Under the pieces are notes generated by a model, which searched no databases, was not told the origin of the DNA, and worked only from the letters and a program-made list of their open reading frames with translations. The position numbers were made by a program, and so were the translations under genes. From the NCBI RefSeq assembly GCF_947331435.1, contig NZ_CAMZOF010000001.1, positions 434,001-498,000 on the forward strand: DNA of 64,000 nucleotides. Reading direction: 5' to 3'. Positions within the stretch are counted from its first letter, which is position 1. Every line of letters starts with the position of its first letter. Positions 1 to 64,000 of the stretch are shown here, in pieces. This DNA comes from Pelagibius sp. Alg239-R121. Its GTDB lineage: Bacteria > Pseudomonadota > Alphaproteobacteria > Kiloniellales > Kiloniellaceae.

Positions 1-278
1 AGCAGAAAGTTCGCGCCGGCGATATTCACGGCCAGCAAAGTGACGTAACGCAGAGCCTGCTTGTGGACAGGGTCGCTCTGATCTCCCGCAAAGGTGAGGT
101 ATTTGTGCAGGATAAATCCGGTAAGCGCGCCCGCAATCTTGGCCAGGGTATTCCCCAGAAGATGCTGATCCGGCCAGGTCAGAACGACAGCGGTAAAGCT
201 GCCGAGGTCGACCAGATAGACAACTCCGCCGACAGCGACGTAGAGCACCGTCTGCTTGATAAAACTGGCGTCGAACAT
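1..278 (-). CDS. GtrA-like membrane protein, C-terminus outside window
   Basis: The visible 92 residues begin MFDASFIKQTVLYVAVGGVV and contain hydrophobic segments plus a central KIAGALTGFILHKYLTF stretch. This is the usual pattern of GtrA family proteins, small four-helix membrane proteins that help move polyprenyl-phosphate-linked sugars across the inner membrane. The start ATG lies one base after the stop of the upstream GT2 gene, so the two are almost certainly co-transcribed, and GtrA plus a dolichol-phosphate-mannose-synthase-like GT2 is a classic pair. The gene runs off the left edge, so the end cannot be judged. Family assignment is by pattern and is fairly secure. Confidence 0.75.
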   Translation of the reverse strand, partial: MFDASFIKQTVLYVAVGGVVYLVDLGSFTAVVLTWPDQHLLGNTLAKIAGALTGFILHKYLTFAGDQSDPVHKQALRYVTLLAVNIAGANFL

Positions 279-279
279 T

Positions 280-1287
280 TTACCCGGTCCGTTCCGGCGC
301 TTTAAGACGCTCAGAGGCTTTCGGCAGCAAAACTCTATCGTACTTCGACCTGATAAGCGGAACCGTCGGCTCGTTCCCGATGTCATGAGAGAGAAAGGCG
401 ATGAAAAACTGAACACTCAGGATAATCGGCAGGACGGCGATCATCACCGTGCCGGTCGATGCCGGAATACCGGTCTGGATCGAGTGAGACCACTCGATCG
501 CGCCAAATATCATTCCGAACAAGCCGAAGAGAATGCTGAAAAAGAGGTTTACCGAGGCGACGGAAAAGTCGCGCAGAAAATAGGTGTAGAAAATTCGCCG
601 GACCGAGGCCTTTACGTGCTTGATCAGAAAACTGACGGCGATATCTCTGACCTTGAGATTGCTTTCCTCGTCCGCGTAAACCGCCTGCATCGGGAAATCG
701 TGAACGACTGCACGAATGCCGCCGAGATTGATCAGCATGTCGGTTTCGAAGAAGTAGCGCTCGGAAATGTTTTCGAAGTTCAGGCGTTTCGCCGCAATCG
801 CGCTAATGGCCGTGAAGCCGTTTGTCGGGTCGAAGATCCGCCAGTAACCGCTGGAGATTTTCGTCATGAAGCTCAGAACGGCGTTGCCGAACAGCCGCAC
901 GGGCGGCATGGAGTGAACGTCGTAGAGTGAGTAAAAGCGGTTGCCCTTAACGTAATCGGCATCGAGATTGACGATGTGACGGATGAGTTCGGATATCAAC
1001 GCCGGATCCATCTGGCCGTCGCCGTCCACCTTAACAATGATGTCCATGCCGTCGCCAAGCGCGAGGCCGTAGCCGGTCATGATGGCGCCGCCGACACCTT
1101 TGTTCTTTTCGTGCCGGTGCACCGTAAGGCGCGGATCGGCGCAATTTTCCTCGATGAAGGCCCCGGATCCCTCAGGGCAGCAGTCATCGATCGCGTAAAT
1201 CGCCTCGACTTCGTCGCCGATGGCTGCGAGCACGGGCAATACGAGGCTTTTCACCTTAAAGCAGGGGATGACTACAGCAACACGCAT
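280..1287 (-). CDS. Family 2 glycosyltransferase, polyprenyl-phosphate sugar synthase type
   Basis: This 335-residue protein starts MRVAVVIPCFK, typical of GT-A fold GT2 enzymes. It has the acidic metal/nucleotide motif KVDGDGQMDP with DGD at residues 88-90. The first 230 residues form the catalytic domain; two hydrophobic segments follow at about 245-275 and 290-315, as in membrane-anchored DPM1/GtrB-like enzymes that load a sugar on a polyprenyl phosphate at the cytoplasmic face. A purine-rich stretch (AAGAAGTGAAGA) precedes the ATG. The adjoining GtrA-like gene one base downstream supports a flip-and-transfer role in modifying a surface glycan. The sugar cannot be told from sequence. Confidence 0.88.
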   Translation of the reverse strand: MRVAVVIPCFKVKSLVLPVLAAIGDEVEAIYAIDDCCPEGSGAFIEENCADPRLTVHRHEKNKGVGGAIMTGYGLALGDGMDIIVKVDGDGQMDPALISELIRHIVNLDADYVKGNRFYSLYDVHSMPPVRLFGNAVLSFMTKISSGYWRIFDPTNGFTAISAIAAKRLNFENISERYFFETDMLINLGGIRAVVHDFPMQAVYADEESNLKVRDIAVSFLIKHVKASVRRIFYTYFLRDFSVASVNLFFSILFGLFGMIFGAIEWSHSIQTGIPASTGTVMIAVLPIILSVQFFIAFLSHDIGNEPTVPLIRSKYDRVLLPKASERLKAPERTG

Positions 1288-1443
1288 TCTTCACTTCTTT
1301 GTTTCATCGAACCGGCTGGCATAGGCCGGCACACTTGTCCGCATCCGGGCAACGGCGGGTTTAGAGTCCTTTTCGGAGGGTGAGGCGATGGCCAAGGCCG
1401 TCCATCGGCCGCTTAAGCAATTCGAAACTTTCACGAGAGGGCG

Positions 1444-1671
1444 TCAGGAACGAAAATCCTGATCGTGAAGCCTGCTTTGCACCGTTCGCAGCTTATTTTC
1501 GGTCTCCAGCTGTTTTTCGGCTTCAAAATCCTTCATCTTGAACCACCCCGTCTGCTCTCCGATCGATTCACTGGCATCGTTCTTGATCGACCAGTGTATC
1601 AAAGCGCCGACAAGGCCGATCGCAGAGAGCAGCAGACCGGCGCTCAACAAGCTGGATAAAAAGTCGATCAT
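1444..1671 (-). CDS. Small single-span membrane protein, unknown function
   Basis: This 75-residue protein has one N-terminal membrane helix (roughly residues 3-26, LSSLLSAGLLLSAIGLVGAL), followed by a charged, helix-forming tail rich in Glu, Lys and Gln that could be a short coiled coil. AAGGA lies about 8 bases before the ATG, which favours this strand over a shorter overlapping frame on the other strand. It stands alone between the GT2/GtrA pair and the polymerase gene. I do not recognise a family. The N-in or N-out topology is undecided; the tail contains no cysteine and no obvious catalytic motif. Confidence 0.5.
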   Translation of the reverse strand: MIDFLSSLLSAGLLLSAIGLVGALIHWSIKNDASESIGEQTGWFKMKDFEAEKQLETENKLRTVQSRLHDQDFRS

Positions 1672-2094
1672 CCGTCGTCCTTGGCTTCAATTGTCGGGCG
1701 TGGTTTCAATTATCAGGTCAAACCGGCTTCGGGCTGACAGATCTACCACAAAAACAGTGACGAAATTCCTTCGATCCTTGGCGGGACCTTACGGAGGAGC
1801 GCGTTGAGCCCAAACTCGCTCCGATCCCATAGAATTCGGTATCAATCACCGGCTTAAATAGCATATTCCACTCCCACAAAAACACTTATAATTGAAGCGG
1901 TTCGTGTTTGAGTCCCCGCAGAGATCGAGACCACAGCCTGACGGGATGCAGGAGCATATCTGTTTGTAGGCTTCTGTTGCCCCCAGACGCCAACCCGGAT
2001 ATTTATGGTCCGTCAAGCTGTTGTACCGTATTGTCCGTTGTAAGTTTTGCTGTTGAGTTAAATTTCAGACGTTCACAAGGTGGTTCGCGCCGCG
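1672..2094. other. Intergenic stretch before the polymerase gene
   Basis: About 420 bases with no supported gene. It separates a minus-strand small gene from the plus-strand polymerase and so should hold divergent promoters, but I see no convincing -35/-10 or sigma-54 match. An AT-rich patch lies near 1855-1900. Confidence 0.5.
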
Positions 2095-3438
2095 ATGCGG
2101 GATCTCTTCATCACTGCCAATATTCTTTTGACCTTTCCGGTCATTTTCATGCGGCCCTATGTCGGGATCACCATGTGGTGCTGGCTGTCCTATATGAATC
2201 CCCACAGGTTGACCTGGGGATGGGCTTACAGCATGCCGTTCGCACTGGGAGTCGCAGCGATTACGATCGTTGGGTTCGTGATTTCGCGTGAACCAAAACG
2301 CTTTCCGTTAAACGCCATGTCGGTGCTGATCGTGATGATCACCATCTGGGTCAGCATAACCACCGTCTTTGCGATCGTGCCCGACCAGGCAGCGGTCAAA
2401 TGGGACCGCACAATCAAGATCCTGGCCATGACATTCGTGACCATGGTGCTGGTCACCAATCGCGAACGCCTGCAGGCGCTGATCTGGATTATTGTTATTT
2501 CCCTGGGTTTCTATGGCGTAAAGGGCGGCATCTTTGCCATCCTCACCGCCGGTAATTACCGGGTCTGGGGTCCGGCCAACACCTTTATCGGCGATAACAA
2601 CCAGCTCGCCTTTTCGCTGCTCGTTGTCATGCCGCTGATGCGCTACCTGCAGGTCACCACTGAAAACATATGGATACGGCGCGCCCTGGGTATCTCCATG
2701 GTGCTGACGGGTCTGGCTGTGTTCGCCTCCTATTCACGCGGCGCGCTGCTCGCGGCAACCGTTATGGCCTTGATGCTGCTGCTGCGGGCTCGCAGAAAAT
2801 TAATGATCGTCATGGGACTGGTGGTCGTGCTGAGCGTCGGCGTGGCCTTTGCGCCGGAACAGTGGATCGAGCGCATGAACACGCTCGAAACCTACGAAGA
2901 GGACGGGTCCGCAATGGGCCGTTTCGACGCTTGGAAGTTTGCCTTCGAAGTTGCTAAACGGAACCCGATTTTTGGCGGCGGTTTCCTTGTGCAGTTCGAA
3001 CATGAACTCTTCATGGAGTACGTCCCCGAAGCCGTGAAACCCCGGGCCTTCCACAGCATCTACTTTGAGGTTCTCGGGGAGCATGGATTCATCGGCCTTG
3101 GATTGTTTACGATCCTGGGGCTCGTCTCTGCATACAACTGCAGGTGGATAAGAGCGCGCACAAAATACCGTACCGAGCTTCGATGGGCTCACGAACTCTC
3201 CACCATGATTTTTCTGAGTCTCGTTGGTTATGCCGTTGGCGGCGCCTTCCTGAACATGGCTTTTTACGATCTTTTCTATCATCTTCTGACCATTGTCATG
3301 GTGGCGAAGATCCTGGTTCATCAAAACCTGACGAATACCATCAAAGCGAAGGTCCAGACTCCGGCTCCCGTGCCCGGTGCCACGCCGGCCTTGCCTGCTT
3401 ATCAGGCGCGAAATGATTTCTTAGTATCGAACCGATAG
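2095..3438 (+). CDS. O-antigen ligase/polymerase-like membrane protein (exosortase-A-associated type)
   Basis: A 447-residue polytopic protein with about ten or more hydrophobic segments and a C-terminal soluble tail. The start MRDLFITANILLTFPVIFMR, the motif ASYSRGALLA near the middle and the late HSIYFEVLGEHGFIGL segment match the Wzy/WaaL superfamily, and the opening residues resemble the putative O-glycosylation ligase found beside exosortase A. Such proteins join or polymerise lipid-linked glycans in the periplasm. A GTG 15 bases upstream is possible, but the ATG used here gives the family-like N-terminus; AAGG lies 14 bases before it. It opens a run of three plus-strand polysaccharide genes. 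Ligase versus polymerase cannot be decided. Confidence 0.82.
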   Translation: MRDLFITANILLTFPVIFMRPYVGITMWCWLSYMNPHRLTWGWAYSMPFALGVAAITIVGFVISREPKRFPLNAMSVLIVMITIWVSITTVFAIVPDQAAVKWDRTIKILAMTFVTMVLVTNRERLQALIWIIVISLGFYGVKGGIFAILTAGNYRVWGPANTFIGDNNQLAFSLLVVMPLMRYLQVTTENIWIRRALGISMVLTGLAVFASYSRGALLAATVMALMLLLRARRKLMIVMGLVVVLSVGVAFAPEQWIERMNTLETYEEDGSAMGRFDAWKFAFEVAKRNPIFGGGFLVQFEHELFMEYVPEAVKPRAFHSIYFEVLGEHGFIGLGLFTILGLVSAYNCRWIRARTKYRTELRWAHELSTMIFLSLVGYAVGGAFLNMAFYDLFYHLLTIVMVAKILVHQNLTNTIKAKVQTPAPVPGATPALPAYQARNDFLVSNR

Positions 3439-3640
3439 AAAGTTCTCGACAAATTCAGAGCTTAGGCATTACGGCAGGAACGCCGAGGCCTTGCGTGATG
3501 TCTCCATTGCTGAGGCAGGCGGCAAGAACAGTAACGCCCACAGCATTTGACTAAGACCGTGACTGCCGGATGCAGTGTACGAATTGGGGGAAAACAACGG
3601 ATCGTGACGGCCAGCAATCTTTCCAATCCCAGAGCTCGGC

Positions 3641-3694
3641 AGACGCGCTGCACTCGACAGACGCGCCACACTCGACAGGCGCGCAACACCTGGA
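3641..3694 (+). repeat. Three 18-bp tandem repeats before a glycosyltransferase start
   Basis: Units begin AGACGCGCTGCACTCGAC and repeat three times with few changes. They end just before the GGAG ribosome site of the next gene. If an earlier start were used they would encode a six-residue repeat. Confidence 0.7.
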
Positions 3695-3701
3695 GCGGCC
3701 A

Positions 3702-5072
3702 GTGAAAATACTCATGGTGTCCTGGTTCTTTCCGCCGGCCAATACCATTGGTGCCGTTCGAATGGGACGCATGGCGCGGTTTCTCTCTCAGCAAGGTCAC
3801 GACCTCAAGGTTTTGGCCGCGGAAGAATTGCCGTTTCCCAAGACGCTGCCTCTGGAGGTGCCGGAGGAGCAGGTGCTCTATGCCCCCTGGGCGGACGTCA
3901 ACGCCTTGCCCGACCGGCTGACGGATGCGGCAAAGTTCGTCCTTCGCCCGTTCCTGTCATCGGGAAAGCAACAGAATTCTGGCGACTCGGCGGGATCTGA
4001 AGCGCAGATCTCAACAACTGCCGAACAAACGCAGACACCAAGCACCCCAAGCGCATTAAAACGTCTTCGCTCCTCTCTGGGGGGCCTCTACAGCAATGCC
4101 GTAAACCTGCCCGATGCCCGCATCGGCTGGATGCCCTATGCCATGTCCAGGGGCCGGAAACTTCTGAAAGAATGGAAGCCCGACGTTATCTATGCCACTG
4201 GGCCGCCTTTTACGGGCCTCCTGATCGGTTATCGCCTCAGCAAGCGATTCGATGTTCCATTGATCACCGAACTTCGCGACCGCTGGGTGGACGACCCCTA
4301 TTATCCGCCGCCGGACTGGCGCTTGCGAATCGACGGATCGCTTGAACGCCGGGTGATCGGGCGTTCTTCGGCACTGGTGACGGTCTCCGAGCCCTGGGCC
4401 GAGGATTACCGGGCCAAGTACGGCAAGCCGGTCGCGGTAGTCTACAATGGCTACGATCCGGAAGCACTTGAAGGCGCGCCGAGCATGGGGTCGTCGGAAG
4501 ACGTTGCATTGCGGATCGTCTACACCGGCGGCATTTATCCCGGCCGCCGCGATCCCGCCCCGCTGTTTGCGGCGATGCAGTCCCTGAACCTCAGCCCGGA
4601 CCGCATTCGCATGGACTTCTACGGAACCAACCCCGATCACGTCTGGCCGATCGCCCGGCAATACGCGGTCGAACCTCTGGTTAGCGTCAATCCACCGGTC
4701 ACCCACCGCGAAGCCGTCGAACTGCAACAAAACGCCGATATATTGTTATTGATGCAATGGAATGATCCGCGCGAACAAGGCAATGTGCCCGGCAAGCTGT
4801 TCGAATACATGGGCGCCCGCCGGCCGATCCTGTTGCTTGGCCTCGAGGATGGCGTGCCCGCCGCGTTCCTGCGGGAGCGGGAGGCGGGCTTCTACGGCGG
4901 CAGTCCAGAGCGGATTGCGGAACAACTCAAGATCTGGCTCGACATGAAACGCACGGGGGGCATTCCACCGCTGCCGGAAGCTGCGCGCAGCGGCCTGACC
5001 CGCGATGATCAATACAGCAAACTCGATCGTTTCCTGGGGGAAATCATCTCCCCGGGCGGCGCAAAAGGATAA
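3702..5072 (+). CDS. Family 4-like glycosyltransferase
   Basis: The protein opens VKILMVSWFFPPANTIGAVR, the usual beta-strand and glycine loop of GT-B glycosyltransferases, and ends with a Rossmann half containing NGYDPEAL, IVYTGGIYPGRRDP and GKLFEYMGARRPIL. These are donor-nucleotide binding elements of GT4 enzymes. I chose the GTG start because GGAG sits 6 bases before it and the family fold begins there; an ATG at 3570 would add 44 low-complexity residues from the 18-bp repeats. A Ser/Gln/Thr-rich insert near residues 90-115 is unusual. It lies ten bases before the epimerase gene, so they probably share an mRNA. Acts in the cytosol on a lipid-linked acceptor. Confidence 0.85.
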   Translation: MKILMVSWFFPPANTIGAVRMGRMARFLSQQGHDLKVLAAEELPFPKTLPLEVPEEQVLYAPWADVNALPDRLTDAAKFVLRPFLSSGKQQNSGDSAGSEAQISTTAEQTQTPSTPSALKRLRSSLGGLYSNAVNLPDARIGWMPYAMSRGRKLLKEWKPDVIYATGPPFTGLLIGYRLSKRFDVPLITELRDRWVDDPYYPPPDWRLRIDGSLERRVIGRSSALVTVSEPWAEDYRAKYGKPVAVVYNGYDPEALEGAPSMGSSEDVALRIVYTGGIYPGRRDPAPLFAAMQSLNLSPDRIRMDFYGTNPDHVWPIARQYAVEPLVSVNPPVTHREAVELQQNADILLLMQWNDPREQGNVPGKLFEYMGARRPILLLGLEDGVPAAFLREREAGFYGGSPERIAEQLKIWLDMKRTGGIPPLPEAARSGLTRDDQYSKLDRFLGEIISPGGAKG

Positions 5073-5081
5073 GCCCAGCAG

Positions 5082-6188
5082 ATGTCCGAACAAAATCTGG
5101 CCGTAGTCCATATCATCGCCGGCGCACGGCCGAACTTCATGAAAGTCGCGCCGCTGTTTCATGCCTTGAAGGCGGAAAACTGTTGCCGTCCCGTGCTCGT
5201 TCATACGGGGCAGCACTACGACGTGAACATGTCCGACGCCTTCTTCAGCGATCTTCAATTGCCCGAACCCGATCATCACCTGGAAGTCGGCAGCGGCACG
5301 CACGCCGAGCAGACCGGCCGCGTCATGATCGCTTATGAGAAAATCTGCTTCGAACAGCGCCCCGACTGGATCGTGGTGGTCGGCGACATCAATTCGACCG
5401 TTGCCTGCGCATTGGTCGCGGCCAAGCTCTGCATCCCGGTGGCCCACCTGGAAGCCGGCTTACGCAGCGGCGACCTTACCATGCCGGAAGAAATTAACCG
5501 GATCGTGACCGACTCGATCGCCAACCTGCTCTGGACCCCTTCGCCGGACGGCGACGCGCATTTGAAGGCGGCCGGCGTGGATGATTCGCGGATCGACCGA
5601 GTCGGCAATATCATGCTCGACGCCTATGAGATGCTTCGCGGAAAAATCGAAGCCGCTGCGACCTACGAAAAACTGGATTTGACGCCGGGTCAATATGGCG
5701 TGGTCACGCTGCATCGCCCCTCCAACGTGGATGATCCCGCCAAGCTGAAAACCCTGGTCGAACGAATCTCCAGCGCGGCGCAACGCTGCGATCTTGTATT
5801 TGCCGCTCACCCGAGAACGCGTCAGAAGCTCAACGATTTCGATTTGATGACGTCTCTCAGTAACGCCAAGGGCGTTCATCTCGTTGACCCCATGGGGTAC
5901 GTGGAATTCATGGGATTGGTTCGCAAGGCCAAACTCGTGATCACGGATTCAGGCGGGATACAGGAAGAAACGACGTACCTGGATATCCCCTGCATCACGG
6001 TGCGTGACAATACAGAACGACCGATCACCATTACCGACGGTACCAATCGCCTGACGGCGCCCGATGCCGTCGAAGCCGCAGTTGATCAGGTCCTGGAGGG
6101 TGAGTGGCCCAAGGCGAAAACCATCGAGATGTGGGACGGCAAAACCGCAGGCCGCGTGGTTGCCAGCCTGAAAAGCCGGCTGCACTAA
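5082..6188 (+). CDS. wecB: UDP-N-acetylglucosamine 2-epimerase, non-hydrolysing
   Basis: A 368-residue protein of normal family length. It shows AGARPNFMKVAPL at the N-terminus, GDINSTV, the acidic HLEAGLRS and MPEEINRIVTD motifs, LHRPSNVDD and DSGGIQEE, all hallmarks of enzymes interconverting UDP-GlcNAc and UDP-ManNAc. The catalytic acids and histidine expected from the E. coli enzyme are present in these motifs. Product UDP-ManNAc would feed a ManNAc or ManNAcA residue of the surface glycan built by the neighbouring transferases. It follows the GT4 gene by nine bases and ends at a palindromic element that separates it from a convergent deacetylase gene. Confidence 0.93.
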   Translation: MSEQNLAVVHIIAGARPNFMKVAPLFHALKAENCCRPVLVHTGQHYDVNMSDAFFSDLQLPEPDHHLEVGSGTHAEQTGRVMIAYEKICFEQRPDWIVVVGDINSTVACALVAAKLCIPVAHLEAGLRSGDLTMPEEINRIVTDSIANLLWTPSPDGDAHLKAAGVDDSRIDRVGNIMLDAYEMLRGKIEAAATYEKLDLTPGQYGVVTLHRPSNVDDPAKLKTLVERISSAAQRCDLVFAAHPRTRQKLNDFDLMTSLSNAKGVHLVDPMGYVEFMGLVRKAKLVITDSGGIQEETTYLDIPCITVRDNTERPITITDGTNRLTAPDAVEAAVDQVLEGEWPKAKTIEMWDGKTAGRVVASLKSRLH

Positions 6189-6206
6189 AGGACGAGCGGA
6201 AGCGGG

Positions 6207-6267
6207 TTAGGTTGAGAACTCATAGTTTTGTCGTAAAGAACGTCAAGGAATATGAGTTTTAACCTAA
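6207..6267. repeat. Short palindromic intergenic element, family 1
   Basis: About 60 bases bounded by AGGTTGAGAACTCATA on the left and its imperfect inverse TATGAGTTTTAACCT on the right, with a 26-base centre. It lies between two convergent genes and contains the TAG stop of the deacetylase gene. Related sequence occurs near 28086-28390. It could fold as a bidirectional terminator. Confidence 0.65.
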
Positions 6268-7313
6268 GCGCCAGCGGCAACGGCCGCGGCTTGTGACGGC
6301 GTGGCCGCCGGTGCAGACTCATTCAATTGCGCGCGAAAGCTTGCCGGTGTTGTCGGCTTTCCACCCAACTCATTCATGAAAAAGTCGAAATAGCGGTCCA
6401 GGGAATCCAGGAAGCCACGAAGTTCGGCTTCGCTGCGCACATAGGGCGTATGTCCGACCGCGAGCGATGGACTGTGGTAGGTAAAGGAGAACATCCGGCA
6501 CCCCTGTTTCATCAGACTTTTGGTCAGCCGGCGGTGTTCGGCATGATTGGCGCCCTCAGGCGACAGGCGGATGCGTTCCAGCATGTGGCTTCTCGAGAGA
6601 ATTCCAGGCAAGCGGACCGAGAGTCCGAGCGGACCGGAAACCAAGGGGAAAAGCTGCTGTCCGAGCGAAGAAAGCGCCCCGTAGAAACCGCAGGAGAGCG
6701 GTAATTCAAGCAGCCGGGCGTCATCGTCTCCGAACCAGTAGGGCTGAAAGGCAAAGTCACGAAAATCCGGACCGCCGTCATTGGTGAAAGCCGTATAGGG
6801 AACGACGCTCACGTCGACCTCGTAACCCAGCTCAGCCAGGATCGAGGCGGTGTTAGGGCCGACGCCATACCGCCCGGCCTTATAAACGGTCGGACGCCGC
6901 CCAAAGTTCCGTTCAATCGTATCCGTCAGTTGAACCAGCTTGCTGCGTTCCAATTCGGCGGCCAGGTTGCCTGGATAGGAGTTGAGTGCGCAGACCTCTT
7001 CCTCATAAGGCGGACTGACCCAGGGATGCAGATGCGCACCGATTTCACAGGCGCCGGCTTCCATCAGCGGCTTTAAGCAGGACACAGCGGATTCGGTTGC
7101 CGCAACCGGATAGTCGATCACATAGGTGGGCACTATTCCGTAACGCGCGAAGATTTCCTGCGCCGCCAGCTGCGTGGCAATAGACTCTACCGCGACATTG
7201 TCGCGCGAAAAGGGCTGGTCCCAATCGAACTCCTCTTCCGTGTCGATAATCACGGTCAAGAGCGGCGCCATATCGGCGGGCAGATCGATCGGTCTATTTG
7301 CCGCTTTTACAAG
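6264..7313 (-). CDS. Polysaccharide deacetylase-like protein
   Basis: From the MLVKAANRPIDL start the protein has 349 residues; an in-frame ATG at 7346 would add eleven. The NodB-type signature is visible as LTVIIDTEEEFDW followed by EIGAHLHPWVSPP, giving the metal-binding Asp-His-His set, and later GRRPTVYKAGRYGVG. This is the WalW-like branch, common in exosortase/EPS loci. It would remove N-acetyl groups from a glycan, but the protein has no clear signal peptide, so it may act on cytosolic intermediates. A GGAGAG is found about 12 bases before the chosen ATG. It is convergent with wecB and stands alone on its strand. Confidence 0.8.
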   Translation of the reverse strand, partial: LVKAANRPIDLPADMAPLLTVIIDTEEEFDWDQPFSRDNVAVESIATQLAAQEIFARYGIVPTYVIDYPVAATESAVSCLKPLMEAGACEIGAHLHPWVSPPYEEEVCALNSYPGNLAAELERSKLVQLTDTIERNFGRRPTVYKAGRYGVGPNTASILAELGYEVDVSVVPYTAFTNDGGPDFRDFAFQPYWFGDDDARLLELPLSCGFYGALSSLGQQLFPLVSGPLGLSVRLPGILSRSHMLERIRLSPEGANHAEHRRLTKSLMKQGCRMFSFTYHSPSLAVGHTPYVRSEAELRGFLDSLDRYFDFFMNELGGKPTTPASFRAQLNESAPAATPSQAAAVAAGA

Positions 7314-7598
7314 CATGTTCCAGCACTCTCTCCGCTGTTCTTTCAAAGCGCTTCAGGGCCCCGGCAAGCGCTCAGCCGGCATAGTCCAGATCAGGCCGTG
7401 AAGAGTTAACGATAAATTCAACGTCCTGCAAACTTGTGTTGATCGCTGTCCGCCACAATATAGAAGCTGCTGTTTAATATCTGGATTCATTTAAGCTTCT
7501 GTAACTGCATTGTGGCCGCTCAGCGGCGGAATGATTATTGTGACCGTCCAGACGGAGGCCGCGAGGCTGCCGGCGGAACGAATAGGAAGAGATTTGCG

Positions 7599-10097
7599 AT
7601 GAGACCTTTTGGCCCCAGCCGTATCGCCGTTGTCTCGGGCGTTCTCATTGCCGGGCTCGTTGGCGTCACCGCTGCCGGCCATGCCGACGCGCCGGGCGTC
7701 ACGTTCCAAATTGCCGAACTCCCAACCGGCGGCAACTGGAAGAGCGGTACCATCCGCCGTGGCAGCGACGGCAATCCAACCATCGAAAAAGACGGAAGCG
7801 GCGAGCCGAGAATTCAGGTCCCGCCACCGCGCAATAAGATCGAGCAGCTGCCGGTCGAAAACATCAAGAACCTTGGCGCAAAAAAGACAAGCGCGCGCAA
7901 GGCCGTACCCCCGCCAAAGCCCGTGCAAGTTCCAAAAGCTGCTCAGGCTCCAAAAACTATTCAGGCCCCCAAATTGAAGCAGGCCGAAAAGCCTGCGCGC
8001 GCAGCGAAAACGGAAATCGCACAGGCAAAACCCGGCAGCGCGCAGTTTGCCGTCCAGCAAGCCGCGATGCCCGGGCTCGCAAAGATCGTCGCCGATCTAA
8101 AGCCGGGCAGCTGGTATCAGGTTCCCAACACGGAAATCAGACAGGTCCTGGCATCTCGCGACATGGCCCCCGAAAACGGTGGCGTCAGCGGCCCGGGTTC
8201 GGTGGTCAGAGCCTGGAACGGCGCCACCTTCGATGGCCGGTTCTGGTATTTCCATGGGGGCGGTCACAAGGATTACAGCGGGAACGAAGTCTACGCTTTC
8301 GATTTCGTCGACCTCAGTTGGGCGCGGCTGACAGACCCCAGCCCCTTCGTTTACAAAAATCCTGAGACCGGCAAGTGGGACGCGCCTAAGAGCCGCAAGC
8401 ATCCCTGTCCGCGGGTTCCCGATCTTGACGGCGATGGAAAGTTCGACGCACCGGTACCCGGGCATACCTACGACAGCATTGTCTACAGCCCCAAAACCGA
8501 AAGCTTCTTCCTTTGGTCGCAGGTGCCCTTTTGCATCGGCGGCAACGGCTGGTCCGGAGCACCGGTCTGGGAGTTCAACCCGAAAACCAAGAGTTGGACA
8601 GGGCATCGGCCGGATAACGGTAAGGATATCGAGGGTTACAAGTCGGCTGAGCTGGACCCGGCAACCGGGAACATCCTTCTTGTTTCCCGCTATCGCCTGT
8701 CGATCTTTGATGTCGAACGCAAGCAGTATACGACCATGCGCAAGGTGCGGAATACGGGATCGGACGGCACCGCCGCGGTCGATCCGGTCCGCAGGCTCCT
8801 TGTCCTCAGCGACCGCGCCGGCGTGAGATCCGCCAAGCTCGGCGACGGCTCGAGTGTAGGTGGACTGGAGAACAAGACAACCCGCCCGGCCTTCAATCAG
8901 ACCGCCGGTGTGGCCTACAACTCACGGGACAAAAACCTGGTCTATTGGTCGGGCGACCGCAGGGTCTTTACGCTGGATCCCGTCAGCAATGAATGGGGGC
9001 TCTACGAGAACCACGGAGGGCGTGCCCCCAAGCGCAGCCGCCCCTATTCGAAGTTCGTTTATATCGACGCGCTGGACGTATATGCGGCCTACAGCAACCC
9101 CAATCAGGGCATTTGGCTCTACCGCTTGCCAAAAGAAAAACCGGTCCCCGACCCCAATCGCGTCGTGTCCCTCTGTCATGGCGAGAGCTGCCAGAAATTC
9201 AGGTATATCGGCAAGGCCTTCAGGGAAGCGAAGGACGGCGCCGTAATCACCATAGGCGGCGCAACCTTTTACGAATCCGCCATTCTAAAGGCGAACAACG
9301 TCACCGTACGCGGATCAAAGGGGACGCACCTGCTGGAGACAACCGCCGAAGGCAAGGCCACCCTGGTCATCAAGGGCAACAACACGACGATTGAAGGCAT
9401 CGAATGCTCCGGCATCGGCGTCAGCGACGGGAACGGCGCCTGTATCCGCCTGGAAGGCGACAATCTGGTGCTGCGCAATGTCTATTTTCACGACAGCCAG
9501 CAAGGCCTGCTGACAAAATCCAAGGGCGGCGGCAGCATCCTGGTCGAGGACAGCAAGTTCGAGCGTTTGGGCGGCGCCTGCGGCATCAAGTGCGGCCGGG
9601 CGCACGGCATCTACATCGGCCGGGCAACCGAACTCACGGTCCGCAACAGCGTCTTCCTTTCGGCAAAGGACGAGGGCCATGCGATCAAAAGCAGGGCCGC
9701 GAAGACGACGATTGAAAACAATGTCATAGCCTCCCTCGACGGCAAGGACAGCCGGTTGATCGACATCCCGAACGGCGGAACCGTTGTCATCCGGAACAAC
9801 GTTCTTCAGGAAGGCAGCAAAAGCAGCAACCCCGACATCATAGGGATCGGGTTGGAGCTGGCCTACAAGGGCATCAAGGGTTTCCCTGTCAATTCCAGTT
9901 TGATCACAGGCAATAAAGTTGTCATCGAGCCCGCAAAGCGGCCGCGCAGCTTTGTCCACAGCCGGGACGTTCCGGATCCGGAGGTCAAAGAAAACATCAT
10001 CATCGGCGGCGCCAAACCCGGCAGCGAGAACAAGTGGTACAAGACGCGTGAAGAGGCCGGCCTGGGTCCCTATCCCGAACTTCCAAAGATCAACTGA
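7599..10097 (+). CDS. Secreted beta-propeller plus right-handed beta-helix protein
   Basis: An 832-residue exported protein. AGGAAGAG precedes the ATG. Residues 1-28 form a signal peptide ending near GHADA. A Lys/Pro/Ala-rich linker with PKAAQAPK-like repeats spans roughly 75-155. Residues 190-510 look like a kelch or galactose-oxidase-type propeller (blocks such as FDGRFWYFHGGG and SGNEVYAFDF). Residues 520-830 contain Asn-rich turns such as IKGNNTTIEGIECSG, VEDSKF and TIENNVIASLDG of a pectate-lyase-like parallel beta-helix. It probably binds or cleaves an extracellular polysaccharide, perhaps that made here. No catalytic residues can be named. It is the only clearly exported carbohydrate-type enzyme in this half. 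Confidence 0.82.
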   Translation: MRPFGPSRIAVVSGVLIAGLVGVTAAGHADAPGVTFQIAELPTGGNWKSGTIRRGSDGNPTIEKDGSGEPRIQVPPPRNKIEQLPVENIKNLGAKKTSARKAVPPPKPVQVPKAAQAPKTIQAPKLKQAEKPARAAKTEIAQAKPGSAQFAVQQAAMPGLAKIVADLKPGSWYQVPNTEIRQVLASRDMAPENGGVSGPGSVVRAWNGATFDGRFWYFHGGGHKDYSGNEVYAFDFVDLSWARLTDPSPFVYKNPETGKWDAPKSRKHPCPRVPDLDGDGKFDAPVPGHTYDSIVYSPKTESFFLWSQVPFCIGGNGWSGAPVWEFNPKTKSWTGHRPDNGKDIEGYKSAELDPATGNILLVSRYRLSIFDVERKQYTTMRKVRNTGSDGTAAVDPVRRLLVLSDRAGVRSAKLGDGSSVGGLENKTTRPAFNQTAGVAYNSRDKNLVYWSGDRRVFTLDPVSNEWGLYENHGGRAPKRSRPYSKFVYIDALDVYAAYSNPNQGIWLYRLPKEKPVPDPNRVVSLCHGESCQKFRYIGKAFREAKDGAVITIGGATFYESAILKANNVTVRGSKGTHLLETTAEGKATLVIKGNNTTIEGIECSGIGVSDGNGACIRLEGDNLVLRNVYFHDSQQGLLTKSKGGGSILVEDSKFERLGGACGIKCGRAHGIYIGRATELTVRNSVFLSAKDEGHAIKSRAAKTTIENNVIASLDGKDSRLIDIPNGGTVVIRNNVLQEGSKSSNPDIIGIGLELAYKGIKGFPVNSSLITGNKVVIEPAKRPRSFVHSRDVPDPEVKENIIIGGAKPGSENKWYKTREEAGLGPYPELPKIN

Positions 10098-10249
10098 TCT
10101 TGTTCCGGGCGACAGGGTATCGTGTCAGCGCCAAACCCGGCGCAGGCAGGAATCAGCGGCCGAAACAGCGACCGAATCAGCAACCCGGGCCCGCTTTGCG
10201 CGTGTTGCTGACGAAAACGCTCTTCCGCTCTATCTCATTGAATTAGGCT

Positions 10250-10305
10250 AGGTTCACCGGGACGAAGGACCGCCCTTGGCGATCTCGTCCAACCCGGATC
10301 TACCC
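10250..10305. repeat. Palindromic intergenic element, family 2, copy 1
   Basis: About 56 bases running from AGGTTCACCGGGACGA to CCAACCCGGATCTACCC, with an inner CGCC-CTT-GGCG hairpin. A closely related copy lies at 19084-19143. It sits about 30 bases past the stop of the minus-strand lectin-like gene. Confidence 0.7.
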
Positions 10306-10335
10306 GAGGTCTTCGCCAGACTGCCGCAGCGAGGG

Positions 10336-10911
10336 CTACTTCCAGTACTGCCCCTTGGCCGGATACTCGACGAACATGATCTTCCAGTGGACGTTTCTGG
10401 CATTGGCGTTCCAGGTAAAACCGGACCTGGTCGACCAATAGTGTACCGCGTAGAAATAGTTGAAGTTGCTGCAACCATCGCTTCGGTTCGGATTGTTCGG
10501 CCGTTTGCCCTGCACATTCCAAACCCGACCCCAACGCTGAAAACCGTTCTTTTCGTGCAAACGGCCGTTCGCCCAGATCAAGCGGTTGTACTTGCAAAGG
10601 TACTGGAGGCCAAACCAGGAGGGTTTATCTGGCTTGAAGGTCTCACGCAGAAAATTGTGCGTCGCCTTGTCCCGCACGACGGCAAGCCGGCCACGGCGCC
10701 CTTTATAGGAGCGTTTTGCTGCCAGGCCTTTGACCTCCAGCCAGCCGCTCTCGTCGCGCACGAAGCGGCCGGGATACTGATTCTTCAAGCTCACAAGCTC
10801 GAAATAGCTGTCGGTCGGTTCGTAGTAGACGGGGCTGTCCATCAAGGGCTTGGCCAAGGCAGCCGTCGCACTACCGATCATAATCAATAGAGCCAGAACT
10901 ACGTTTCGCAT
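10336..10911 (-). CDS. Exported protein with a possible C-type-lectin-like domain
   Basis: A 191-residue protein with signal peptide MRNVVLALLIMIGSATAALA. The mature part contains WFGLQY, then LIWANGRLHEKNGFQRWG, then GKRPNNPNRSDGC, then FTWNANARN and KIMFVEYP in that order. These resemble the WIG, sugar-binding PN and WND blocks of C-type-lectin-like folds. The two cysteines could form one disulphide, but the usual last cysteine is missing. This reading is an inference from motif order. Two in-frame ATGs slightly upstream would add a few residues. It lies between the beta-helix protein and a FemAB-like gene, so a role in recognising an external glycan is plausible. Confidence 0.5.
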   Translation of the reverse strand: MRNVVLALLIMIGSATAALAKPLMDSPVYYEPTDSYFELVSLKNQYPGRFVRDESGWLEVKGLAAKRSYKGRRGRLAVVRDKATHNFLRETFKPDKPSWFGLQYLCKYNRLIWANGRLHEKNGFQRWGRVWNVQGKRPNNPNRSDGCSNFNYFYAVHYWSTRSGFTWNANARNVHWKIMFVEYPAKGQYWK

Positions 10912-11096
10912 CATTTCAAAGCCCAAACTTGTCTTCGTTCAAACAATATAATTTACGCGTTCGATTCCGTGAGTCAACTCTCTGATCACAGGGATCCTGT
11001 GTCATTTTGGTTAACAAAACGGCAGAAAACAGGGATTTTTACCGGTATTCTCAGCGAAACTCACAATGCCGTGCCATGGATTGCAACGGCAAGGAA

Positions 11097-12176
11097 TCAC
11101 CCCTTAACCATCGCTTTCAGCCGGGCAACACCCACATGCCGCAGGGCCCCGACCGCCCCCTGAAGGGTACGGGGGTTAAAGGCAACAATGCCACGCCGCT
11201 CGCGCCGCTCGCTCAACCACTGCTTTTTGTAGGCGTCATCGCCACGCCCGTAATCGACCTCGACGACCTGATGGTTCGTCAGAACATGTTCCAGAACCTT
11301 GACGGTCAGAACCGATCCTGCAGAGAGTTTCTTGAATTCTTCATCATAGGCCAGCTTGAAGATCGTCGCGCGGCCGCCCGATACGATCCAGATCTGCGAC
11401 GCCGCGGGCCGGTCTCCTAGATAAACCGTCCCCAAGCACAGGCAGCCGGCGGCGGCGGCTTCCTTAACCAAGCGGCGGGTGAAATCGGGAAAAGGCTCCG
11501 GCTCCTTCCAACTGTTGGCATAGATCACGTCGTAGGCGTCCATCGCCTGATCCAGTGCGGCCCCCTCTGCAAGGATCTCGAAGCGGACCTCTTCCATCTT
11601 TTCGAGCTTGCGTCCCTTGCGTTTGACCGTGTTGCGCAGCGCCGACGGCCGCCGCGCCATGAAGCTTTCGAGGCTGTCGCCATCCGTGCTTTCGTACCAG
11701 TTGCCGAAGTGCGCATAGCTCTGAACCACGAACCCGGCCCGGCTCAATGCCGCTTCGAAAGCGGAAAAGAAAGGTTCCGCCGGATCGAGAGATTCGAAAT
11801 TGATACTCTGCCAGGCCGGTTTCTCCGCGGCCAATGCGCCGGCAAATCCCTCGGCAGCCGCGTCCGGCGTCACCGCCGTCGGATGGATGAGCGGCAGGAA
11901 AAGCGTGGTGTACATGGTGCTGAACCCGGTCAGCGTCCGCGCGTTGCCGGCCGCGACCGAGGCTACGCCGCTGCGGGCAACCAGCAATCCCACCGCCGTT
12001 CCGTCATCTTCTTCGAGGCCATAGAGCTGAAGGGCATCCCCAGCCTCTCGCGTGGTCTCGGCAAGTGTCTCGAACCAGGGCCGGCTCGCATAGAAACTCT
12101 CGCGGGCGGTCGCTTCGAAAAGCGCCGAATAGCCCGCGGGCAGAGCATTAAGGTCTTTATAGAGTTTCGATTGCAT
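11097..12176 (-). CDS. FemAB/CelD-like GNAT-fold acyltransferase
   Basis: About 359 residues with the double-GNAT layout of the Acetyltransf_6 (BioF2-like) family. The N-terminal half holds SFYASRPWFETLAET, as in many FemAB-like proteins with a W-(F/L) motif; the C-terminal half holds RNTVKRKGRKLEK, GDRPAASQIWIVSGGRATIFKLAYDEEFKKLSAG and the closing VDYGRGDDAYKKQW. These enzymes transfer acyl or aminoacyl groups and are routine members of EPS/exosortase loci. An in-frame GTG at 12194 is an alternative start; neither start has a strong ribosome site. It diverges from a second family member at 12367. Confidence 0.78.
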   Translation of the reverse strand: MQSKLYKDLNALPAGYSALFEATARESFYASRPWFETLAETTREAGDALQLYGLEEDDGTAVGLLVARSGVASVAAGNARTLTGFSTMYTTLFLPLIHPTAVTPDAAAEGFAGALAAEKPAWQSINFESLDPAEPFFSAFEAALSRAGFVVQSYAHFGNWYESTDGDSLESFMARRPSALRNTVKRKGRKLEKMEEVRFEILAEGAALDQAMDAYDVIYANSWKEPEPFPDFTRRLVKEAAAAGCLCLGTVYLGDRPAASQIWIVSGGRATIFKLAYDEEFKKLSAGSVLTVKVLEHVLTNHQVVEVDYGRGDDAYKKQWLSERRERRGIVAFNPRTLQGAVGALRHVGVARLKAMVKG

Positions 12177-12366
12177 ACTGGGTGAGACCGGCACAGTGAT
12201 TGGCTGAAAAATGACAAGAGACGCAATGATTTTGAAGCTTGAGGGGCAGATCGGCCGCCACGAGCGCCATAAGTAAGAAACTATTCACAGATCCACATAG
12301 CATTTCGTTAACGGCCTATGCTACGACCTTTCGCAAATCTGCGACGGACATAACCGTAACAGTTCG

Positions 12367-13560
12367 ATGACAACTTCCGATTCGCCTTCATCCATCACAG
12401 ACGTAAAAACCGAGGCTATGACCGCACCCTACGAGGTTTCCTGCGACCCGATCGCCAAGCTGTCCGATCTCGGTACGGCCTGGCAGGAGTTGGAGACCCG
12501 CAGCGATTCCTCGTTCTTTCAGTCCTGGTGCTGGATCGGAACATGGCTGGAGACCCTGCCGCCCCACTTCAATCCCCGGATTCTGCGCGTGACCTCGGAC
12601 GGACGGCTCGTCGGATTGGGAATTCTGATCCTGCATGCCGGTAACCGTCATCGGATCATGCCCGTCGGCCGCCTGCTGCTCAACGAAACCGGGGATCCCT
12701 ATCACGACCGCTTGACGCTGGAATACGGCGGCATCCTGAGCGACAGGAACGCAGGCGCAGAGGTGACTGCGGCGGCCCTGCGCTGGCTCGCAAGCCATGA
12801 CCCGGACTGGAGCGAGCTTTGTCTGAGCGGCCTGCTTCCTGAAACTCTGGCCGAGGTCTCCAGTGCGGCATCCGATCTCGGGCTCTTGACCTGGATTCCG
12901 GATCTCAAGCCCTGCGATTACGTGGATCTCGCGCAGGTGCGAAGCGGCAAGGACGATTATCTTTCACAGCTCAGCCGCAACACGCGCCAGCAACTCCGCC
13001 GCGCTCTGCGGCTCTACGAGGCGGACGGCCCGCTTACCCTGACAGCGGCAGGCAGTCTGGAAGAGGCGCACAGCTTCCTGGATCAGCTCGCCGAACTGCA
13101 CCAAAGCTATTGGATTGCGCGGGGCGAAACGGGGTCCTTTTCCAATGCCTATTTCAGTCAGTTTCACCGGGCATTGGTCACCGCGGGCTTCCCGGAGGGA
13201 AAAATACAGCTGCTGCGCGCCGACGCCGGCGGCCGGCCCATCGGCTATCTCTACAATTTCGTCCATCACGGCTACGTCTACGGCTATCAGAGCGGCTTCA
13301 GCTATGACCAAGACCCGAAGCGCAAGCCGGGACTGGTCACCCACTATCTCGCAATCGAGCAGAATCTGGGGCAGGGCGCCAGAATCTACGACTTCATGGC
13401 GGGGCATGGACAGCACAAGCGCAGCCTGGGCAATGCCACGCAGGACATGACCTGGCTTGTCTTGCAGCGCAATATATTCAAGAATCGGCTAGAGCAGCAG
13501 CTCAGACAGCTTAAACAACGCCTCGCGGAGCGCAAACAAGCCGAAGCGAAGGCCGGTTGA
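12367..13560 (+). CDS. CelD/BcsL-like GNAT-fold acyltransferase
   Basis: A 397-residue protein of the same Acetyltransf_6 family as its divergent neighbour but clearly different in sequence. Typical blocks are SSFFQSWCWIGTWLETLPP near residue 50, LSRNTRQQLRRALRLYEADG near 195 and the GNAT core GRPIGYLYNFVHHGYVYGYQSGF near 290, followed by YDFMAGHGQHKRSLG. The C-terminus is a basic, Gln-rich helix. The likely job is acyl transfer to a nucleotide-sugar or lipid-linked glycan in the cytosol. The asparagine-synthase-like gene follows on the same strand after about 140 bases. Confidence 0.78.
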   Translation: MTTSDSPSSITDVKTEAMTAPYEVSCDPIAKLSDLGTAWQELETRSDSSFFQSWCWIGTWLETLPPHFNPRILRVTSDGRLVGLGILILHAGNRHRIMPVGRLLLNETGDPYHDRLTLEYGGILSDRNAGAEVTAAALRWLASHDPDWSELCLSGLLPETLAEVSSAASDLGLLTWIPDLKPCDYVDLAQVRSGKDDYLSQLSRNTRQQLRRALRLYEADGPLTLTAAGSLEEAHSFLDQLAELHQSYWIARGETGSFSNAYFSQFHRALVTAGFPEGKIQLLRADAGGRPIGYLYNFVHHGYVYGYQSGFSYDQDPKRKPGLVTHYLAIEQNLGQGARIYDFMAGHGQHKRSLGNATQDMTWLVLQRNIFKNRLEQQLRQLKQRLAERKQAEAKAG

Positions 13561-13698
13561 TATGACGGGCGCTCAGGCTATAACGAGCGCAAAAGAATAC
13601 AGCATTAAGACTCTGGAAGGGTCGGCGCTGTAGGTGATTAAACCGAATTGGGCCCTGAAGAGGGCGCAGCGGGTGCAATTGAAAGGTCGACGCCGAAT

Positions 13699-15597
13699 AT
13701 GAGCGGGCTTTGTGGTTGGTTGGGCAGCGCCGTGACCGAGGGAGATGCCAAAGGCGTGCTCTCGGCCATGACCGGCGGACTCTATGACTTTTCCGGGTCG
13801 CAGGTGCGCGCCGAAAGCAATGCGGGCGCCGGCCTTTCCGTCAAGGGACGGGATGCGGGAAGCGGGCAGACCGGGGGTATCAGCCTCTTTGCCGAAGGCG
13901 CCGTCATCGCGGCCATAGAGGGCTACCCCCGCTGGCTCGATTCCGAACTGGAAGCCCTTGCTCTTCGTGACGGCCAGGCGGCCGCGCTGGCAGAGGCCTA
14001 CAAACGTCACGGCCGTGACGCGCTTCAACGGATCATGGGTGCCTGGGCTCTCGCCATTGTGGACAGCGAACGGCAGACTGCGTTGCTGGCCATCGACCGG
14101 CTCGGCATACGGCCGCTCTGCTATGCTCGACCAGCGTCCGGCAAGGGTGTGGTGTTCGGGACCACGACGGATTGCGTAACCGGCCACCCCGAGATCAACG
14201 GAAGCCTCAGCCACCAGGCGATCTTCGACTACATGTTCTTTACCCGCTCTCCAGCACCGGGAACGATCTTTCAGGAGATCGGCAAACTGCTGCCCGGCCA
14301 GTGCCTCTGGTACGAAGACGGCGAGGTCAAGACGGCCGCTTACTGGCGGGTCGACTACAGCGACGATGCGCGCAGCCGGGACGAACTGTCGGAAGAGCTG
14401 ATGGCCGTCCTGCGCCGCTCCGTGAGCCGTGCGACCTCCGGTGCGGACTTCGCTTCGACCGGATCGTTCCTCAGCGGCGGCATCGACAGCTCGACAGTGA
14501 CCGGACTTCTGGCCGAGCAAAGCCGGGGGAGCGCTAAATCCTACGGGGTCGGCTTCGACTCGGTCGAGCACAACGAGATGGGCTACGCCAGGATCACAGC
14601 CGAACACTATGGCGTCGAACATCTGGAATACTACGTCACACCCGCTGATATCGTCGATTTCATTCCCAAGATCGCCGACATCTACGACGAGCCCTATGGC
14701 AACAGTTCCGCGGTCGCGGCCTACTACTGCGCCAAGATGGCGCGCGAGCACGGAGTCGATCTGCTGCTCGCAGGCGACGGCGGCGACGAACTATTTGCCG
14801 GCAATGAACGCTACGCGGATCAGAAGATCTTCGAAGCTTACAACTACATTCCCCGCTGGCTGCGCGGCGGCCTGCTGGAACCCATCGTGATGAATGTTCC
14901 CGCCGGCGACCGTGTGATGCCTCTGCGCAAGGCGCGCAGCTATATCCGGCGGGCAAAGGTTCCCCTGCCGGACCGCCTGGAGAGCTATAACTACTACAAC
15001 GAAGTCGATCTGAACGATTGCTTCATGCCGGGTGTCGTCGAGGCAATCGACCGGCAGAACCCCTACCATCTGCTCCGGATGCATTACGACGATTCGGGGG
15101 CGGAGTCGTCTCTGGATTCAATGCTTTATCTCGATGTCCGGACCACCCTGGCCGATGACGATCTGCGCAAGGTTGAGCAGACCACGGCTTTGGCGGGCGT
15201 CGATGTCCGTTACCCGCTGCTCGATGAAGAGGTTCTGGCTTTCTCCGCAAAGATTCCTCCGGCGATGAAACTGGAAGGGCGGAAGTTGAGATCCTTCTTC
15301 AAGTACGCCGTCCGTGATTTTCTTCCGCCAGCCACTCTCACCAAATCAAAACACGGTTTCGGCTTGCCGTTCGGGCTCTGGCTCAAGACCGATCCGGGCA
15401 TGCAGTCCCTGGCCTATGACAGTCTCGCGACCCTCAAGAACCGAAACATCTTTCAGCCGGCGTTCCTCGATTCGGCGATCGAAACGCACCGGAACGGGCA
15501 TTCGTCTTTTCATGGCGAATTGATCTGGGTCCTGATGCTTCTGGAGTTGTGGTTTCAAAAACACCGGGACCAAACCAGCGTCGCGACAGCCGCCTGA
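13699..15597 (+). CDS. Asparagine-synthase-like amidoligase with degenerate glutaminase half
   Basis: A 632-residue two-domain protein. Residues 1-200 have the class II amidotransferase layout but begin MSGLCGWLG, where active enzymes have MCG; the RHRGPD and NGEIYN motifs are also absent (EGYPRW replaces the latter). Residues about 235-600 form an intact ATP-pyrophosphatase domain with FLSGGIDSSTV, LLLAGDGGDELFAGNERY and LTKSKHGFGLPFG. The protein may therefore use free ammonia or another amine to amidate a sugar or peptide carboxylate. Such asparagine synthases are common in exosortase-linked EPS loci. The chosen ATG gives the family N-terminus; an upstream ATG at 13648 would hide it behind 17 residues. 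Confidence 0.85.
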   Translation: MSGLCGWLGSAVTEGDAKGVLSAMTGGLYDFSGSQVRAESNAGAGLSVKGRDAGSGQTGGISLFAEGAVIAAIEGYPRWLDSELEALALRDGQAAALAEAYKRHGRDALQRIMGAWALAIVDSERQTALLAIDRLGIRPLCYARPASGKGVVFGTTTDCVTGHPEINGSLSHQAIFDYMFFTRSPAPGTIFQEIGKLLPGQCLWYEDGEVKTAAYWRVDYSDDARSRDELSEELMAVLRRSVSRATSGADFASTGSFLSGGIDSSTVTGLLAEQSRGSAKSYGVGFDSVEHNEMGYARITAEHYGVEHLEYYVTPADIVDFIPKIADIYDEPYGNSSAVAAYYCAKMAREHGVDLLLAGDGGDELFAGNERYADQKIFEAYNYIPRWLRGGLLEPIVMNVPAGDRVMPLRKARSYIRRAKVPLPDRLESYNYYNEVDLNDCFMPGVVEAIDRQNPYHLLRMHYDDSGAESSLDSMLYLDVRTTLADDDLRKVEQTTALAGVDVRYPLLDEEVLAFSAKIPPAMKLEGRKLRSFFKYAVRDFLPPATLTKSKHGFGLPFGLWLKTDPGMQSLAYDSLATLKNRNIFQPAFLDSAIETHRNGHSSFHGELIWVLMLLELWFQKHRDQTSVATAA

Positions 15598-15624
15598 TCA
15601 GGCGGAGCACACGCGACGGGCATA

Positions 15625-16377
15625 TCAGGTATAAACCCAAAGATACCAAATCTGGCCGAGCCACTCATGCAGAGCATAGTAGCTGCCGTAGAGGGCTCCG
15701 GCATTGGGGATGAAATCGCCCAGTCCGATGTCGATGATCCCGCCCAGGCGCGTCGGTGCCGGAATAACCGACAATCCTGCGGACTCAAAGACTAGTACCG
15801 CGCGGCGCATATGCCACGAATGGGTGACCAGATAGACGGTCGAGACGCCGTGCGACTGCAGCAACGCTTCCGAATTCGTGGCGTTTTCCTTGGTATTGAG
15901 CGACTCGTCTTCCGTCCAGACGGTTTCAACACCGAATTCTTCGGTCAAAACCTTCGCCATGGCGTCCGAGAGCGGCGTATCGAAATCACCGGTAATGCCG
16001 CCGGTCGTCATGACCGGCAGTCCAAGATCCCGGTGCAGCTTAGCGGCATAGCGCAGGCGTTCCAGGGTCAGGCCCCCTGCGGTGTCACCGCCATATTCCG
16101 GCGCATCCACATACATGCCGGCCGCGAGCACAACAATCGCCGAATCTTCGGCAACCGGCTGCGAGGTATCTAGCGGCGGATGAACCTGTAAACTGCTCAG
16201 CAGCACGCCGCTTACAGCCGGCAGCGAGAGGAGCAGCAACCCGGCAACCGCGATCATAATGATCCGGCGCCCCAGGACCGGCCAGCGCCGGGTGCAAAGC
16301 CAACCGACCAACGCCAGCAGGATGAAGTTCATCGGCGGCAGAAACAGTGGTTTAATGTAGTACAGGAATGATAGCAT
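15625..16377 (-). CDS. YdcF/ElyC-like DUF218 membrane protein
   Basis: A 250-residue protein with two N-terminal membrane helices (about residues 8-30 and 38-58) and a soluble DUF218 domain. The domain shows IVVLAAGMYV, LRYAAKLHRDLGLPVMTTGG, the acidic ESLNTKENATNS block and VYLVTHSWHMRRAVLVFESAGL. E. coli ElyC, of this family, affects undecaprenyl-phosphate-dependent envelope synthesis. AGGAAAGG lies 7 bases before the ATG. The gene is convergent with the amidoligase and divergent from the GMC oxidoreductase. A perfect palindrome, CCGCCTGATCAGGCGG, spans the amidoligase stop between the two convergent genes at 15590-15605. Confidence 0.8.
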   Translation of the reverse strand: MLSFLYYIKPLFLPPMNFILLALVGWLCTRRWPVLGRRIIMIAVAGLLLLSLPAVSGVLLSSLQVHPPLDTSQPVAEDSAIVVLAAGMYVDAPEYGGDTAGGLTLERLRYAAKLHRDLGLPVMTTGGITGDFDTPLSDAMAKVLTEEFGVETVWTEDESLNTKENATNSEALLQSHGVSTVYLVTHSWHMRRAVLVFESAGLSVIPAPTRLGGIIDIGLGDFIPNAGALYGSYYALHEWLGQIWYLWVYT

Positions 16378-16614
16378 TTCCGACCTTTCCTGGAGCCGCC
16401 CCCGAATGCGGCCTGCAGGTAATTCGAGCCTTCATGACGAACCGGTCCGCCGTGAGGCTGCGCGTCAATGTCACTTGCTATCCGGGTGCCGTCAAATCCT
16501 TCCTTAACGCAATGCACGCAGACTGGCTCACTTATTCATCAGGCCGGCGCTCTTGCCGTTTTAATCCGACCTGATACAACTGGGCGCGCAAAAAGTCAGA
16601 GGGATTCGAAGACG

Positions 16615-18210
16615 ATGGCGTTCGTGGATACGCGCAGTCTGGCCGACGGAGAGGTCATCGAAGCAGATATCTGCGTGATCGGTGCCGGACCGGCCGGTGT
16701 GGCCATTGCAACAGCGTTTGCGGGAGATTCCACGCGTATCGCGTTGTTGGAAAGCGGTGACATCGGTTACGACGAAGAGACCCAGGCGCTGGCCGCCGGC
16801 GAGGTCGTCGGGATCCCCTATCCGGACCTGGAAGGCGTACGCTTGCGTATGCTCGGCGGCAGCACCAACCACTGGGGCGGCAATATCCGGCCGCTCGATG
16901 CGATCGATTTCGAAGTCCGCGACTGGGTCCCGCACAGCGGCTGGCCCTTCGGTCTGGATGAACTCCTGCCCTACTACAGGCGCGCCGCGGAATTTTGCGG
17001 TGTACCGCACGAAGCTTTTGAAATCGCGGCCCAGCAGTCCGCTGTCGGCGCATCGCCCTGGCCCTTTGCCGACGACGCCGTTACGTCCCAGGTGTTCCAG
17101 ACCGTCGGCGGCGAGGCACGCGCGCTTGGCCTTTATCACGAAGAGGCGCTCGAACAGGCAAGTAACGTTACGACCTATCTCTTCGCGAATGTCGTGGACA
17201 TCAAAACCGATGACCTCGCATCAAAGGTCAGCGAGCTGACGATCAAAACGCTGAACGAAAAGACGCTGACGGCCCGTGCGTCTCACTACGTCCTTGCCGC
17301 CGGCGGAATCGAAAACCCGAGAATTCTACTGCTGGCAAACAAGACGCGAACGGCGGGCCTTGGCAATCAGAACGATCTTGTCGGCCGCTACTTCATGGAG
17401 CATCTGACCAGTCCCGACTTCGCCGCGCTCTTTCCTTCTGATCCTCAGCTGGATTTCCGCTTTTATAAGGATTTCGAGGCCGAATGGGGCGAAACCTGGG
17501 GTATCCTGACGCTTTCCGAGGACACCCAGCGCCAAAGCGGACTGATAAACGCCCGTTTTCAAGCCGCCAAAATTGTTAATGAATTCAACAAAAATATCGA
17601 CGATCCCAGCATGCAATCACTGACCAGGCTGGTCCGCTCGGGATCGCAAGGCAGGCTGCCGGACGACTTCGGACAGCATCTGGCAAACGTGATCGCCGAT
17701 ATCGACGATGTTGCAGAGAGCGGTTACTACCGCCTGTTCCATCACCCCGATTATCCGCTGGTCTCGATCGATCTGGTGGTTATCTCAGAGCAGGTCCCCA
17801 ATCCGGACAGCCGGGTTTATCTCGGGGAACAGACAGACCGCTTCGGACAAAGGCAATGCGTCCTGGACTGGCGCCTGACCGATCTGGACAGCGAAAACCT
17901 GACTCTCATCTCCGAACAGATTCAGCGCCAGTTCGGCCGCAGCGGACTCGGGCGGGTACGGATTCGCCTGCCGGAGGGCGGCTACAAGTCGATCGATCCG
18001 CATCCTCACTACCATCACATGGGAACAACGCGCATGGATAAGGATCCCACGCGCGGAGTGGTCGATGCCAATTGCCGGCTGCACGAGCTGCCGAACCTTT
18101 TCATTGCCGGCAGCTCAGTCTTTCCCACGGTCGGCAACGTCAATCCGACCCTGACCATCATCGCTTTGGCCTACCGGCTCTCGGATCATCTGAAAGGGCT
18201 GAAATCATGA
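16615..18210 (+). CDS. GMC-family FAD-dependent oxidoreductase
   Basis: A 531-residue flavoprotein. The FAD-binding Rossmann motif ADICVIGAGPAGVAIATAF is at residues about 22-40, LRMLGGSTNHWGGNIRPLD near 80 is the family's second flavin contact, and the C-terminus holds HYHHMGTTRM and NVNPTLTIIALAYRLSDHL. GMC enzymes oxidise alcohols or sugars. No signal peptide is present, but the next gene, overlapping by four bases (ATGA), encodes a short exported-looking partner; GMC dehydrogenases often travel with such a small subunit. The chosen ATG has AGAGGG upstream; an in-frame ATG at 16468 is unlikely. Confidence 0.86.
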   Translation: MAFVDTRSLADGEVIEADICVIGAGPAGVAIATAFAGDSTRIALLESGDIGYDEETQALAAGEVVGIPYPDLEGVRLRMLGGSTNHWGGNIRPLDAIDFEVRDWVPHSGWPFGLDELLPYYRRAAEFCGVPHEAFEIAAQQSAVGASPWPFADDAVTSQVFQTVGGEARALGLYHEEALEQASNVTTYLFANVVDIKTDDLASKVSELTIKTLNEKTLTARASHYVLAAGGIENPRILLLANKTRTAGLGNQNDLVGRYFMEHLTSPDFAALFPSDPQLDFRFYKDFEAEWGETWGILTLSEDTQRQSGLINARFQAAKIVNEFNKNIDDPSMQSLTRLVRSGSQGRLPDDFGQHLANVIADIDDVAESGYYRLFHHPDYPLVSIDLVVISEQVPNPDSRVYLGEQTDRFGQRQCVLDWRLTDLDSENLTLISEQIQRQFGRSGLGRVRIRLPEGGYKSIDPHPHYHHMGTTRMDKDPTRGVVDANCRLHELPNLFIAGSSVFPTVGNVNPTLTIIALAYRLSDHLKGLKS

Positions 18211-18647
18211 CCCTGTTATCCGCCCCGAACCGCCGTATCCTGTTGAACGCTTTGCTGGCCCTGCCGGTTTTGGGCGGCACCGCTCAGGCCTCTTCGGCCC
18301 TGAATGCAGGCGCCGGCCAACGCGCAGCGGCAAGCGGCCGCCTGACCGGTGTTTTTTCAAATCGGCAAAGCGCCGCAATTCTGGGTCAGGCCTATCTGAT
18401 GCGGCACCCAGAAGAAGCCGATGCCGATCACCTCGAGCAAAAGCTGCTCTCGCCTGCAAATCTACAGGTTCTTTTTCCTCCGGGTACAACAGCGAACGGC
18501 GCCGGACTCACCGACGTATCACGGCTGAAACGGGGTTTTCAGGAATTGCGGCGGCAGGATTTCGATCAGGGCAACGTGCTTCAGATCGACGGCTGCATGC
18601 TCTCGGTGACAGAACTGCGGCTTTGCGCCCTGGCGGCACTGACCTGA
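18207..18647 (+). CDS. Small exported-looking partner of the GMC oxidoreductase
   Basis: A 146-residue protein starting MTLLSAPNRRILLNALLALP, a possible Tat-like or Sec signal with paired arginines before a hydrophobic run, ending near TAQAS. The mature part has AAILGQAYLMRHPEEADADHLEQ and ends VLQIDGCMLSVTELRLCALAAL. The start overlaps the GMC stop (ATGA), so the two proteins are made together and probably work together. I infer it is an accessory subunit that carries or escorts the oxidoreductase; I do not recognise a named family. Confidence 0.65.
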   Translation: MTLLSAPNRRILLNALLALPVLGGTAQASSALNAGAGQRAAASGRLTGVFSNRQSAAILGQAYLMRHPEEADADHLEQKLLSPANLQVLFPPGTTANGAGLTDVSRLKRGFQELRRQDFDQGNVLQIDGCMLSVTELRLCALAALT

Positions 18648-18694
18648 TCGCCTCATAACAACGGCAAACGCTACCGAAAGAGCAATCAGAACTC

Positions 18695-18943
18695 ATGACC
18701 CAGAAAGCCCGATCACCTTGGCGCTTCTTGATCCTGTCCATTGCCGGGCTGTCGATTGCATGGCTGGCAGCTATGCTTTACCTGGACATTGCCCACGAAA
18801 TGTTTCCGCAGGTATTGCTCGGGGGGCTGAAGATCCTCGCCGCCGGTTACGCAGTGCTCTTCATCCTGGTCCTGCCAATCATCGTGATCAGCAGACTGCG
18901 CGGCCGCAAAGACAAAAGAACAGACTCCACCCCAGTAGCTTAG
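18695..18943 (+). CDS. Small two-helix membrane protein
   Basis: An 82-residue protein with two hydrophobic helices (about residues 10-30 and 40-65) joined by a short acidic loop (YLDIAHEMFPQ), and a basic tail RLRGRKDKR, so both ends probably face the cytosol. It follows the GMC partner gene by 47 bases on the same strand and may belong to that operon. Function unknown; it has no recognised motif. Its coding status rests on composition and operon position. Confidence 0.55.
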   Translation: MTQKARSPWRFLILSIAGLSIAWLAAMLYLDIAHEMFPQVLLGGLKILAAGYAVLFILVLPIIVISRLRGRKDKRTDSTPVA

Positions 18944-19083
18944 AGGGCGATTTACGCTCTTGACTGTTTTCGTGACAAGCGATCAGACGTCACCTTAAAC
19001 GTCCTCTAGATCGGATCATGTTTAGTCGGAACCACCTTGTGGTTTCGTCAAAACATGTGAATCCGCTCTAAATCATATGGTTA

Positions 19084-19143
19084 GAGTAGATTCACCGGGA
19101 CGACAGATCGCCTAAGGCGATTCCGTCTAACCCGGATCTACTC
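19084..19143. repeat. Palindromic intergenic element, family 2, copy 2
   Basis: Ends are GAGTAGATTCACCGGG and CCCGGATCTACTC, inverse of each other apart from a small insertion, and the centre is a perfect ATCGCC-TAA-GGCGAT hairpin. It matches the copy at 10250-10305 and abuts the TAG stop of the minus-strand MBL gene. A second, looser palindrome (GATCGGATCATGTTT ... AAAACATGTGAATCCG) lies just left of it. Confidence 0.75.
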
Positions 19144-20546
19144 TAGGAAAAGACCGTCCAGCGTTTGAGGTCGTAGAGATCCTCGTCGACGCGGCCGATC
19201 GCCTTTTTGACACCCTGTTTCAGCTGGTACATCAGTTTTGGCTGATCGCCGAAGCGCGAGCGCGGCGGCGCTGTCCGGTTGTTGAGCACCGGCAGCAGTT
19301 CGCGATGAAGGTTCTGCTCGGCTTTCTCCCTGCTCGTGTACTCGAAGATGCAGCCGGATCCGACGAAGAGCGTCTCGTGGCCAAAGTCGCTCGACAGCGT
19401 GCGCCGCAGATAGGACGACTGGGTGGTCAAAATGACGTCGTAGCTCTGTCGGTCCAGGTCGGCAAGATTGCGGGTCGAGAGTTCAAGCGTCCTGCCCTTC
19501 TTGCAGAGTTCTATCGCACTGTCGGCGCCGCGAATAACCACCAAAAAACGGTAATCACCGCTATATTCGATCAGATAAGGTCGGCAGATTTCGACTCTTT
19601 CTGCAATCTGCTCGCGCAGATAATCGATAAAATCGGCGTCAACCGCCTGATGCTTGTTGACCTTCTCGATCTCCCGCTCGAACAGGGCCCGAAGATCACT
19701 CTCGCGGACATCATGGAACCTGACGTCTTCGATGACCTTGCCGTTTTCGATGGTAAAGCCTGGTCCGATATCGATGACTTCAGCCTTCGACTGGGGATAT
19801 ATTTCGGCGTAGGCTGCAATCGGACGCTCTCCATTATGCGTCGGCTCGTTGGCCCAGAAGAGATCCTTTTCCAGGAATGCAACATCTGCGGCGAAGGGGA
19901 ATCCAAATTTCGGATCGATCTCGTTTACAATACGGGCCCATTGACGGTTAAAGTGCTTTTGCCGTTCGATCGCCGACTTCGCGTTGTCTTTTCCGGGAAT
20001 CACATAGCAATTGGGAAAGTGCGAGGCGATACCGTAACCGCAAAAGACACAGTCGACCTTGGGATAGAGTTGCTTCAGGCGCGCCACAATGCTGTCCTGG
20101 ATGTAGCGGGGCGAGGCGTGGAGCGCGTCGTTGAGATTGAAGGAGACTTCTTCGCCGTCCGACAGGACCATCAGCGTATCGTCGGCATAGGTCGGAATGA
20201 TGCGGCACATGACCCCGTTCCCAAGGTCGATTTCTTCATCCTGACCGACTTCTATCACTTCAAAACCAGCCCGCACCAAGGAGGGTGTCAGGTCCAGCGT
20301 GTCGGAGACCAGCACTTTGGTCGTCTTTGGAAAGCGGCGCAGCGTGCCGAGATGCAGGTGATCGGCATGCCCGTGGGAAATATAGATATAGTCCATCGGC
20401 GCCGCATCAACGGCCTCGAGAGACGGTTTGGGATAAATCCACCATTGCGCGCCGAAACAGGGGCCCTGCCACCATGGATCGGAAAGGATCCGCAAACCCT
20501 TCGTTTCGACAAGAACTGCCGCATGTCCAACGAATGTCGTTTTCAT
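19143..20546 (-). CDS. Metallo-beta-lactamase-fold hydrolase, UlaG/CMAH-like
   Basis: A 467-residue protein. It opens MKTTFVGHAAVLVETKGLRI with LSDPWWQGP after it, then IYISHGHADHLHL with the metal motif His58-x-His60-x-Asp62-His63. The order resembles the metallo-beta-lactamase part of CMP-N-acetylneuraminate hydroxylase-like and UlaG-like proteins. About 200 C-terminal residues (from roughly 260) are of unknown fold with no signature. It has no signal peptide and would act in the cytosol. The gene sits alone in an EPS region and diverges from a GT2 gene; substrate unknown. Confidence 0.78.
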   Translation of the reverse strand: MKTTFVGHAAVLVETKGLRILSDPWWQGPCFGAQWWIYPKPSLEAVDAAPMDYIYISHGHADHLHLGTLRRFPKTTKVLVSDTLDLTPSLVRAGFEVIEVGQDEEIDLGNGVMCRIIPTYADDTLMVLSDGEEVSFNLNDALHASPRYIQDSIVARLKQLYPKVDCVFCGYGIASHFPNCYVIPGKDNAKSAIERQKHFNRQWARIVNEIDPKFGFPFAADVAFLEKDLFWANEPTHNGERPIAAYAEIYPQSKAEVIDIGPGFTIENGKVIEDVRFHDVRESDLRALFEREIEKVNKHQAVDADFIDYLREQIAERVEICRPYLIEYSGDYRFLVVIRGADSAIELCKKGRTLELSTRNLADLDRQSYDVILTTQSSYLRRTLSSDFGHETLFVGSGCIFEYTSREKAEQNLHRELLPVLNNRTAPPRSRFGDQPKLMYQLKQGVKKAIGRVDEDLYDLKRWTVFS

Positions 20547-20799
20547 TAGATGGCCTTTTTATGCTCTACGTGGTAAGGGGAATCAATGACTGGCAGGTCT
20601 GCCTTGAACGTCCGCGCTACTCTTCATAAACAAGACTATATCTAAATAATATTCATTATTTTTTGATGTAAATCATTCACACATCACGGCGGCGCTCAGC
20701 ATTTGACAGATTACTGCAAACAAGTCCTCATGAATAGCCGCCGTCGCTGGCTGAACAGGCCTCAAGGCACTACGTCCCACCAACATCGAATGCTTACGA

Positions 20800-21975
20800 A
20801 TGTCGCCTAACGTAACCGTCATCGTACCGACGTTCAACCGCGCGAAGTATCTTCCAGAGTGTCTGGATAGTCTGACCGGCCAAACGGCCAAGGCCGCCCG
20901 GATTATCGTTGTTGACGATGGCTCGACGGATGAAACGCCAAGCATTCTAGAAGGTTATGGCGCAGAGATCGATGCCGTTCGCAAGGACAACAGCGGCAAA
21001 TCATCAGCCTTAAACCTCGCTTTGCCCATGGTCGACAGTGAATACGTCTGGATCTTCGACGATGACGATGTCGCGCACCCCGATGCTCTGAAGCATCATC
21101 TCGATGGCTTGGAGGGCAAGGGCCGGTACGGATTCAGCTATTCGTCCTATCAACGGGCCGGAACAAATGCAGACGGGAGCATTCAACCCGGGCCCATTCG
21201 TCACGCAGATCACTACGAGGGGCGTGCTCTCTTCGTCCAGCTGCTGGAGGAAAATCTCCTGCCCCAGCCTTCCATATTGGTCAGAACCGGCTGCTATCGG
21301 GAAATGGGGCCTTTCGACGAGCGTCTGGTTCGCTCGCAGGACTACGAAATGCTGTTGCGGTTGAGCCGGCGTTACCCAGCCGCAGTCGTCGAAGAGGTCA
21401 CCTACTATTACCGCGAGCACGCAGGAACGCGGGGCAGCAGCAGCGACAGCTTTGGGATCAAGGCGCTGGATGACAAGTGGGTCAAGTATGACCGGATCAT
21501 CTTCCAGGAACTCTATCACGACCTGGCACTCTGGGAGTATCTGCCTCAACTGACGGCGGAACGCAGTCTGAGCGGCGCAGAACGGCGGCACGCACTGATA
21601 CGGCGCTTCTCGATCATGATGCGTTACTGTCTATGGGATCTGGCACTGAGCGATCTTTCGGAACTGCTCGAAAGCGAATCAGGCAATTCCGGTTTGATTG
21701 CTGAGGAACAGGAAATTTTGCGCCGCATATTTGAAAACAGAGCTGCGCTGATGTTTCGCTCCGGTTACGACGGACGCCGGTTAAGAACTGGCTTCAGCAA
21801 GGGAGATCAGACTCTGGCAGGCGGCATACGGACCGAAATGTCCAGAACGCTTTACTACGAGTTCCACAGAGACTTTAACGCAGGAAACTACCGCAAGGCA
21901 TTGCTGATGCTGACACGGCTGATTCCCTTGCTGGGCACGAGAGGGGTCTTTGGGGCCATGGGGTCAAAATTCTAA
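20800..21975 (+). CDS. Family 2 glycosyltransferase
   Basis: A 391-residue GT-A enzyme. It starts MSPNVTVIVPTFNRAKYLPE and contains IIVVDDGSTDETP, DNSGKSSALNLAL and the metal-binding run WIFDDDDVAHPDAL at residues about 85-98, plus the acceptor-side RSQDYEMLLRLSRRY. The last 150 residues are helical and lack membrane spans, so the enzyme is cytosolic or peripheral. It diverges from the MBL gene and precedes a GT4 gene by about 120 bases on the same strand. It probably adds one sugar of the repeat unit; donor and linkage are undecided. Confidence 0.88.
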   Translation: MSPNVTVIVPTFNRAKYLPECLDSLTGQTAKAARIIVVDDGSTDETPSILEGYGAEIDAVRKDNSGKSSALNLALPMVDSEYVWIFDDDDVAHPDALKHHLDGLEGKGRYGFSYSSYQRAGTNADGSIQPGPIRHADHYEGRALFVQLLEENLLPQPSILVRTGCYREMGPFDERLVRSQDYEMLLRLSRRYPAAVVEEVTYYYREHAGTRGSSSDSFGIKALDDKWVKYDRIIFQELYHDLALWEYLPQLTAERSLSGAERRHALIRRFSIMMRYCLWDLALSDLSELLESESGNSGLIAEEQEILRRIFENRAALMFRSGYDGRRLRTGFSKGDQTLAGGIRTEMSRTLYYEFHRDFNAGNYRKALLMLTRLIPLLGTRGVFGAMGSKF

Positions 21976-22096
21976 ACCTGGCGGCCAGATAATTTGGTTT
22001 GGAAACCTTGCCGGCCGGACTGACGCAAAGGCACCGACACAGCCGGAGCCCTGAATATCCGGGCCACTCGCTCCGGACAAAATCGCAGGATCTTGC

Positions 22097-23173
22097 ATGC
22101 GCATACTTTTTGGAACCGGTCACAGTTATCTGCCGCAACGGGCAGGCGGATCCGAATCCAGCACCCACGACCTCTGCATTGAACTGCAGAAACAGGATAT
22201 CGAACCAGCCGTTCTGGCTTCGATCGAGCCGGACGGCTGGCTGGGATTGCGCAACCGCGTGGAACGTAAGCTCTTCAGAAGCCGGAGTTTCCCGATGGAC
22301 CGCACCATGGGTTATGCGGTTTACCGCGGATGGCATCCGGAACAGGGCGTCGCCGAGGTCGTCGGCCGGTTCCGGCCCGATGTGGCAATCCTGCAGGCGG
22401 GCAGTCCTCTGCGCCTCGCCCGTATGCTGATCGACCAGGGCACGCCCACCATCGTTTATCTGCGGGACACTCTCTTTCAGGAATTGGGCGGCGACGTCAC
22501 CGAGCTGCCGAAAGTCCGCTACATTGCAAACTCCTGCTACACGGCATCACGCTTCAAGGCGGAATTCGGCCTGACGGCAGACCCCGTGCCGCCCCTGGTA
22601 CGGCCGGAGGCTTATAAAACCGAGAGCCGGCGTCACAGTGTCACCTTCATCAATCCGCATCCCTACAAGGGTGCGGAAACGGCCTTCAATCTGGCGGCGG
22701 CCCGGCCCGACATCCCCTTCGATTTCATCGAGGGCTGGCCGCTGGCCGATGACGTCATGGCGGATTATCAGTCGCGCGTGGCCGCGCTGGAGAACGTAAC
22801 CTGGATGCCGCGGCAGGGCGACATGCGCGCCGTCTACGCTAATGCCCGCGTCGTGATCGCACCGAGCCCCAAGGAACGGGGCGAGGCCTGGGGACGTGTG
22901 GTTACGGAAGCTCAGTTCAGCGGCATCCCGGTGATTGCCAGTAACTCCGGTGGCCTGCCCGAGTCGGTCGGACCAGGCGGCCTGCTGGTCGAACCGAGCG
23001 ACTCTCCGGATGCCTGGCTCGAGGCCCTGTCGGAAGTCTGGGACGACGAAGATCGCTACCGGGGTTATGCCGAGGCTGCGCTCAAACACGCGCAACGGCC
23101 CGAGATCAAACCCGAAGTACTGATCCGCAAGGTGATCGATATTTGCGAGCATTGCCGCACGAACTTTTCCTGA
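22097..23173 (+). CDS. Family 4 glycosyltransferase
   Basis: A 358-residue GT-B enzyme. The start MRILFGTGHSYLPQRAGGSE has the acceptor-binding glycine loop. The C-terminal half carries INPHPYKGAETAF, VVIAPSPKERGEAWGRVVTEAQ with the GT4 E-x7-E pattern, and GIPVIASNSGGLPE, all typical donor-site elements. No membrane segment is seen. It follows the GT2 gene on the same strand. Its stop codon is at once followed by a 14-bp tandem repeat tract. It is a cytosolic sugar transferase; specificity unknown. Confidence 0.88.
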   Translation: MRILFGTGHSYLPQRAGGSESSTHDLCIELQKQDIEPAVLASIEPDGWLGLRNRVERKLFRSRSFPMDRTMGYAVYRGWHPEQGVAEVVGRFRPDVAILQAGSPLRLARMLIDQGTPTIVYLRDTLFQELGGDVTELPKVRYIANSCYTASRFKAEFGLTADPVPPLVRPEAYKTESRRHSVTFINPHPYKGAETAFNLAAARPDIPFDFIEGWPLADDVMADYQSRVAALENVTWMPRQGDMRAVYANARVVIAPSPKERGEAWGRVVTEAQFSGIPVIASNSGGLPESVGPGGLLVEPSDSPDAWLEALSEVWDDEDRYRGYAEAALKHAQRPEIKPEVLIRKVIDICEHCRTNFS

Positions 23174-23258
23174 GCGCCAAGTCCCAAACGCCGAGTCCCG
23201 GGCGCCGAGTCCCGGGCACCGAGTCCCAAGCAGCGAATCTCAGCCACCGAGTCTCGAT
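23174..23258 (+). repeat. 14-bp tandem repeats directly after a glycosyltransferase stop
   Basis: Four units of exactly 14 bases, such as GCGCCGAGTCCCGG, begin at the first base past the stop codon; a further two units of 13 and 15 bases are decayed. There is no ORF or T-run associated with it. The same period appears at 32297 and 38401. Confidence 0.8.
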
Positions 23259-23320
23259 TCCTGAGTGTTTCAGGGGAAGCAACCCGCGATCACGCATCGG
23301 CACCGGGAGGAAACCTCGGT

Positions 23321-24778
23321 TCAGGTTTTTGCGCGGCCGAATTTTCCCATGGCCGCGTGATAGGCATTGATGATTTCGCCGCCGAACTCATGCTTGAAGA
23401 GGTAGATACCCGCAAGCCAACCCGTGCCCATCCCGCAAGATGCGATCAGCAGCGGCGTCCAGAGATTGCCCGGACCCGGGTTCAGATAAAAGAGCGCAAA
23501 GGCGGGAACGATGGAACTGGTTACAGTCACCATCAGACTTTTCCAGGTGGCGCGCAGCACATCCCGGTTGCCGATACGGACCAGCGGTTTGAGGGCATGA
23601 TAAAAAACAAAGTAGGTCAGGATGTAGAAGATCACCTGACCTACGGCCACGTGGATGATGCTGTAGTTGGCGGCCGCGAAAACTATAACGACACGAACCG
23701 ACTGCAGGAGAATCTGCGCTTTCAGCAGTTCGTTGATCCTGCCCATGCCGAGCAGGATCTGGCCGCAGAGAGACCAGATCGCCGACGCCATGCCACCCAC
23801 CGCCAGGATCTGGACCAGAGGAACGGCGGCATCCCATTGATCGCCGAACATGATCCGGATGATGGGGAAAGCCATCAAGGCCAGAAAGGCGTAAAACGGC
23901 CAGGCGAACAGGGTCAGGGTTCCGATCGCCTTCAGATAAGGCTCTTTCAAATTCACGCCTGCGCGATGCCCGGACGCAAAGGCCGGCAAAGCAACCTGTA
24001 GGACCGCGTTGGTGAATTCGCGCGAAAACATCGAGATCAGGCCCTGCGCGCGGCTGAAGATGCCGACGGCGGTGAAACCAAGCATCCGGCCGGCAATCAA
24101 ATCGATGGAATTCATGCCGATCTGAGTGACCAATGCATCCAGGCTCGACTTTCCGCCAAACGATGCGACATGGCGCCACTCGACGAAGTTCGGCCAGATA
24201 ATGCTCTTGTTGGGCCGATGGAAGGCCGCGATCACCGCGGTCGTGGAAACGCCGGCCAGCGAGGCCCAGGCAAGACTTGCAAAGCTGTAGCCCTGCCAGG
24301 CCAGGACGACGGCGACCGTTGCGTGAACGATCGCGCTGATGATTCGGATCTGGTACAGCGCCTTAAAGGCCATATTCCGTCTGAGCAGCGCGAGGGTCGG
24401 TGAGCTGAAGGGAATAATGACGAAGCTCAGACTCAAGATCAGAAGGACCGAGCGCATTTCGGGCTTGTTATAGATGTCCGCGATCAGCCCGCTGCCCAGA
24501 GCGAGCATCGCCGCCAGCGACCAGGCCAACAGGAGTGTCACGCCTGCGGCCGTACGGATACGGTCCTCGGTGAGCTCCTTTTCCTGGATCAGGTAATTCC
24601 CCACGCCGAAATCGCGCAGAGTGTGCGCAATGGCGACAAAGGCCAGACCCACCGAGTAAACGCCGATTTCGAGCGGAGTCAGCAGGCGCGCAATGATAAT
24701 CGTCGAGACGATATTTATGATCGTGACGGAGTATTTTTCCGCCAGGGAGATCAGCAAAGAAATGCGGACACTGGTCAT
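23321..24778 (-). CDS. Wzx-type polysaccharide flippase (MOP superfamily)
   Basis: A 485-residue protein with about 12-14 membrane spans. The opening SLAEKYSVTIINIVSTIIIARLLTPLEIGVYSVGLAFVAI is diagnostic of the polysaccharide-synthesis branch of the MOP exporter superfamily. These proteins move lipid-linked oligosaccharide units across the inner membrane for Wzy-type polymerisation, which fits the polymerase at 2095 and the GTs here. The gene faces the two glycosyltransferase genes and is separated from them by the 14-bp repeat tract. It is of normal family length and intact. Confidence 0.9.
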   Translation of the reverse strand: MTSVRISLLISLAEKYSVTIINIVSTIIIARLLTPLEIGVYSVGLAFVAIAHTLRDFGVGNYLIQEKELTEDRIRTAAGVTLLLAWSLAAMLALGSGLIADIYNKPEMRSVLLILSLSFVIIPFSSPTLALLRRNMAFKALYQIRIISAIVHATVAVVLAWQGYSFASLAWASLAGVSTTAVIAAFHRPNKSIIWPNFVEWRHVASFGGKSSLDALVTQIGMNSIDLIAGRMLGFTAVGIFSRAQGLISMFSREFTNAVLQVALPAFASGHRAGVNLKEPYLKAIGTLTLFAWPFYAFLALMAFPIIRIMFGDQWDAAVPLVQILAVGGMASAIWSLCGQILLGMGRINELLKAQILLQSVRVVIVFAAANYSIIHVAVGQVIFYILTYFVFYHALKPLVRIGNRDVLRATWKSLMVTVTSSIVPAFALFYLNPGPGNLWTPLLIASCGMGTGWLAGIYLFKHEFGGEIINAYHAAMGKFGRAKT

Positions 24779-25102
24779 AGACTTCCTTAGCGCATAGGTG
24801 GCGCCGCATTCCTTACTCTATTGGGCAAACAAAAGATAACGGGCTTCGCCGGTCCGGCGGCCGAATCGGCGAGGTTGCAAAATAGTGCTAAAACCGACCT
24901 CAAATCCAGCCCAAGCTAACCAGCCTTCCATAAAAGATCTGCCGGTTGATTGCGCACACACCCCCAGCCGCGGAGCGCAGGGGCAAATTGGTCTCAAAGC
25001 AGAGAATTTTTGGTTAATAAATGATCTTTTGCCGCCGGCCAGCGTGCTGAAGTACCACCAGCTCGTGCCAACCGTTAGGGCAGCCTTGTTCGCCGGTCAG
25101 GT
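24779..25102. other. Intergenic stretch between flippase and Sel1 gene
   Basis: About 320 bases. It lies upstream of the flippase (minus strand) and downstream of the large Sel1 gene. I see no supported gene, no strong hairpin and no consensus promoter. Confidence 0.45.
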
Positions 25103-27961
25103 TCACCGCCGGCGATAACTCTTGGCCGCCTTGGCAAACCAAAGGCGCGCAGTCTCGGCATCGGTCTCGACACCACGACCCATCAGATAGGCCTTCCCAA
25201 GCGCCGCCTGCGCCTCGGCCAGGTCCTGCTCTGCAGCGAGCCGGTAGAGACGCAGGGCTTCCGCCAGATCTTCTTCGACCCCCAGACCGCGGTCATATAG
25301 GGCCGCCAGCCCGAACTGTCCTTCTGCGACACCCTGTTCCGCCAGATCTCGATAGAGTGAGAGGGCTTGCACATAGTCCTGCTCAAGACCAACGCCTTCC
25401 TCCAGGAGTTTTGCCAACAGCACCTGCGATTTAGTGTGATCGGATTCCGATGCAAGACGGAATAAACGGGCAGCTTCAGTGTCGTCTTTCACTACGCCGG
25501 CGCCAAGCCTGTAGGCCTTTGCCAATTCGTATTGGGCATCGGCGTCGCCTTGGTCTGCCGAACGACGAAACCATCGCACAGCCTCTTCGGCCTGTTTCGA
25601 CGTTCCTCGTCCCAATACATAGGCGAGGCCGAGATAGTACTGAGCTTTGTCATCGCCACCATCTGCCGCCAAGCGAAACAGGCGCAGGGCTTCGACGCGG
25701 TTCCGGTCCGCACCCGATGCATAGGTATAGTGAATTCCGAGCTTTCGTTGGGCACGGGTAAAGCCTTGATCAACGGCCAGTTTGTAGAGGCGCACAGCCT
25801 CTGCCGTATTCTTTTCGACCCCTTTGCCCTCTGCATAGAGATCGGCAAGTCCGGTTTGTGAATAGGCGCTCCCCTTTTCCGCCCCCTGGCGATAAAGGCG
25901 CGCAGCCTCTTCGTAATCTCGCGGCACACCTTTGCCGGTATTGTACAAGAGGGCCAAGGACCCGAGCGCAGTGGTGTAGCCCTGTTCAGCGGCGAGCTTA
26001 TAAAACCGGGCAGCCTCGGTGTAATTCCGATCTACACCACGGCCAAAATAGTAGAGATCCCCAAGGTTCTTCTGAGCGTTTGCGCGGCCTTGATCCGCGG
26101 CGAGAAGATAGAGGCGGGCCGCCTCTTCGTAGTCCTGAGGCACAGCTTCGCCAATGTCATAAAGGTATGCCAGTTCGTTTTGGGCACGTGCATGACCTTG
26201 ATCTGCCGCCAGCCCGTAGAGGCGCACAACTTCTCCATAGTCTTGCCCGACCCCCTTACCGCTCTCATAGAGATCGCCAAGGTTCGCCTGGGCGTTGGCG
26301 TGGCCCTGGTCTGCAGCAAGCCGATAGAGCCGGGCGGCTTCCTCATTGCTCTGTGGAACACCTTTGCCGAATTCGTAGAGATATCCGAGATTATACTGCG
26401 CGCGCGCATAGTTCTGATCTGCTGCCAGCGCGTAGAAGCGCGCCGCTTCCGCAAAATCCTGTTCGACGCCATCACCATCGTAATAGAGATTGCCGAGGTT
26501 GGTCTGGGCGTGGGCGCGCTCCTCATCTGCGGCGAGGCGATACAGGCGCGCGGCCTCCGCAAAGTCCTGTGGAACGCCTAAACCCGTATCGTACTGGTAT
26601 GCCAGGTAGTTCTGGGCGCGCGCATGACCTTGTTCCGCAGCCAGGCCGAAGAGGCGTGCCGACTCGCTATAGTCTTGCTCAAAACCTTTTCCACCATAAT
26701 AGAGATCGCCAAGGTTGGCCTGGGCGTTTCGTCGGCCCTGGTCCGCGGCAAGCCGGTAGTATCGGGCTGCCTCTGCGTAGTCCTGTGGGACGCCCTCGCC
26801 GTACTCGTGGAGATATCCCATATGATCCTGAGCGCGCGCGTAGTTCTGATCGGCAGCCAGTGCAAAAAGACGCGCAGCTTCGGCAAAATCCTGTTTCACC
26901 CCGTTTCCATCGTAATAGAGATTGCCGAGGTTGGTCTGCGCATAGGCACTGCCTTGATCAGCGGCCAGCCCATAAAGACGAACAGCTTCGCCGAGGTTCT
27001 GCTCTACGCCCCTGCCGCGTTCGTAGAGATAGCCGAGGGATCCCTGTGCGGTCGCATAGCCTTGGGCCGCCGCCAAGCTGTAGTATCTCGCAGCTTCGGC
27101 ATAATCCTGCGCGACGCCGTCGCCACCGTAGTACAGATCGGCCAGATTGGTTTGTGCGTATTTATTGTCCTGGTCGGCGGCAAGTTCGTATAGCCGCACG
27201 GCTTCGGCGTAATCCTGCGGGACTCCCTTTCCCGTTTCGTAAAGAACGCCCAGCGCATTCTGCCCGCGCGCGAAACCCTGGTCGGCGGCAAGCCTGTAGA
27301 GCCTCGCAGCCTGCTCGTGGTCCTGCACGACGCCTGTGCCGTCGTAATAGAGATCAGCCAGATTGACCTGGGCATAGGCTTCGTCCTGTGAGACGGCAAG
27401 ACGATAGAGCCTGGCGGCCTCTTCGTAGTCTTGCGGCACGCCCTCGCCAATTTCGTAAAGATATGCCAGGGAGCTCTGGCCGTAGTAATCGCCTTGATCC
27501 GCCGCCAGGCGATACAGGCGGGCCGCCTCGGCGTAGTTCTTCTCAACGCCTTCGCCCCGTTGATACAAATTGCCCAGCAATCCCTGCGCTTCGGCATTGC
27601 CCTGCGCGACAGATAACCGCAAATTGCGCAGCGCCGCGGGGAGATTTTGCTCCACTTCCCAGGCAAAGTAATAGTGCCGCGCCAACCTGTATTGCGCTTC
27701 CGCATCGCCCTGTTCGGCGCCACGCTTATAGAATTTGAAGGAGCGTTTGATCTTCTGATGACTGCCGTCATGCTCAAAATCGCGCGCCAAACCTACTTGA
27801 AGCAGCACACGGCCGGAACCGTCCGATCGCGGAGCCTCGACCAAGGGGACAGCAATGGCGAGCTTCACAGTCAAAAGGACCGGAAAGCTCAGGCCGCCGG
27901 CAAGAACGCGCAGCAAATTTTGACTCAGTGGTGATCTCATAACGACGCCGAAAAGAAACAA
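25103..27961 (-). CDS. Giant Sel1-repeat protein, about 25 repeats
   Basis: A 952-residue protein. After a hydrophobic N-terminal segment (residues about 14-34, possible signal or anchor) nearly the whole chain is Sel1/TPR-like repeats of about 36 residues with the consensus AARLYRLAADQG-x3-AQ, then L-x2-LY-x2-G-x-GV. I count about 25. Sel1 solenoids are protein-binding scaffolds, and in polysaccharide systems AlgK-like proteins use them. The last 40 residues (GKAYLMGRGVETDAETARLWFAKAAKSYRRR) match those of the neighbouring paralogue almost exactly. The internal repeats at DNA level make copy-number change likely. It is probably periplasmic; its partner is unknown. Confidence 0.88.
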   Translation of the reverse strand: MFLFGVVMRSPLSQNLLRVLAGGLSFPVLLTVKLAIAVPLVEAPRSDGSGRVLLQVGLARDFEHDGSHQKIKRSFKFYKRGAEQGDAEAQYRLARHYYFAWEVEQNLPAALRNLRLSVAQGNAEAQGLLGNLYQRGEGVEKNYAEAARLYRLAADQGDYYGQSSLAYLYEIGEGVPQDYEEAARLYRLAVSQDEAYAQVNLADLYYDGTGVVQDHEQAARLYRLAADQGFARGQNALGVLYETGKGVPQDYAEAVRLYELAADQDNKYAQTNLADLYYGGDGVAQDYAEAARYYSLAAAQGYATAQGSLGYLYERGRGVEQNLGEAVRLYGLAADQGSAYAQTNLGNLYYDGNGVKQDFAEAARLFALAADQNYARAQDHMGYLHEYGEGVPQDYAEAARYYRLAADQGRRNAQANLGDLYYGGKGFEQDYSESARLFGLAAEQGHARAQNYLAYQYDTGLGVPQDFAEAARLYRLAADEERAHAQTNLGNLYYDGDGVEQDFAEAARFYALAADQNYARAQYNLGYLYEFGKGVPQSNEEAARLYRLAADQGHANAQANLGDLYESGKGVGQDYGEVVRLYGLAADQGHARAQNELAYLYDIGEAVPQDYEEAARLYLLAADQGRANAQKNLGDLYYFGRGVDRNYTEAARFYKLAAEQGYTTALGSLALLYNTGKGVPRDYEEAARLYRQGAEKGSAYSQTGLADLYAEGKGVEKNTAEAVRLYKLAVDQGFTRAQRKLGIHYTYASGADRNRVEALRLFRLAADGGDDKAQYYLGLAYVLGRGTSKQAEEAVRWFRRSADQGDADAQYELAKAYRLGAGVVKDDTEAARLFRLASESDHTKSQVLLAKLLEEGVGLEQDYVQALSLYRDLAEQGVAEGQFGLAALYDRGLGVEEDLAEALRLYRLAAEQDLAEAQAALGKAYLMGRGVETDAETARLWFAKAAKSYRRR

Positions 27962-28085
27962 ACTAAGCAGCTACTCCCTCAGAATTTGAAGCCGCAACTA
28001 TGCCGCTGACGAATAGATTTTTCCACCCCCTGGCGTTGCGCCCGCCTTAACAGGGACCTGAACAGCGCGGCGATTTCCCACACCG
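27962..28085. other. Short upstream region of the large Sel1 gene
   Basis: About 125 bases between the Sel1 start and the inverted-repeat element that follows. No clear promoter is seen. Confidence 0.35.
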
Positions 28086-28390
28086 CTAGGTTGAGAACTC
28101 ATATTCCTTGGCGGTCTTGACGACAAAATTTTGACTTCTGGCAAGGAGTTAGGAGCGGAGCGATACTGATGCATCGTGCCTCTGCCAGAACTGGACTGAC
28201 GAAGCCACGCTGTCCAGAACGTGGTTCCCAGAACTCATAATCTTGTCGCCCAAAGGGGGTCGTATTTTGGAAGAGTTCAAGGGCGTCGAGCCCTCTCACC
28301 GGGCCTTCAGGCCCGCTTTCAAGATCTCTCCTGCCTGAAACCTCCCAATATACGATCAAGGCCATCAAGGAATAGGAGGCCTCAACCTAG
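28086..28390. mobile_element. About 305-bp MITE-like element between the Sel1 paralogues
   Basis: The ends are inverse of each other over about 25 bases: the left end reads CTAGGTTGAGAACTCATATT and continues CCTTGG, and the right end, read on the minus strand, gives CTAGGTTGAGGCCTCCTATT followed by CCTTG. The left end also resembles the small family 1 element at 6207-6267, and an internal AACTCATAATCTTGTCGCC resembles its left half. It contains no transposase. The right end supplies the TAG stop of the shorter Sel1 gene. I read it as a non-autonomous palindromic element. Confidence 0.55.
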
Positions 28391-30018
28391 CGATCGCGGT
28401 AGTTCTCGGCCGCCTTGGCAAACCAGAGGCGCGCAGTCTCTGCATCCGCTTCGACGCCACGGCCCGTCAGATAGGCTTTGCCCAGCTCCGCCTGCGCTTC
28501 AGCCAGACCCTGGTCCGCAGCCAGACGGTAAAGGCGAATGGCTTCCGCCATATTTTTTTCGACCCCTGAGCCGCGCTGGTAGAGGCCGGCCAGACCGAAC
28601 CTGCCTTCTGCAATGCCCTGCTCTGCGAGCGCCTGGTAGAGCGAAAAGGCCCGGTCGTAATCCTGTTCCACGCCCGTACCCTCCTCATAGGATCTCGCCA
28701 GGAGGATCTGAGCATCGATGTGACCGGAATCAGATGCCAGGCGAAGGAGACGAATTGCCTCCGCTGCGTCCAGCGGTACTCCGGCACCAAGTCTGTAAGC
28801 GTGCGCCAGCCTGTACTGGGCGTAGTCGGAATCCTGGTCGGCCGCCTGTCCGTAATAAAGCGCCGCCTTTTCAAGGTTTTGCTCGACGCCCAGACCCTCG
28901 CTGTAGAGATCGCCAAGGCTGGCTTGCGCATCAGGGTTGCCCTGGTTCGCGGCCAATTCATAGAATTCCCTGGCCTGAATGAAATCCTGACCGACCCCGT
29001 CACCGCGATAAAGCATATTTGCGAGGTTGGTTTGGGCCGTGGAATCGCCCTGATCCGCCGCCAAACGATACCAGCGGACGGCTTCTTCATAATTCTGAGC
29101 CGTCCCCTCGCCATATTCGTAAAGATACCCCAGGGAAATCTGGGCGGCTGAGGAGCCTTGGTCGGCGGCGAGGCGATACAGGCGGGCAGCCTCGGCAAAG
29201 TCCTGCGTGACCCCCTGCGCATGGTAGTAGAGGTCACCGAGTTGGTTCTGGGCGTAGGCTTCTCCCTGATCCGCCGCCAAACGATAAAGCCGGGCAGCCT
29301 CGCTGTGATCCTGGGCAACGCCCCGGCCGATTTCATGGAGGAACCCGAGCGAGCTTTGGCAAAAGGCGTTGCCTTGATTTGCACCATAGCGATAGAAGCG
29401 GGCCGCTTCTCCGTAGTCCCGCGGCACGCCATGGCCCCGCTGGTAGAGCGCGCCCAGGGAACCTTGCGCGAAAACCTGGCCCTGGTCCGCCGCCAAACGG
29501 TAAAGACGCGCGGCTTCCTCATAGTCCTGTGGAACACCGCGTCCGTTGTAGTAGAGATCGGCAAGATTGTTCTGGGCGTCCGCGTATCCCTGCTTCGCGG
29601 ACAGCCGGTAGTAATGCACTGCAGCAGGCAGGTTCTCGGGCACGTTCCATGCAAAGTCGTAATGCTGCGCCAGCCAGTACTGCGCCTCGGCATCCCCTTG
29701 CTCGGCGCCGCGTTGGTAAAACTGAAGATCTATCTGGTTGCGCGAATGGCTGCCGTCGCGCTCGAAATCATCAGCCAGACCGGCCAAAAGCACAGGATCG
29801 GCGGCCAGCTCGGATCGAGGTGTTTCGGATCGAGGTGTTTCAGGTCGAAGTGTCTCATCCCAGTGAGCAGCAAACGCCGGTGACAAGCTCAAGGGAGACA
29901 AGCCCAACGTGACCAGGCCCAGCATGGCCAAAGCAAAAGTGACCAGGCCCAACCAAGCCGAGAACATCAAACCTCCCCCAAAGGCCCGCAAAACTATGAA
30001 CTTCTGATTCGCACTCAT
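28387..30018 (-). CDS. Sel1-repeat protein, about 13 repeats
   Basis: A 543-residue paralogue of the 952-residue protein: the first repeats (FERDGSHSRNQIDLQFYQRG, then GDAEAQYWLAQHYDFAWNVPENLPAA) and the C-terminus match it closely, while the middle has about half as many Sel1 repeats. The N-terminus has a hydrophobic stretch (residues about 10-50) that may be a signal or membrane anchor. Residues about 55-70 are encoded by three 15-bp direct repeats (ETPRSETPRSE) at 29810-29854. The two genes are in tandem on the same strand and probably arose by duplication. Function is a likely protein scaffold in the envelope; no partner is known. Confidence 0.85.
   Translation of the reverse strand: MSANQKFIVLRAFGGGLMFSAWLGLVTFALAMLGLVTLGLSPLSLSPAFAAHWDETLRPETPRSETPRSELAADPVLLAGLADDFERDGSHSRNQIDLQFYQRGAEQGDAEAQYWLAQHYDFAWNVPENLPAAVHYYRLSAKQGYADAQNNLADLYYNGRGVPQDYEEAARLYRLAADQGQVFAQGSLGALYQRGHGVPRDYGEAARFYRYGANQGNAFCQSSLGFLHEIGRGVAQDHSEAARLYRLAADQGEAYAQNQLGDLYYHAQGVTQDFAEAARLYRLAADQGSSAAQISLGYLYEYGEGTAQNYEEAVRWYRLAADQGDSTAQTNLANMLYRGDGVGQDFIQAREFYELAANQGNPDAQASLGDLYSEGLGVEQNLEKAALYYGQAADQDSDYAQYRLAHAYRLGAGVPLDAAEAIRLLRLASDSGHIDAQILLARSYEEGTGVEQDYDRAFSLYQALAEQGIAEGRFGLAGLYQRGSGVEKNMAEAIRLYRLAADQGLAEAQAELGKAYLTGRGVEADAETARLWFAKAAENYRDR
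29810..29854. repeat. Three 15-bp direct repeats inside the Sel1 gene
   Basis: Unit TCGGATCGAGGTGTT occurs twice exactly and once with changes. The period is a multiple of three, so the frame is kept and the protein gains a Glu-Thr-Pro-Arg-Ser run. Confidence 0.75.
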
Positions 30019-30276
30019 CTTAACGCCGAAAGAAAACGCGATGCGCCCGTACTCCGGCGCAATGCCAGACCCTGAAGCTTGTTCGTTTTCTATGACTCAA
30101 AATACCCGTAAATCAGTCTCTGCATCAATAGGTTAGAGAATGATTCGCCGTCGTGGCCGCGTTAACCATGAACGACGGCACTCATCGTCGCCAGTTAAGA
30201 GGCCTTTCCTGCTCGGCCATTGGGCAGACCGTTGGACGAGGCACTGCCGCACTGACGGGATATCAACCCTCGGTTT

Positions 30277-30900
30277 TCATGTCTTCGGAGCAAGCGCACG
30301 TGCCTTGACGGCTTCTACATCCACGCCGCCCGACATCATCTTCCGCTCGGCCTGTTGCTTGATCGCACTGCTCATGGCCCGGAGAAAGGAATCATGGGCG
30401 CAGGGTCTGTCCATCTTGTTATAGACGAGCCCATATTCGATCTCCTCCCACGTCGAAAAGTCCGCCAGATTGTGCTGCAGCTGCACTTCCAGGTTATCGA
30501 GCGCTCCGGCGAATTTCGCCTCGGGCGTTTCCCTGTCCTCGAACTCCCGCCAGAGCTCGGCAATATGGGTACCGTCTTCACCGCCAAGCAGTTTGCGAAT
30601 GTTCTCCATCGCCGCCGCTTCCCGCACGGCTTTGGTTTCCTTGCGCTCGCCGGTTTCGAAAAAGGGCACGTCTCCGGCTTCGGCCTCGACCAGATCATGC
30701 ACGACAATCATCTGCAGCGTCCGGCTAAGATCAACCGGATGCTCAAGATGACGGTGCATGACCATGGCCATCAACGCCATCTGCCAACTGTGTTCGGCGA
30801 CCGATTCGCGGCGGCCATCGGAAAGCCAGCTGTGGCGCAGCTCTTTCTTCAGGCCCTCCGCGAGTTTCAATAGATCCAGGATAGGTTCAACGGCGTCCAT
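30277..30900 (-). CDS. HD-domain phosphohydrolase, YfbR/HDDC2-like
   Basis: About 207 residues from MDAVEPILDLLKLAEGLKKE. It holds the HD-family metal ligands: SVAEHSWQMALMAMVM then MIVVHDLVEAEAGDVPFF, and later DNLEVQLQHNLADF. HDDC2/YfbR proteins are 5'-deoxynucleotidases acting on dNMPs. I place the start at 30900 because a longer frame to 30963 would run into a terminator hairpin for the next upstream gene. It has no signal peptide, so it is cytosolic. It lies downstream of the fasciclin gene on the same strand but is separated by that terminator. Confidence 0.8.
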   Translation of the reverse strand: MDAVEPILDLLKLAEGLKKELRHSWLSDGRRESVAEHSWQMALMAMVMHRHLEHPVDLSRTLQMIVVHDLVEAEAGDVPFFETGERKETKAVREAAAMENIRKLLGGEDGTHIAELWREFEDRETPEAKFAGALDNLEVQLQHNLADFSTWEEIEYGLVYNKMDRPCAHDSFLRAMSSAIKQQAERKMMSGGVDVEAVKARALAPKT

Positions 30901-30950
30901 GAGGTTCGATGTTCCGATCTCGAGCGTGGGAATTTGCGGAGCATAACAAA

Positions 30951-30977
30951 AAAAGGCCGGCAACGTGCCGGCCTTTT
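30951..30977 (-). terminator. Rho-independent terminator of the fasciclin gene
   Basis: A perfect 11-bp stem AAAAGGCCGGC / GCCGGCCTTTT with a 5-base loop; on the minus strand the stem is followed by a T-run. It stands 34 bases past the fasciclin stop. Confidence 0.9.
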
Positions 30978-31010
30978 CGGGTACGCGCTTAATACCAGGG
31001 AGCGTTGATA

Positions 31011-31496
31011 CTACTTCGGAATCACAACCGTATCGATGACGTGGATGACACCGTTCGAGGTTTCGATGTCGGCTGTGATCACCTGTGCTGAATCTACCTT
31101 CACACCATCCATGGCATCGACCGCGAGCTTAGCGCCTTGTACGGTCTCGACCTCAGCGGTTTTGCCGGCGATATCGCCCGACATAATTTTACCGGGTACG
31201 ACGTGGTAGGTCAGGATCGCCACCAGCTTGTCCTTGTTCTCAGGCTTCAACAAGTCTTCCACCGTCCCTTCCGGCAGCTTTGCGAAGGCTTCGTCGGTCG
31301 GTGCAAAAACGGTAAAGGGACCGTCGCCCTTCAGGGTCTCGACCAGCTCCGCGGCCTCAACCGCGGCCACCAGCGTTTTGAACTGACCGGCTTCAACGGC
31401 CGTATCGACGATATCTCCTGCTTTCGCCGCCATACCGCTGAACAAGAGTGGCACGGCCGCCAGGGCTGCAATGAGAGAAAGGCGTAACTGTTTCAC
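31011..31496 (-). CDS. Secreted fasciclin-domain protein
   Basis: A 161-residue exported protein. Signal peptide [26 protein letters not shown] is followed by one complete FAS1 domain: [61 protein letters not shown] and [16 protein letters not shown]1 domains mediate adhesion and are common in small periplasmic or secreted proteins of alphaproteobacteria. The gene has its own terminator at 30951-30977, so it is probably monocistronic. No lipobox or C-terminal anchor is visible, so the protein is likely free or matrix-bound. Confidence 0.92.
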
Positions 31497-31635
31497 GTTC
31501 GTCCTCCTGAAAAGTCTGTTTGGTTACCAGGAGATACGGGGACGCAGCGGAAGAGGATCACAGCAACACAAATAGGTCACAGCGGGGGTCGTTCTTGACC
31601 GGAACGATCAGACCACAGATGTGCCCTGCCGGGTT

Positions 31636-32058
31636 TTACCGCTCCCATCGAAACTCGCGGTCGGCCTCGGCGATCGGCGCATCGTTGATGCTGGCGATCC
31701 GCTGACGCATCAGGCCGTTTTCATCGAATTCCCAAAGTTCGTTTCCATACGACCGGAACCACTGGCCGGAATCGTCGTGCCATTCATAGCGGAAAGTGAC
31801 GCCGATGCGATTCTCGGTGAAGCACCAGAGTTCCTTGCGCAGGCGGTAGTCGAGTTCACGGTCCCACTTTCGTTTCAGGAAATCCCTGATGTCGTCCCGG
31901 CCACTCAGGAACTCGGCCCGGTTACGCCACTGGGAATCAAGCGTATAGGCCTTCGAGACACGATCCGGATCACGGGTGTTCCAGGCGTCTTCAGCCGCCT
32001 GGACTTTCTGTTTTGCGGTTTCTTCGGTAAAGGGAGGAAGAGGGGGACGCTGTTCCAT
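31636..32058 (-). CDS. DUF1348 protein, NTF2-like fold
   Basis: A 140-residue cytosolic protein. It has the DUF1348 pattern: [45 protein letters not shown] and [21 protein letters not shown]. The fold belongs to the SnoaL/NTF2-like superfamily; function is unknown. The gene diverges from a TetR regulator, a pairing seen often, so the regulator probably controls it. There is no signal peptide. Confidence 0.9.
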
Positions 32059-32398
32059 GAGAGGCCTTTCTCGGTTTCTGCAGCTATTCGGAATGCTTGA
32101 ATTTTACCGTTCGTCACAGTATGTACTAATTGGTACAATTGATCATGAAACCGGCGAGTTCAAGATAAATTTTCGCGGCCCCGGCAATTGAGTAAAATGT
32201 GTCCGAAGAAGCAGCACCGCGATGTGCCCAGGAACCCGGGGACGAGAGCCGGGGACAAGAGCCCGAAAGAAGAGATTGAACCGGGCAGTAGGATTTGGCG
32301 GAATGGATTGGGCCGAATGGATTGGGCCGAATGGATTTGGCAGCTGGGGCAGATTGGATCAGGTTGCCAGCTGAGCACCCGGAGCACAGAGGACGATT
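32059..32398. other. Intergenic promoter region between DUF1348 and TetR genes
   Basis: About 340 bases between two divergent genes, so it should hold both promoters and a TetR operator. It carries 13- and 14-bp tandem repeats toward the TetR side. I could not pick a sure operator. Confidence 0.5.
32297..32338 (+). repeat. Three 14-bp tandem repeats upstream of tetR-type gene
   Basis: Units GGCGGAATGGATTG, GGCCGAATGGATTG and GGCCGAATGGATTT run head to tail. About 45 bases earlier a looser 13-bp duplication (CCGGGGACGAGAG, CCGGGGACAAGAG) is seen. Confidence 0.8.
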
Positions 32399-32968
32399 AT
32401 GCCGCGAGTGGTATCGGAACGCAGTGACGCAGTGACCGCCCTGGCCGAGGTCTTCAGAACCCACGGCTTCGAAGGCACGAGCCTTTCTGTCATCACCGCA
32501 AAGACCAAGCTGGGTAAGGGCAGCCTTTATCACTTCTTCCCGGGTGGGAAGGACGAGATGGCGGAAGCCGTGTTGGAGGAAATCGGCAGGTGGTTCGAAG
32601 ACCGGGTCTTCAAACCACTGCGCGACGAGCCGGATGCCGAAGCCGCGATCGAAAAGATGTTCGAAGAAGTCGATCGCTATTTCCGTTCGGGCCGCCGCGT
32701 CTGCCTCGTGGGTGCCTTTGCCCTGGGGCAGGAATGCGACCGCTTCGAACGCCAGGTTCGCGGTTACTTTGAGACCTGGGTCATGGATCTCGAATCCTGT
32801 TTGATCCGGGCAGGGCGTAACGAAACCCTGGCGCGCGATCTATCGGAAGACGCCGTTATCGGGATCCAGGGCGCATTGGTCCTGGCCCGGAGCATCGGAC
32901 AATCGGCGGTGTTTGAACGAACACTTTTGCGCTTGAAGAAACGTCTGCTAGAGCGCGATCACCCCTGA
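32399..32968 (+). CDS. TetR-family transcriptional regulator
   Basis: A 189-residue regulator. The N-terminal helix-turn-helix reads ALAEVFRTHGFEGTSLSVITAKTKLGKGSLYHFFPGGKDEM, the standard TetR DNA-binding domain with the LYHFF recognition helix. The C-terminal ligand domain (residues 75-185) resembles LmrA/YxaF-type regulators. GAGG lies 7 bases before the ATG. It diverges from the DUF1348 gene and probably represses it and itself. The inducer is unknown. Confidence 0.9.
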   Translation: MPRVVSERSDAVTALAEVFRTHGFEGTSLSVITAKTKLGKGSLYHFFPGGKDEMAEAVLEEIGRWFEDRVFKPLRDEPDAEAAIEKMFEEVDRYFRSGRRVCLVGAFALGQECDRFERQVRGYFETWVMDLESCLIRAGRNETLARDLSEDAVIGIQGALVLARSIGQSAVFERTLLRLKKRLLERDHP

Positions 32969-32971
32969 CAA

Positions 32972-33148
32972 TCAATGTCCGGATGAAACCGCACCCTCGG
33001 CAAGTACATAACGACGGCCGCAGTAGGGGCAGTCGATGTGGCCTTTGCCTTCCATGTTCAGGTAGACACGGGGATGGCCGAGCGGGCCGTTACCGCCGTC
33101 GCACGCGATGGTTTCGGACTCTACGGTCAAGGTTTCGGCCGGTTCCAT
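32972..33148 (-). CDS. CHCC zinc-finger domain protein
   Basis: A 58-residue protein with ETIACDGGNGPLGHPRVYLN and later IDCPYCGRRYVL, giving the Cys-His-Cys-Cys zinc ligands. This is the domain found in mitochondrial complex I subunit NDUFS6 and in a widely conserved alphaproteobacterial miniprotein. GGGGAAG lies about 7 bases before this ATG; a longer frame to 33406 has no such site. It is convergent with the TetR gene and its stop lies only three bases past the regulator's stop. Confidence 0.88.
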   Translation of the reverse strand: MEPAETLTVESETIACDGGNGPLGHPRVYLNMEGKGHIDCPYCGRRYVLAEGAVSSGH

Positions 33149-33542
33149 GTTAACTTCCCCTGTTTGTGCAATCCCGCTGGTCCAACGGCGCTGCAGCACA
33201 TCTTCGCACGGATTCTCACGCAAATCCGATCGACATTCAAGCCGGACTTGACCACGCCTCATATCCCCGCAGCACCTTATCCCAGAGTGCGTCGTTATTT
33301 GTGGCGACAACGAATACCCCCCTCTCCTGGGTATAGGAGGCGCAAATCCCCGTGTGCGGGGTTTAACGGGCGCGGTTTGACCCTTATCTTTGCGGATGAT
33401 ACCCATTGGCGCAGCATGATCAATGGCATTAGCCGCAGAACAACCGGTCCATTTGACCGCTGCATCAAACGGGCTGCGGCGCTGTTGGGTTTTTGCGCTC
33501 CTGCAGACCGCACCAAGGGTTACGACCGAAATTCACTGAGAA
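33149..33542. other. Intergenic stretch before the ABC ATPase gene
   Basis: About 390 bases between divergent genes. A short GC hairpin (AAATCCCCG-TGTG-CGGGGTTT) lies at 33346-33366. No T-run follows on either strand and I see no gene. Confidence 0.45.
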
Positions 33543-34568
33543 ATGCGAACAGCAATGCCCGACAGCCTGACCGCCAAAAAACTGAATGACGTCATTATGG
33601 ATGCCAACGTGACCACCTTGCCAAAGTACGCCGTAGAGCTGAAGGGTCTGACCAAGACCTATAGTGCCAGCGGCAAGAGTGAAGCCAAAAAAGCTCTGAT
33701 CGACGTCGACCTGGCGATCCCCAGGGGATCGGTCTTTGGATTGCTTGGCCCGAACGGCGCCGGCAAATCGACCATGATCAACATCCTGGCCGGCCTTGTG
33801 AACAAGACGAGCGGCAGCGCGAAGATCTGGGATCTCGATATTATCACCAACACCCGTCAGGCCCGCGCGGCCATCGGTGTGGTTCCTCAGGAACTGAACG
33901 TCGACCCCTTCTTCACACCACGCGAACTGCTGGAGCTGCAAGCGGGCCTTTACGGCGTGCCGCCCGGTGAACGGCAGTCGGACGAAATTCTAGCGGCGCT
34001 GGGCCTTTCCGATAAAGCCAATGCCTATGCCCGGACACTCTCGGGCGGGATGCGCCGGCGCCTGATGGTCGCCAAGGCCATGGTTCACAATCCCCCGGTT
34101 CTGGTGCTGGACGAGCCCACCGCCGGTGTCGATATCGAGCTGCGCCAACAGCTCTGGGCCCATGTGCGCGAATTGAACGAAAACGGCACGACGGTCCTCC
34201 TGACCACGCACTACCTCGAGGAAGCCGAAGAACTCTGTGACCAGATTGCAATCATCAACCACGGCCGGGTCATCGCCTGCGACACGACCCCCGCATTGCT
34301 GGCACGCCTGGACAACAAAGAGCTGGCAATCGTTCTGGCGGAAGATCTCGATGAGGTACCCGAAGCACTTGCCGGCTTCAACTTCGATCATCCCGAACCG
34401 CGCAAGCTGGTGTTTCATTACCGTGCCAGCGAAAGTGCCGTTTCCGGTATTCTCGATGCCGTTTGCCGCGCAGGGCTGAAAATCGCCGACGTGACAACGG
34501 ATCAGTCAGATTTAGAGGATATATTCTTGCAGCTCACCCGTGGCGCACATGATGAGATTGCAAGTTGA
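33543..34568 (+). CDS. ABC transporter ATP-binding protein, ABC-2/NodI type
   Basis: A 341-residue ATPase with Walker A GLLGPNGAGKST, Q-loop GVVPQELNVDP, signature LSGGMRRRLMVAKAMV, Walker B VLVLDEPTAGVD and H-loop TTHYLEEAEEL. A 90-residue C-terminal extension follows, usual for drug/polysaccharide ABC-2 ATPases. No permease gene lies next to it, so its membrane partner must be elsewhere. The stop overlaps the start of the lipoprotein-hydrolase gene (TTGA), so the two are co-translated. Two downstream ATGs are possible starts; none has a strong ribosome site. Confidence 0.9.
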   Translation: MRTAMPDSLTAKKLNDVIMDANVTTLPKYAVELKGLTKTYSASGKSEAKKALIDVDLAIPRGSVFGLLGPNGAGKSTMINILAGLVNKTSGSAKIWDLDIITNTRQARAAIGVVPQELNVDPFFTPRELLELQAGLYGVPPGERQSDEILAALGLSDKANAYARTLSGGMRRRLMVAKAMVHNPPVLVLDEPTAGVDIELRQQLWAHVRELNENGTTVLLTTHYLEEAEELCDQIAIINHGRVIACDTTPALLARLDNKELAIVLAEDLDEVPEALAGFNFDHPEPRKLVFHYRASESAVSGILDAVCRAGLKIADVTTDQSDLEDIFLQLTRGAHDEIAS

Positions 34569-35746
34569 TCAGACAAAAGACGACCGGGCCGCATCGATCG
34601 GCACATAAATCCTGGATGATTACCACTATTGTCGCCTTGGCGGTCACGCTGCTGGCGGCCTGTGCGCCAAACCTGGCGCCTCGGGGCCCGGGCGACAGTG
34701 CTCCCATGCTTTCGGACAGCAGCTTCACGACATCGGACGGCCTGGACTTGCCGTTACGCTACTGGCTGCCGCCATCGGCTGCACAGGCAGCCGCAGCAGA
34801 CGCAGACGCAGACGCAGACGCAGACAAAGAGCCGGAGGTCAGCGAAGCCGATATCAAGGCCGTGGTTCTCGCCCTTCACGGCTTTAACGACTATTCCAAC
34901 GCCTTTGACGGTCCCGGCAAGGTTCTCGCCTCCATGGGGCTGGCGGTCTATGCCTACGATCAGCGGGGATTTGGCGAAGCACCGCACCGCGGACTCTGGG
35001 CCGGAAGCGATGTGCTGACCGGAGACCTGGCGGATGCCAGCCACGCGCTGCGGCAACGCCATCCGGGAAAGCCGCTGTATCTGCTGGGCGAATCCATGGG
35101 CGGCGCGGTCATCCTGGCGGCCTACAACTCGACCACCCCACCGGATGCCGATGGCGTTATTCTGTCTGCCCCGGCGGTCTGGGCGCGCTCAACTATGCCC
35201 TGGTATCAAAGAACGGCGCTTTGGCTCGGCGCGCGCGCTATTCCCTGGGCCAGACTGACCGGATCCGGTTTGAAGATTCAGGCCTCCGACAATATCGAAA
35301 TGCTGCGCGGACTTGGGCGCGACCCCCTGGTCATCAAAGGCACCCGGGTCGATGCCATCCATGGTTTGGTGAATCTGATGGACGACGCCCTGTCGGCCGC
35401 GCCGCTGCTGGACCGGCCCGCCCTGCTGCTCTATGGAGACAAGGACGAGATCGTCCCGCGCGAACCCACGCTTCAGCTCTGGGCGATGCTGCCGGCCGCA
35501 CGCCGGTCGGACCAGCGCCTGGCGCTCTACAGCAACGGCTGGCATATGCTGCTAAGGGATCTGGACGCCGGGATCGTTCTCGCGGATATCGCCCAGTGGA
35601 CGGAAGATCAAACACGGGCGGCCGGCAGCAGTCATCCGCTGCCGTCCGGTGCGGACAGGCTGGCCCGAGAAGCTCTGGAAAGCTACCAGGCACCGCTCGC
35701 CGACACAGCCGGCAACACCGACGCGCCGCTGCCTGCCGATTCCTGA
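34565..35746 (+). CDS. Lipoprotein alpha/beta hydrolase, monoacylglycerol-lipase-like
   Basis: The N-terminus contains a hydrophobic helix ending in the lipobox LLAACAP, so the enzyme is probably tethered to the membrane on the periplasmic side. The hydrolase domain has ALHGFNDYSNAFDGPG with the oxyanion HG, the nucleophile elbow LLGESMGGAV with Ser, LYGDKDEIVP with the acid, and SNGWHMLLRD with His, a serine hydrolase triad. An Ala-Asp repeat precedes the domain. I use a TTG start that overlaps the ABC stop because of the coupling; an ATG at 34616 is a good alternative and gives a lipoprotein signal directly. Confidence 0.85.
   Translation: MIRQKTTGPHRSAHKSWMITTIVALAVTLLAACAPNLAPRGPGDSAPMLSDSSFTTSDGLDLPLRYWLPPSAAQAAAADADADADADKEPEVSEADIKAVVLALHGFNDYSNAFDGPGKVLASMGLAVYAYDQRGFGEAPHRGLWAGSDVLTGDLADASHALRQRHPGKPLYLLGESMGGAVILAAYNSTTPPDADGVILSAPAVWARSTMPWYQRTALWLGARAIPWARLTGSGLKIQASDNIEMLRGLGRDPLVIKGTRVDAIHGLVNLMDDALSAAPLLDRPALLLYGDKDEIVPREPTLQLWAMLPAARRSDQRLALYSNGWHMLLRDLDAGIVLADIAQWTEDQTRAAGSSHPLPSGADRLAREALESYQAPLADTAGNTDAPLPADS
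34798..34826 (+). repeat. Six-base microsatellite (GCAGAC)n inside the hydrolase gene
   Basis: About five head-to-tail GCAGAC units encode Ala-Asp pairs just after residue 77. The period keeps the frame, so unit gain or loss would only lengthen an acidic linker. Confidence 0.8.
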
Positions 35747-35762
35747 TCCGAGGTAAAAGCCG

Positions 35763-36341
35763 TCAGCTTTCGCTGCTGTCCTCTGCCGGCTCGGGCAGGG
35801 CGTGCTTGTTCATGAGCGGCAACTGCGTCAGGACAAACAGGAAGGTCAGGCCCATCAGGCCAAAGACCTTGAAGTTCACCCAAAATTCCTCACTCTGAGT
35901 GCGCCAGACGAATTCGTTCAACACGGCCATGGCGGCGAAAAACAGGCCGAAATGCAGTGTCAGGCGCCGCCAGCCGGCCTCATCCATGGGCCAGGCCGAT
36001 CCCATCACGGGCTTAAGCAGCGGTTTTCCAAAGGCAAGACCGCCCAGCAGAATCACCGAAAACAGGGCTTGAACGATAGTCGGCTTGAGCTTGATGAAGG
36101 TATCGTCGTTGAGAAGTATCGTCAGGCCTCCGAAGATACCGACGATCACCGCTGTGATCAGGGGCATCATAGGCACTCTGCGTGTCATGACCAGCGACAA
36201 CGTCAACGACACGGCCGTGGCGGCCATCAAACCCACCGTGGCGACGATAAGGTCCTTTTGAGCATAGTAAGCCACGAAAAAAACCACCAGCGGACCATAC
36301 TCGGTCGCGGGCTTGAGCCACTTAGGCGCGTTATCTTTCAT
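35763..36341 (-). CDS. yciB: Inner-membrane septation protein A
   Basis: A 192-residue protein with five or so hydrophobic segments and the family motifs KWLKPATEYGPLVVFFVAYY, GGLTILLNDDTFIKLKPTIVQ, WRRLTLHFGLFFAAMAVLNEFVWR and WVNFKVFG. This is the IspZ/YciB family needed for normal envelope shape and septation. The start used (MKDNAPKW) gives the usual N-terminus; the frame is open further but adds no family residues. It is convergent with the lipoprotein hydrolase with only 16 bases between stops. Confidence 0.93.
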   Translation of the reverse strand: MKDNAPKWLKPATEYGPLVVFFVAYYAQKDLIVATVGLMAATAVSLTLSLVMTRRVPMMPLITAVIVGIFGGLTILLNDDTFIKLKPTIVQALFSVILLGGLAFGKPLLKPVMGSAWPMDEAGWRRLTLHFGLFFAAMAVLNEFVWRTQSEEFWVNFKVFGLMGLTFLFVLTQLPLMNKHALPEPAEDSSES

Positions 36342-36601
36342 ATCGATCCGAACAGCATGAGAACCAAAGCTACAAAACAGTATCGCAGGTGATACTGCAA
36401 GACGCCTTATGTTGGGGTAAACGCCGGAATGTCCAGCCGTGAATGCGAACGGCGGTTGGACAGCAAAGCGCAAAATTGCTGAGCAAAGGTGAAGATTTGC
36501 CGCAGCGCATGTGCATTGACGCGCCGAGACGCGACGCCTAACTACAAGAGGCGCCCAACGATAAAGACATCTTACGACAAGATACAGCCGACCTTCAGGA
36601 A

Positions 36602-37786
36602 TTGGACCGCGAAGCTTTGACCTCTTCTCATCAGCCCCCCATCCCTCAGACTGCCGCCCAACAGACCGACACCCATCAGTCTGCAGACAGCCTGCCGACT
36701 CTTGCGGAACGGCCGTTGCTGGCGCCGGGTGACCGGCTCGGCAACTTCGTTCTGCCGGGCAGCGATGGATTCCTCTGGGTTTTCTATGAGAAGACCCGTG
36801 GCTTCAGAAATCTCCTGTTCGTCTTTCCGGAGGAGACCGCCGAAAACACGACGTGTTTGAACCAGCTGACCGAGGCCTACGATACCCTACAGGCGGCCCG
36901 GATCGATGTCTTCGCGATCGGGCGGCTGCAGGTCGAACAGGCCAGCAGGCTCGCGCAAGGCCTGACTGTTCCCTTCCTGCTCTATGCCGACCCTCAGGGT
37001 AAAGTATCCGACGAGCTGACCGGCAAAAGCGGTTTTACGAAGGGACAGGCCTTTTGCCTGCTGCTCGACGAAAATCAGCGCCTGCTTAAGACCATGGCAT
37101 TTGGCGATATCGGCGCACGCGGCCTGGCCGCGGACGTGGTGGAGTTTTACCAAACCCGCCTCCCGGAGGCGCTGGCACCGGAACCGCAACGCACGGCCCC
37201 GGTCCTGATTGTCCCCAAGGTGCTGGACAGCGCGGATTGCGAGGCCTTGATCGCCCGCTGGCGGCACCACAATGAAGAAGGCTTCGTGACCACGCGGATC
37301 GACGGGGTAGACACCCGCCGGATTGATCCCGGCATGAAAAAGCGGCGCGACCATCAAGTCTTGGACACCGCGCTGGATCAGAGCCTGACGCAGATCGTCG
37401 GCCGCCGGATTGCCCCCGAGCTGGCCAAAGCCTTCTATTTTCAGCGCTTCCGCTTCGACCGCTTCGTTATCACCTGCTACGACGCGGAACGCGGCGATTA
37501 CTTTCGGCCGCACCGCGACAATACGACCCCCGACACCCAGGCCCGCATGTTCGCGCTGACCCTCAACCTCAATACCGAGGACTACGAAGGCGGCGGCCTG
37601 CGCTTTCCCGAGTACGGCCCGGAGGGCTACCGGCCGCGCAGCGGGGACGCGATCCTGTTCTCCTGTTCCTTGATTCACGAAGCGCTCCCGGTCACCAGCG
37701 GCCGGCGCTTCACCCTTCTGAGCTTCCTGCGCGACCCGGCCCTGCAGGAACAGATCGAACGGCAGGCGAAGGCGAAAAAGACCTAG
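36602..37786 (+). CDS. Peroxiredoxin-like domain fused to 2OG-Fe(II) dioxygenase
   Basis: A 394-residue protein. Residues about 40-180 form a thioredoxin-fold AhpC/TSA-like domain (PLLAPGDRLGNFVLPG, LLFVFPEET, TVPFLLYADPQGKVSDEL) that lacks the usual peroxidatic PTxxC motif, so it may not be an active peroxidase. Residues 200-390 form a prolyl-4-hydroxylase-like domain with FRPHRDNT (His-x-Asp) and LIHEALPVTSGRRFTLLSFL (His and Arg), the full 2-oxoglutarate/iron set. A TTG start with AGGAA close before it is used; the start is uncertain. The gene sits alone between the septation protein and a Tat rhodanese. Substrate unknown. Confidence 0.85.
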   Translation: MDREALTSSHQPPIPQTAAQQTDTHQSADSLPTLAERPLLAPGDRLGNFVLPGSDGFLWVFYEKTRGFRNLLFVFPEETAENTTCLNQLTEAYDTLQAARIDVFAIGRLQVEQASRLAQGLTVPFLLYADPQGKVSDELTGKSGFTKGQAFCLLLDENQRLLKTMAFGDIGARGLAADVVEFYQTRLPEALAPEPQRTAPVLIVPKVLDSADCEALIARWRHHNEEGFVTTRIDGVDTRRIDPGMKKRRDHQVLDTALDQSLTQIVGRRIAPELAKAFYFQRFRFDRFVITCYDAERGDYFRPHRDNTTPDTQARMFALTLNLNTEDYEGGGLRFPEYGPEGYRPRSGDAILFSCSLIHEALPVTSGRRFTLLSFLRDPALQEQIERQAKAKKT

Positions 37787-37878
37787 AACGCGCCTTGACA
37801 CAAGTTCGCGCGCTTGTGACTGGCTTTTTACCCCTTTCGAACCATAGTCTTAGTCACAAATGTTTAGCGCAGGACGCC

Positions 37879-38400
37879 ATGACAGACGACACCAACCGCA
37901 TTGCAGACCATACAAGCCGCCGCAGGCTCCTGCTTGGCCTCTTGGGTATCGTCACCACCGCAAGCATCCTCCCGTTCCGTCCAATGGCAGCAGCCGCGGC
38001 GGGTAAGAGCAAGACCGAGACGGCGACGGCAAGTACGGACATCTCGGGCCCCGAAGCGCTGGCCCTGTCGCAGCGGGGCGAGATGACGATCGTCGACGTA
38101 CGCTCACCGCAGGAATGGAAACAGACCGGGTTGCCGTCGGGCGCCCAGGCCGTGACCATTCACGATCCCGAAGGCCTTGAGGGTTTTGTGCGCGCCCTGA
38201 AGCGATCGGTCGGCGACAATCTGGATACGCCGGTGGCGCTGATCTGTGCCCGCGGCAATCGCTCAACCAGAGCACAGAACGCGCTGCGCGCAGCCGGATT
38301 TACCCGGGTGCTGAATATTAAAGAGGGTATGTTGGGCAGCACAGGCGGCCCGGGATGGCTGGCACGGAAGCTACCCGTCGACCGCTGCACCCGCTGCTGA
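37879..38400 (+). CDS. Tat-exported rhodanese-like protein
   Basis: A 173-residue protein. It begins with a Tat signal SRRRLLLGLLGIVTTASILP, followed by a single rhodanese domain: GEMTIVDVRSPQEWKQTGLPSGAQ, then the catalytic loop ICARGNRSTRAQNAL with Cys and C-terminal LNIKEGMLGSTGGPGWLARK. It should act as a periplasmic persulphide or sulphur-transfer protein, or a redox sensor. AGGA lies 4 bases from the ATG; an in-frame upstream start at 37795 is unlikely because it destroys the signal. A 14-bp repeat tract begins right after the stop. Confidence 0.88.
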   Translation: MTDDTNRIADHTSRRRLLLGLLGIVTTASILPFRPMAAAAAGKSKTETATASTDISGPEALALSQRGEMTIVDVRSPQEWKQTGLPSGAQAVTIHDPEGLEGFVRALKRSVGDNLDTPVALICARGNRSTRAQNALRAAGFTRVLNIKEGMLGSTGGPGWLARKLPVDRCTRC

Positions 38401-38470
38401 CCGGTCTGCACTGACCGGTCTGCGCTGCCTGGTCTGCACCGTCTAGTCTGCACCGTCTGGTCTGCGCTGA
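38401..38470 (+). repeat. Five 14-bp tandem repeats directly after rhodanese stop
   Basis: Five units of exactly 14 bases, such as CCGGTCTGCACTGA and CTGGTCTGCACCGT, follow the stop with no gap. The last codons of the gene (CCGCTGCACCCGCTGCTGA) resemble the unit, so the tract may have grown from the gene end. Period matches the 23174 and 32297 tracts. Confidence 0.85.
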
Positions 38471-38760
38471 CTGTTCAGGCACGGCGCGCAACATAAATTA
38501 GAGGCAGATGATCGTTTTCACTGATTTAGCCTAAAGCGTTCAGGATCCGGAGGCCGCTCCAGCAAGCCATAGGCCGTGCAGAGGGGGCTGCGCCGCATTA
38601 CTTCAGGTGGTACGGATTATTCCTAGCTTTACGACAGCGGGTAGCGCGGGATAAAACCGGCATTAACCACCTGAATGTTAGACTTCTCAGGCCTGATATC
38701 GACGCTCTGATTTCGGCCTGAGGCCTACACAGCGCTTGTTCGCGAGAGAAAAAGGAAGTT
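38401..38760. other. Intergenic stretch before hspQ
   Basis: About 360 bases. The first 70 are the 14-bp tandem repeats. The remainder should hold the hspQ promoter; I see no gene and no heat-shock-type promoter I can place with confidence. Confidence 0.5.
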
Positions 38761-39090
38761 ATGGAGTCCTCGACCGCAAAATTCGGTATCGGTGAGATCG
38801 TCCGCCACAGGGTCTATCCCTTTCGGGGCGTTATCTTCGACGTGGACCCGGTGTTCAGCAACAGCGAAGAATGGTACGAGTCCATTCCCGAGGACGTACG
38901 TCCCGCTAAAGATCAGCCCTTCTATCATCTCTTTGCCGAGAACGCGGAAGGTCCCTACGTTGCCTACGTTTCCGAGCAAAATCTGCTGCAGGACGAAGAC
39001 AGCGGCCCGATCCGTCATCCAAGCGTTGAAGACGTCTTTGAAGGCATCAAAGACGGCCGCTATCACCTGCGCGCCGGCCAGGCCAACTAA
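38761..39090 (+). CDS. hspQ: Heat shock protein HspQ
   Basis: A 109-residue protein of standard length with the HspQ/YccV signature: KFGIGEIVRHRVYPFRGVIFDVDPVF, WYESIPEDVRPAKDQPFYHLF and YVAYVSEQNLLQDEDSGPI. In E. coli HspQ is a small heat-shock protein that binds hemimethylated DNA and modulates Lon activity. The core is fully conserved. It is monocistronic in this context. Confidence 0.95.
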   Translation: MESSTAKFGIGEIVRHRVYPFRGVIFDVDPVFSNSEEWYESIPEDVRPAKDQPFYHLFAENAEGPYVAYVSEQNLLQDEDSGPIRHPSVEDVFEGIKDGRYHLRAGQAN

Positions 39091-39234
39091 CAGATCTACC
39101 CGCCTCGCTCTGCTGCGGGCCACCCGCTTTTCATAACTCCGCTCGCTTTACTTGACTCCGCAGCGGTTGAAGTGGAACAAGCAGTCCTGATCTGAAAGTC
39201 AGCCCGTTTTCAGCCTCTTGAACTGCATCTCATC

Positions 39235-39912
39235 ATGCCGACTCAAAAACCCGGTGATAACCCTTCACAACTCACGGATGGCGAGGCCTTTGACGGCCTG
39301 ACATTCCGTGATGCGACTGCCGCCGATGCCTTGGCAATCGCCAGGCTGCACAGTGAAAGCTGGCAAAGCGCGTATCGCGGCCTCCTGACCGATGCCTATC
39401 TCGATGGCCCTCTGGCCGACGAACACCGCGCGCGCTGGCAGGACCTGCTGGCCGCCGACGGTGATGCGGGCCCAGGACCAGGGGAGCAGGAGGCAGGATC
39501 GCAAGCAGCAGAGACCGCCCCACCCGGCCAGAAAAAGCACAGGCCCGAAGGCTTTGTTTTCGTGGCCGAGCAGGCGGGCCGGCTCCTCGGCTTCATCTCG
39601 GTATGGTTCGATTACAAGGAAGGCTACGACACCTACGTCGATAACCTGCATGTCCGCCCGGGCTTACGGGGTGGGGGCATCGGCGGCCGGATGCTGAGAG
39701 AAGCCGCGGCACGGGTGATTGCGGAAGGCCGCAAGAGCCTTTCCCTCGAAGTCCTAAATGAAAACCTGTCCGCGATCAGTTTCTACAGAAAGATGGGCGG
39801 GGTCAGCCGGGAACACGGCCGCGAAGACATGGGCGGCGCGATGGTCGACTACCACCTGATCGCCTGGGACGACGCCCGGAAACTGGTTGATTCTGCTGCG
39901 CCGGCGCAGTGA
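39235..39912 (+). CDS. GNAT-family N-acetyltransferase
   Basis: A 225-residue cytosolic enzyme with a GNAT core: LTFRDATAADALAIARLHSESWQSAYRG at the N-terminus, EQAGRLLGFISVW, YVDNLHVRPGLRGGGIGGRML (the acetyl-CoA R/Q-x-x-G-x-G/A loop) and SLEVLNENLSAISFYRKMG. A Gly/Glu/Pro-rich insert of about 25 residues (near 75-100) interrupts the domain between core strands, unusual for the family. It precedes the tRNA-Arg gene. The substrate cannot be told. Confidence 0.9.
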   Translation: MPTQKPGDNPSQLTDGEAFDGLTFRDATAADALAIARLHSESWQSAYRGLLTDAYLDGPLADEHRARWQDLLAADGDAGPGPGEQEAGSQAAETAPPGQKKHRPEGFVFVAEQAGRLLGFISVWFDYKEGYDTYVDNLHVRPGLRGGGIGGRMLREAAARVIAEGRKSLSLEVLNENLSAISFYRKMGGVSREHGREDMGGAMVDYHLIAWDDARKLVDSAAPAQ

Positions 39913-40049
39913 TTCGCGGCCGCCATCGAGAGCAAATTGAGAATTGACGAGGCCTCTTTACCAAGCCCCCGGCTTGCAGTATGTTCCGCCGCACCTCATA
40001 AGAGTGCGATCGCTTTTCACTGACTTTGTGAAAAACCATCAGACTCCAA

Positions 40050-40126
<77 letters not shown>

Positions 40127-40196
40127 ATTATTTCAAATAGTTACGACTTTCCACAGCATGCGGTTCTGACAAAGTAACCACATCGCAACCGCGGCC

Positions 40197-40229
40197 TTTG
40201 CAGAGTGGCAAGACTTTGCATTTTGCAAA
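40197..40229. promoter_or_regulatory. Probable activator sites upstream of the kinase operon
   Basis: Two palindromes lie head to tail: TTTGC-AGAGTG-GCAAG (40197-40212) and TTTGC-ATTTT-GCAAA (40215-40229). They are 64-96 bases upstream of a sigma-54 promoter and match sites before the alginate-like promoters. I infer they are the NtrC-type regulator's sites. Confidence 0.65.
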
Positions 40230-40292
40230 GATTATTTCCCCAAAATGAAAAACTCTACCCAAGAAGCCTGCAAATCTGCCGGTGAAAGGGCA

Positions 40293-40308
40293 TGGCATGA
40301 CCTTTGCT
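40293..40308 (+). promoter_or_regulatory. Sigma-54 promoter of the kinase/activator operon
   Basis: TGGCATG-ACCT-TTGCT matches the -24/-12 consensus TGGCACG-N4-TTGCW with the exact 10-base spacing between GG and GC. It is 70 bases before the first gene of the operon. Confidence 0.8.
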
Positions 40309-40378
40309 GACCCTTCCGGTTAGGGCGTGACAATCCGGGGCGCCTGTAAGCAATAGCCGAATGCAAAGGATTGCCAGG

Positions 40379-40912
40379 ATGCTCAAGTCTCGTCTCGCCG
40401 CGGCGTTTCTCGCTGCAGCTATAATCTCACAGAGTGCCACCCTGCTGGCGAAAACCGAAGGCAGCCTGCCGGTACCAACCGAAGGCGTACTGCTCGAAGT
40501 TACCGGTAAGCTGATCCAAAGCAACGTCAAAGACGCGAAAGGCCCTGTGGCTATCCTGGATCGGTCGATGCTCGAGGGACTGGGCATCACAAAGATCGAA
40601 ACCTCGACGGATTGGACGGATGGTATACAGTCCTTTGAAGGTCCTCTCGTAAGCGATCTGCTCGAGCGCCTGGGCGCCAGCGGCACCACAATCCTGGCAA
40701 CAGCCGCAAACGACTACACTGTCGAAATCCCCGTTTCAGACTTTCTGCGCTACCCGGTCATCCTGGCCATGGAGATGAACGGCAAGCGCTTAACCCTTCG
40801 GGACAAGGGGCCGATCTGGATCGTGTATCCCCGAGACCAATACCCCGAGCTGGACGACCCCCTCATCAACGGGCGCTGGATCTGGCAACTCAAGCGCCTC
40901 GAGATCCGTTAG
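40379..40912 (+). CDS. Exported SUOX-fold protein
   Basis: A 177-residue protein beginning with a signal peptide [24 protein letters not shown]. The mature part resembles the molybdopterin-oxidoreductase (sulphite oxidase) fold: [71 protein letters not shown]. It has no visible cofactor cysteine, so it may be a ligand-binding rather than catalytic domain. As the first gene of a sigma-54-driven operon ahead of two histidine kinases, I infer a periplasmic sensory or accessory role. An in-frame upstream ATG at 40361 exists. Confidence 0.72.
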
Positions 40913-40961
40913 GCCCGCCGGCAGGTCACTCCAGGACACAGGAATGGGAAGGAAGCGAAAA

Positions 40962-42845
40962 ATGAAGCAAACAGCATTCCGCTACACGCCAATGCTCCTT
41001 GCCATTGCCGTTTTCCTGGGATCGCTTGGCTACAGCCTGACGGCAACCCGGAACGGTCACCAAACGCTCGAACAGATCTCTGACGAACGAATATTCTGGA
41101 GCGCAGCGCAGGCCGAAATCGAATCGCTCCGTTTTCTAAATGCGCTGGAGCGCTTCGGGCGTGCAGACCCAGAGATAGCGCCCCGGGACGTGAGCGAACG
41201 CTTCGAGATTCTTTGGAGCCGGCTTGCTCTGTTTCAGGAAGGTCAGATCGGCGCACGCCTGTCGAATTTTCCACAGGTCACGCAAAAGATCCAAAAGCTT
41301 TTAGTGGTGTTGACGGCGCAGGAGCGCGCGGTCATGGCTCTCAGCTCCGACGACCCTGCCGGCGCAATGGAAATAGCGGCTGCGTTTCAGCCCTGCACAC
41401 AAGCGCTGCGTCAAATTTCAATCGCTGTCGCATCTGACGAAGAACAACGATTCTCTAGTCTTCGCAACGAGTTAGGCGATCAACATTGGCACATCCTTGC
41501 CTTTACCCTCGGCTTGCTGATCACAGGGGGCCTGCTCGTTTACCTGCTGGACCGCGAACGCCGAATCACGGCATCGCTGGCGGCCCGCAATGCACGACTG
41601 GCGCAGGAAGCGACGCAAAGCAATCAGGCAAAGTCCAACTTTCTGGCGATGATGAGCCACGAACTCAGGACCCCCATGAACGGCGTGCTGGGTATGATCT
41701 ACTTATTGCTAGGTTCGGGCCTCGACCCCAAGCAGCGGGACTATGCCGAGCGGGCTAACCGCGCGGGAACCGCCCTGATCCGAATCATCAACGATATCCT
41801 CGATCTGACGCAGATGGAAATGGGGCGGCTGACGATCGAATCGGAAACCTTCCGGTTACGCGATGTCACGCGCTGCGTCACCGACCTCTTCGGTTCCGTT
41901 GATCGTGAAAAAGGCGTCACCATCCGTACAACGCTGGACGAGGATATTCCCGCGCAGCTGCGAGGTGATTCAAAACGTCTGCAGCAGATCCTGTTCAATC
42001 TCGTTGGAAATGCTCTGAAGTTTACGCCTTCGGGCAAAATTGGCGTCGAAGTCAAACGCGTCGGTGACGGGCACGTCGAAGCCGGGGGCACAGGAGCCGG
42101 GCGCAGCGGGAAAAAAAGCCCTGACCTGCGCCTGCGCATCGAAGTGACGGATACCGGGATTGGCATAGAAAAAAATAAGCAAAAACAATTGTTTGAAGAC
42201 TTTTCACAACTTCATTCGGTTTACACACGGCAGAATCAGGGCGCAGGACTCGGGTTGGCCATCAGCAAACGCCTGGTCGTACTCATGGGTGGAGAAATCG
42301 GTGTGATCAGCGATGTAGGAAAAGGCAGCACCTTTTGGTTCGAGCTGCCATTCGACGTACCCATTGATGCAAAGGCGGTCTCCGTTCAAGCTTCCGCTGA
42401 AGCAGGACGTACAGACCCAAGCCGTCAGAACACAGTGCCGCAGGACTCCGCCGGTGCAGCCTTCAAATCTCACAGAGGGCATATTCTGGTCGTGGAAGAG
42501 CTCGCAACGGACCGTGAGATCCTGAAAGTCTATCTGGAAAGATCCGAATATGAAGTCAGTTTCGCCGAGACCATCGCTGAGGGTATCTCTTCTGCAGATC
42601 AAGAGCGTTATGATGCGGTTCTGGTTAACCTGCCTTCAAAGACAGTCCGCAGACTGATCGATCGGGATCAGGACGACCTGGCCCCTCTCGGCAATCCCGA
42701 TATTCCCATAATCGGGATGCTGGATTCGTCGGATCAGGAACTGCTGGCGGCCTGTGCTTCGAGCGGCCTGAGCGCCTGTCTGGCCAAACCCTTGAACCCG
42801 CAGATCCTCGCGCGCACGGTCACAAACTGTATTGTGCCGCGATGA
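40962..42845 (+). CDS. Membrane histidine kinase with degenerate receiver
   Basis: A 627-residue protein. A first membrane helix (residues about 8-28) and a second (about 178-198) enclose a periplasmic sensor region. A HisKA domain follows with [20 protein letters not shown], then an ATPase domain with [30 protein letters not shown] and [12 protein letters not shown]. The C-terminal receiver-like domain begins [11 protein letters not shown], with Glu in place of the acidic Asp pair, and reads [10 protein letters not shown] where the phosphorylatable Asp should be; only the Lys in LAKPL is kept. It is thus a pseudo-receiver. GGAAG precedes the ATG. The next gene encodes the kinase that carries an HPt. 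Confidence 0.9.
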
Positions 42846-43012
42846 TTCCCAACCTGGAAAGCATCTTGCGCAGTCTCCGGAAGGACCTGGGGTTGATAAG
42901 CGAGTTATTATCGCTTCATTAAAACTATAGGTGCTCTAATCGACCTATCCCGTTGTATAAATTAGGCATACGCCGTCCCGCACAGAAACGGACAGCCGGT
43001 GGAAGAACCGCT

Positions 43013-45442
43013 ATGACCGAGCGAGATACGCTTCGGCAGACAGAAGCGATAAATGCGGCAAGCATCGCAAATGCGATGGATTGCATTATTACCGTCGACG
43101 GGGCCGGCAAAATTCTTGCCTTCAATCCGGAAGCGGAAAAGACCTTTGGTTTCGCGGCAGATGAGGTTATTGGACGCTCCCTGAGCGAAAACATCATACC
43201 TGATCGGATGCGCAACGCTCATGAAAAGGGTCTCATCCGCTTTCTGAAAACGCGCGAAGCCAACGTTGTCGGTAAACGCATCGAAATTCCTGCGCGCTGC
43301 GCTGACGGTAGGGAAATCAGTGTCGAACTCTCGGTGACCGCCTTCGAAATCGATAGACAACCCTATTTCACCGCATATCTTCGCGATCTTTCGCAACAGG
43401 GGGAAACCAGCATCGGGTCATCCGGTGACAAAAGCGACGGTAATACCGCCCAGCGCCTGGCGCGGTTGGGGAGTTGGACCTGGGATCTGACCCAGACAGA
43501 GGAGATAGCGTGCTCGGCCGAACTCTGCGATATCCTGGGTTGCGCCCGGGACTTTACACCCGACTTCGAAGGGCTGCTCGGCTTCATCCACCCCGAAGAG
43601 CGGGATCTGGTGCGACAGGCAATCGGCGAAGCGAAGCGTGACGGGATGCCCCACGGACACAGATCCTTCAAGAGCGACTTCCGCGTGGTGACCCCGGAAG
43701 GCCGGGTCAAATTTGCGACAGGAGTTGGCGAGGTGACGTTCGACGACGACGCCAAACCTCAGTTGGTTTACGGCACCATTCAGGATGTCACCGACTTGCG
43801 CGCCGTCGAACAGGAGCTGATCGCGGCACGGGACGAGGCCAATCACGCCAATCATGCAAAGTCCGAATTCCTGGCCATGATGAGCCACGAAATCCGAACC
43901 CCGATGAACGGAGTGCTCGGAACCCTGGGATTGCTGCAAAACATGGAGCTGCCGGCGCAGCAACACGATCTGGTCCAGTCCGCACGATCTAGCGGCGATG
44001 CCTTGCTTGATATCCTCAACGACGTCCTGGATTTTGCCAAGATTGAAGCAAGCAAGCTGGAACTGGAAGAGGTGGCCTTTTCTCTGCCCGTCCTGATCCG
44101 GAATATCCAGCGTTTCTGGGGTCACCAATTCGCAAACAAGGGGCTATCCTTCAGTGTTGAACTACCTGACGGCCTGCCGGCCTTTTTGGTCGGAGATACG
44201 GGGCGGCTGCGTCAGATCCTTCAGAATTTCCTCAGCAACGCGCTGAAGTATACTGCCGAAGGGCGCGTTCGCCTGATTATTTCAAGGGACGACAGTGCCA
44301 GCGCCTGGGAGGAGGGCGCGGTCCGAAACTTGCGTTTCTCTGTGATCGACAGCGGCGTCGGTATCGCGAGCGGCAAACAACAATCTGTCTTCAAGGCTTT
44401 CGATCAGCTCGACCGTGCAACCATGGACGGCGTAGGCGGCACCGGCCTGGGTCTGGCGATCTCAAAGCGACTTGCCGAATTGATGAAGGGCGAGATCGGC
44501 TTCTTGAGCGAAGAAGCTGTTGGAAGCACATTTTGGATTCAGCTGCCGTTGGAAAGTGCAGCGGACGCTCCTGAGGAATTGGACAGCGAAATTGCAGATC
44601 CAGCCGACGTCACGCCCTTTCGCGTTGGTTCAGACAAAAGGAAACCACGCATCCTTTTGGCCGAAGACAATACCACCAATCAAATTGTCGCCAGAGAACT
44701 GTTGCTTCGCCGGGATTGTCATGTCGACGTGGTGGCAAACGGTAGCGAAGCTGTTGAGGCCGTTCAGGCGCGCCCATATGATCTGGTTCTGATGGATATA
44801 TCCATGCCGGTCATGGACGGGATTGCGGCCACAAAAACAATCCGCGCCGAAAACTGTCCCCATAATAATGTGCCGATCGTTGCGCTGACCGCCTACGCGA
44901 TGAAGTCCGATCAGGAAACCTTCGCGGCAGTCGGTATGAATGGCTTCGTTGCCAAGCCGGTCCTGGATGGCAAACTGCTCTATCAGGAGATGGAGCGTAT
45001 TCTATACGCCGCCGCCTCTTCTGAACAACCAGGTGCCACACCCGCCGCAACAGATATTCTTATCGATCAAGCCACGTTATCCAGCCTCACGGAGAGTCTA
45101 GGCGAGGAAACAATGGCCAAGTTACGGGACAGCTTTCAGGGTGATGTTGAAAGATCCCTCAAGCAGTTGCATGAAGCTGCGGAGCAAGGCGACGTCGAGG
45201 CCCTGGAACACAGCAGTCACACCTTAAAGAGTGTCAGTGGGACCTTCGGTGCAATGCGTCTCCAGGCACAGGCCTCTGCAATCAACACCGCGAGTCGCAA
45301 CAGCGATTTCGAAGGGGCTAAGGCCGCTTTGCAGGGACTGGAGACGACCTGCCGCGACACCCTGAAAGTCTTCCATGAATCCAATTTGGCACGACCGGTA
45401 GGAAGTGACACAGACATAGCGTCTGATCCGGACAGAAAATAG
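43013..45442 (+). CDS. PAS-PAS hybrid histidine kinase with receiver and HPt
   Basis: An 809-residue cytosolic phosphorelay protein. Two PAS domains (residues about 15-125 and 145-260) precede a HisKA domain with [18 protein letters not shown] and an ATPase domain ([36 protein letters not shown]). A true receiver follows with LLAEDNTTNQ and LVLMDISMPVMDG, and the C-terminus carries an HPt module with SSHTLKSVSGTFGA. All phosphorelay residues are present. No membrane helix is found. GGAAG precedes the ATG by 7 bases. The neighbouring membrane kinase probably supplies the signal, and the regulator downstream receives the phosphoryl group. Confidence 0.92.
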   Translation: MTERDTLRQTEAINAASIANAMDCIITVDGAGKILAFNPEAEKTFGFAADEVIGRSLSENIIPDRMRNAHEKGLIRFLKTREANVVGKRIEIPARCADGREISVELSVTAFEIDRQPYFTAYLRDLSQQGETSIGSSGDKSDGNTAQRLARLGSWTWDLTQTEEIACSAELCDILGCARDFTPDFEGLLGFIHPEERDLVRQAIGEAKRDGMPHGHRSFKSDFRVVTPEGRVKFATGVGEVTFDDDAKPQLVYGTIQDVTDLRAVEQELIAARDEANHANHAKSEFLAMMSHEIRTPMNGVLGTLGLLQNMELPAQQHDLVQSARSSGDALLDILNDVLDFAKIEASKLELEEVAFSLPVLIRNIQRFWGHQFANKGLSFSVELPDGLPAFLVGDTGRLRQILQNFLSNALKYTAEGRVRLIISRDDSASAWEEGAVRNLRFSVIDSGVGIASGKQQSVFKAFDQLDRATMDGVGGTGLGLAISKRLAELMKGEIGFLSEEAVGSTFWIQLPLESAADAPEELDSEIADPADVTPFRVGSDKRKPRILLAEDNTTNQIVARELLLRRDCHVDVVANGSEAVEAVQARPYDLVLMDISMPVMDGIAATKTIRAENCPHNNVPIVALTAYAMKSDQETFAAVGMNGFVAKPVLDGKLLYQEMERILYAAASSEQPGATPAATDILIDQATLSSLTESLGEETMAKLRDSFQGDVERSLKQLHEAAEQGDVEALEHSSHTLKSVSGTFGAMRLQAQASAINTASRNSDFEGAKAALQGLETTCRDTLKVFHESNLARPVGSDTDIASDPDRK

Positions 45443-45453
45443 GCTACGCCATT

Positions 45454-46923
45454 ATGAGCAAAGAAAATACAACACGCGTCCTGCTAGTCGAAGATACACC
45501 TTCACTGTCAATCGTGTATCAGGAATATCTTTCCAAGGCGGGCGTGAAAACGGAACTTGCGGAAACCGGTGCTGATGCCTTGCGATTGCTGGAGAGCGGC
45601 CGGTTCCGCGTCGTTCTTCTTGATCTTAAGCTACCGGATATGAACGGCATCGACATCCTGAAGCAGATCACTGAACGCGGTCTTCCTGCGGCCGTCGTTG
45701 TTATAACCGCAGATGGCTCGATCAACACCGCAGTCGATGCCATGCGCCTCGGGGCCTATGACTTCATCGTCAAACCCTTCTCGGAAGACCGCCTGATTAC
45801 GACAACGCGCAATGCTCTGGAGCGCATCGAACTGCAGGCAACTGTCGAAACCATTCGCGACGATTTTGGCCGCGACCGATTTCAGGGTTTCATCGGCAGC
45901 TCTCTTTCAATGCAGGGCGTCTATCGCGCAATCGAATCCGTCGCCCGTTCCAAAGCCACGGTCTTCGTCACAGGTGAAAGCGGGACAGGCAAAGAAGTTT
46001 GCGCCGAAGCGATACATCGCGCCAGCCCCCGAAAATCCATGGCCTTCGTTCCGCTCAATTGCGCGGCCATCCCCAAGGATCTAATTGAATCTGAAATCTT
46101 CGGGCATCTCAAAGGCGCCTTTACCGGCGCCACGAGCGATCGTTCAGGTGCCGCCTCGCAAGCCCACGGAGGTACGTTGTTTCTCGACGAAATCTGCGAG
46201 ATGGATCTGGCGCTTCAGACCAAGCTGCTGCGCTTTCTTCAGACCGGAAAGATCCAGCCGGTCGGCGGTGACAAACTTCAGGCCGTTGACGTAAGAATTA
46301 TCTGCGCCACCAACCGTGACCCTGCACAGGAAGTGGAGGAAGGCCGGTTCCGTGAAGACCTCTTTTATCGTCTCCACGTCGTACCGATACATTTACCGCC
46401 TCTGCGGGAACGCCAGAACGATCCCGTTGAAATCGCACAAACCTTCCTGCGTGATTATGCCAAGGAGGAAAGCAAGGCCTTCAAAGGCTTCGCGCCGGAA
46501 ACCGAAACGGCACTTCTGAACCACACCTGGCCTGGAAATGTCCGTGAATTGCAGAACGTAATCCGTAATACGGTGGTTCTGCATGACGGTGAAGAGGTGC
46601 TGCCGGAGATGCTTCCACAATCCCTCGGCAATTCACCGGTTCTGCAGCGGCCAGAGAGCGGTGCCGAAGCCCCTCGGGTCGCAGCCCAAAGTTCCCGCAT
46701 GATCACGGGCCCCGCCAACGGCGCTCTAGGCAGCGCCAATCAGCTTGCTGGCTCGGCATTCGACATCGCGGGCTTGAAACTCTGGCAAATCGAGAAACAG
46801 GCTATCGAAGCGACCATTGCCGCCTGCGGCGGAAGCATACCAAAAGCGGCCACCCAACTCGGAATCAGCCCTTCAACCATTTATCGAAAGAAAGAGTCCT
46901 GGGACGCCCAGGGGTCTGAGTGA
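45454..46923 (+). CDS. NtrC-type sigma-54-dependent response regulator
   Basis: A 489-residue activator. The receiver (residues 1-125) has LLVEDTPSLS and VVLLDLKLPDMNG with the phospho-Asp. The AAA+ domain has FVTGESGTGKEVCAEAIH, the sigma-54-contacting GAFTGAT loop, GGTLFLDEICEMDL and an arginine finger region. A Fis-type helix-turn-helix closes the protein: ATIAACGGSIPKAATQLGISPSTIYRKKESW. It follows the HPt kinase by 11 bases. Sigma-54 promoters flank the operon itself and the downstream alginate-like genes, so this is the likely activator of all of them. The LuxO/AlgB branch is the nearest fit by layout. Confidence 0.93.
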   Translation: MSKENTTRVLLVEDTPSLSIVYQEYLSKAGVKTELAETGADALRLLESGRFRVVLLDLKLPDMNGIDILKQITERGLPAAVVVITADGSINTAVDAMRLGAYDFIVKPFSEDRLITTTRNALERIELQATVETIRDDFGRDRFQGFIGSSLSMQGVYRAIESVARSKATVFVTGESGTGKEVCAEAIHRASPRKSMAFVPLNCAAIPKDLIESEIFGHLKGAFTGATSDRSGAASQAHGGTLFLDEICEMDLALQTKLLRFLQTGKIQPVGGDKLQAVDVRIICATNRDPAQEVEEGRFREDLFYRLHVVPIHLPPLRERQNDPVEIAQTFLRDYAKEESKAFKGFAPETETALLNHTWPGNVRELQNVIRNTVVLHDGEEVLPEMLPQSLGNSPVLQRPESGAEAPRVAAQSSRMITGPANGALGSANQLAGSAFDIAGLKLWQIEKQAIEATIAACGGSIPKAATQLGISPSTIYRKKESWDAQGSE

Positions 46924-47447
46924 TCCACATCGAAGCGGGCGGCCCTCTCGCTCATCGAACCAAAGCGCCAGCCATCTCTCGAGAATAGCCGTCCTCAGTT
47001 CAAAAACAGACAACCGAATTCCTCATCGTAGCACTGGAGTCGCTCCGGCTTGGACGGAACCGTCCCCGGGCAATTTGCCGACCCGGTGATTTTGCTCTGA
47101 ACATGATATGTAGAATGGAATCACGCGCTTAGCGGGTCCACGCAAGTATCATCGCTAATCTGCGATTCATCGTCCCAATTCGCGAATCTCCCGCCCAATT
47201 CTGTATGCCAAAACCTGTTTCGGCGTCGGCCCCACAGCCCATCCCCGATGATTCCTGCTTGCGGGATTTCGCAACAATTCTCGACCAAAACCCGCTCAAT
47301 TCTGCCGTTTCCTCGTTGAATACAGGTCGGCCGCATGGCGCCTGTCTGCTCCATGCGAACAGATTGACAGCGCTTTGGCACAGCGATTGCGTCTTCTCAA
47401 TCAGGAAAGCCCTCTCGCTTTCCAGAAGATAGGAAAGGGACTTGATC
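46924..47447. other. Intergenic region upstream of the 57-residue gene
   Basis: About 520 bases after the activator gene. It contains a sigma-54 promoter (47376) and a looser palindrome TTGC-N8-GCAA at 47259-47274 about 100 bases upstream of it. I see no other gene. Confidence 0.55.
47376..47391 (+). promoter_or_regulatory. Sigma-54 promoter of the 57-residue gene
   Basis: TGGCACA-GCGA-TTGCG has both GG and GC of the -24/-12 consensus at correct spacing, with the same sequence through TTGC as the minus-strand promoter at 58568-58583. Confidence 0.82.
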
Positions 47448-47621
47448 ATGGCGCTTTTATACCAGGACAGCGAGATCACAGACGAAGGTCGCTCCAATGT
47501 TCTCAAAAAGACGACCGCCCGGCTGATCGAAACCCTCGGCAAAAAAGGGGCAATTTCCTTCGCCCTAAAAAACCACTGGGCCGGCGTGCTCATGGAGATT
47601 GAGCGGAACCGTCTCTCATAA
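47448..47621 (+). CDS. 57-residue protein, unknown, sigma-54-driven
   Basis: A short gene encoding MALLYQDSEITDEGRSNVLK followed by KTTARLIETLGKKGAISFAL and KNHWAGVLMEIERNRLS. AGGAAAGGG stands 10 bases before the ATG, a sigma-54 promoter lies 57 bases upstream and a strong terminator follows at 47662-47689, so it is a complete transcription unit. The protein is basic with two likely helices and no signal peptide. I do not recognise it. Its location between the activator and the algD-like gene suggests a small regulator or adaptor of the polymer system; this is inference. Confidence 0.7.
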   Translation: MALLYQDSEITDEGRSNVLKKTTARLIETLGKKGAISFALKNHWAGVLMEIERNRLS

Positions 47622-47661
47622 TCATCAACCACACCATTACTGACCGAGAGACCCGTTCAAG

Positions 47662-47689
47662 CCCCCTTGCCGATCCAACGGCAAGGGGG
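47662..47689 (+). terminator. Rho-independent terminator after the 57-residue gene
   Basis: A perfect 10-bp stem CCCCCTTGCC / GGCAAGGGGG with an 8-base loop, followed by TTCTTCGTTTC. Confidence 0.88.
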
Positions 47690-47721
47690 TTCTTCGTTTC
47701 GCGTTTTCGTCACAGCAGAGC

Positions 47722-47756
47722 TTTGCATCCTGAAAAGATTCTTCGCGCATTCGCAT
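47722..47756. promoter_or_regulatory. Degenerate activator sites before the algD-like gene
   Basis: TTTGCATCCTGAAAAG and TTCGC-GCATT-CGCAT resemble the better palindromes between 62047 and 62110 (which also contain TTTGC-GCATT-GCAC). They lie about 80-110 bases before the sigma-54 promoter. Confidence 0.45.
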
Positions 47757-47833
47757 TTTCGAAAGCCGGTTAAAACTCAAAAATAACCATATAACTAATT
47801 GTTATTTCTATTATTTTTTATAATTCCGCTATT

Positions 47834-47849
47834 TGGCACGCTTCTTGTG
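47834..47849 (+). promoter_or_regulatory. Sigma-54 promoter of the algD-like gene
   Basis: TGGCACG-CTTC-TTGTG: perfect -24 half, -12 half has GT instead of GC. An AT-rich block (47770-47825) lies just upstream, as expected for DNA bending. Confidence 0.7.
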
Positions 47850-47892
47850 ATGCAGCTCGTCAAGAGATCGTCATCAAGAAGGAAGCAAAGCC

Positions 47893-49311
47893 ATGAATGC
47901 CTATGTGTCGAATTATCTGCGCGCCAAGTCAGCCACTACTCTGCAGCAGCAAGGCCTGCCGCTTTCGACGGTATATCCGTCGATCAGTGTTTTCGGTCTT
48001 GGTTACGTGGGCGCCGTCTCGATGGCCTGCTTTGCCAAACTGGGCTACGAGATGATCGGCGTCGACATTGACGACCAGAAGATCGATGCGATCAGCAACG
48101 GCACCTCGCCGATCGTTGAAGCCCAGTTAGGTGAGCTTCTTTCTTCCGGCGTTGCCTACGGGCGGATTACTGCGACCAAGGACTTTGTTACTGCGGTGCG
48201 GGACACCGATATCACAATGATCTCGGTGGGGACGCCGACCGCCGAGGACGGTGGCTGCGATACCCGCTATATCAGTGCCGCCGCCAGAAACATCGGTGAA
48301 GCCCTGCGCCTTAAAGATACTTACCACCTGATCGTCATGCGCTGCAGCGTGCCGCCGGGAACGACGCTCGATCTCGTTGTTCCGGAAGTTGAAAAGATCT
48401 CCGGTAAGAAACTCGGCGAAGACTTCGGTCTTTGTTACAATCCGGAATTCCTGCGCGAAGGCACGGCCGTCGCAGACTTTTTCGATCCCCCCAAAACCGT
48501 CATTGGCGCTTCCGACGAGCGTGCGGCTCAGACTCTCGCAAATCTGTACGGCCGGGTTGACGACAACGTCCTCTTCACCTCGATCGGAGCAGCTGAAATG
48601 GTGAAGTACGCGGACAACACCTGGCACGCGGTCAAGGTCACCTTCGCGAACGAGATCGGACGCCTTTGCAAAAGTATCGATGTCGACAGTCACGAGGTCA
48701 TGAACGTCTTCGTGCAGGATCAAAAACTTAATCTGTCCCCTTATTATCTGAAACCCGGATTTGCTTTCGGCGGCTCTTGCCTGCCCAAAGAAGTTCGGGC
48801 CATGCAATACCTGTCGGACATCAACGGCATCGATGCACCTTTGGTTCAGAGCTTGACCAACAGTAACCGCGCTCAGGTCCAGGAGGCCTTCGACATCATC
48901 GAGTCCCTAGGAGTCGAGCGGGTCGGTTTCCTTGGAGTCACCTTCAAAGCTGACACCGATGATTTGCGCGAGAGTCCTGTGCTCGACCTGATGGCGATGC
49001 TGTTGGAGAAGGGTTACGAGGTCTCGGCCTACGACCCCAACCTGATTGACCACAACTTTTCGTCCGCGGCTTTCGATTACATCTGCCGCACCTATCCGGC
49101 GATCGCACCGGTTCTCAAGAAGCTGCCTGAAATCATGTGTGAAGATATCGAGGCGCTTCGCTCCCGCAGCGACAGCCTCGTGGTCACCCACAACACAGCG
49201 CAGTTCCGTCGTGCCGTAACGCTACGCGATGAAACAACGAGCGTCGTCGATCTCGTCCGCCTATTCCCAGAACCTCTCGAAGATCAGAGCTATCACGGCA
49301 TTGCCTGGTAA
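47893..49311 (+). CDS. algD: GDP-mannose 6-dehydrogenase, AlgD-like
   Basis: A 472-residue nucleotide-sugar dehydrogenase. The NAD-binding start ISVFGLGYVGAVSMACF is preceded by an extra 30 residues. The catalytic region VQDQKLNLSPYYLKPGFAFG followed by GSCLPKEVRA matches Pseudomonas AlgD (KLNLSRYYMRPGFAFGGSCL) closely, including the catalytic Cys, and the protein ends GIAW as AlgD ends GICW. AlgD makes GDP-mannuronate, the committed alginate precursor, by two NAD-linked oxidations in the cytosol. GAAGGAAG precedes the ATG, and a sigma-54 promoter lies 44 bases upstream. A close family alternative is UDP-glucose 6-dehydrogenase, but the algA, alg8 and alg44 neighbours favour AlgD. Confidence 0.9.
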   Translation: MNAYVSNYLRAKSATTLQQQGLPLSTVYPSISVFGLGYVGAVSMACFAKLGYEMIGVDIDDQKIDAISNGTSPIVEAQLGELLSSGVAYGRITATKDFVTAVRDTDITMISVGTPTAEDGGCDTRYISAAARNIGEALRLKDTYHLIVMRCSVPPGTTLDLVVPEVEKISGKKLGEDFGLCYNPEFLREGTAVADFFDPPKTVIGASDERAAQTLANLYGRVDDNVLFTSIGAAEMVKYADNTWHAVKVTFANEIGRLCKSIDVDSHEVMNVFVQDQKLNLSPYYLKPGFAFGGSCLPKEVRAMQYLSDINGIDAPLVQSLTNSNRAQVQEAFDIIESLGVERVGFLGVTFKADTDDLRESPVLDLMAMLLEKGYEVSAYDPNLIDHNFSSAAFDYICRTYPAIAPVLKKLPEIMCEDIEALRSRSDSLVVTHNTAQFRRAVTLRDETTSVVDLVRLFPEPLEDQSYHGIAW

Positions 49312-49413
49312 CTGCATCTGACGCAGCAGGCATCCCCGGCCGCCGCCAGAAGCCACACCTGCGGCGGCCGGGGGATCCGAACCTTCGATACAGGAACAAC
49401 AGGAGGAACCAGG

Positions 49414-49599
49414 ATGGCTCCCTCGAAATTTTCGGACTTTGAAATCCTCGCAATCCTGCGCCAAGCCCAGGCAGGCGGGGATGTCGCAGAGGTCTGCGCA
49501 ATCAATGGAATATCAGTCGCGACTTTTTACCGCTGGCAAAAGGCCTACGGACATCTTCTTCAAGCCGGCCGCCCGGAACCACCCTGTGGCCAGGCCTAA
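49414..49599 (+). CDS. IS3-type OrfA HTH miniprotein
   Basis: A 61-residue protein containing FSDFEILAILRQAQAGGDVA and EVCAINGISVATFYRWQKAYG, which is the N-terminal helix-turn-helix of IS3-family OrfA transposases. No OrfB, inverted repeats or further transposase remnants flank it. AGGAGG lies 8 bases before the ATG, and the gene sits in the same direction between the algD-like and RTX genes. This looks like a kept, possibly domesticated DNA-binding piece rather than a live element; a decayed insertion sequence is the alternative. Confidence 0.7.
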   Translation: MAPSKFSDFEILAILRQAQAGGDVAEVCAINGISVATFYRWQKAYGHLLQAGRPEPPCGQA

Positions 49600-49647
49600 A
49601 GAGCAACACCCGGCATCTCATGAACATCATCCAAGGGAGACTTAACA

Positions 49648-51771
49648 ATGGCTAGCTTACCCGCCACGCACCCCGTCATCGGGACGTCGGCAGACGACAA
49701 CATTACCGGCACACGCCGCTCTGACGTCATCGCCGGCATGACCGGCGACGACACCATTACCGGCCAGACCGGCCACGACGAAGTATGGGGCGGTCAAGGA
49801 AACGACGAGCTCTACGGCAACAGCGGTAACGACCGCATCTACGGTTCCGGTGGTCCGACCATTATCAACGTTTCGACCATCCCGATCGGCAACGACTATC
49901 CTGTGCGCGTGATCTTCGAAGGCGAAACGGCGGGTTACCGCAACAGCTTCGGCTACTACAAGATCGACAGCGCCACCAAAGAGATCTACGACGTCGAAAT
50001 CATCTGGCCGAATGCGTCACTGCAAGGCAGCGGCGGTGACCTGGTGGCTGGGCAGAGCGACGCACTGTTGGATGTTCAGGCCGGTGACAACGTCGGTTTC
50101 TTCATAGTTTCCAACGGCTTCAGCTACAATGACTTCGCCGCGTTGGGCGAAGGCACCTATGCCTTCCAAAACGCCAACGGAACGCCGGCAACTCTGGACA
50201 GCGACGACCCGAAGCTGGTCTTCGAAACGGAGAATGGCGAGACGACTGAAATCGTCTATCACCAGTATCACACCGCGGCCTACGACGAGACTCTCGGACT
50301 GAACCCGGACGGCTTGCTCCATACGGCCGGTATTCTCAAGACCGACAAGGGCACTCTGACAATCGGCTTTGAAGATCTGCTGAACGGCGGTGACCTCGAT
50401 TTCGACGATTCGGTCTTTACCATTGATCTGGGTCCTGCGAATGCCGTGATCCTCAACGCCCACTACCGCCAGGAGCACGGCCTACCGGACCTCGTTGCAA
50501 GTAACGAAGGCAACGGCGAACCCATCATTGTGATCGAGGATGATGACATTCTGCGCGGCGGCACCGGCAATGACGAGCTCTGGGGTCACAAGGGCAACGA
50601 TCTGCTCTACGGCGACAACGGCACCGACGAGATGCACGGCGGCAGCGGCGACGACATCCTGCACGGTGGATCGGGTGATGACGAGATGTACGGAAATCTC
50701 GGCAACGACTTCATCTATGGTGATAGCGGCAGTGACTACATGGTCGGCGGATCCGGCGACGACTATATCGAGGGCGGGAATTACAACGACTCTCTGATCG
50801 GTGGATCCGGCAACGACACCCTGAAAGGTGGCAGCCACCACGACGACCTCGCCGGCAACAGCGGAAACGACCTGCTCTACGGCGAGAACGGGAACGACCG
50901 GCTCGAGGGCGGCTCCGGCGACGACACGCTCGACGGCGGTTCCAGCCAGGATACGCTCTTGGGCGGCAGTGGCAATGATCTGCTTGTTGGCGGATCGGGC
51001 CACGACAGACTTGAAGCCGGTTCCGGCAACGACAGCCTGAAAGGCGGCTCGGGCACAGACAGCCTGTTCGGTCACAGCGGCAACGACGTTCTGGATGGCG
51101 GCAGCGGCAGCGACTTGCTGGACGGCGGCTCGGGCATCGACACCGCCGACTACAGTGACTGGAGCAAGAAGATCTCCGTCGACTTGAAGGCCGGCACGGT
51201 CAAGGGCAACGGCACCGACATCCTGGTGTCGATCGAGAACATCTTTGCAACCGGCCATGACGACAAGATCATAGGTGATCACAGGGAGAACGAGATCCAT
51301 GCCGGCGACGGCGCGGACCGTGTCTCCGGTCACGCCGGCAATGATCTCCTCTACGGCGGTAACGGCGAAGACTATCTCAACGGTGCAAGCGGGGCGGATG
51401 TCCTTTTCGGCGGCGCGGACGATGATCTTCTGCGCGGCGGCAAAGGTGCCGATGAGATCACCGGCGGCACTGGTGATGACATCCTCTGGGGCGGTGAAAA
51501 CGGAATCAACGACCAGACCACCGACACCTTTTACTTTACCATCGGTGACGGCAGCGACAGCATCGCCGACTTCGAAGTTGGTATGGACCTGATCGCACTC
51601 AGCGACCTGTTGGTCGACGAAAGCGACGACCTGCTCTCCGCCCTTAGCGATACTTCGGAAGGTGCGGTTCTGGATCTCTCGGCATTCAACGGTCAATCTG
51701 GTGACAGTATACTTTTTACGAGCGTTACCGTCGACGAGCTGAATGATGAGGCCTGGCATATTATCGTGTAG
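49648..51771 (+). CDS. RTX calcium-binding protein with DUF4114 domain
   Basis: A 707-residue acidic protein. Residues 1-70 have a first set of GGxGxDxUx nonapeptides; residues about 70-285 form a DUF4114 domain ending IGFEDLLNGGDLDFDDSVF; residues 290-500 and 540-620 are further RTX nonapeptides (such as GGSGDDILHGGSGDDEMYG) split by a short non-repeat segment; the end ADFEVGMDLIALSDLL is a type I secretion tail. RTX modules bind calcium after export. In Azotobacter AlgE epimerases RTX modules bind alginate, but no epimerase A-module is seen here, so this may be an alginate-binding matrix protein. No type I transporter lies in the window. GGGAGA precedes the start. Confidence 0.85.
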   Translation: MASLPATHPVIGTSADDNITGTRRSDVIAGMTGDDTITGQTGHDEVWGGQGNDELYGNSGNDRIYGSGGPTIINVSTIPIGNDYPVRVIFEGETAGYRNSFGYYKIDSATKEIYDVEIIWPNASLQGSGGDLVAGQSDALLDVQAGDNVGFFIVSNGFSYNDFAALGEGTYAFQNANGTPATLDSDDPKLVFETENGETTEIVYHQYHTAAYDETLGLNPDGLLHTAGILKTDKGTLTIGFEDLLNGGDLDFDDSVFTIDLGPANAVILNAHYRQEHGLPDLVASNEGNGEPIIVIEDDDILRGGTGNDELWGHKGNDLLYGDNGTDEMHGGSGDDILHGGSGDDEMYGNLGNDFIYGDSGSDYMVGGSGDDYIEGGNYNDSLIGGSGNDTLKGGSHHDDLAGNSGNDLLYGENGNDRLEGGSGDDTLDGGSSQDTLLGGSGNDLLVGGSGHDRLEAGSGNDSLKGGSGTDSLFGHSGNDVLDGGSGSDLLDGGSGIDTADYSDWSKKISVDLKAGTVKGNGTDILVSIENIFATGHDDKIIGDHRENEIHAGDGADRVSGHAGNDLLYGGNGEDYLNGASGADVLFGGADDDLLRGGKGADEITGGTGDDILWGGENGINDQTTDTFYFTIGDGSDSIADFEVGMDLIALSDLLVDESDDLLSALSDTSEGAVLDLSAFNGQSGDSILFTSVTVDELNDEAWHIIV

Positions 51772-52499
51772 CTGGACGATGGAGGCTTGACAGTCAAAAC
51801 CCGGAAACCGGGCACAGAAACCGGAAACAAAAAGGGATGAAACTGAACGCGGCGCTGACCTCCCGCCGCGTTCTTTTTTTTGCGGCAAAACGTCCTGGTT
51901 ACTAACGCACCAAGACCGGATTGATCTCCAGCACCGCGAGCCTGCCGCCGACGGCCTTCTGAAATACCTGTTAAAGCCGTCCGGACACGCAAAGGCACCT
52001 CGTTGCAGCGCCGGACATATCGATCAGACTTGCGCCCACCCCTGCGAACCTGCAGCTCGCAATCGCCCTCAACACCAGAATCAGCGCCCAAAGCGATAAC
52101 ACAGCAGAGGATTGCACGGGCGCGCTCTGCGGCAGTACCGCCAGGTCAGAAGCCACCGCAAAGCTGTGCGCGAAAACCACAACCTGGAAACCCAGCGCCG
52201 AATACCATCCGGCCCATCAACCAGCCGTCCAGTCGCTCAGCCTTCCAGCCGGCCCGAAATGAGCGTTTGAGCCGCCATGCAGACGATCCCAAAATCCGTT
52301 CTGCAGCGGAACACCACGAAAGCCACGAAGAAGGGGACCAGAAGATCTAAGGGCGGCGGCGCCTCCGCTCCAGGCGAAGACATGGTATCGACAGCAGATC
52401 CGCCTGAAACTCAGGGGCGTGATACTGTCACCCTTCGAAAGGCACAGCGCCGCCTGTCGAAGGGACGGAACATCGCCGGGCTGTTTGACGAAACAGGGA
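51772..52499. other. Long intergenic region with a terminator
   Basis: About 730 bases between the RTX gene and the convergent secreted-enzyme gene. Only the terminator at 51845-51881 is supported. Short open frames here lack ribosome sites and coding character. Confidence 0.5.
51845..51881 (+). terminator. Rho-independent terminator of the RTX gene
   Basis: A perfect 10-bp stem GAACGCGGCG / CGCCGCGTTC with a 9-base loop, followed by eight T residues. Confidence 0.92.
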
Positions 52500-54455
52500 T
52501 CAGGGCGCGCGCGTTACCGAGAAAAGCGGGCTGCGTGAAATGAAGTCCCGCAGAGAGTCGAAGGACCAACTGCGTGTCGGGCGGCATCCGTCGGCGCCGC
52601 ACTGCGATATCGCCAGATCCAGGCTGAAGAGCGCAGCCGGATCGAACAGCATGGCGTAAGCAAGATGCTGATCGCTCGAAACGCTGCCGGGCAGCTTGCG
52701 GGTGTGGAGGCGGCGCATGGTCTCGGAGGCATAGGCATGCCAGCCGGCACCGGGCAGCCAGCGCGGGCTGCGCGGCCCTTTACCATCCAAATCGCGCGGC
52801 AAAACGGCGCCCTCGGCCAGCAGTCGGTCGAGCGTGCGTGCGATACCCTGCTCCTGGGCCTCTCCGAGCCGGTAGGACAAAGCAGAAAGCCCCAGGAGGC
52901 TGATACCGGCATGGTTGATGTCTTCATAGCGTTTGGGCGCACGCGCCTTCTGTTTCGGACGGTGCAGAGAGACTTTGTCGGCTTCGGTCCAGCCGTCGTA
53001 ATAAGGCGCCGCCCAATAGCGCCAGAGCGCGCCGTTCTGACCAATCTCCCAGCTCTGGACGAAGCGCGCCGCAATGTCGTGCGCCCGCCGGACCAGTGCC
53101 GGTTGCTTTGTTGTCTCGCCGACCCGTTCCAACACCACCGCCCAGCTCAGGTGCCAGTTCCACGGTGCCCACAAGCCGTCGAAGCGAAAGGGCGCGCCGT
53201 AAGGAATACGGTAAAGCCCGGCCTGTTCGTCAAAGTAAGGTTCATAGCTGCTGACCAGGCATTGCGCGTTGCGTCCGATTGCCTGTTGCAATTTTAGCGG
53301 GCAGGCCTCGCCCAGGGCTTCGCAGGAGCGCAGCAGGCTGCCGGAGATCATAGCCTGATTGATCATGAAGGAGACCGGGCTGCGCCGGTCGGTCGAATAG
53401 ATACGAGACGCCCAGGCACAGGAAGGATTGTAGGTGCCCCCGATCGTTTGCTTGCTGTTTTGCTGTTTCAGGGTGGCGCGCATGGCGCTGACCGCAAGTT
53501 CGGCGAAGACCGGGTGGCCGCTTTTCCGGAACAGCTCGGCGAGCACCATGGTCCGGTAGCTCTGGCTCCAGCTCTGCTTGCCCGCTTCGTCCGAGGCGCG
53601 CGCCATGGGTTCGCCCAGGTTGGAGAGCAAAGCACCTGAAAGGGCATGAAAGGCCTGGCGGGCACTGTCACTGCCGCTCACCGAGAGAACCGGAATGCTG
53701 CCGCGTTCCTTCTCCAACTCAAAGGCGAAGAATTCGTCCGCTTCGGTCGCCTTGACCGCTTCGATCTCACCGCTGACGAAATCCAACAGGACGATATCGC
53801 TGCCACGGGCCGGATCACAGTAAACCTGAAGGCCGATCCCGCGGTTCAGGACCTTGGTGCTGAGAACGGCACAGCCACTCAGGCTGCCGATGCGCTCCTC
53901 GTCGGGCAGCAAGCCGCCCCCTGGTCCGCGCCGGTAACGGAAGAACTCCGTTCGCTGCGCCTTCTTGTCGAAAACCGAAACCGTCAAAGCCTCCTTTTTA
54001 TAGGCCAGAACGTTGACGATCTGCAGCCGCGGCCATTCAAGCACCTTGTGGCCATCCTGGATCAGCTCGACCTTGGCTTTCGGCCCCTTGCTGATGCGAA
54101 TATGAACCGACGAACCTTGACGATCCATCCGGAAGCCTGAGATGCGGGCCACGTCGTTGAGATCGTGGCCGTCGATCAGGGATTCGCCATCGAGAGTCAC
54201 GGTGGCTCGATAAGCCCCCTCCTCCCAGTACTTTAGGATCTCACGCCCGCCTACGCGCGACACGGACATCAGGCCCGCAGCTGTGACGCCCTTGATCGTG
54301 GCCCGGCCGGTCGCTGTATTGAAAGACATGTCACGGCCGCTTTGCGAGAGGATCCAGCCTGCTTCGCCCGTCGTGGATTGGGCGGAGGCAGGTCCGCCGC
54401 TCACAGCCGCCAGCAGGAACGCGGCAGCAGCGACGGCACACTTGCGATGTTTCAC
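52500..54455 (-). CDS. Exported alginate-cluster protein with an alpha-toroid-like domain
   Basis: A 651-residue protein that starts at a GTG with AAGGAGG 5 bases before it. The signal peptide runs to about residue 25 (GGPASAQS). Residues 27-250 are beta-rich; residues about 255-650 are helical with toroid-like segments such as SYEPYFDEQAGLYRIPYGAP, FDGLWAPWNWHLSWAVVLER and ALWRYWAAPYYDGWTEADK. The C-terminal part resembles glucuronyl C5-epimerase or (alpha/alpha) polysaccharide-lyase folds. Given the cluster, it is a candidate replacement for AlgG (epimerase) or AlgL (lyase). Catalytic residues cannot be named. The start is ten bases after the MBOAT stop, so they are co-translated. Confidence 0.7.
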   Translation of the reverse strand: MKHRKCAVAAAAFLLAAVSGGPASAQSTTGEAGWILSQSGRDMSFNTATGRATIKGVTAAGLMSVSRVGGREILKYWEEGAYRATVTLDGESLIDGHDLNDVARISGFRMDRQGSSVHIRISKGPKAKVELIQDGHKVLEWPRLQIVNVLAYKKEALTVSVFDKKAQRTEFFRYRRGPGGGLLPDEERIGSLSGCAVLSTKVLNRGIGLQVYCDPARGSDIVLLDFVSGEIEAVKATEADEFFAFELEKERGSIPVLSVSGSDSARQAFHALSGALLSNLGEPMARASDEAGKQSWSQSYRTMVLAELFRKSGHPVFAELAVSAMRATLKQQNSKQTIGGTYNPSCAWASRIYSTDRRSPVSFMINQAMISGSLLRSCEALGEACPLKLQQAIGRNAQCLVSSYEPYFDEQAGLYRIPYGAPFRFDGLWAPWNWHLSWAVVLERVGETTKQPALVRRAHDIAARFVQSWEIGQNGALWRYWAAPYYDGWTEADKVSLHRPKQKARAPKRYEDINHAGISLLGLSALSYRLGEAQEQGIARTLDRLLAEGAVLPRDLDGKGPRSPRWLPGAGWHAYASETMRRLHTRKLPGSVSSDQHLAYAMLFDPAALFSLDLAISQCGADGCRPTRSWSFDSLRDFISRSPLFSVTRAP

Positions 54456-54465
54456 GGCGCCCTCC

Positions 54466-55983
54466 TTAAAAGTTGAAGTAGATGAACTCGGTCAGATCAT
54501 CGAGCCTGTAGAGCTGGATGATGGCGGTCACGGCAATCACCGACATGGCCAGCGCCCAGCCGCCAGACGGCCGCCAGGCAATACCTCCGAAGATCCGTTC
54601 CGCCATCCCGCGGGCGGTGACGAGCGAAGCTTTGACATCGATCACCGGGCGATAGCGTTTGACCAGCTCAATGCCGTTCGGTGCCCATAGAACAATGGCG
54701 CCCAGAAGGACAAACTGCGTCCAGTAGAGACCGCTGTCCGACAAAGTCGCCGCCCAGACCGAAGGATCGTAGTAATCGGTAATGCCGAACATGCCCTGAA
54801 CAACGGCCAGCGCTCCGCCAAAGCTTTCAGCCCGGAAGAACACCCAAGCCACGACAACCGCCAGCAGAGTGATGGCCTGTGACAACGCGCGACGCACTGG
54901 CCCGGGCACAAGAGTGAAGTGATTTTCGCCGCCGGCGAGACTGCTCCAGGCATGGTTGACGATGAGATAAATTCCGTGCAGCAGACCCCAGAAGACGAAG
55001 TTCCAACTGGCACCGTGCCATAAGCCTCCCAGCACCATGGTCGCCATCAAATTGATGTAACGGCGTGCCTTGCCCTGCTTGTTACCGCCGAGTGGAATGT
55101 AAAGATAATCGCGCAGAAACCGCGATAGCGTGATATGCCAGCGCCGCCAGAATTCGACGATCGAAACGGATTTATAGGGCGAATTGAAATTGATCGGCAG
55201 AACGATCCCGAACATGCGCGCAAGACCAAGCGCCATATCGCAATATCCCGAGAAGTCGAAGTAGATCTGGAAGGTGTAAGAGAGCGCGCCGATCCAGGCA
55301 GCTTCCAACGGAACGCTCTGACCGCTATCGGCCAAACCAAAGACCGCGTTCGCCAGGGGAGCGACGCCATCCGCCAGCACGATCTTCTTGAACAGGCCGA
55401 TCGCAAACAGCGTGCCGCCGACCGACAGGTTCACGAACATCCTCTTACGGAAAACGCTCAAACGGAACTGCGGAATTGTGTCCTTCTGCAACACGATCGG
55501 ACCGGCGATAAGCTGCGGAAAGAAAACAACAAAAAGACAGTAGCGCGCAAAATCGCAGTCGGCGACCCGGCCTTTGTAAGTGTCGTAGAGAAACGAAACC
55601 TGTTGAAAAGTGAAGAAGGAAATCGCCAACGGCAAAATGATATCCAGCATCGGCAATTCGACACCCGGCATTAGGTTTACATTTGCGATCAGGAAATCGG
55701 CATACTTGAAGTAAGCCAGTGTCGCCAGGTTTCCGATGATCCCCGCTATGAGCAGGCTTTTTCGGCCCGTTGCCAGGATGCCCCTGTGCAGCCCGAAATT
55801 CGCGACCACAGAAGCCAGCAGCAGGACCAGATGCAGGGGACTCCACCAGGCATAGAAGGCGATGGAAGCCGCAATGAGCCACCAGACAATGCCACGCTCC
55901 CAGCCCAGCCAGCGCAGGATCAGAAAGCCGATCAAAGTCGGCGGAAGAAAGAGATAGATGAACTCGAGTGAACTAAAAACCAT
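54466..55983 (-). CDS. algI: MBOAT acyltransferase, AlgI-like
   Basis: A 505-residue membrane protein with about ten spans. It has the AlgI/DltB pattern: SSLEFIYLFLPPTLIGF at the N-terminus, SFFTFQQVSFLYDTY, AGPIVLQKDTIPQF, YLYIPLGGNKQGKARRYIN and the catalytic GGLWHGASWNFVFWGLLHG with its two histidines. In alginate systems AlgI acquires acetyl groups for O-acetylation of the polymer. GGAGG precedes the start. The upstream SGNH protein and Sel1 protein belong to the same unit, while the toroid-like protein is immediately downstream. Confidence 0.92.
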   Translation of the reverse strand: MVFSSLEFIYLFLPPTLIGFLILRWLGWERGIVWWLIAASIAFYAWWSPLHLVLLLASVVANFGLHRGILATGRKSLLIAGIIGNLATLAYFKYADFLIANVNLMPGVELPMLDIILPLAISFFTFQQVSFLYDTYKGRVADCDFARYCLFVVFFPQLIAGPIVLQKDTIPQFRLSVFRKRMFVNLSVGGTLFAIGLFKKIVLADGVAPLANAVFGLADSGQSVPLEAAWIGALSYTFQIYFDFSGYCDMALGLARMFGIVLPINFNSPYKSVSIVEFWRRWHITLSRFLRDYLYIPLGGNKQGKARRYINLMATMVLGGLWHGASWNFVFWGLLHGIYLIVNHAWSSLAGGENHFTLVPGPVRRALSQAITLLAVVVAWVFFRAESFGGALAVVQGMFGITDYYDPSVWAATLSDSGLYWTQFVLLGAIVLWAPNGIELVKRYRPVIDVKASLVTARGMAERIFGGIAWRPSGGWALAMSVIAVTAIIQLYRLDDLTEFIYFNF

Positions 55984-56061
55984 GGTACATGGACCTCCAC
56001 GTCCTGAACGATGCGTTACGGCCGATCGCCGCTCCCCCGAACTTCCAGTCGAAGCGACCGC

Positions 56062-57249
56062 TTAACCGACATCTTCCTTGCCGCCCGACATGGCGAGCAG
56101 GTCTTTCAGTAGCGTTTTTGAGCCAAGATGACCGAGCGCGGTCCCCCTGCGCGCCAACTTGATCGCGCCCTCAAGATCTTTCGGAACCAGCTGGCCTTTC
56201 GCACAGAGGCGTGCAAGTTCTTCCATTGAACCGCCGTGGCCGGCCTCAACACCCTTTTTGAACCAGGCCGCCGCGTCCTTGCGCCTAAGACCGTGGTCTT
56301 CTTTGAGATGCAAACGGCCCAGCGCCGTCATGGCACCGCCGTGCCCCAGATCTGCTGCACGGTGCAACCAGCCGAGGGCTTCCTGACTAGCCTTGGCTGC
56401 ATCGTCCGTCGCCAGCATCAGATTGGCGAGGTCGTGCATACCGCCGGCATCCCCAAGATGGCTGGCGTGCCGCAACCAGCGTGCTGCCACGATCAGATTT
56501 GTTTCGACGAACTCGCCGTCGCGATAGAGGCGCCCAAGCATCTTCGCGGCGCTGCCTGAGCCATTCGCCGCCTTATCCTTCAAGGCTTCGATGGCCTTCG
56601 ACGCAAGGAACTGGGCACGCTTGGGATCGGGTGTCATCCCAAAGCGCCCCTTTTGAAGTGCCCTGGCAAATCGGATCGACGCCGACTCATATCCCGCCAA
56701 CGCTGCTTCGCGATAGTGGATGACAGCCTGATCGACATCCCGCGCCACACCCAGCCCGCGCTCGTGATGCATGGCCAATTGGACGTGCGCCTTCCTGTAA
56801 TCCCATTCCAGAGCACGCATAAACCATTCGACGGCAATGCGACTGCAGTCTTTTCCCTTCGAACGCTGGTAGAGCCGGCCCAGTTCGTAAGCGGCCTCGC
56901 CGCGAAACGGGAACTGGTACTGAACTGCCCGCAGTAACATCTGGCGCGACTTTTCCAGATCGCGCTCCGTTCCCCAGCCCCGGCTGTAGGCTTTGGCCAG
57001 ATGAAACATGGCCGTTGGATAACCTTCATGGGCATAGCGTTCAAAGGTTGTGGCTGCCTCCTGCCACTTACCAAGTTTCTGAAGTCCGCGTGCCTGCTTG
57101 ATTGCTTCGGTGACCTGCGGATCGACGGGTGCATTCTTTTCAACAGCATCCGTCTCTTTCCACATATAAAGGGACGCTATTATTATCCCTACACCTGCGA
57201 ACATCGCCAAAGCAGTCGCCGGATAATCAACCTTTCGAATATCAGTCAT
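56062..57249 (-). CDS. Sel1-repeat protein, AlgK-like
   Basis: A 395-residue protein with an N-terminal membrane helix (residues about 11-28, TALAMFAGVGIIIASLYMW), followed by about nine Sel1/TPR-like repeats (such as HLAKAYSRGWGTERDLEKSRQML, YELGRLYQRSKGKD and LGRLHLKEDHGLRRKDAAAW). AlgK of Pseudomonas is a Sel1 lipoprotein that assembles the alginate export complex. Here no lipobox is seen, so it is anchored by a helix instead. It overlaps the SGNH gene start region by eight bases. The operon position supports the AlgK-like role, though sequence alone gives only the fold. Confidence 0.75.
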   Translation of the reverse strand: MTDIRKVDYPATALAMFAGVGIIIASLYMWKETDAVEKNAPVDPQVTEAIKQARGLQKLGKWQEAATTFERYAHEGYPTAMFHLAKAYSRGWGTERDLEKSRQMLLRAVQYQFPFRGEAAYELGRLYQRSKGKDCSRIAVEWFMRALEWDYRKAHVQLAMHHERGLGVARDVDQAVIHYREAALAGYESASIRFARALQKGRFGMTPDPKRAQFLASKAIEALKDKAANGSGSAAKMLGRLYRDGEFVETNLIVAARWLRHASHLGDAGGMHDLANLMLATDDAAKASQEALGWLHRAADLGHGGAMTALGRLHLKEDHGLRRKDAAAWFKKGVEAGHGGSMEELARLCAKGQLVPKDLEGAIKLARRGTALGHLGSKTLLKDLLAMSGGKEDVG

Positions 57250-58531
57250 TGCTCCACCTCCAGATACGGCAACCCCCTCCTTCCGACATCGTCACGATGC
57301 CGTCGGAAATTTCATGTGTGGTATCAGCCGCTGTGACGGGACAGCTCAGTTCGCCGCGACGTTTACGGGCTTTTTGAACCGGCTCCGACTCTTCTGAAAC
57401 CAGTTGAACCAGCTCGCCGACAATGTTTCGCGCAGCCTTGGAATTGAAGTGGTAGGCGTCGGTAAAACGCTCCAAGTCTCGGGTAAGGCCATTGTCGAAA
57501 TCAAAATCGACGACCGGCGCGAGTGCGGCCAGACGGGTCCGGAAACGATGATTCAATTCGGCGTGCCCATAGGCCGTCATCCGCTGCTGCATCTCGGTGA
57601 TGGTCGGCGGAATCACAAAGATCAGCCTGACACCGTTAGCCGCACTCCAATCGGCCATTTCTGCGACCCGCGACCAGAGCTCTTCCGAGAACTTGAAGGA
57701 TTTCCAGTCTGATCGGCCGTTTTTTCGAACCTGTCGTTCGAAGCGCGACGGCAACTCCCTGGTGATTTCAAGTGCGGGCCAGGCGGCTGCCCAGCGCCCA
57801 TAGCCCCGGCCCAAACCCAGGTTCAGACCTTTGGAAACGGCTGGCAGACTGATGGGCCCATCCAGTTCGGGAAGCCTACAGCCGTAACAGGCCTCGGGGC
57901 TCAACAGGCGCACCAGCGGCACCTCGCCGGGAGCTTCGAATTCGGTGGCTCGTGCAGGTGATACAAGCCGCGGCGTCCAACTTTGGGCTTCTTGGATCTG
58001 CGCGGCGTAGCGCTGATTCAGATGACGCCAGCCGACTTTCGCGACGAACCAGCTTGTGTAGTAATCAAAGGCATTTCCGGTCAACTTTATCGCTTCAGGC
58101 ACCCGGTTCATGCCGCCCTTGTGGTCTGGATCGAAGGACCGAAGCTGAATGCCGACCACAAGTGTGCGCAACTTCGGGTCGTTCTTTACGTAGCGAAAGG
58201 TGTCGTAAATCTCATGAACCGTTGCGCCGCCGTAAGCGAAGTTGAAAACTTCCACTTGCCCGAGTTCGTTCCAGTATTTGTTGCGCAACGCCCGGGCCCG
58301 GCTGTCGCCCAAGATCACCGTCTTGGCACCTTCTTGCGGATAGCGGGCCATCTTCCAGAGAGGGTAATGCGCTTTTTCGCTGATCTTTTGCTTATTCAGA
58401 TCCAGGTCGACCGCCGCATTCATGTCGTAAGGATCGACGATGACGTTGAACAGAGCGGGCGACAGACCGGCTGTGACCGCCAATCCCAGTGCAATGGCGT
58501 AAAACCGCCCTCTTGCTTTGATACCTGTCAT
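57242..58531 (-). CDS. SGNH-hydrolase-like protein, AlgJ/AlgX-like
   Basis: A 429-residue protein with an N-terminal signal-anchor helix (residues about 8-30). It has the SGNH nucleophile motif TVILGDSRARAL with Ser77 and a later FTDAYHFNSKAARN with the Asp-x2-His pair near residue 370, a full catalytic set of the DltD/AlgJ/AlgX group. These enzymes pass acetyl groups onto polymer at the periplasmic side, with AlgI as acetyl donor. GGAGGG precedes the ATG by 8 bases. It is the first gene of a minus-strand operon with a sigma-54 promoter at 58568. Confidence 0.82.
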   Translation of the reverse strand: MTGIKARGRFYAIALGLAVTAGLSPALFNVIVDPYDMNAAVDLDLNKQKISEKAHYPLWKMARYPQEGAKTVILGDSRARALRNKYWNELGQVEVFNFAYGGATVHEIYDTFRYVKNDPKLRTLVVGIQLRSFDPDHKGGMNRVPEAIKLTGNAFDYYTSWFVAKVGWRHLNQRYAAQIQEAQSWTPRLVSPARATEFEAPGEVPLVRLLSPEACYGCRLPELDGPISLPAVSKGLNLGLGRGYGRWAAAWPALEITRELPSRFERQVRKNGRSDWKSFKFSEELWSRVAEMADWSAANGVRLIFVIPPTITEMQQRMTAYGHAELNHRFRTRLAALAPVVDFDFDNGLTRDLERFTDAYHFNSKAARNIVGELVQLVSEESEPVQKARKRRGELSCPVTAADTTHEISDGIVTMSEGGGCRIWRWSND

Positions 58532-58567
58532 GGCACAATCCCTCCAGAATGACTTTGACCTGTGAGG

Positions 58568-58583
58568 AGCAATCGCTGTGCCA
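58568..58583 (-). promoter_or_regulatory. Sigma-54 promoter of the SGNH-AlgK-AlgI operon
   Basis: Minus-strand TGGCACA-GCGA-TTGCT has perfect GG/GC spacing. It lies 37 bases before the SGNH ATG, after an AT-rich block. Confidence 0.85.
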
Positions 58584-58654
58584 TGATGCGATTTATATTT
58601 TTACTATATTTTTCAGCGGGTTATTTTTATTCAATTCGACTCAAATGCGGAAGA

Positions 58655-58682
58655 TTTGCCAGATTGCAAAGAGGCCTTTGCC
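58655..58682. promoter_or_regulatory. Probable activator sites before the SGNH operon
   Basis: A perfect TTTGC-CAGATT-GCAAA palindrome at 58655-58670 and a further TTTGCC half-site at 58677-58682. They are about 72-100 bases upstream of the promoter, and the CAGATTGCAAAG core is the same as at 62047. Confidence 0.7.
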
Positions 58683-58721
58683 ATAATCGAAAGAGTTCCG
58701 CTCTCGCAGAATGCTAAGGAT

Positions 58722-60344
58722 CTACATTCCGAGCGCGGCCTGAATGGTGGTCATGGTGGGAATTGGGACCAGGTTCGCGTAGTGCACTGTCCCGAGGACC
58801 AGTAGAGCCACGGCGATCGCCGTGCACCAATTGGCCATGAGATTCCGTGCGGTCTCTACCAGAGAACCGCCATCCATACCGGCCGACTGGTTGCCGCGAT
58901 TCGACCATCGCTGTTTAGAGAGGCGGAAAATGCAGTAAACCTTAACCGAGGCGTTGATCAGCTGATTAAGGTACAGGATCCAGGGATAAGCCATCTCGAT
59001 GCGGCGTGAATAGCCGAACAGAAACAGGGACAGCAGCATCCGGCTGATGGCGATGAAGATCAGATAGGACGCGATGTAGGAGGCGCCCTGCATCACGGTC
59101 GCCATGACGGCAAGCGCCGGACTGACGAGCATGGTCCACATGGAAATCCGCTGGTCGACCAGGCACCACCAGATGAAAAACGGCATCCGGCGCGGCCCAA
59201 GCTTGATTGCACGCGCGCCGTTGCGCAGCATATTGCCGGACCAGCGGCGAAAGTTCTGAACCATCCGGTCCATACCGGAACCTTCGATCACCTCCACCGT
59301 ATAGCCCATTGCATCCGGGACGTAACGCATGTGGGCTCCATGCTTGAGCATGTAATACCAGGTGCTCTTGTCATCACCCGACAAAAAGCGAAAATCGCCC
59401 CAAAGCCAATGGTTTAAGTGATCCGCCTCAAGCAGACGGATGAATTCGAGCTGCAGCAGGTTCTTGGCACGGAACACCGACATACGCCCCGTCAGCGTCA
59501 GCACCCGGCCGGAAAGGGCATGCGACTGCATGGCCAGGCGACGCTGGGCGAAGCGCATTTTAAGCCAGGTCTCGATCCAGCGCGGGCCGATGCAGATCAC
59601 TTCTTCATCGGTCGTGCAGGCCTGTAGATCGGGATAAAGCTTGAACAGCGGCATACAGCGGCTGACCGCGCCTTCCGCCAGGATAAAATCGCCGTCCATG
59701 AAAACCACCAGGTCGTCTTCATGCACCGGCAACCGGTTCATGGCCCGCAGAACCAGGCCGATAGCCGCGCGTTTACCCGAAACGTTCTGGCGGATGATAC
59801 GCAGCGTGATGTCGATATCTGCTGCCTCACGCTCCAAAAAGTTGATGATAATATCTTCGTCGAAGCGGTCGGACGACCCCAACCAGATGGTCCCCGGCAC
59901 GCCGGAGTTGCGGATTTCCAGGACAATCGAACGCACCACCATTTCGGTGATGCTCCGGTGCTCCTTATAGGTCGTCATCATGAAATGCATATGGCGGGGC
60001 CGCCAGCCGGAATCCCAGATCTTCTGCCCTTGCCGGCGCATTTTAGGATAGACGAAACGGCCATAAATATAGGCCCGCACCGCATGGGTGAACCACCAAC
60101 CGTAGCGCCAGACACCGAGCGCACCAATCACGAGCGTGATCTCCCTGGTTTCGATATCCCAGATGCTGTTCGGCAGAGTCAGGATACCCAGCAGGCAGCA
60201 GGCGAAATAGAGGGCGATGCTGAAGAGGGCGGCGGGAGTCCACTTGCGGAACCCGGTCGACCAATCTGTCGGGTCATCCAGATTCGGCACCTGGTCCAGA
60301 GCTGGAATCTTGGGGGTGACCCAGATGTCAGAGGGCTTCTGCAT
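58722..60344 (-). CDS. alg8: Mannuronan synthase, Alg8-like GT2
   Basis: A 540-residue processive GT2 with membrane helices at both ends. It contains the donor-site VVFMDGDFILAEG, the acceptor-site SGDDKSTWY and the QNFRRW processivity motif, plus MQSHALSGRVLTLTGR and HLNHWLWGDFRFL segments typical of Pseudomonas Alg8. It would join mannuronate from GDP-ManA and push the chain across the inner membrane. It overlaps the stop of the Alg44-like gene by 17 bases. Its promoter is the shared one at 61969. No cellulose-type C-terminal PilZ is fused. Confidence 0.93.
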   Translation of the reverse strand: MQKPSDIWVTPKIPALDQVPNLDDPTDWSTGFRKWTPAALFSIALYFACCLLGILTLPNSIWDIETREITLVIGALGVWRYGWWFTHAVRAYIYGRFVYPKMRRQGQKIWDSGWRPRHMHFMMTTYKEHRSITEMVVRSIVLEIRNSGVPGTIWLGSSDRFDEDIIINFLEREAADIDITLRIIRQNVSGKRAAIGLVLRAMNRLPVHEDDLVVFMDGDFILAEGAVSRCMPLFKLYPDLQACTTDEEVICIGPRWIETWLKMRFAQRRLAMQSHALSGRVLTLTGRMSVFRAKNLLQLEFIRLLEADHLNHWLWGDFRFLSGDDKSTWYYMLKHGAHMRYVPDAMGYTVEVIEGSGMDRMVQNFRRWSGNMLRNGARAIKLGPRRMPFFIWWCLVDQRISMWTMLVSPALAVMATVMQGASYIASYLIFIAISRMLLSLFLFGYSRRIEMAYPWILYLNQLINASVKVYCIFRLSKQRWSNRGNQSAGMDGGSLVETARNLMANWCTAIAVALLVLGTVHYANLVPIPTMTTIQAALGM

Positions 60345-61941
60345 CTGCTTCTTCCCTGGACAAGACGCTGAAATCGGAGATACGCGAATAGATGTCGCTG
60401 GTCAGCCGACGGTCGAAGATCACCACAGCGGGCAGACCGGCACGGATTTCTTGGTTTTGGCGACTTTCCCGTTGAATCTTAAGGGAAACCGCCGCCGTCC
60501 GCTCACTCGTGCCGCGCCATGTGTAATGGTCGCTTTTGCCGTCAACAAAGGCAGAGCTACGGTCGATCGCCACGACCCGGGCCACGATGTGGCGGCCGAG
60601 CGCAGGCAGAAAGACCTGCGCTTCATCATTCAGACCCACTTCCAGGATTTCCTCCTGGTTCAGAAAGGCCGTAATCGTCAGGTCGGAATCGCGCTCCAAT
60701 ACCAGCAGGGGTTCATCGCGCAAGACATTGCTGTCACCGGATTGGAACAAAGTGACGATACGTCCGTCAAAGGGTGCACGGACAACCTGGCGCTCCTGCA
60801 TAACCTGCAGAGCGTGCAGTTGCATCGCCGCCGTCTCGAATCTACTGCGCGCCTCGCTGACATCGATCGACATCATGTCCAGGTCGGTAACGAATTCCTT
60901 GTGGTTATAATGGCGCCGGCCGGAGACTGCGTCCATTGCCGAAGCGCGTTCCAGATCCAGCTCGGCCTCACGCAACGCCGCGGCGGCTGTCGCTTGGCGG
61001 TTCCGGGCTTCATCCAGCTTGGCAGCCGTGGCGTAACCCTTCGCCGCAAGAGCGTGGGTGCGCTGCAGATGTGCATCCGCGGCTTTAAGCGCTTCCTTGC
61101 GGGCTTCGATCCGCGCCACCACAATGTCCCGGTCGGTACGGTTGATAATCTGATAGAGCTTCAGACGTTCTTTTTCGACGCGGAACTTTTGCTCGGCGCG
61201 CCACAGCGCATCCTTGACATCGTTGTACTTGATCTCAGCGTCACTGATACGCCCGGCTAAACGCAGATTGTCGATGCGGGCAATTTCATCACCCTTTCGC
61301 ACGCGGGCGCCCTCAACGAACCGAATCGGACGCACGATACCGTCGACCGGCATTTTCACGGTCTGTAAGGGGGCGGAGACAACAGCCGACTGAACCTCCA
61401 AACGCATGATGTTGCTATACAGCAGAAGCCCGACATAACCGAAGACGAAGATTCCGAGAACAATGTAAAGACTTGACATGACTAAGGTTTTTACCGGCCA
61501 CCGGCGAACCGCCGTGCCTTGTGTCGGATTGGGATCGGGTTCGGTCGAGATTGGCGTGACGGGCACATCGATGCGGCAGATGGCGTCTTCGATCGTGCCC
61601 ATTTTGCCGCGGATGAGATCCTGGATGAAATGGTTCATCAGGTCGTGGGAGCGTTCGGTCAATTCCTCAAACTCGAACGCGATCACGCGGTCGTCTTCCG
61701 AAATGCGGATAACGCTCGCTTCCACATCGAAGGAAATGTCGTAACCCTGGAACGGCAGTTCCAGCAACAGCTCAACCTTGTCACCGACGGCTGGGTAATC
61801 GCCTTCGAAACCCTCGATGCTGACACCGCCAAGACTCCAGTCATGGGAACGGTACTTAGCCCCGCAGCCGAACGTGACATGCAGAGGCGCAGTCACACGA
61901 TGGTGGCGGCGTTGGCATGGTCGCTCTCGTACAATCCTCAT
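60328..61941 (-). CDS. alg44: c-di-GMP-binding PilZ and HlyD-like protein, Alg44-like
   Basis: A 537-residue protein. Residues about 10-110 form a PilZ domain with RRHHR (R-x3-R) and DWSLGG (D-x-S-x2-G), both c-di-GMP contacts intact. A membrane helix (about 155-180) is followed by a biotinyl/HlyD-like periplasmic part with a long coiled coil (about 260-370). In Pseudomonas Alg44 is the c-di-GMP receptor that turns on Alg8. The ATG at 61941 has AAAGGAG before it and a sigma-54 promoter only 28 bases upstream, so a longer frame to 62115 would start inside the promoter and is excluded. Confidence 0.92.
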   Translation of the reverse strand: MRIVRERPCQRRHHRVTAPLHVTFGCGAKYRSHDWSLGGVSIEGFEGDYPAVGDKVELLLELPFQGYDISFDVEASVIRISEDDRVIAFEFEELTERSHDLMNHFIQDLIRGKMGTIEDAICRIDVPVTPISTEPDPNPTQGTAVRRWPVKTLVMSSLYIVLGIFVFGYVGLLLYSNIMRLEVQSAVVSAPLQTVKMPVDGIVRPIRFVEGARVRKGDEIARIDNLRLAGRISDAEIKYNDVKDALWRAEQKFRVEKERLKLYQIINRTDRDIVVARIEARKEALKAADAHLQRTHALAAKGYATAAKLDEARNRQATAAAALREAELDLERASAMDAVSGRRHYNHKEFVTDLDMMSIDVSEARSRFETAAMQLHALQVMQERQVVRAPFDGRIVTLFQSGDSNVLRDEPLLVLERDSDLTITAFLNQEEILEVGLNDEAQVFLPALGRHIVARVVAIDRSSAFVDGKSDHYTWRGTSERTAAVSLKIQRESRQNQEIRAGLPAVVIFDRRLTSDIYSRISDFSVLSREEADAEAL

Positions 61942-61968
61942 GGTGCTCACTCCTTTTGCCATCCCAGC

Positions 61969-61984
61969 AGCAATCGGCGTGCCA
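61969..61984 (-). promoter_or_regulatory. Sigma-54 promoter of the alg44-alg8 operon
   Basis: Minus-strand TGGCACG-CCGA-TTGCT is a perfect consensus match. The ATG is 28 bases past the -12 element. Confidence 0.9.
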
Positions 61985-62046
61985 GTTGTGACGCGCGACA
62001 AAACCGGAGAGTTCCGCCAAAAACGCGATGGGTGTGCCCCGGAGTT

Positions 62047-62110
62047 CTTGCCAGATTGCAAAGACCGTCCTTTGCGCATTGCACAGAGATCGCAGGTTGC
62101 AATCCGCAAA
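62047..62110. promoter_or_regulatory. Three activator-type palindromes between divergent promoters
   Basis: CTTGC-CAGATT-GCAAA (62047-62062), TTTGC-GCATT-GCACA (62071-62085) and TTGC-AATCC-GCAAA (62097-62110). They lie 63-126 bases from the alg44 promoter and 86-149 from the algA promoter. Confidence 0.7.
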
Positions 62111-62195
62111 AACACCGCATCAAGTCATCGAATACTTTCTTTAACTATCTGTTTTTTCTAATTTATTTGAATTAGTCAGCTGTCAATTCGAAAAT

Positions 62196-62211
62196 TGGCA
62201 ACATCCTTGCG
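62196..62211 (+). promoter_or_regulatory. Sigma-54 promoter of algA
   Basis: TGGCAAC-ATCC-TTGCG matches the -24/-12 consensus with correct spacing. It decides the algA start, since a candidate ATG at 62212 would fall at the transcription start. Confidence 0.85.
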
Positions 62212-62262
62212 ATGACGTCCTGCAACAGCGGCCATGCCGCGCTAATGCGAGGAGCTTTTGCC

Positions 62263-63744
62263 ATGACACGCCGTCTCATTACCCCTGTCATTCTCGCCGG
62301 TGGATCCGGTACCCGCCTCTGGCCGCTCTCCCGCGAGGACAACCCGAAGCAGTTCTGTAATCTCTTCGGTGGCGAGAGCCTCTACCAGACGACCTTAAGG
62401 CGCGTTTCGGACACGGAACGTTTCGCCGCACCCATCGTATTAACCAACAAATGCCATAAAACACTGGCCGAAACACAGGCTGGCACGATTGGCGTCACGC
62501 CGGCGGCCATCGTCTGTGAACCGATGGGACGAGACACTGCACCGGCAATCGCACTCGCGGCCCTCCTGGCCGGCGGCGAGATGGAAGACGTACATCTGCT
62601 GGTGCTGCCTTCGGATCACCGGATAGAGGCCCCAGCGCTCTTACAGGCCGCGATCGACTCGGCCTCCGCTCAGATTGAACGCACCCCCTCGCTGGTCACC
62701 TTCGGCATTGCGCCGGACCGGCCTGAAACAGGATACGGATATTTACGCGCCGGCAGCATGAACCTGAATCAGAACGGCCACCACAGTTTTGCGGTTGAGG
62801 ATTTCATCGAAAAGCCCGATCGCTCAAAAGCCGAGCGGCTGATCGCCGATAACGATGTCTACTGGAATGCCGGGATCTTTCTCTTCAGCGGCCGCCTGCT
62901 GATCAAGGAATTGCAGCGGCATGCGCCGGAGGTTCTCAAAAGCGTTCGCATGGCTATAACCCACGGGGATTGGCATGGCCTCTGCTTCGAGCCTCAGGCC
63001 CATGCTTTTGGCAGCGCACCTAAACTTTCCATCGATTACGCGGTCATGGAGAAGACCCGTGATTGCTGCGTTTTTCCCGTTAAACCGGGCTGGAGCGACA
63101 TGGGTTCCTGGTCGGCGGTCTGGACTCAAGCTGAGAGCGAGCACAGCAAGGACGGTAACCTTCTGCGCGGCGACGTCCTCACTGCCGAGACTTCGAACTC
63201 GCTGATTCAAACTGACGGTCCCATGGTTGGCGTGGCCGGCCTGGAGGACGTGGTGGTCGTGGCAAACCGGGACGCCGTTCTGGTCACCAGCCGCAAGAAC
63301 CCGCAGGGCGTCAAATCACTGGTGGCGCAGATGCAATCCGAAGGCCGTCGCGAGCACAGGCACCACGCAGGCGAAGACCGTCCCTGGGGCCGCTTCGATT
63401 CCCTGGACGTGGGCGACAGCCATCAGGTTAAGCGCATTAAAGTGCACCCCGGCGGACAACTTTCCTTGCAGTACCATCATCACCGCGCCGAACACTGGAT
63501 CGTCGTCGCAGGCACGGCACGGGTCACGCTCGACGACAAGGTGATGGACCTCAAACCCTGCGAGCAGGTCTTCATTCCTCAGGGCGCCGTGCACCGCTTG
63601 GAAAACGTGACCAATGATCCCGTGGAGATCATCGAGGTCCAGTACGGCAACTACCTGGGCGAGGACGATATCGTGCGTCTGGAAGACGTTTATGGCCGCA
63701 ACGCGGATGACAAGACCGAAAAAGCGGGCACCGCCGTGGCCTAA
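62263..63744 (+). CDS. algA: Mannose-1-phosphate guanylyltransferase / mannose-6-phosphate isomerase
   Basis: A 493-residue bifunctional enzyme. Residues 1-280 are a nucleotidyltransferase with VILAGGSGTRLWPLSREDNP and FIEKPDRSKAE; residues about 330-480 are a cupin isomerase with IKVHPGGQLSLQYHHHRAEHW and IPQGAVHRLENV. It makes GDP-mannose for AlgD. AGGAG lies 9 bases before this ATG; upstream ATGs at 62245 and 62212 lack ribosome sites. It is driven by its own sigma-54 promoter and ends at a strong terminator. It diverges from the alg44-alg8 operon. Confidence 0.95.
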   Translation: MTRRLITPVILAGGSGTRLWPLSREDNPKQFCNLFGGESLYQTTLRRVSDTERFAAPIVLTNKCHKTLAETQAGTIGVTPAAIVCEPMGRDTAPAIALAALLAGGEMEDVHLLVLPSDHRIEAPALLQAAIDSASAQIERTPSLVTFGIAPDRPETGYGYLRAGSMNLNQNGHHSFAVEDFIEKPDRSKAERLIADNDVYWNAGIFLFSGRLLIKELQRHAPEVLKSVRMAITHGDWHGLCFEPQAHAFGSAPKLSIDYAVMEKTRDCCVFPVKPGWSDMGSWSAVWTQAESEHSKDGNLLRGDVLTAETSNSLIQTDGPMVGVAGLEDVVVVANRDAVLVTSRKNPQGVKSLVAQMQSEGRREHRHHAGEDRPWGRFDSLDVGDSHQVKRIKVHPGGQLSLQYHHHRAEHWIVVAGTARVTLDDKVMDLKPCEQVFIPQGAVHRLENVTNDPVEIIEVQYGNYLGEDDIVRLEDVYGRNADDKTEKAGTAVA

Positions 63745-63798
63745 CGAAGCAATCGACGAACTCGGAGCCATTTTTAACCCCGCACGAACCTGGCTCCA

Positions 63799-63852
63799 CT
63801 TCCGTACCGGCGTTCTCTTCCTTCGTAAGCCGGTACGGAAGCCCCTTTTTTT
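63799..63852 (+). terminator. Rho-independent terminator of algA
   Basis: A perfect 13-bp stem CTTCCGTACCGGC / GCCGGTACGGAAG with a 17-base loop, followed by CCCC and seven T residues. Confidence 0.92.
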
Positions 63853-63922
63853 ACGCCAAGAGCCCTAGACGATTTAAGGCCCCTGACCCGAGAGGCCTGC
63901 AAGCGTTGCAAGGAAATGATAA

Positions 63923-64000
63923 ATGCATATCGACGGAAAAATCGAAGACGGCTACGTGATCATCTGCGACGAGGACCATAGCTTCGTTGCCAACCACCTC
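63923..64000 (+). CDS. Start of an unrecognised gene cut by window edge
   Basis: AAGGAA lies 7 bases before an ATG that opens a frame to the end of the window: MHIDGKIEDGYVIICDEDHS is the first 20 residues, 26 in all. I do not recognise the family from so little. It follows the algA terminator, so it begins a new transcription unit, perhaps from a promoter in the 70 bases before it. Confidence 0.45.
   Translation, partial: MHIDGKIEDGYVIICDEDHSFVANHL

Follow-up and report, generated by a model that had tools for sequence, protein, structure and literature searches.

Introduction

The genome of Pelagibius sp. Alg239-R121 contains, in the 64,000-nucleotide stretch analysed here (the window), an alginate-like gene cluster next to an operon that encodes a sigma-54 activator. 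The question raised by this locus is whether the two form one regulon. An earlier note on this DNA had suggested so, on the basis of six -24/-12 sites, a palindrome TTTGC-N5/6-GCAAA near four of them, and an NtrC-type gene at 45454. The characterised relatives LuxO and SypG are described as using a LuxO box together with sigma-54. On the evidence discussed below, we consider it likely that the locus is a self-contained polysaccharide regulon run by its own LuxO/SypG-type activator, probably acquired as an island.

The features of the locus are collected in Table 1. The LuxO identity of the activator, the PruR-type sensor, the tRNA-flanking repeats and the remaining boxes across the genome are points that go beyond the earlier note.

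Results and Discussion

Table 1. Predicted features of the regulatory and polysaccharide region, in window coordinates.
Position	Strand	Feature	Basis or remark
40090..40127	+	38-bp perfect repeat, tRNA-Arg 3' end	tRNA gene 40050-40126
40198..40211	.	weaker TTGC-N6-GCAA box	sequence
40216..40228	.	exact LuxO box TTGCATTTTGCAA	motif scan, shuffle test
40293..40307	+	sigma-54 promoter TGGCATGACCTTTGC	motif match
40361..40912	+	PruR-type periplasmic pterin-binding protein, 183 aa, no cysteine	
40944..42845	+	membrane hybrid kinase, WX7E periplasmic motif (PruR-DTB type)	
43013..45442	+	PAS-PAS-kinase-REC-HPt hybrid	ORF from TTG 42953; ATG 43013 likelier
45454..46923	+	LuxO/SypG-type sigma-54 activator (REC, GAFTGA AAA+, Fis HTH)	domain searches, tree
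47376..47390	+	sigma-54-like site, no upstream LuxO box	motif match
47448..47621	+	57-aa ORF, no family match	
47660-47691		terminator-like hairpin after 57-aa ORF	
47723..47735	.	LuxO-type box, 1 mismatch, TTGCATCCTGAAA	motif scan, shuffle test
47834..47848	+	sigma-54 promoter TGGCAC-N5-TTGT	sequence
47893..49311	+	AlgD-like GDP-mannose 6-dehydrogenase	
49648..51771	+	RTX repeat/DUF4114 protein	
52500..54455	-	651-aa conserved protein, unknown fold family	
54466..55983	-	AlgI-like MBOAT acyltransferase	
56062..57249	-	AlgK-like Sel1-repeat protein	
57242..58531	-	AlgX/AlgJ-position protein	by place
58569..58583	-	sigma-54 promoter TGGCACAGCGATTGC	motif match
58655..58670	.	TTTGC-N6-GCAAA palindrome	motif scan
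58722..60344	-	Alg8-like family 2 glycosyltransferase	
60328..61941	-	Alg44-like PilZ-HlyD protein	start corrected
61970..61984	-	sigma-54 promoter TGGCACGCCGATTGC	motif match
62048..62061	.	TTGC-N6-GCAA box, core as in 58655 palindrome	motif scan
62090..62109	.	two overlapping LuxO-type boxes, 1 mismatch each, common to alg44 and manC	
62196..62210	+	sigma-54 promoter TGGCAACATCCTTGC	motif match
62263..63744	+	ManC/AlgA-like mannose-1-P guanylyltransferase/isomerase	start corrected
C1:498480-498517 (window scale 64480-64517)		second repeat copy, just beyond window	

Promoters and boxes

All six -24/-12 sites of the earlier note are present at the positions given there. Five of them, 40293(+), 47376(+), 58583(-), 61984(-) and 62196(+), match TGGCAN6TTGC exactly, while the sixth, 47834(+), reads TGGCACGCTTCTTGTG and deviates from it. 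The genome, which encodes rpoN, contains 134 exact TGGCAN6TTGC sites (76+58) in 8.02 Mb, and the five in these 22.07 kb compare with 0.37 expected (Poisson P 4e-5). The ORF starts of two genes need to be shifted to positions downstream of the promoters, Alg44 to ATG 61941 and ManC to ATG 62263.

The palindrome required more revision. Within 40197-62262, exact TTTGC-N5/6-GCAAA occurs at two places only, 40215-40229 and 58655-58670, and close variants lie at 62048-62061 and 62097-62109 in the region common to Alg44 and ManC. Genome-wide there are 26 exact sites compared to 21 for the reversed control, which is no clear enrichment, and this form was therefore discarded as the working motif. Going by its sequence, the palindrome near the promoters is the LuxO box, TTGCA-N3-TGCAA. 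The genome has seven exact copies of this box; five of them, distributed over three places, are followed downstream by a TGGCAN6TTGC site, and the copy at 40216-40228 is identical to the LuxO ChIP site of V. cholerae qrr3.

The best upstream LuxO box of each promoter region was scored against 2,000 dinucleotide shuffles. There are 0 mismatches upstream of 40293 (p 0.0015), one upstream of 47834 (p 0.006), one in the Alg44/ManC region (p 0.029) and two upstream of 58583 (p 0.14), and for the five regions summed the observed total was reached by 0 of 2,000 shuffles. Measured from their starts, the LuxO-type boxes stand 77-125 bp ahead of the -24 elements. At 47376 the best box has three mismatches (p 0.71); a weaker version of the palindrome at this promoter is thus not supported, and a LuxO box there was rejected.

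The activator

The gene at 45454 encodes the GAFTGA loop that had been reported for it, and also a receiver and a Fis-type HTH. Its best NCBIfam model is LuxO, with 614 bits compared to 408 for NtrC; as the cut-off of the LuxO equivalog NF041946 is 800 bits, the protein is LuxO-like, not LuxO. The best PDB chain is likewise LuxO (5ep0, 458 bits vs 340 for the NtrC type). In the tree, where the inner placement of LuxO is moderately supported and long branches are flagged, the activator falls with LuxO and is split from five other enhancer-binding proteins of the genome (support 100/99), and it joins the activators of related alg loci (100/98). A linker glycine (Gly145 in V. cholerae, Gly141 in V. 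angustum) is said to mark LuxO. In the alignment, G145 of the activator falls on the glycine of QGFIG in 5ep0, which we take to correspond to Gly141; this glycine is missing in 7/8 other enhancer-binding proteins (the exception, L007, carries a Gly at the corresponding position within a stretch of poor match) and in 2/13 family rows. Eight of the 11 critical LuxO HTH residues are kept. By these comparisons, the product of the 45454 gene is a LuxO/SypG-type enhancer-binding protein.

Related loci

In the intergenic DNA of 17 related alginate-like loci, TTGCA-N3-TGCAA ranks first of 9,216 palindromes, with the window excluded and "intergenic" denoting DNA outside any match to a window protein. 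At up to one mismatch, there are 17 copies in 23.9 kb of this DNA vs 21 in 200.7 kb of coding DNA. Several related loci have a box and a -24/-12 site ahead of alg genes, and in L122 and L192 the activator operon, too, has boxes in front of it. The box-plus-promoter pattern occurs in 5/385 genomes of the class, the reversed control in 0 of all 385, and 3/4 of the matches outside this genome lie beside a LuxO-type gene. L081, L096 and L120 have neither box type (0/9 sigma-54-like sites), with a LuxO-type gene in L096 and L120, and among the activator neighbourhoods from the class search a box at up to one mismatch lies near a sigma-54-like site in 1/40.

It could be argued that the promoter- and palindrome-like words are functionless chance occurrences, and the counts of TTTGC-N5/6-GCAAA and its reversed control would agree with this. 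However, the excess of sigma-54 sites, the joint shuffle, the first rank of the box in other genomes and the empty reversed controls make such an explanation very hard to credit. The boxes and promoters of the related loci and the precedent of LuxO and SypG instead support one sigma-54 regulon joining activator operon and cluster. The exceptions are the 47376 unit, which has no box, and the 58583 unit, whose box is weak.

One clade has TTCGA-N3-TCGAA-type boxes instead, together with an altered recognition helix. This form was first spotted by eye, and in a de novo count on the clade three overlapping forms come out above TTCGA-N3, which takes fourth place. STLYRK is also present in L099, L164, L169 and L179, and ATLYRK in L188, with no local TTCGA boxes near a promoter; the helix change alone therefore does not define the switch. 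The box/helix groups (49 sites, some inside genes, those with <100 bases upstream excluded) were formed after the boxes had been seen, and the grouping thus describes rather than tests. Box and recognition helix covary in this clade.

A different possibility is that some other regulator, such as a non-EBP dimer, uses the boxes, the activator reading different sites. The weak box at 58583, its absence at 47376 and the fact that for most members of the activator family elsewhere no box is close by are in line with this. On the other hand, the identity of the box with LuxO sites, the retained HTH residues and the box/helix covariation connect the boxes to the activator itself, and we regard another regulator as quite improbable.

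The rest of the genome

Outside the window, exact boxes lie ahead of a gene for a small protein and of an RNA, called C9 RNA here, of roughly 125 nt as estimated from the alignment. Candidate sites for activator binding beyond the window are C1:104570-104613 and C9:18114-18145. The C9 RNA is conserved in the genus and Qrr-like, and apparently non-coding; it matches no Rfam family, and its likeness to Qrr lies in the promoter plan only. A coding gene at this place was considered and dismissed, because in G002 the first ATG is absent and the frame from the second one is cut short by an indel (alignments, by eye). A covariance-model search with strict filters and 48 candidates scored per genome gave two weak matches, in G019 and G033, both without boxes. 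A Qrr or other Rfam regulatory RNA at 40000-64000 of the window was likewise rejected, only the tRNA and two sub-threshold matches having come up there.

The genome also encodes a genus-wide paralog of the activator (C6:179750-181153), which is 57% identical and keeps the ISPSTIYRK helix. The sigma-54 promoters could thus be driven mainly by this paralog, maybe through the same box, leaving the island activator minor or redundant. This would fit the conservation of the exact C9 boxes in congeners without the island activator, and the description of boxes common to LuxO and SypG in V. fischeri. However, the V. fischeri syp promoters are described as responding to SypG, not LuxO. Furthermore, a dedicated activator adjoins the alg cluster in 7/13 named loci (the other six are incomplete except L071, a full 21.6-kb stretch without activator), and the window activator groups with these. 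Control mainly by the paralog is therefore unlikely.

Sensor genes and polysaccharide cluster

The first protein of the activator operon matches PruR chains with E 7e-49 and, for seven of them, TM by target of 0.85-0.95. It has the SUOX-type fold, a secretion signal (judged by eye), a size in the range of ~170 aa and no Mo-ligating cysteine (0 Cys). The adjoining kinase is TorS/BaeS-like, with TorS as best NCBIfam model, under its cut-off; it has the periplasmic WX7E motif (W52-SAAQAEI-E), and its receiver lacks the acceptor Asp. The PruR fold without cysteine and the adjoining TorS-like WX7E kinase are as described for PruR-DTB (PMC13259868), the differences being that the pair is here connected with an HPt kinase, with a LuxO-type activator and with slime genes, and that its ligand is putative. 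Sections 7 and 8 of that review name no output, and "response regulator" occurs 0 times in the text consulted. Because the operon opens with these two proteins, pterin may be the signal feeding the activator operon. The PruR-linked loci, except L118, were obtained via the activator, Alg44 or place, and the PruR-activator link is therefore biased.

The cluster contains the alginate core set of GDP-mannose dehydrogenase, Alg8-type synthase, PilZ Alg44, AlgK, AlgI and ManC, with Alg8 and AlgK assigned by Pfam domain and place. It is termed "alginate-like" since none of the ORFs scanned gave a Pfam match to AlgE, AlgG, AlgL or AlgF. The clusters of Pseudomonas and Azotobacter have counterparts of AlgD, Alg8, Alg44, AlgK, AlgI and ManC/AlgA; in addition to these four absences, the present one differs in its 651-aa and RTX/DUF4114 proteins and its regulator, the alginate regulators of Pseudomonas being AlgU, AlgB and AlgR. 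Neither Pfam nor PDB gives a significant match for the AlgX/AlgJ-position protein. Two small proteins, of 57 and 70 aa, match no Pfam family, and the 57-aa one has no relative among the related loci compared. The 651-aa protein gives a fair model (mean pLDDT 78) without convincing fold match; a role as C5-epimerase would be speculation, and none is claimed.

The module is flanked by 38-bp direct repeats of the tRNA-Arg 3' end, the activator ortholog is missing in 3/3 congeners, and no integrase was found among the ORFs examined. The regulon was probably acquired as an island at the tRNA gene.

Proposed mechanism

In the following scheme, we infer DNA binding, phosphotransfer, pterin sensing and polymer identity. 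To judge from its family, the PruR-type protein would bind periplasmic pterin and contact the WX7E domain of its partner kinase. Phosphate would then move through the PAS-kinase-REC-HPt protein, as its domain order suggests, to the activator receiver. The activator would bind the LuxO-type boxes and activate sigma-54-dependent transcription of its own operon, of algD, of alg44-alg8 and of manC, and, with weaker support, of the AlgX-AlgK-AlgI operon. As it would drive its own operon, we propose that the system is self-amplifying. The gene products would synthesise a mannuronate polymer resembling alginate and export it, with c-di-GMP acting on the PilZ domain of Alg44 as a possible second input.

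A close parallel is SypF-SypG of the V. fischeri syp locus (PMC10162802), described as having a LuxO-like sigma-54 response regulator, an HPt hybrid kinase and several sigma-54 promoters in one polysaccharide locus. There, SypG, known here by description, can use LuxO boxes at qrr1, and its reported word is TTCTCANNNTGMDWN, compared to TTGCA-N3-TGCAA here; the alginate-type synthase cluster, the PruR-type input and the alphaproteobacterial host set the present locus apart. The syp-like scv loci with SypG orthologs (PMC8941931) include the alphaproteobacterial Elstera and Terasakiella, such that a SypG-type regulator with polysaccharide genes is already known in two genera of this class; the account of these loci presents them as syp-like, not alginate-like, and in the parts concerned mentions neither LuxO boxes nor PruR. 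Activator family, box and sigma-54 are shared with the vibrio LuxO-Qrr circuit as described (PMC10328515, PMC11407668, PMC4878744), which differs in that the present activator is under the equivalog cut-off, the window targets are polysaccharide operons, the Qrr-like RNA lies outside the window and no autoinducer receptor was identified here.

Conclusion

Tentatively, and with slightly less than even confidence, these elements can be read as parts of a LuxO-type network in alphaproteobacteria that runs parallel to the vibrio one. A pterin-sensing PruR-DTB phosphorelay would act through a LuxO/SypG-type activator and LuxO boxes on exopolysaccharide operons, the genus-wide paralog would act through the same box on a Qrr-like sRNA and a small protein, the island copy would plug in its own slime regulon, and one clade would have switched box (TTGCA to TTCGA) and helix together. 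LuxO boxes and LuxO-sRNA circuits are, in the literature consulted, described for vibrios; here the same box can be traced through probable alphaproteobacterial genomes, leading to targets not pointed at before. The locus also suggests an output for PruR-DTB pterin systems, and the natural box/helix switch offers a test case for how such activators read DNA. Finally, the placement of sensor and activator genes, promoters and biosynthetic genes side by side between tRNA repeats would account for a slime cluster being able to move and to function as soon as it arrives.

Promoters and boxes

Six -24/-12 sites had been proposed in the earlier note to unite the activator operon and the alginate-like cluster in one sigma-54 regulon. 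All six were found, and five fit TGGCAN6TTGC, which has 134 sites in the 8.02-Mb genome and five in the 22.07-kb region, compared to 0.37 expected (P 4e-5). The accompanying palindrome TTTGC-N5/6-GCAAA has exact copies in the region, but only two, and no clear genome-wide enrichment (26 vs 21 for the reversed motif as control). The genome contains seven exact LuxO boxes (TTGCA-N3-TGCAA), and five of these, spread over three places, precede a TGGCAN6TTGC site.

When the best upstream box of each region is compared with 2,000 dinucleotide shuffles, p is 0.0015 at 40293, 0.006 at 47834 and 0.029 for Alg44/ManC. The best box reaches p 0.14 at 58583 and p 0.71 at 47376, where a weaker version of the palindrome is not borne out. 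For all regions taken together, none of the 2,000 shuffles matches the observed boxes. The box at 40216 has the same letters as the V. cholerae qrr3 site, reported as a LuxO ChIP site (PMC10328515), and at V. fischeri qrr1 both LuxO and SypG are described as working via an upstream TTGCAWWWTGCAA (PMC10162802).

Features and their positions; plain coordinates are on the scale of the window (C1:434001-498000)
Feature	Position	Remark
tRNA-Arg 3' end copies	40090-40127; C1:498480-498517 (64480-64517)	perfect 38-bp direct repeats
LuxO box	40216-40228	
-24/-12 sites	40293, 47376, 47834, 58583, 61984, 62196	
Four-gene unit	40361-46923	all in one direction
SUOX-like small protein		gene 1 of unit; domain match
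Hybrid kinase		gene 2; domain match
PAS-PAS-kinase-REC-HPt protein		gene 3; domain match
REC-AAA+-Fis activator with GAFTGA	45454-46923	gene 4; domain match
Sigma-54-like site, 57-aa ORF and hairpin	47376-47691	without LuxO box
RTX/DUF4114 gene		after algD
651-aa protein	52500-54455	
Minus-strand operon		AlgX/J-position, AlgK-like, AlgI-like, the 651-aa protein
alg44-alg8, then manC		after the minus-strand operon
70-aa ORF and boxes before it	C1:104570-104965 (L084 7571-7965)	two exact LuxO boxes, sigma-54 site
C9 RNA and boxes before it	C9:17802-18145 (L085 9803-10146 minus; L193-L196)	two exact LuxO boxes, sigma-54 site
C6 paralog	C6:179750-181153 (L002, L088)	
Boxes in genome G302	L190 9564-12816	LuxO boxes and sigma-54-like sites close to LuxO-type gene and other kinases

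The activator and its cluster

The gene described earlier as NtrC-type does carry GAFTGA. Its top NCBIfam model is LuxO (614 bits, missing the curated cut-off of 800) and its nearest PDB relative is LuxO 5ep0 (458 bits). A linker glycine described as conserved in LuxO and absent from NtrC proteins (PMC4878744) is present here, and absent from seven of the eight other enhancer-binding proteins of the genome that were compared. In a 73-row tree LuxO joins the alphaproteobacterial family, and a 100/99 split sets this group apart from five other enhancer-binding proteins of the genome; the position of LuxO inside the group is only moderately supported, with long branches flagged. A 14-row clade (100/98) holds the window activator and 10 of the 12 activators labelled alg-adjacent, with the C6 paralog outside. 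By alignment, eight of the eleven HTH residues reported as required in V. cholerae LuxO (PMC11407668) are identical, the changes being N410S, V420I and L429K.

The activator is followed 3' by a 57-aa ORF, without relatives among the loci compared, a terminator-like hairpin and algD, the product of which matches GDP-mannose 6-dehydrogenase best in the PDB (399 bits vs 263 for the runner-up). The 651-aa protein is retained in seven related clusters at 46-56% identity; family and fold searches gave no match.

The tRNA-derived repeats enclose the whole module. Each of the three congeners has a single activator (E<=1e-100), of the C6 type, and Alg44 is absent at E<=1e-60 from G003, the sole congener searched. 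No integrase was noticed among the ORFs scanned. Acquisition by transfer would be the simplest reading of these sequences.

Boxes elsewhere in the genome

The 70-aa ORF on C1 (near 104.7k) matched no family. Its counterpart in the congener G002 (L105, L124) is 77% identical and likewise has two exact boxes, along with a sigma-54-like site. The C9 RNA, roughly 125 nt and apparently non-coding, ends in a strong hairpin with a T-rich tail and is conserved in four of four genus genomes. It has its promoter plan in common with vibrio Qrr, whereas no Rfam family matched it; a Caulobacter sRNA paper mentions Qrr as a vibrio family (PMC12559287). Since the congeners lack the island activator, the likely driver of this RNA is the C6 paralog. 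This genus-wide protein is 57% identical to the window activator, and its gene has no box near a promoter within its own 19-kb surroundings.

Other genomes

Among 9,216 half-site/spacing palindromes, TTGCA-N3-TGCAA ranks first in the intergenic DNA of 17 other alg-type loci (74 pieces). At <=1 mismatch it occurs 17 times (7 exact) in 23.9 kb of intergenic DNA vs 21 (4 exact) in 200.7 kb of coding DNA. The box-plus-promoter pattern is found in 2/61 genomes of the order and 5/385 of the class, the present one counted, and its reversed control gave 0 in every row of both surveys. In three of the other four class genomes (G166, G222, G304) a LuxO-type gene lies nearby, in the first two among polysaccharide-looking genes, as judged by eye; genome G091 is not among the 73 of 385 in which a search at E<=1e-125 gave a family member.

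Thirteen named Alg44 loci come from MAGs, Alphaproteobacteria where a group is given, so the host of the window is probably alphaproteobacterial as well. The activator lies inside the fetched stretch in seven (L072, L074, L075, L076, L078, L080, L082) and is absent from six, of which L073, L077, L079, L081 and L083 are short or truncated and L071 is not. In four other class genomes with Alg44, it adjoins the cluster in G207 and G276, is within ~10 kb in G283 and is on a separate contig in G171. Out of 40 activator neighbourhoods from the class search, five have any exact box, and in one (L190) a box lies close to a sigma-54-like site, which we read as many family members having other roles or acting from afar. 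A protein nearby in L190 resembles, by eye, a heme-NO-binding protein.

Four loci (L075, L080, L082, L083) bear TTCGA-N3-TCGAA-type palindromes at their promoters, and in their activators (three seen, forming one 100/100 clade) KMSPSTLYRKRE replaces the [IVL]SPSTIYRK of other alg activators. Among sigma-54-like sites, 19/29 in ten loci have a TTGCA box (<=1 mismatch) and 0/29 TTCGA, vs 0/11 and 6/11 in these four, the counts being descriptive as the groups were formed after the boxes were known. L081, L096 and L120 are exceptions, with neither box at any of nine sites. Box and recognition sequence appear to have changed together in one clade, which would constitute a specificity switch.

Predicted sensor and phosphorelay

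Used as a profile with four relatives, the first gene matches PruR pterin-binding proteins in the PDB (E 7e-49), and its predicted fold gives TM values by target of 0.85-0.95 to seven PruR chains; the protein has zero cysteines. PruR-DTB systems are reported to have an adjoining TorS-like kinase with a WX7E motif (PMC13259868). The kinase following here is TorS-like and has WX7E, which also occurs in five PruR-linked kinases (L100, L101, L118, L120, L122). Its receiver has Asn in place of the acceptor Asp and the second kinase retains the Asp and has an HPt, so the phosphorelay probably runs via the second kinase.

An earlier paper (PMC3162934) puts sigma-54 forward as controlling the exterior of the bacterial cell. 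Polysaccharide loci under SypG-type control are already known, with syp-like loci described in two alphaproteobacterial genera (PMC8941931). What we offer as new, within the literature searched, is a LuxO-type activator as the predicted output of a PruR-DTB system. In six alg loci (L072, L074, L075, L076, L080, L082) PruR is absent and a different hybrid kinase of about 1,010-1,030 aa is found; the input therefore varies while the output is kept.
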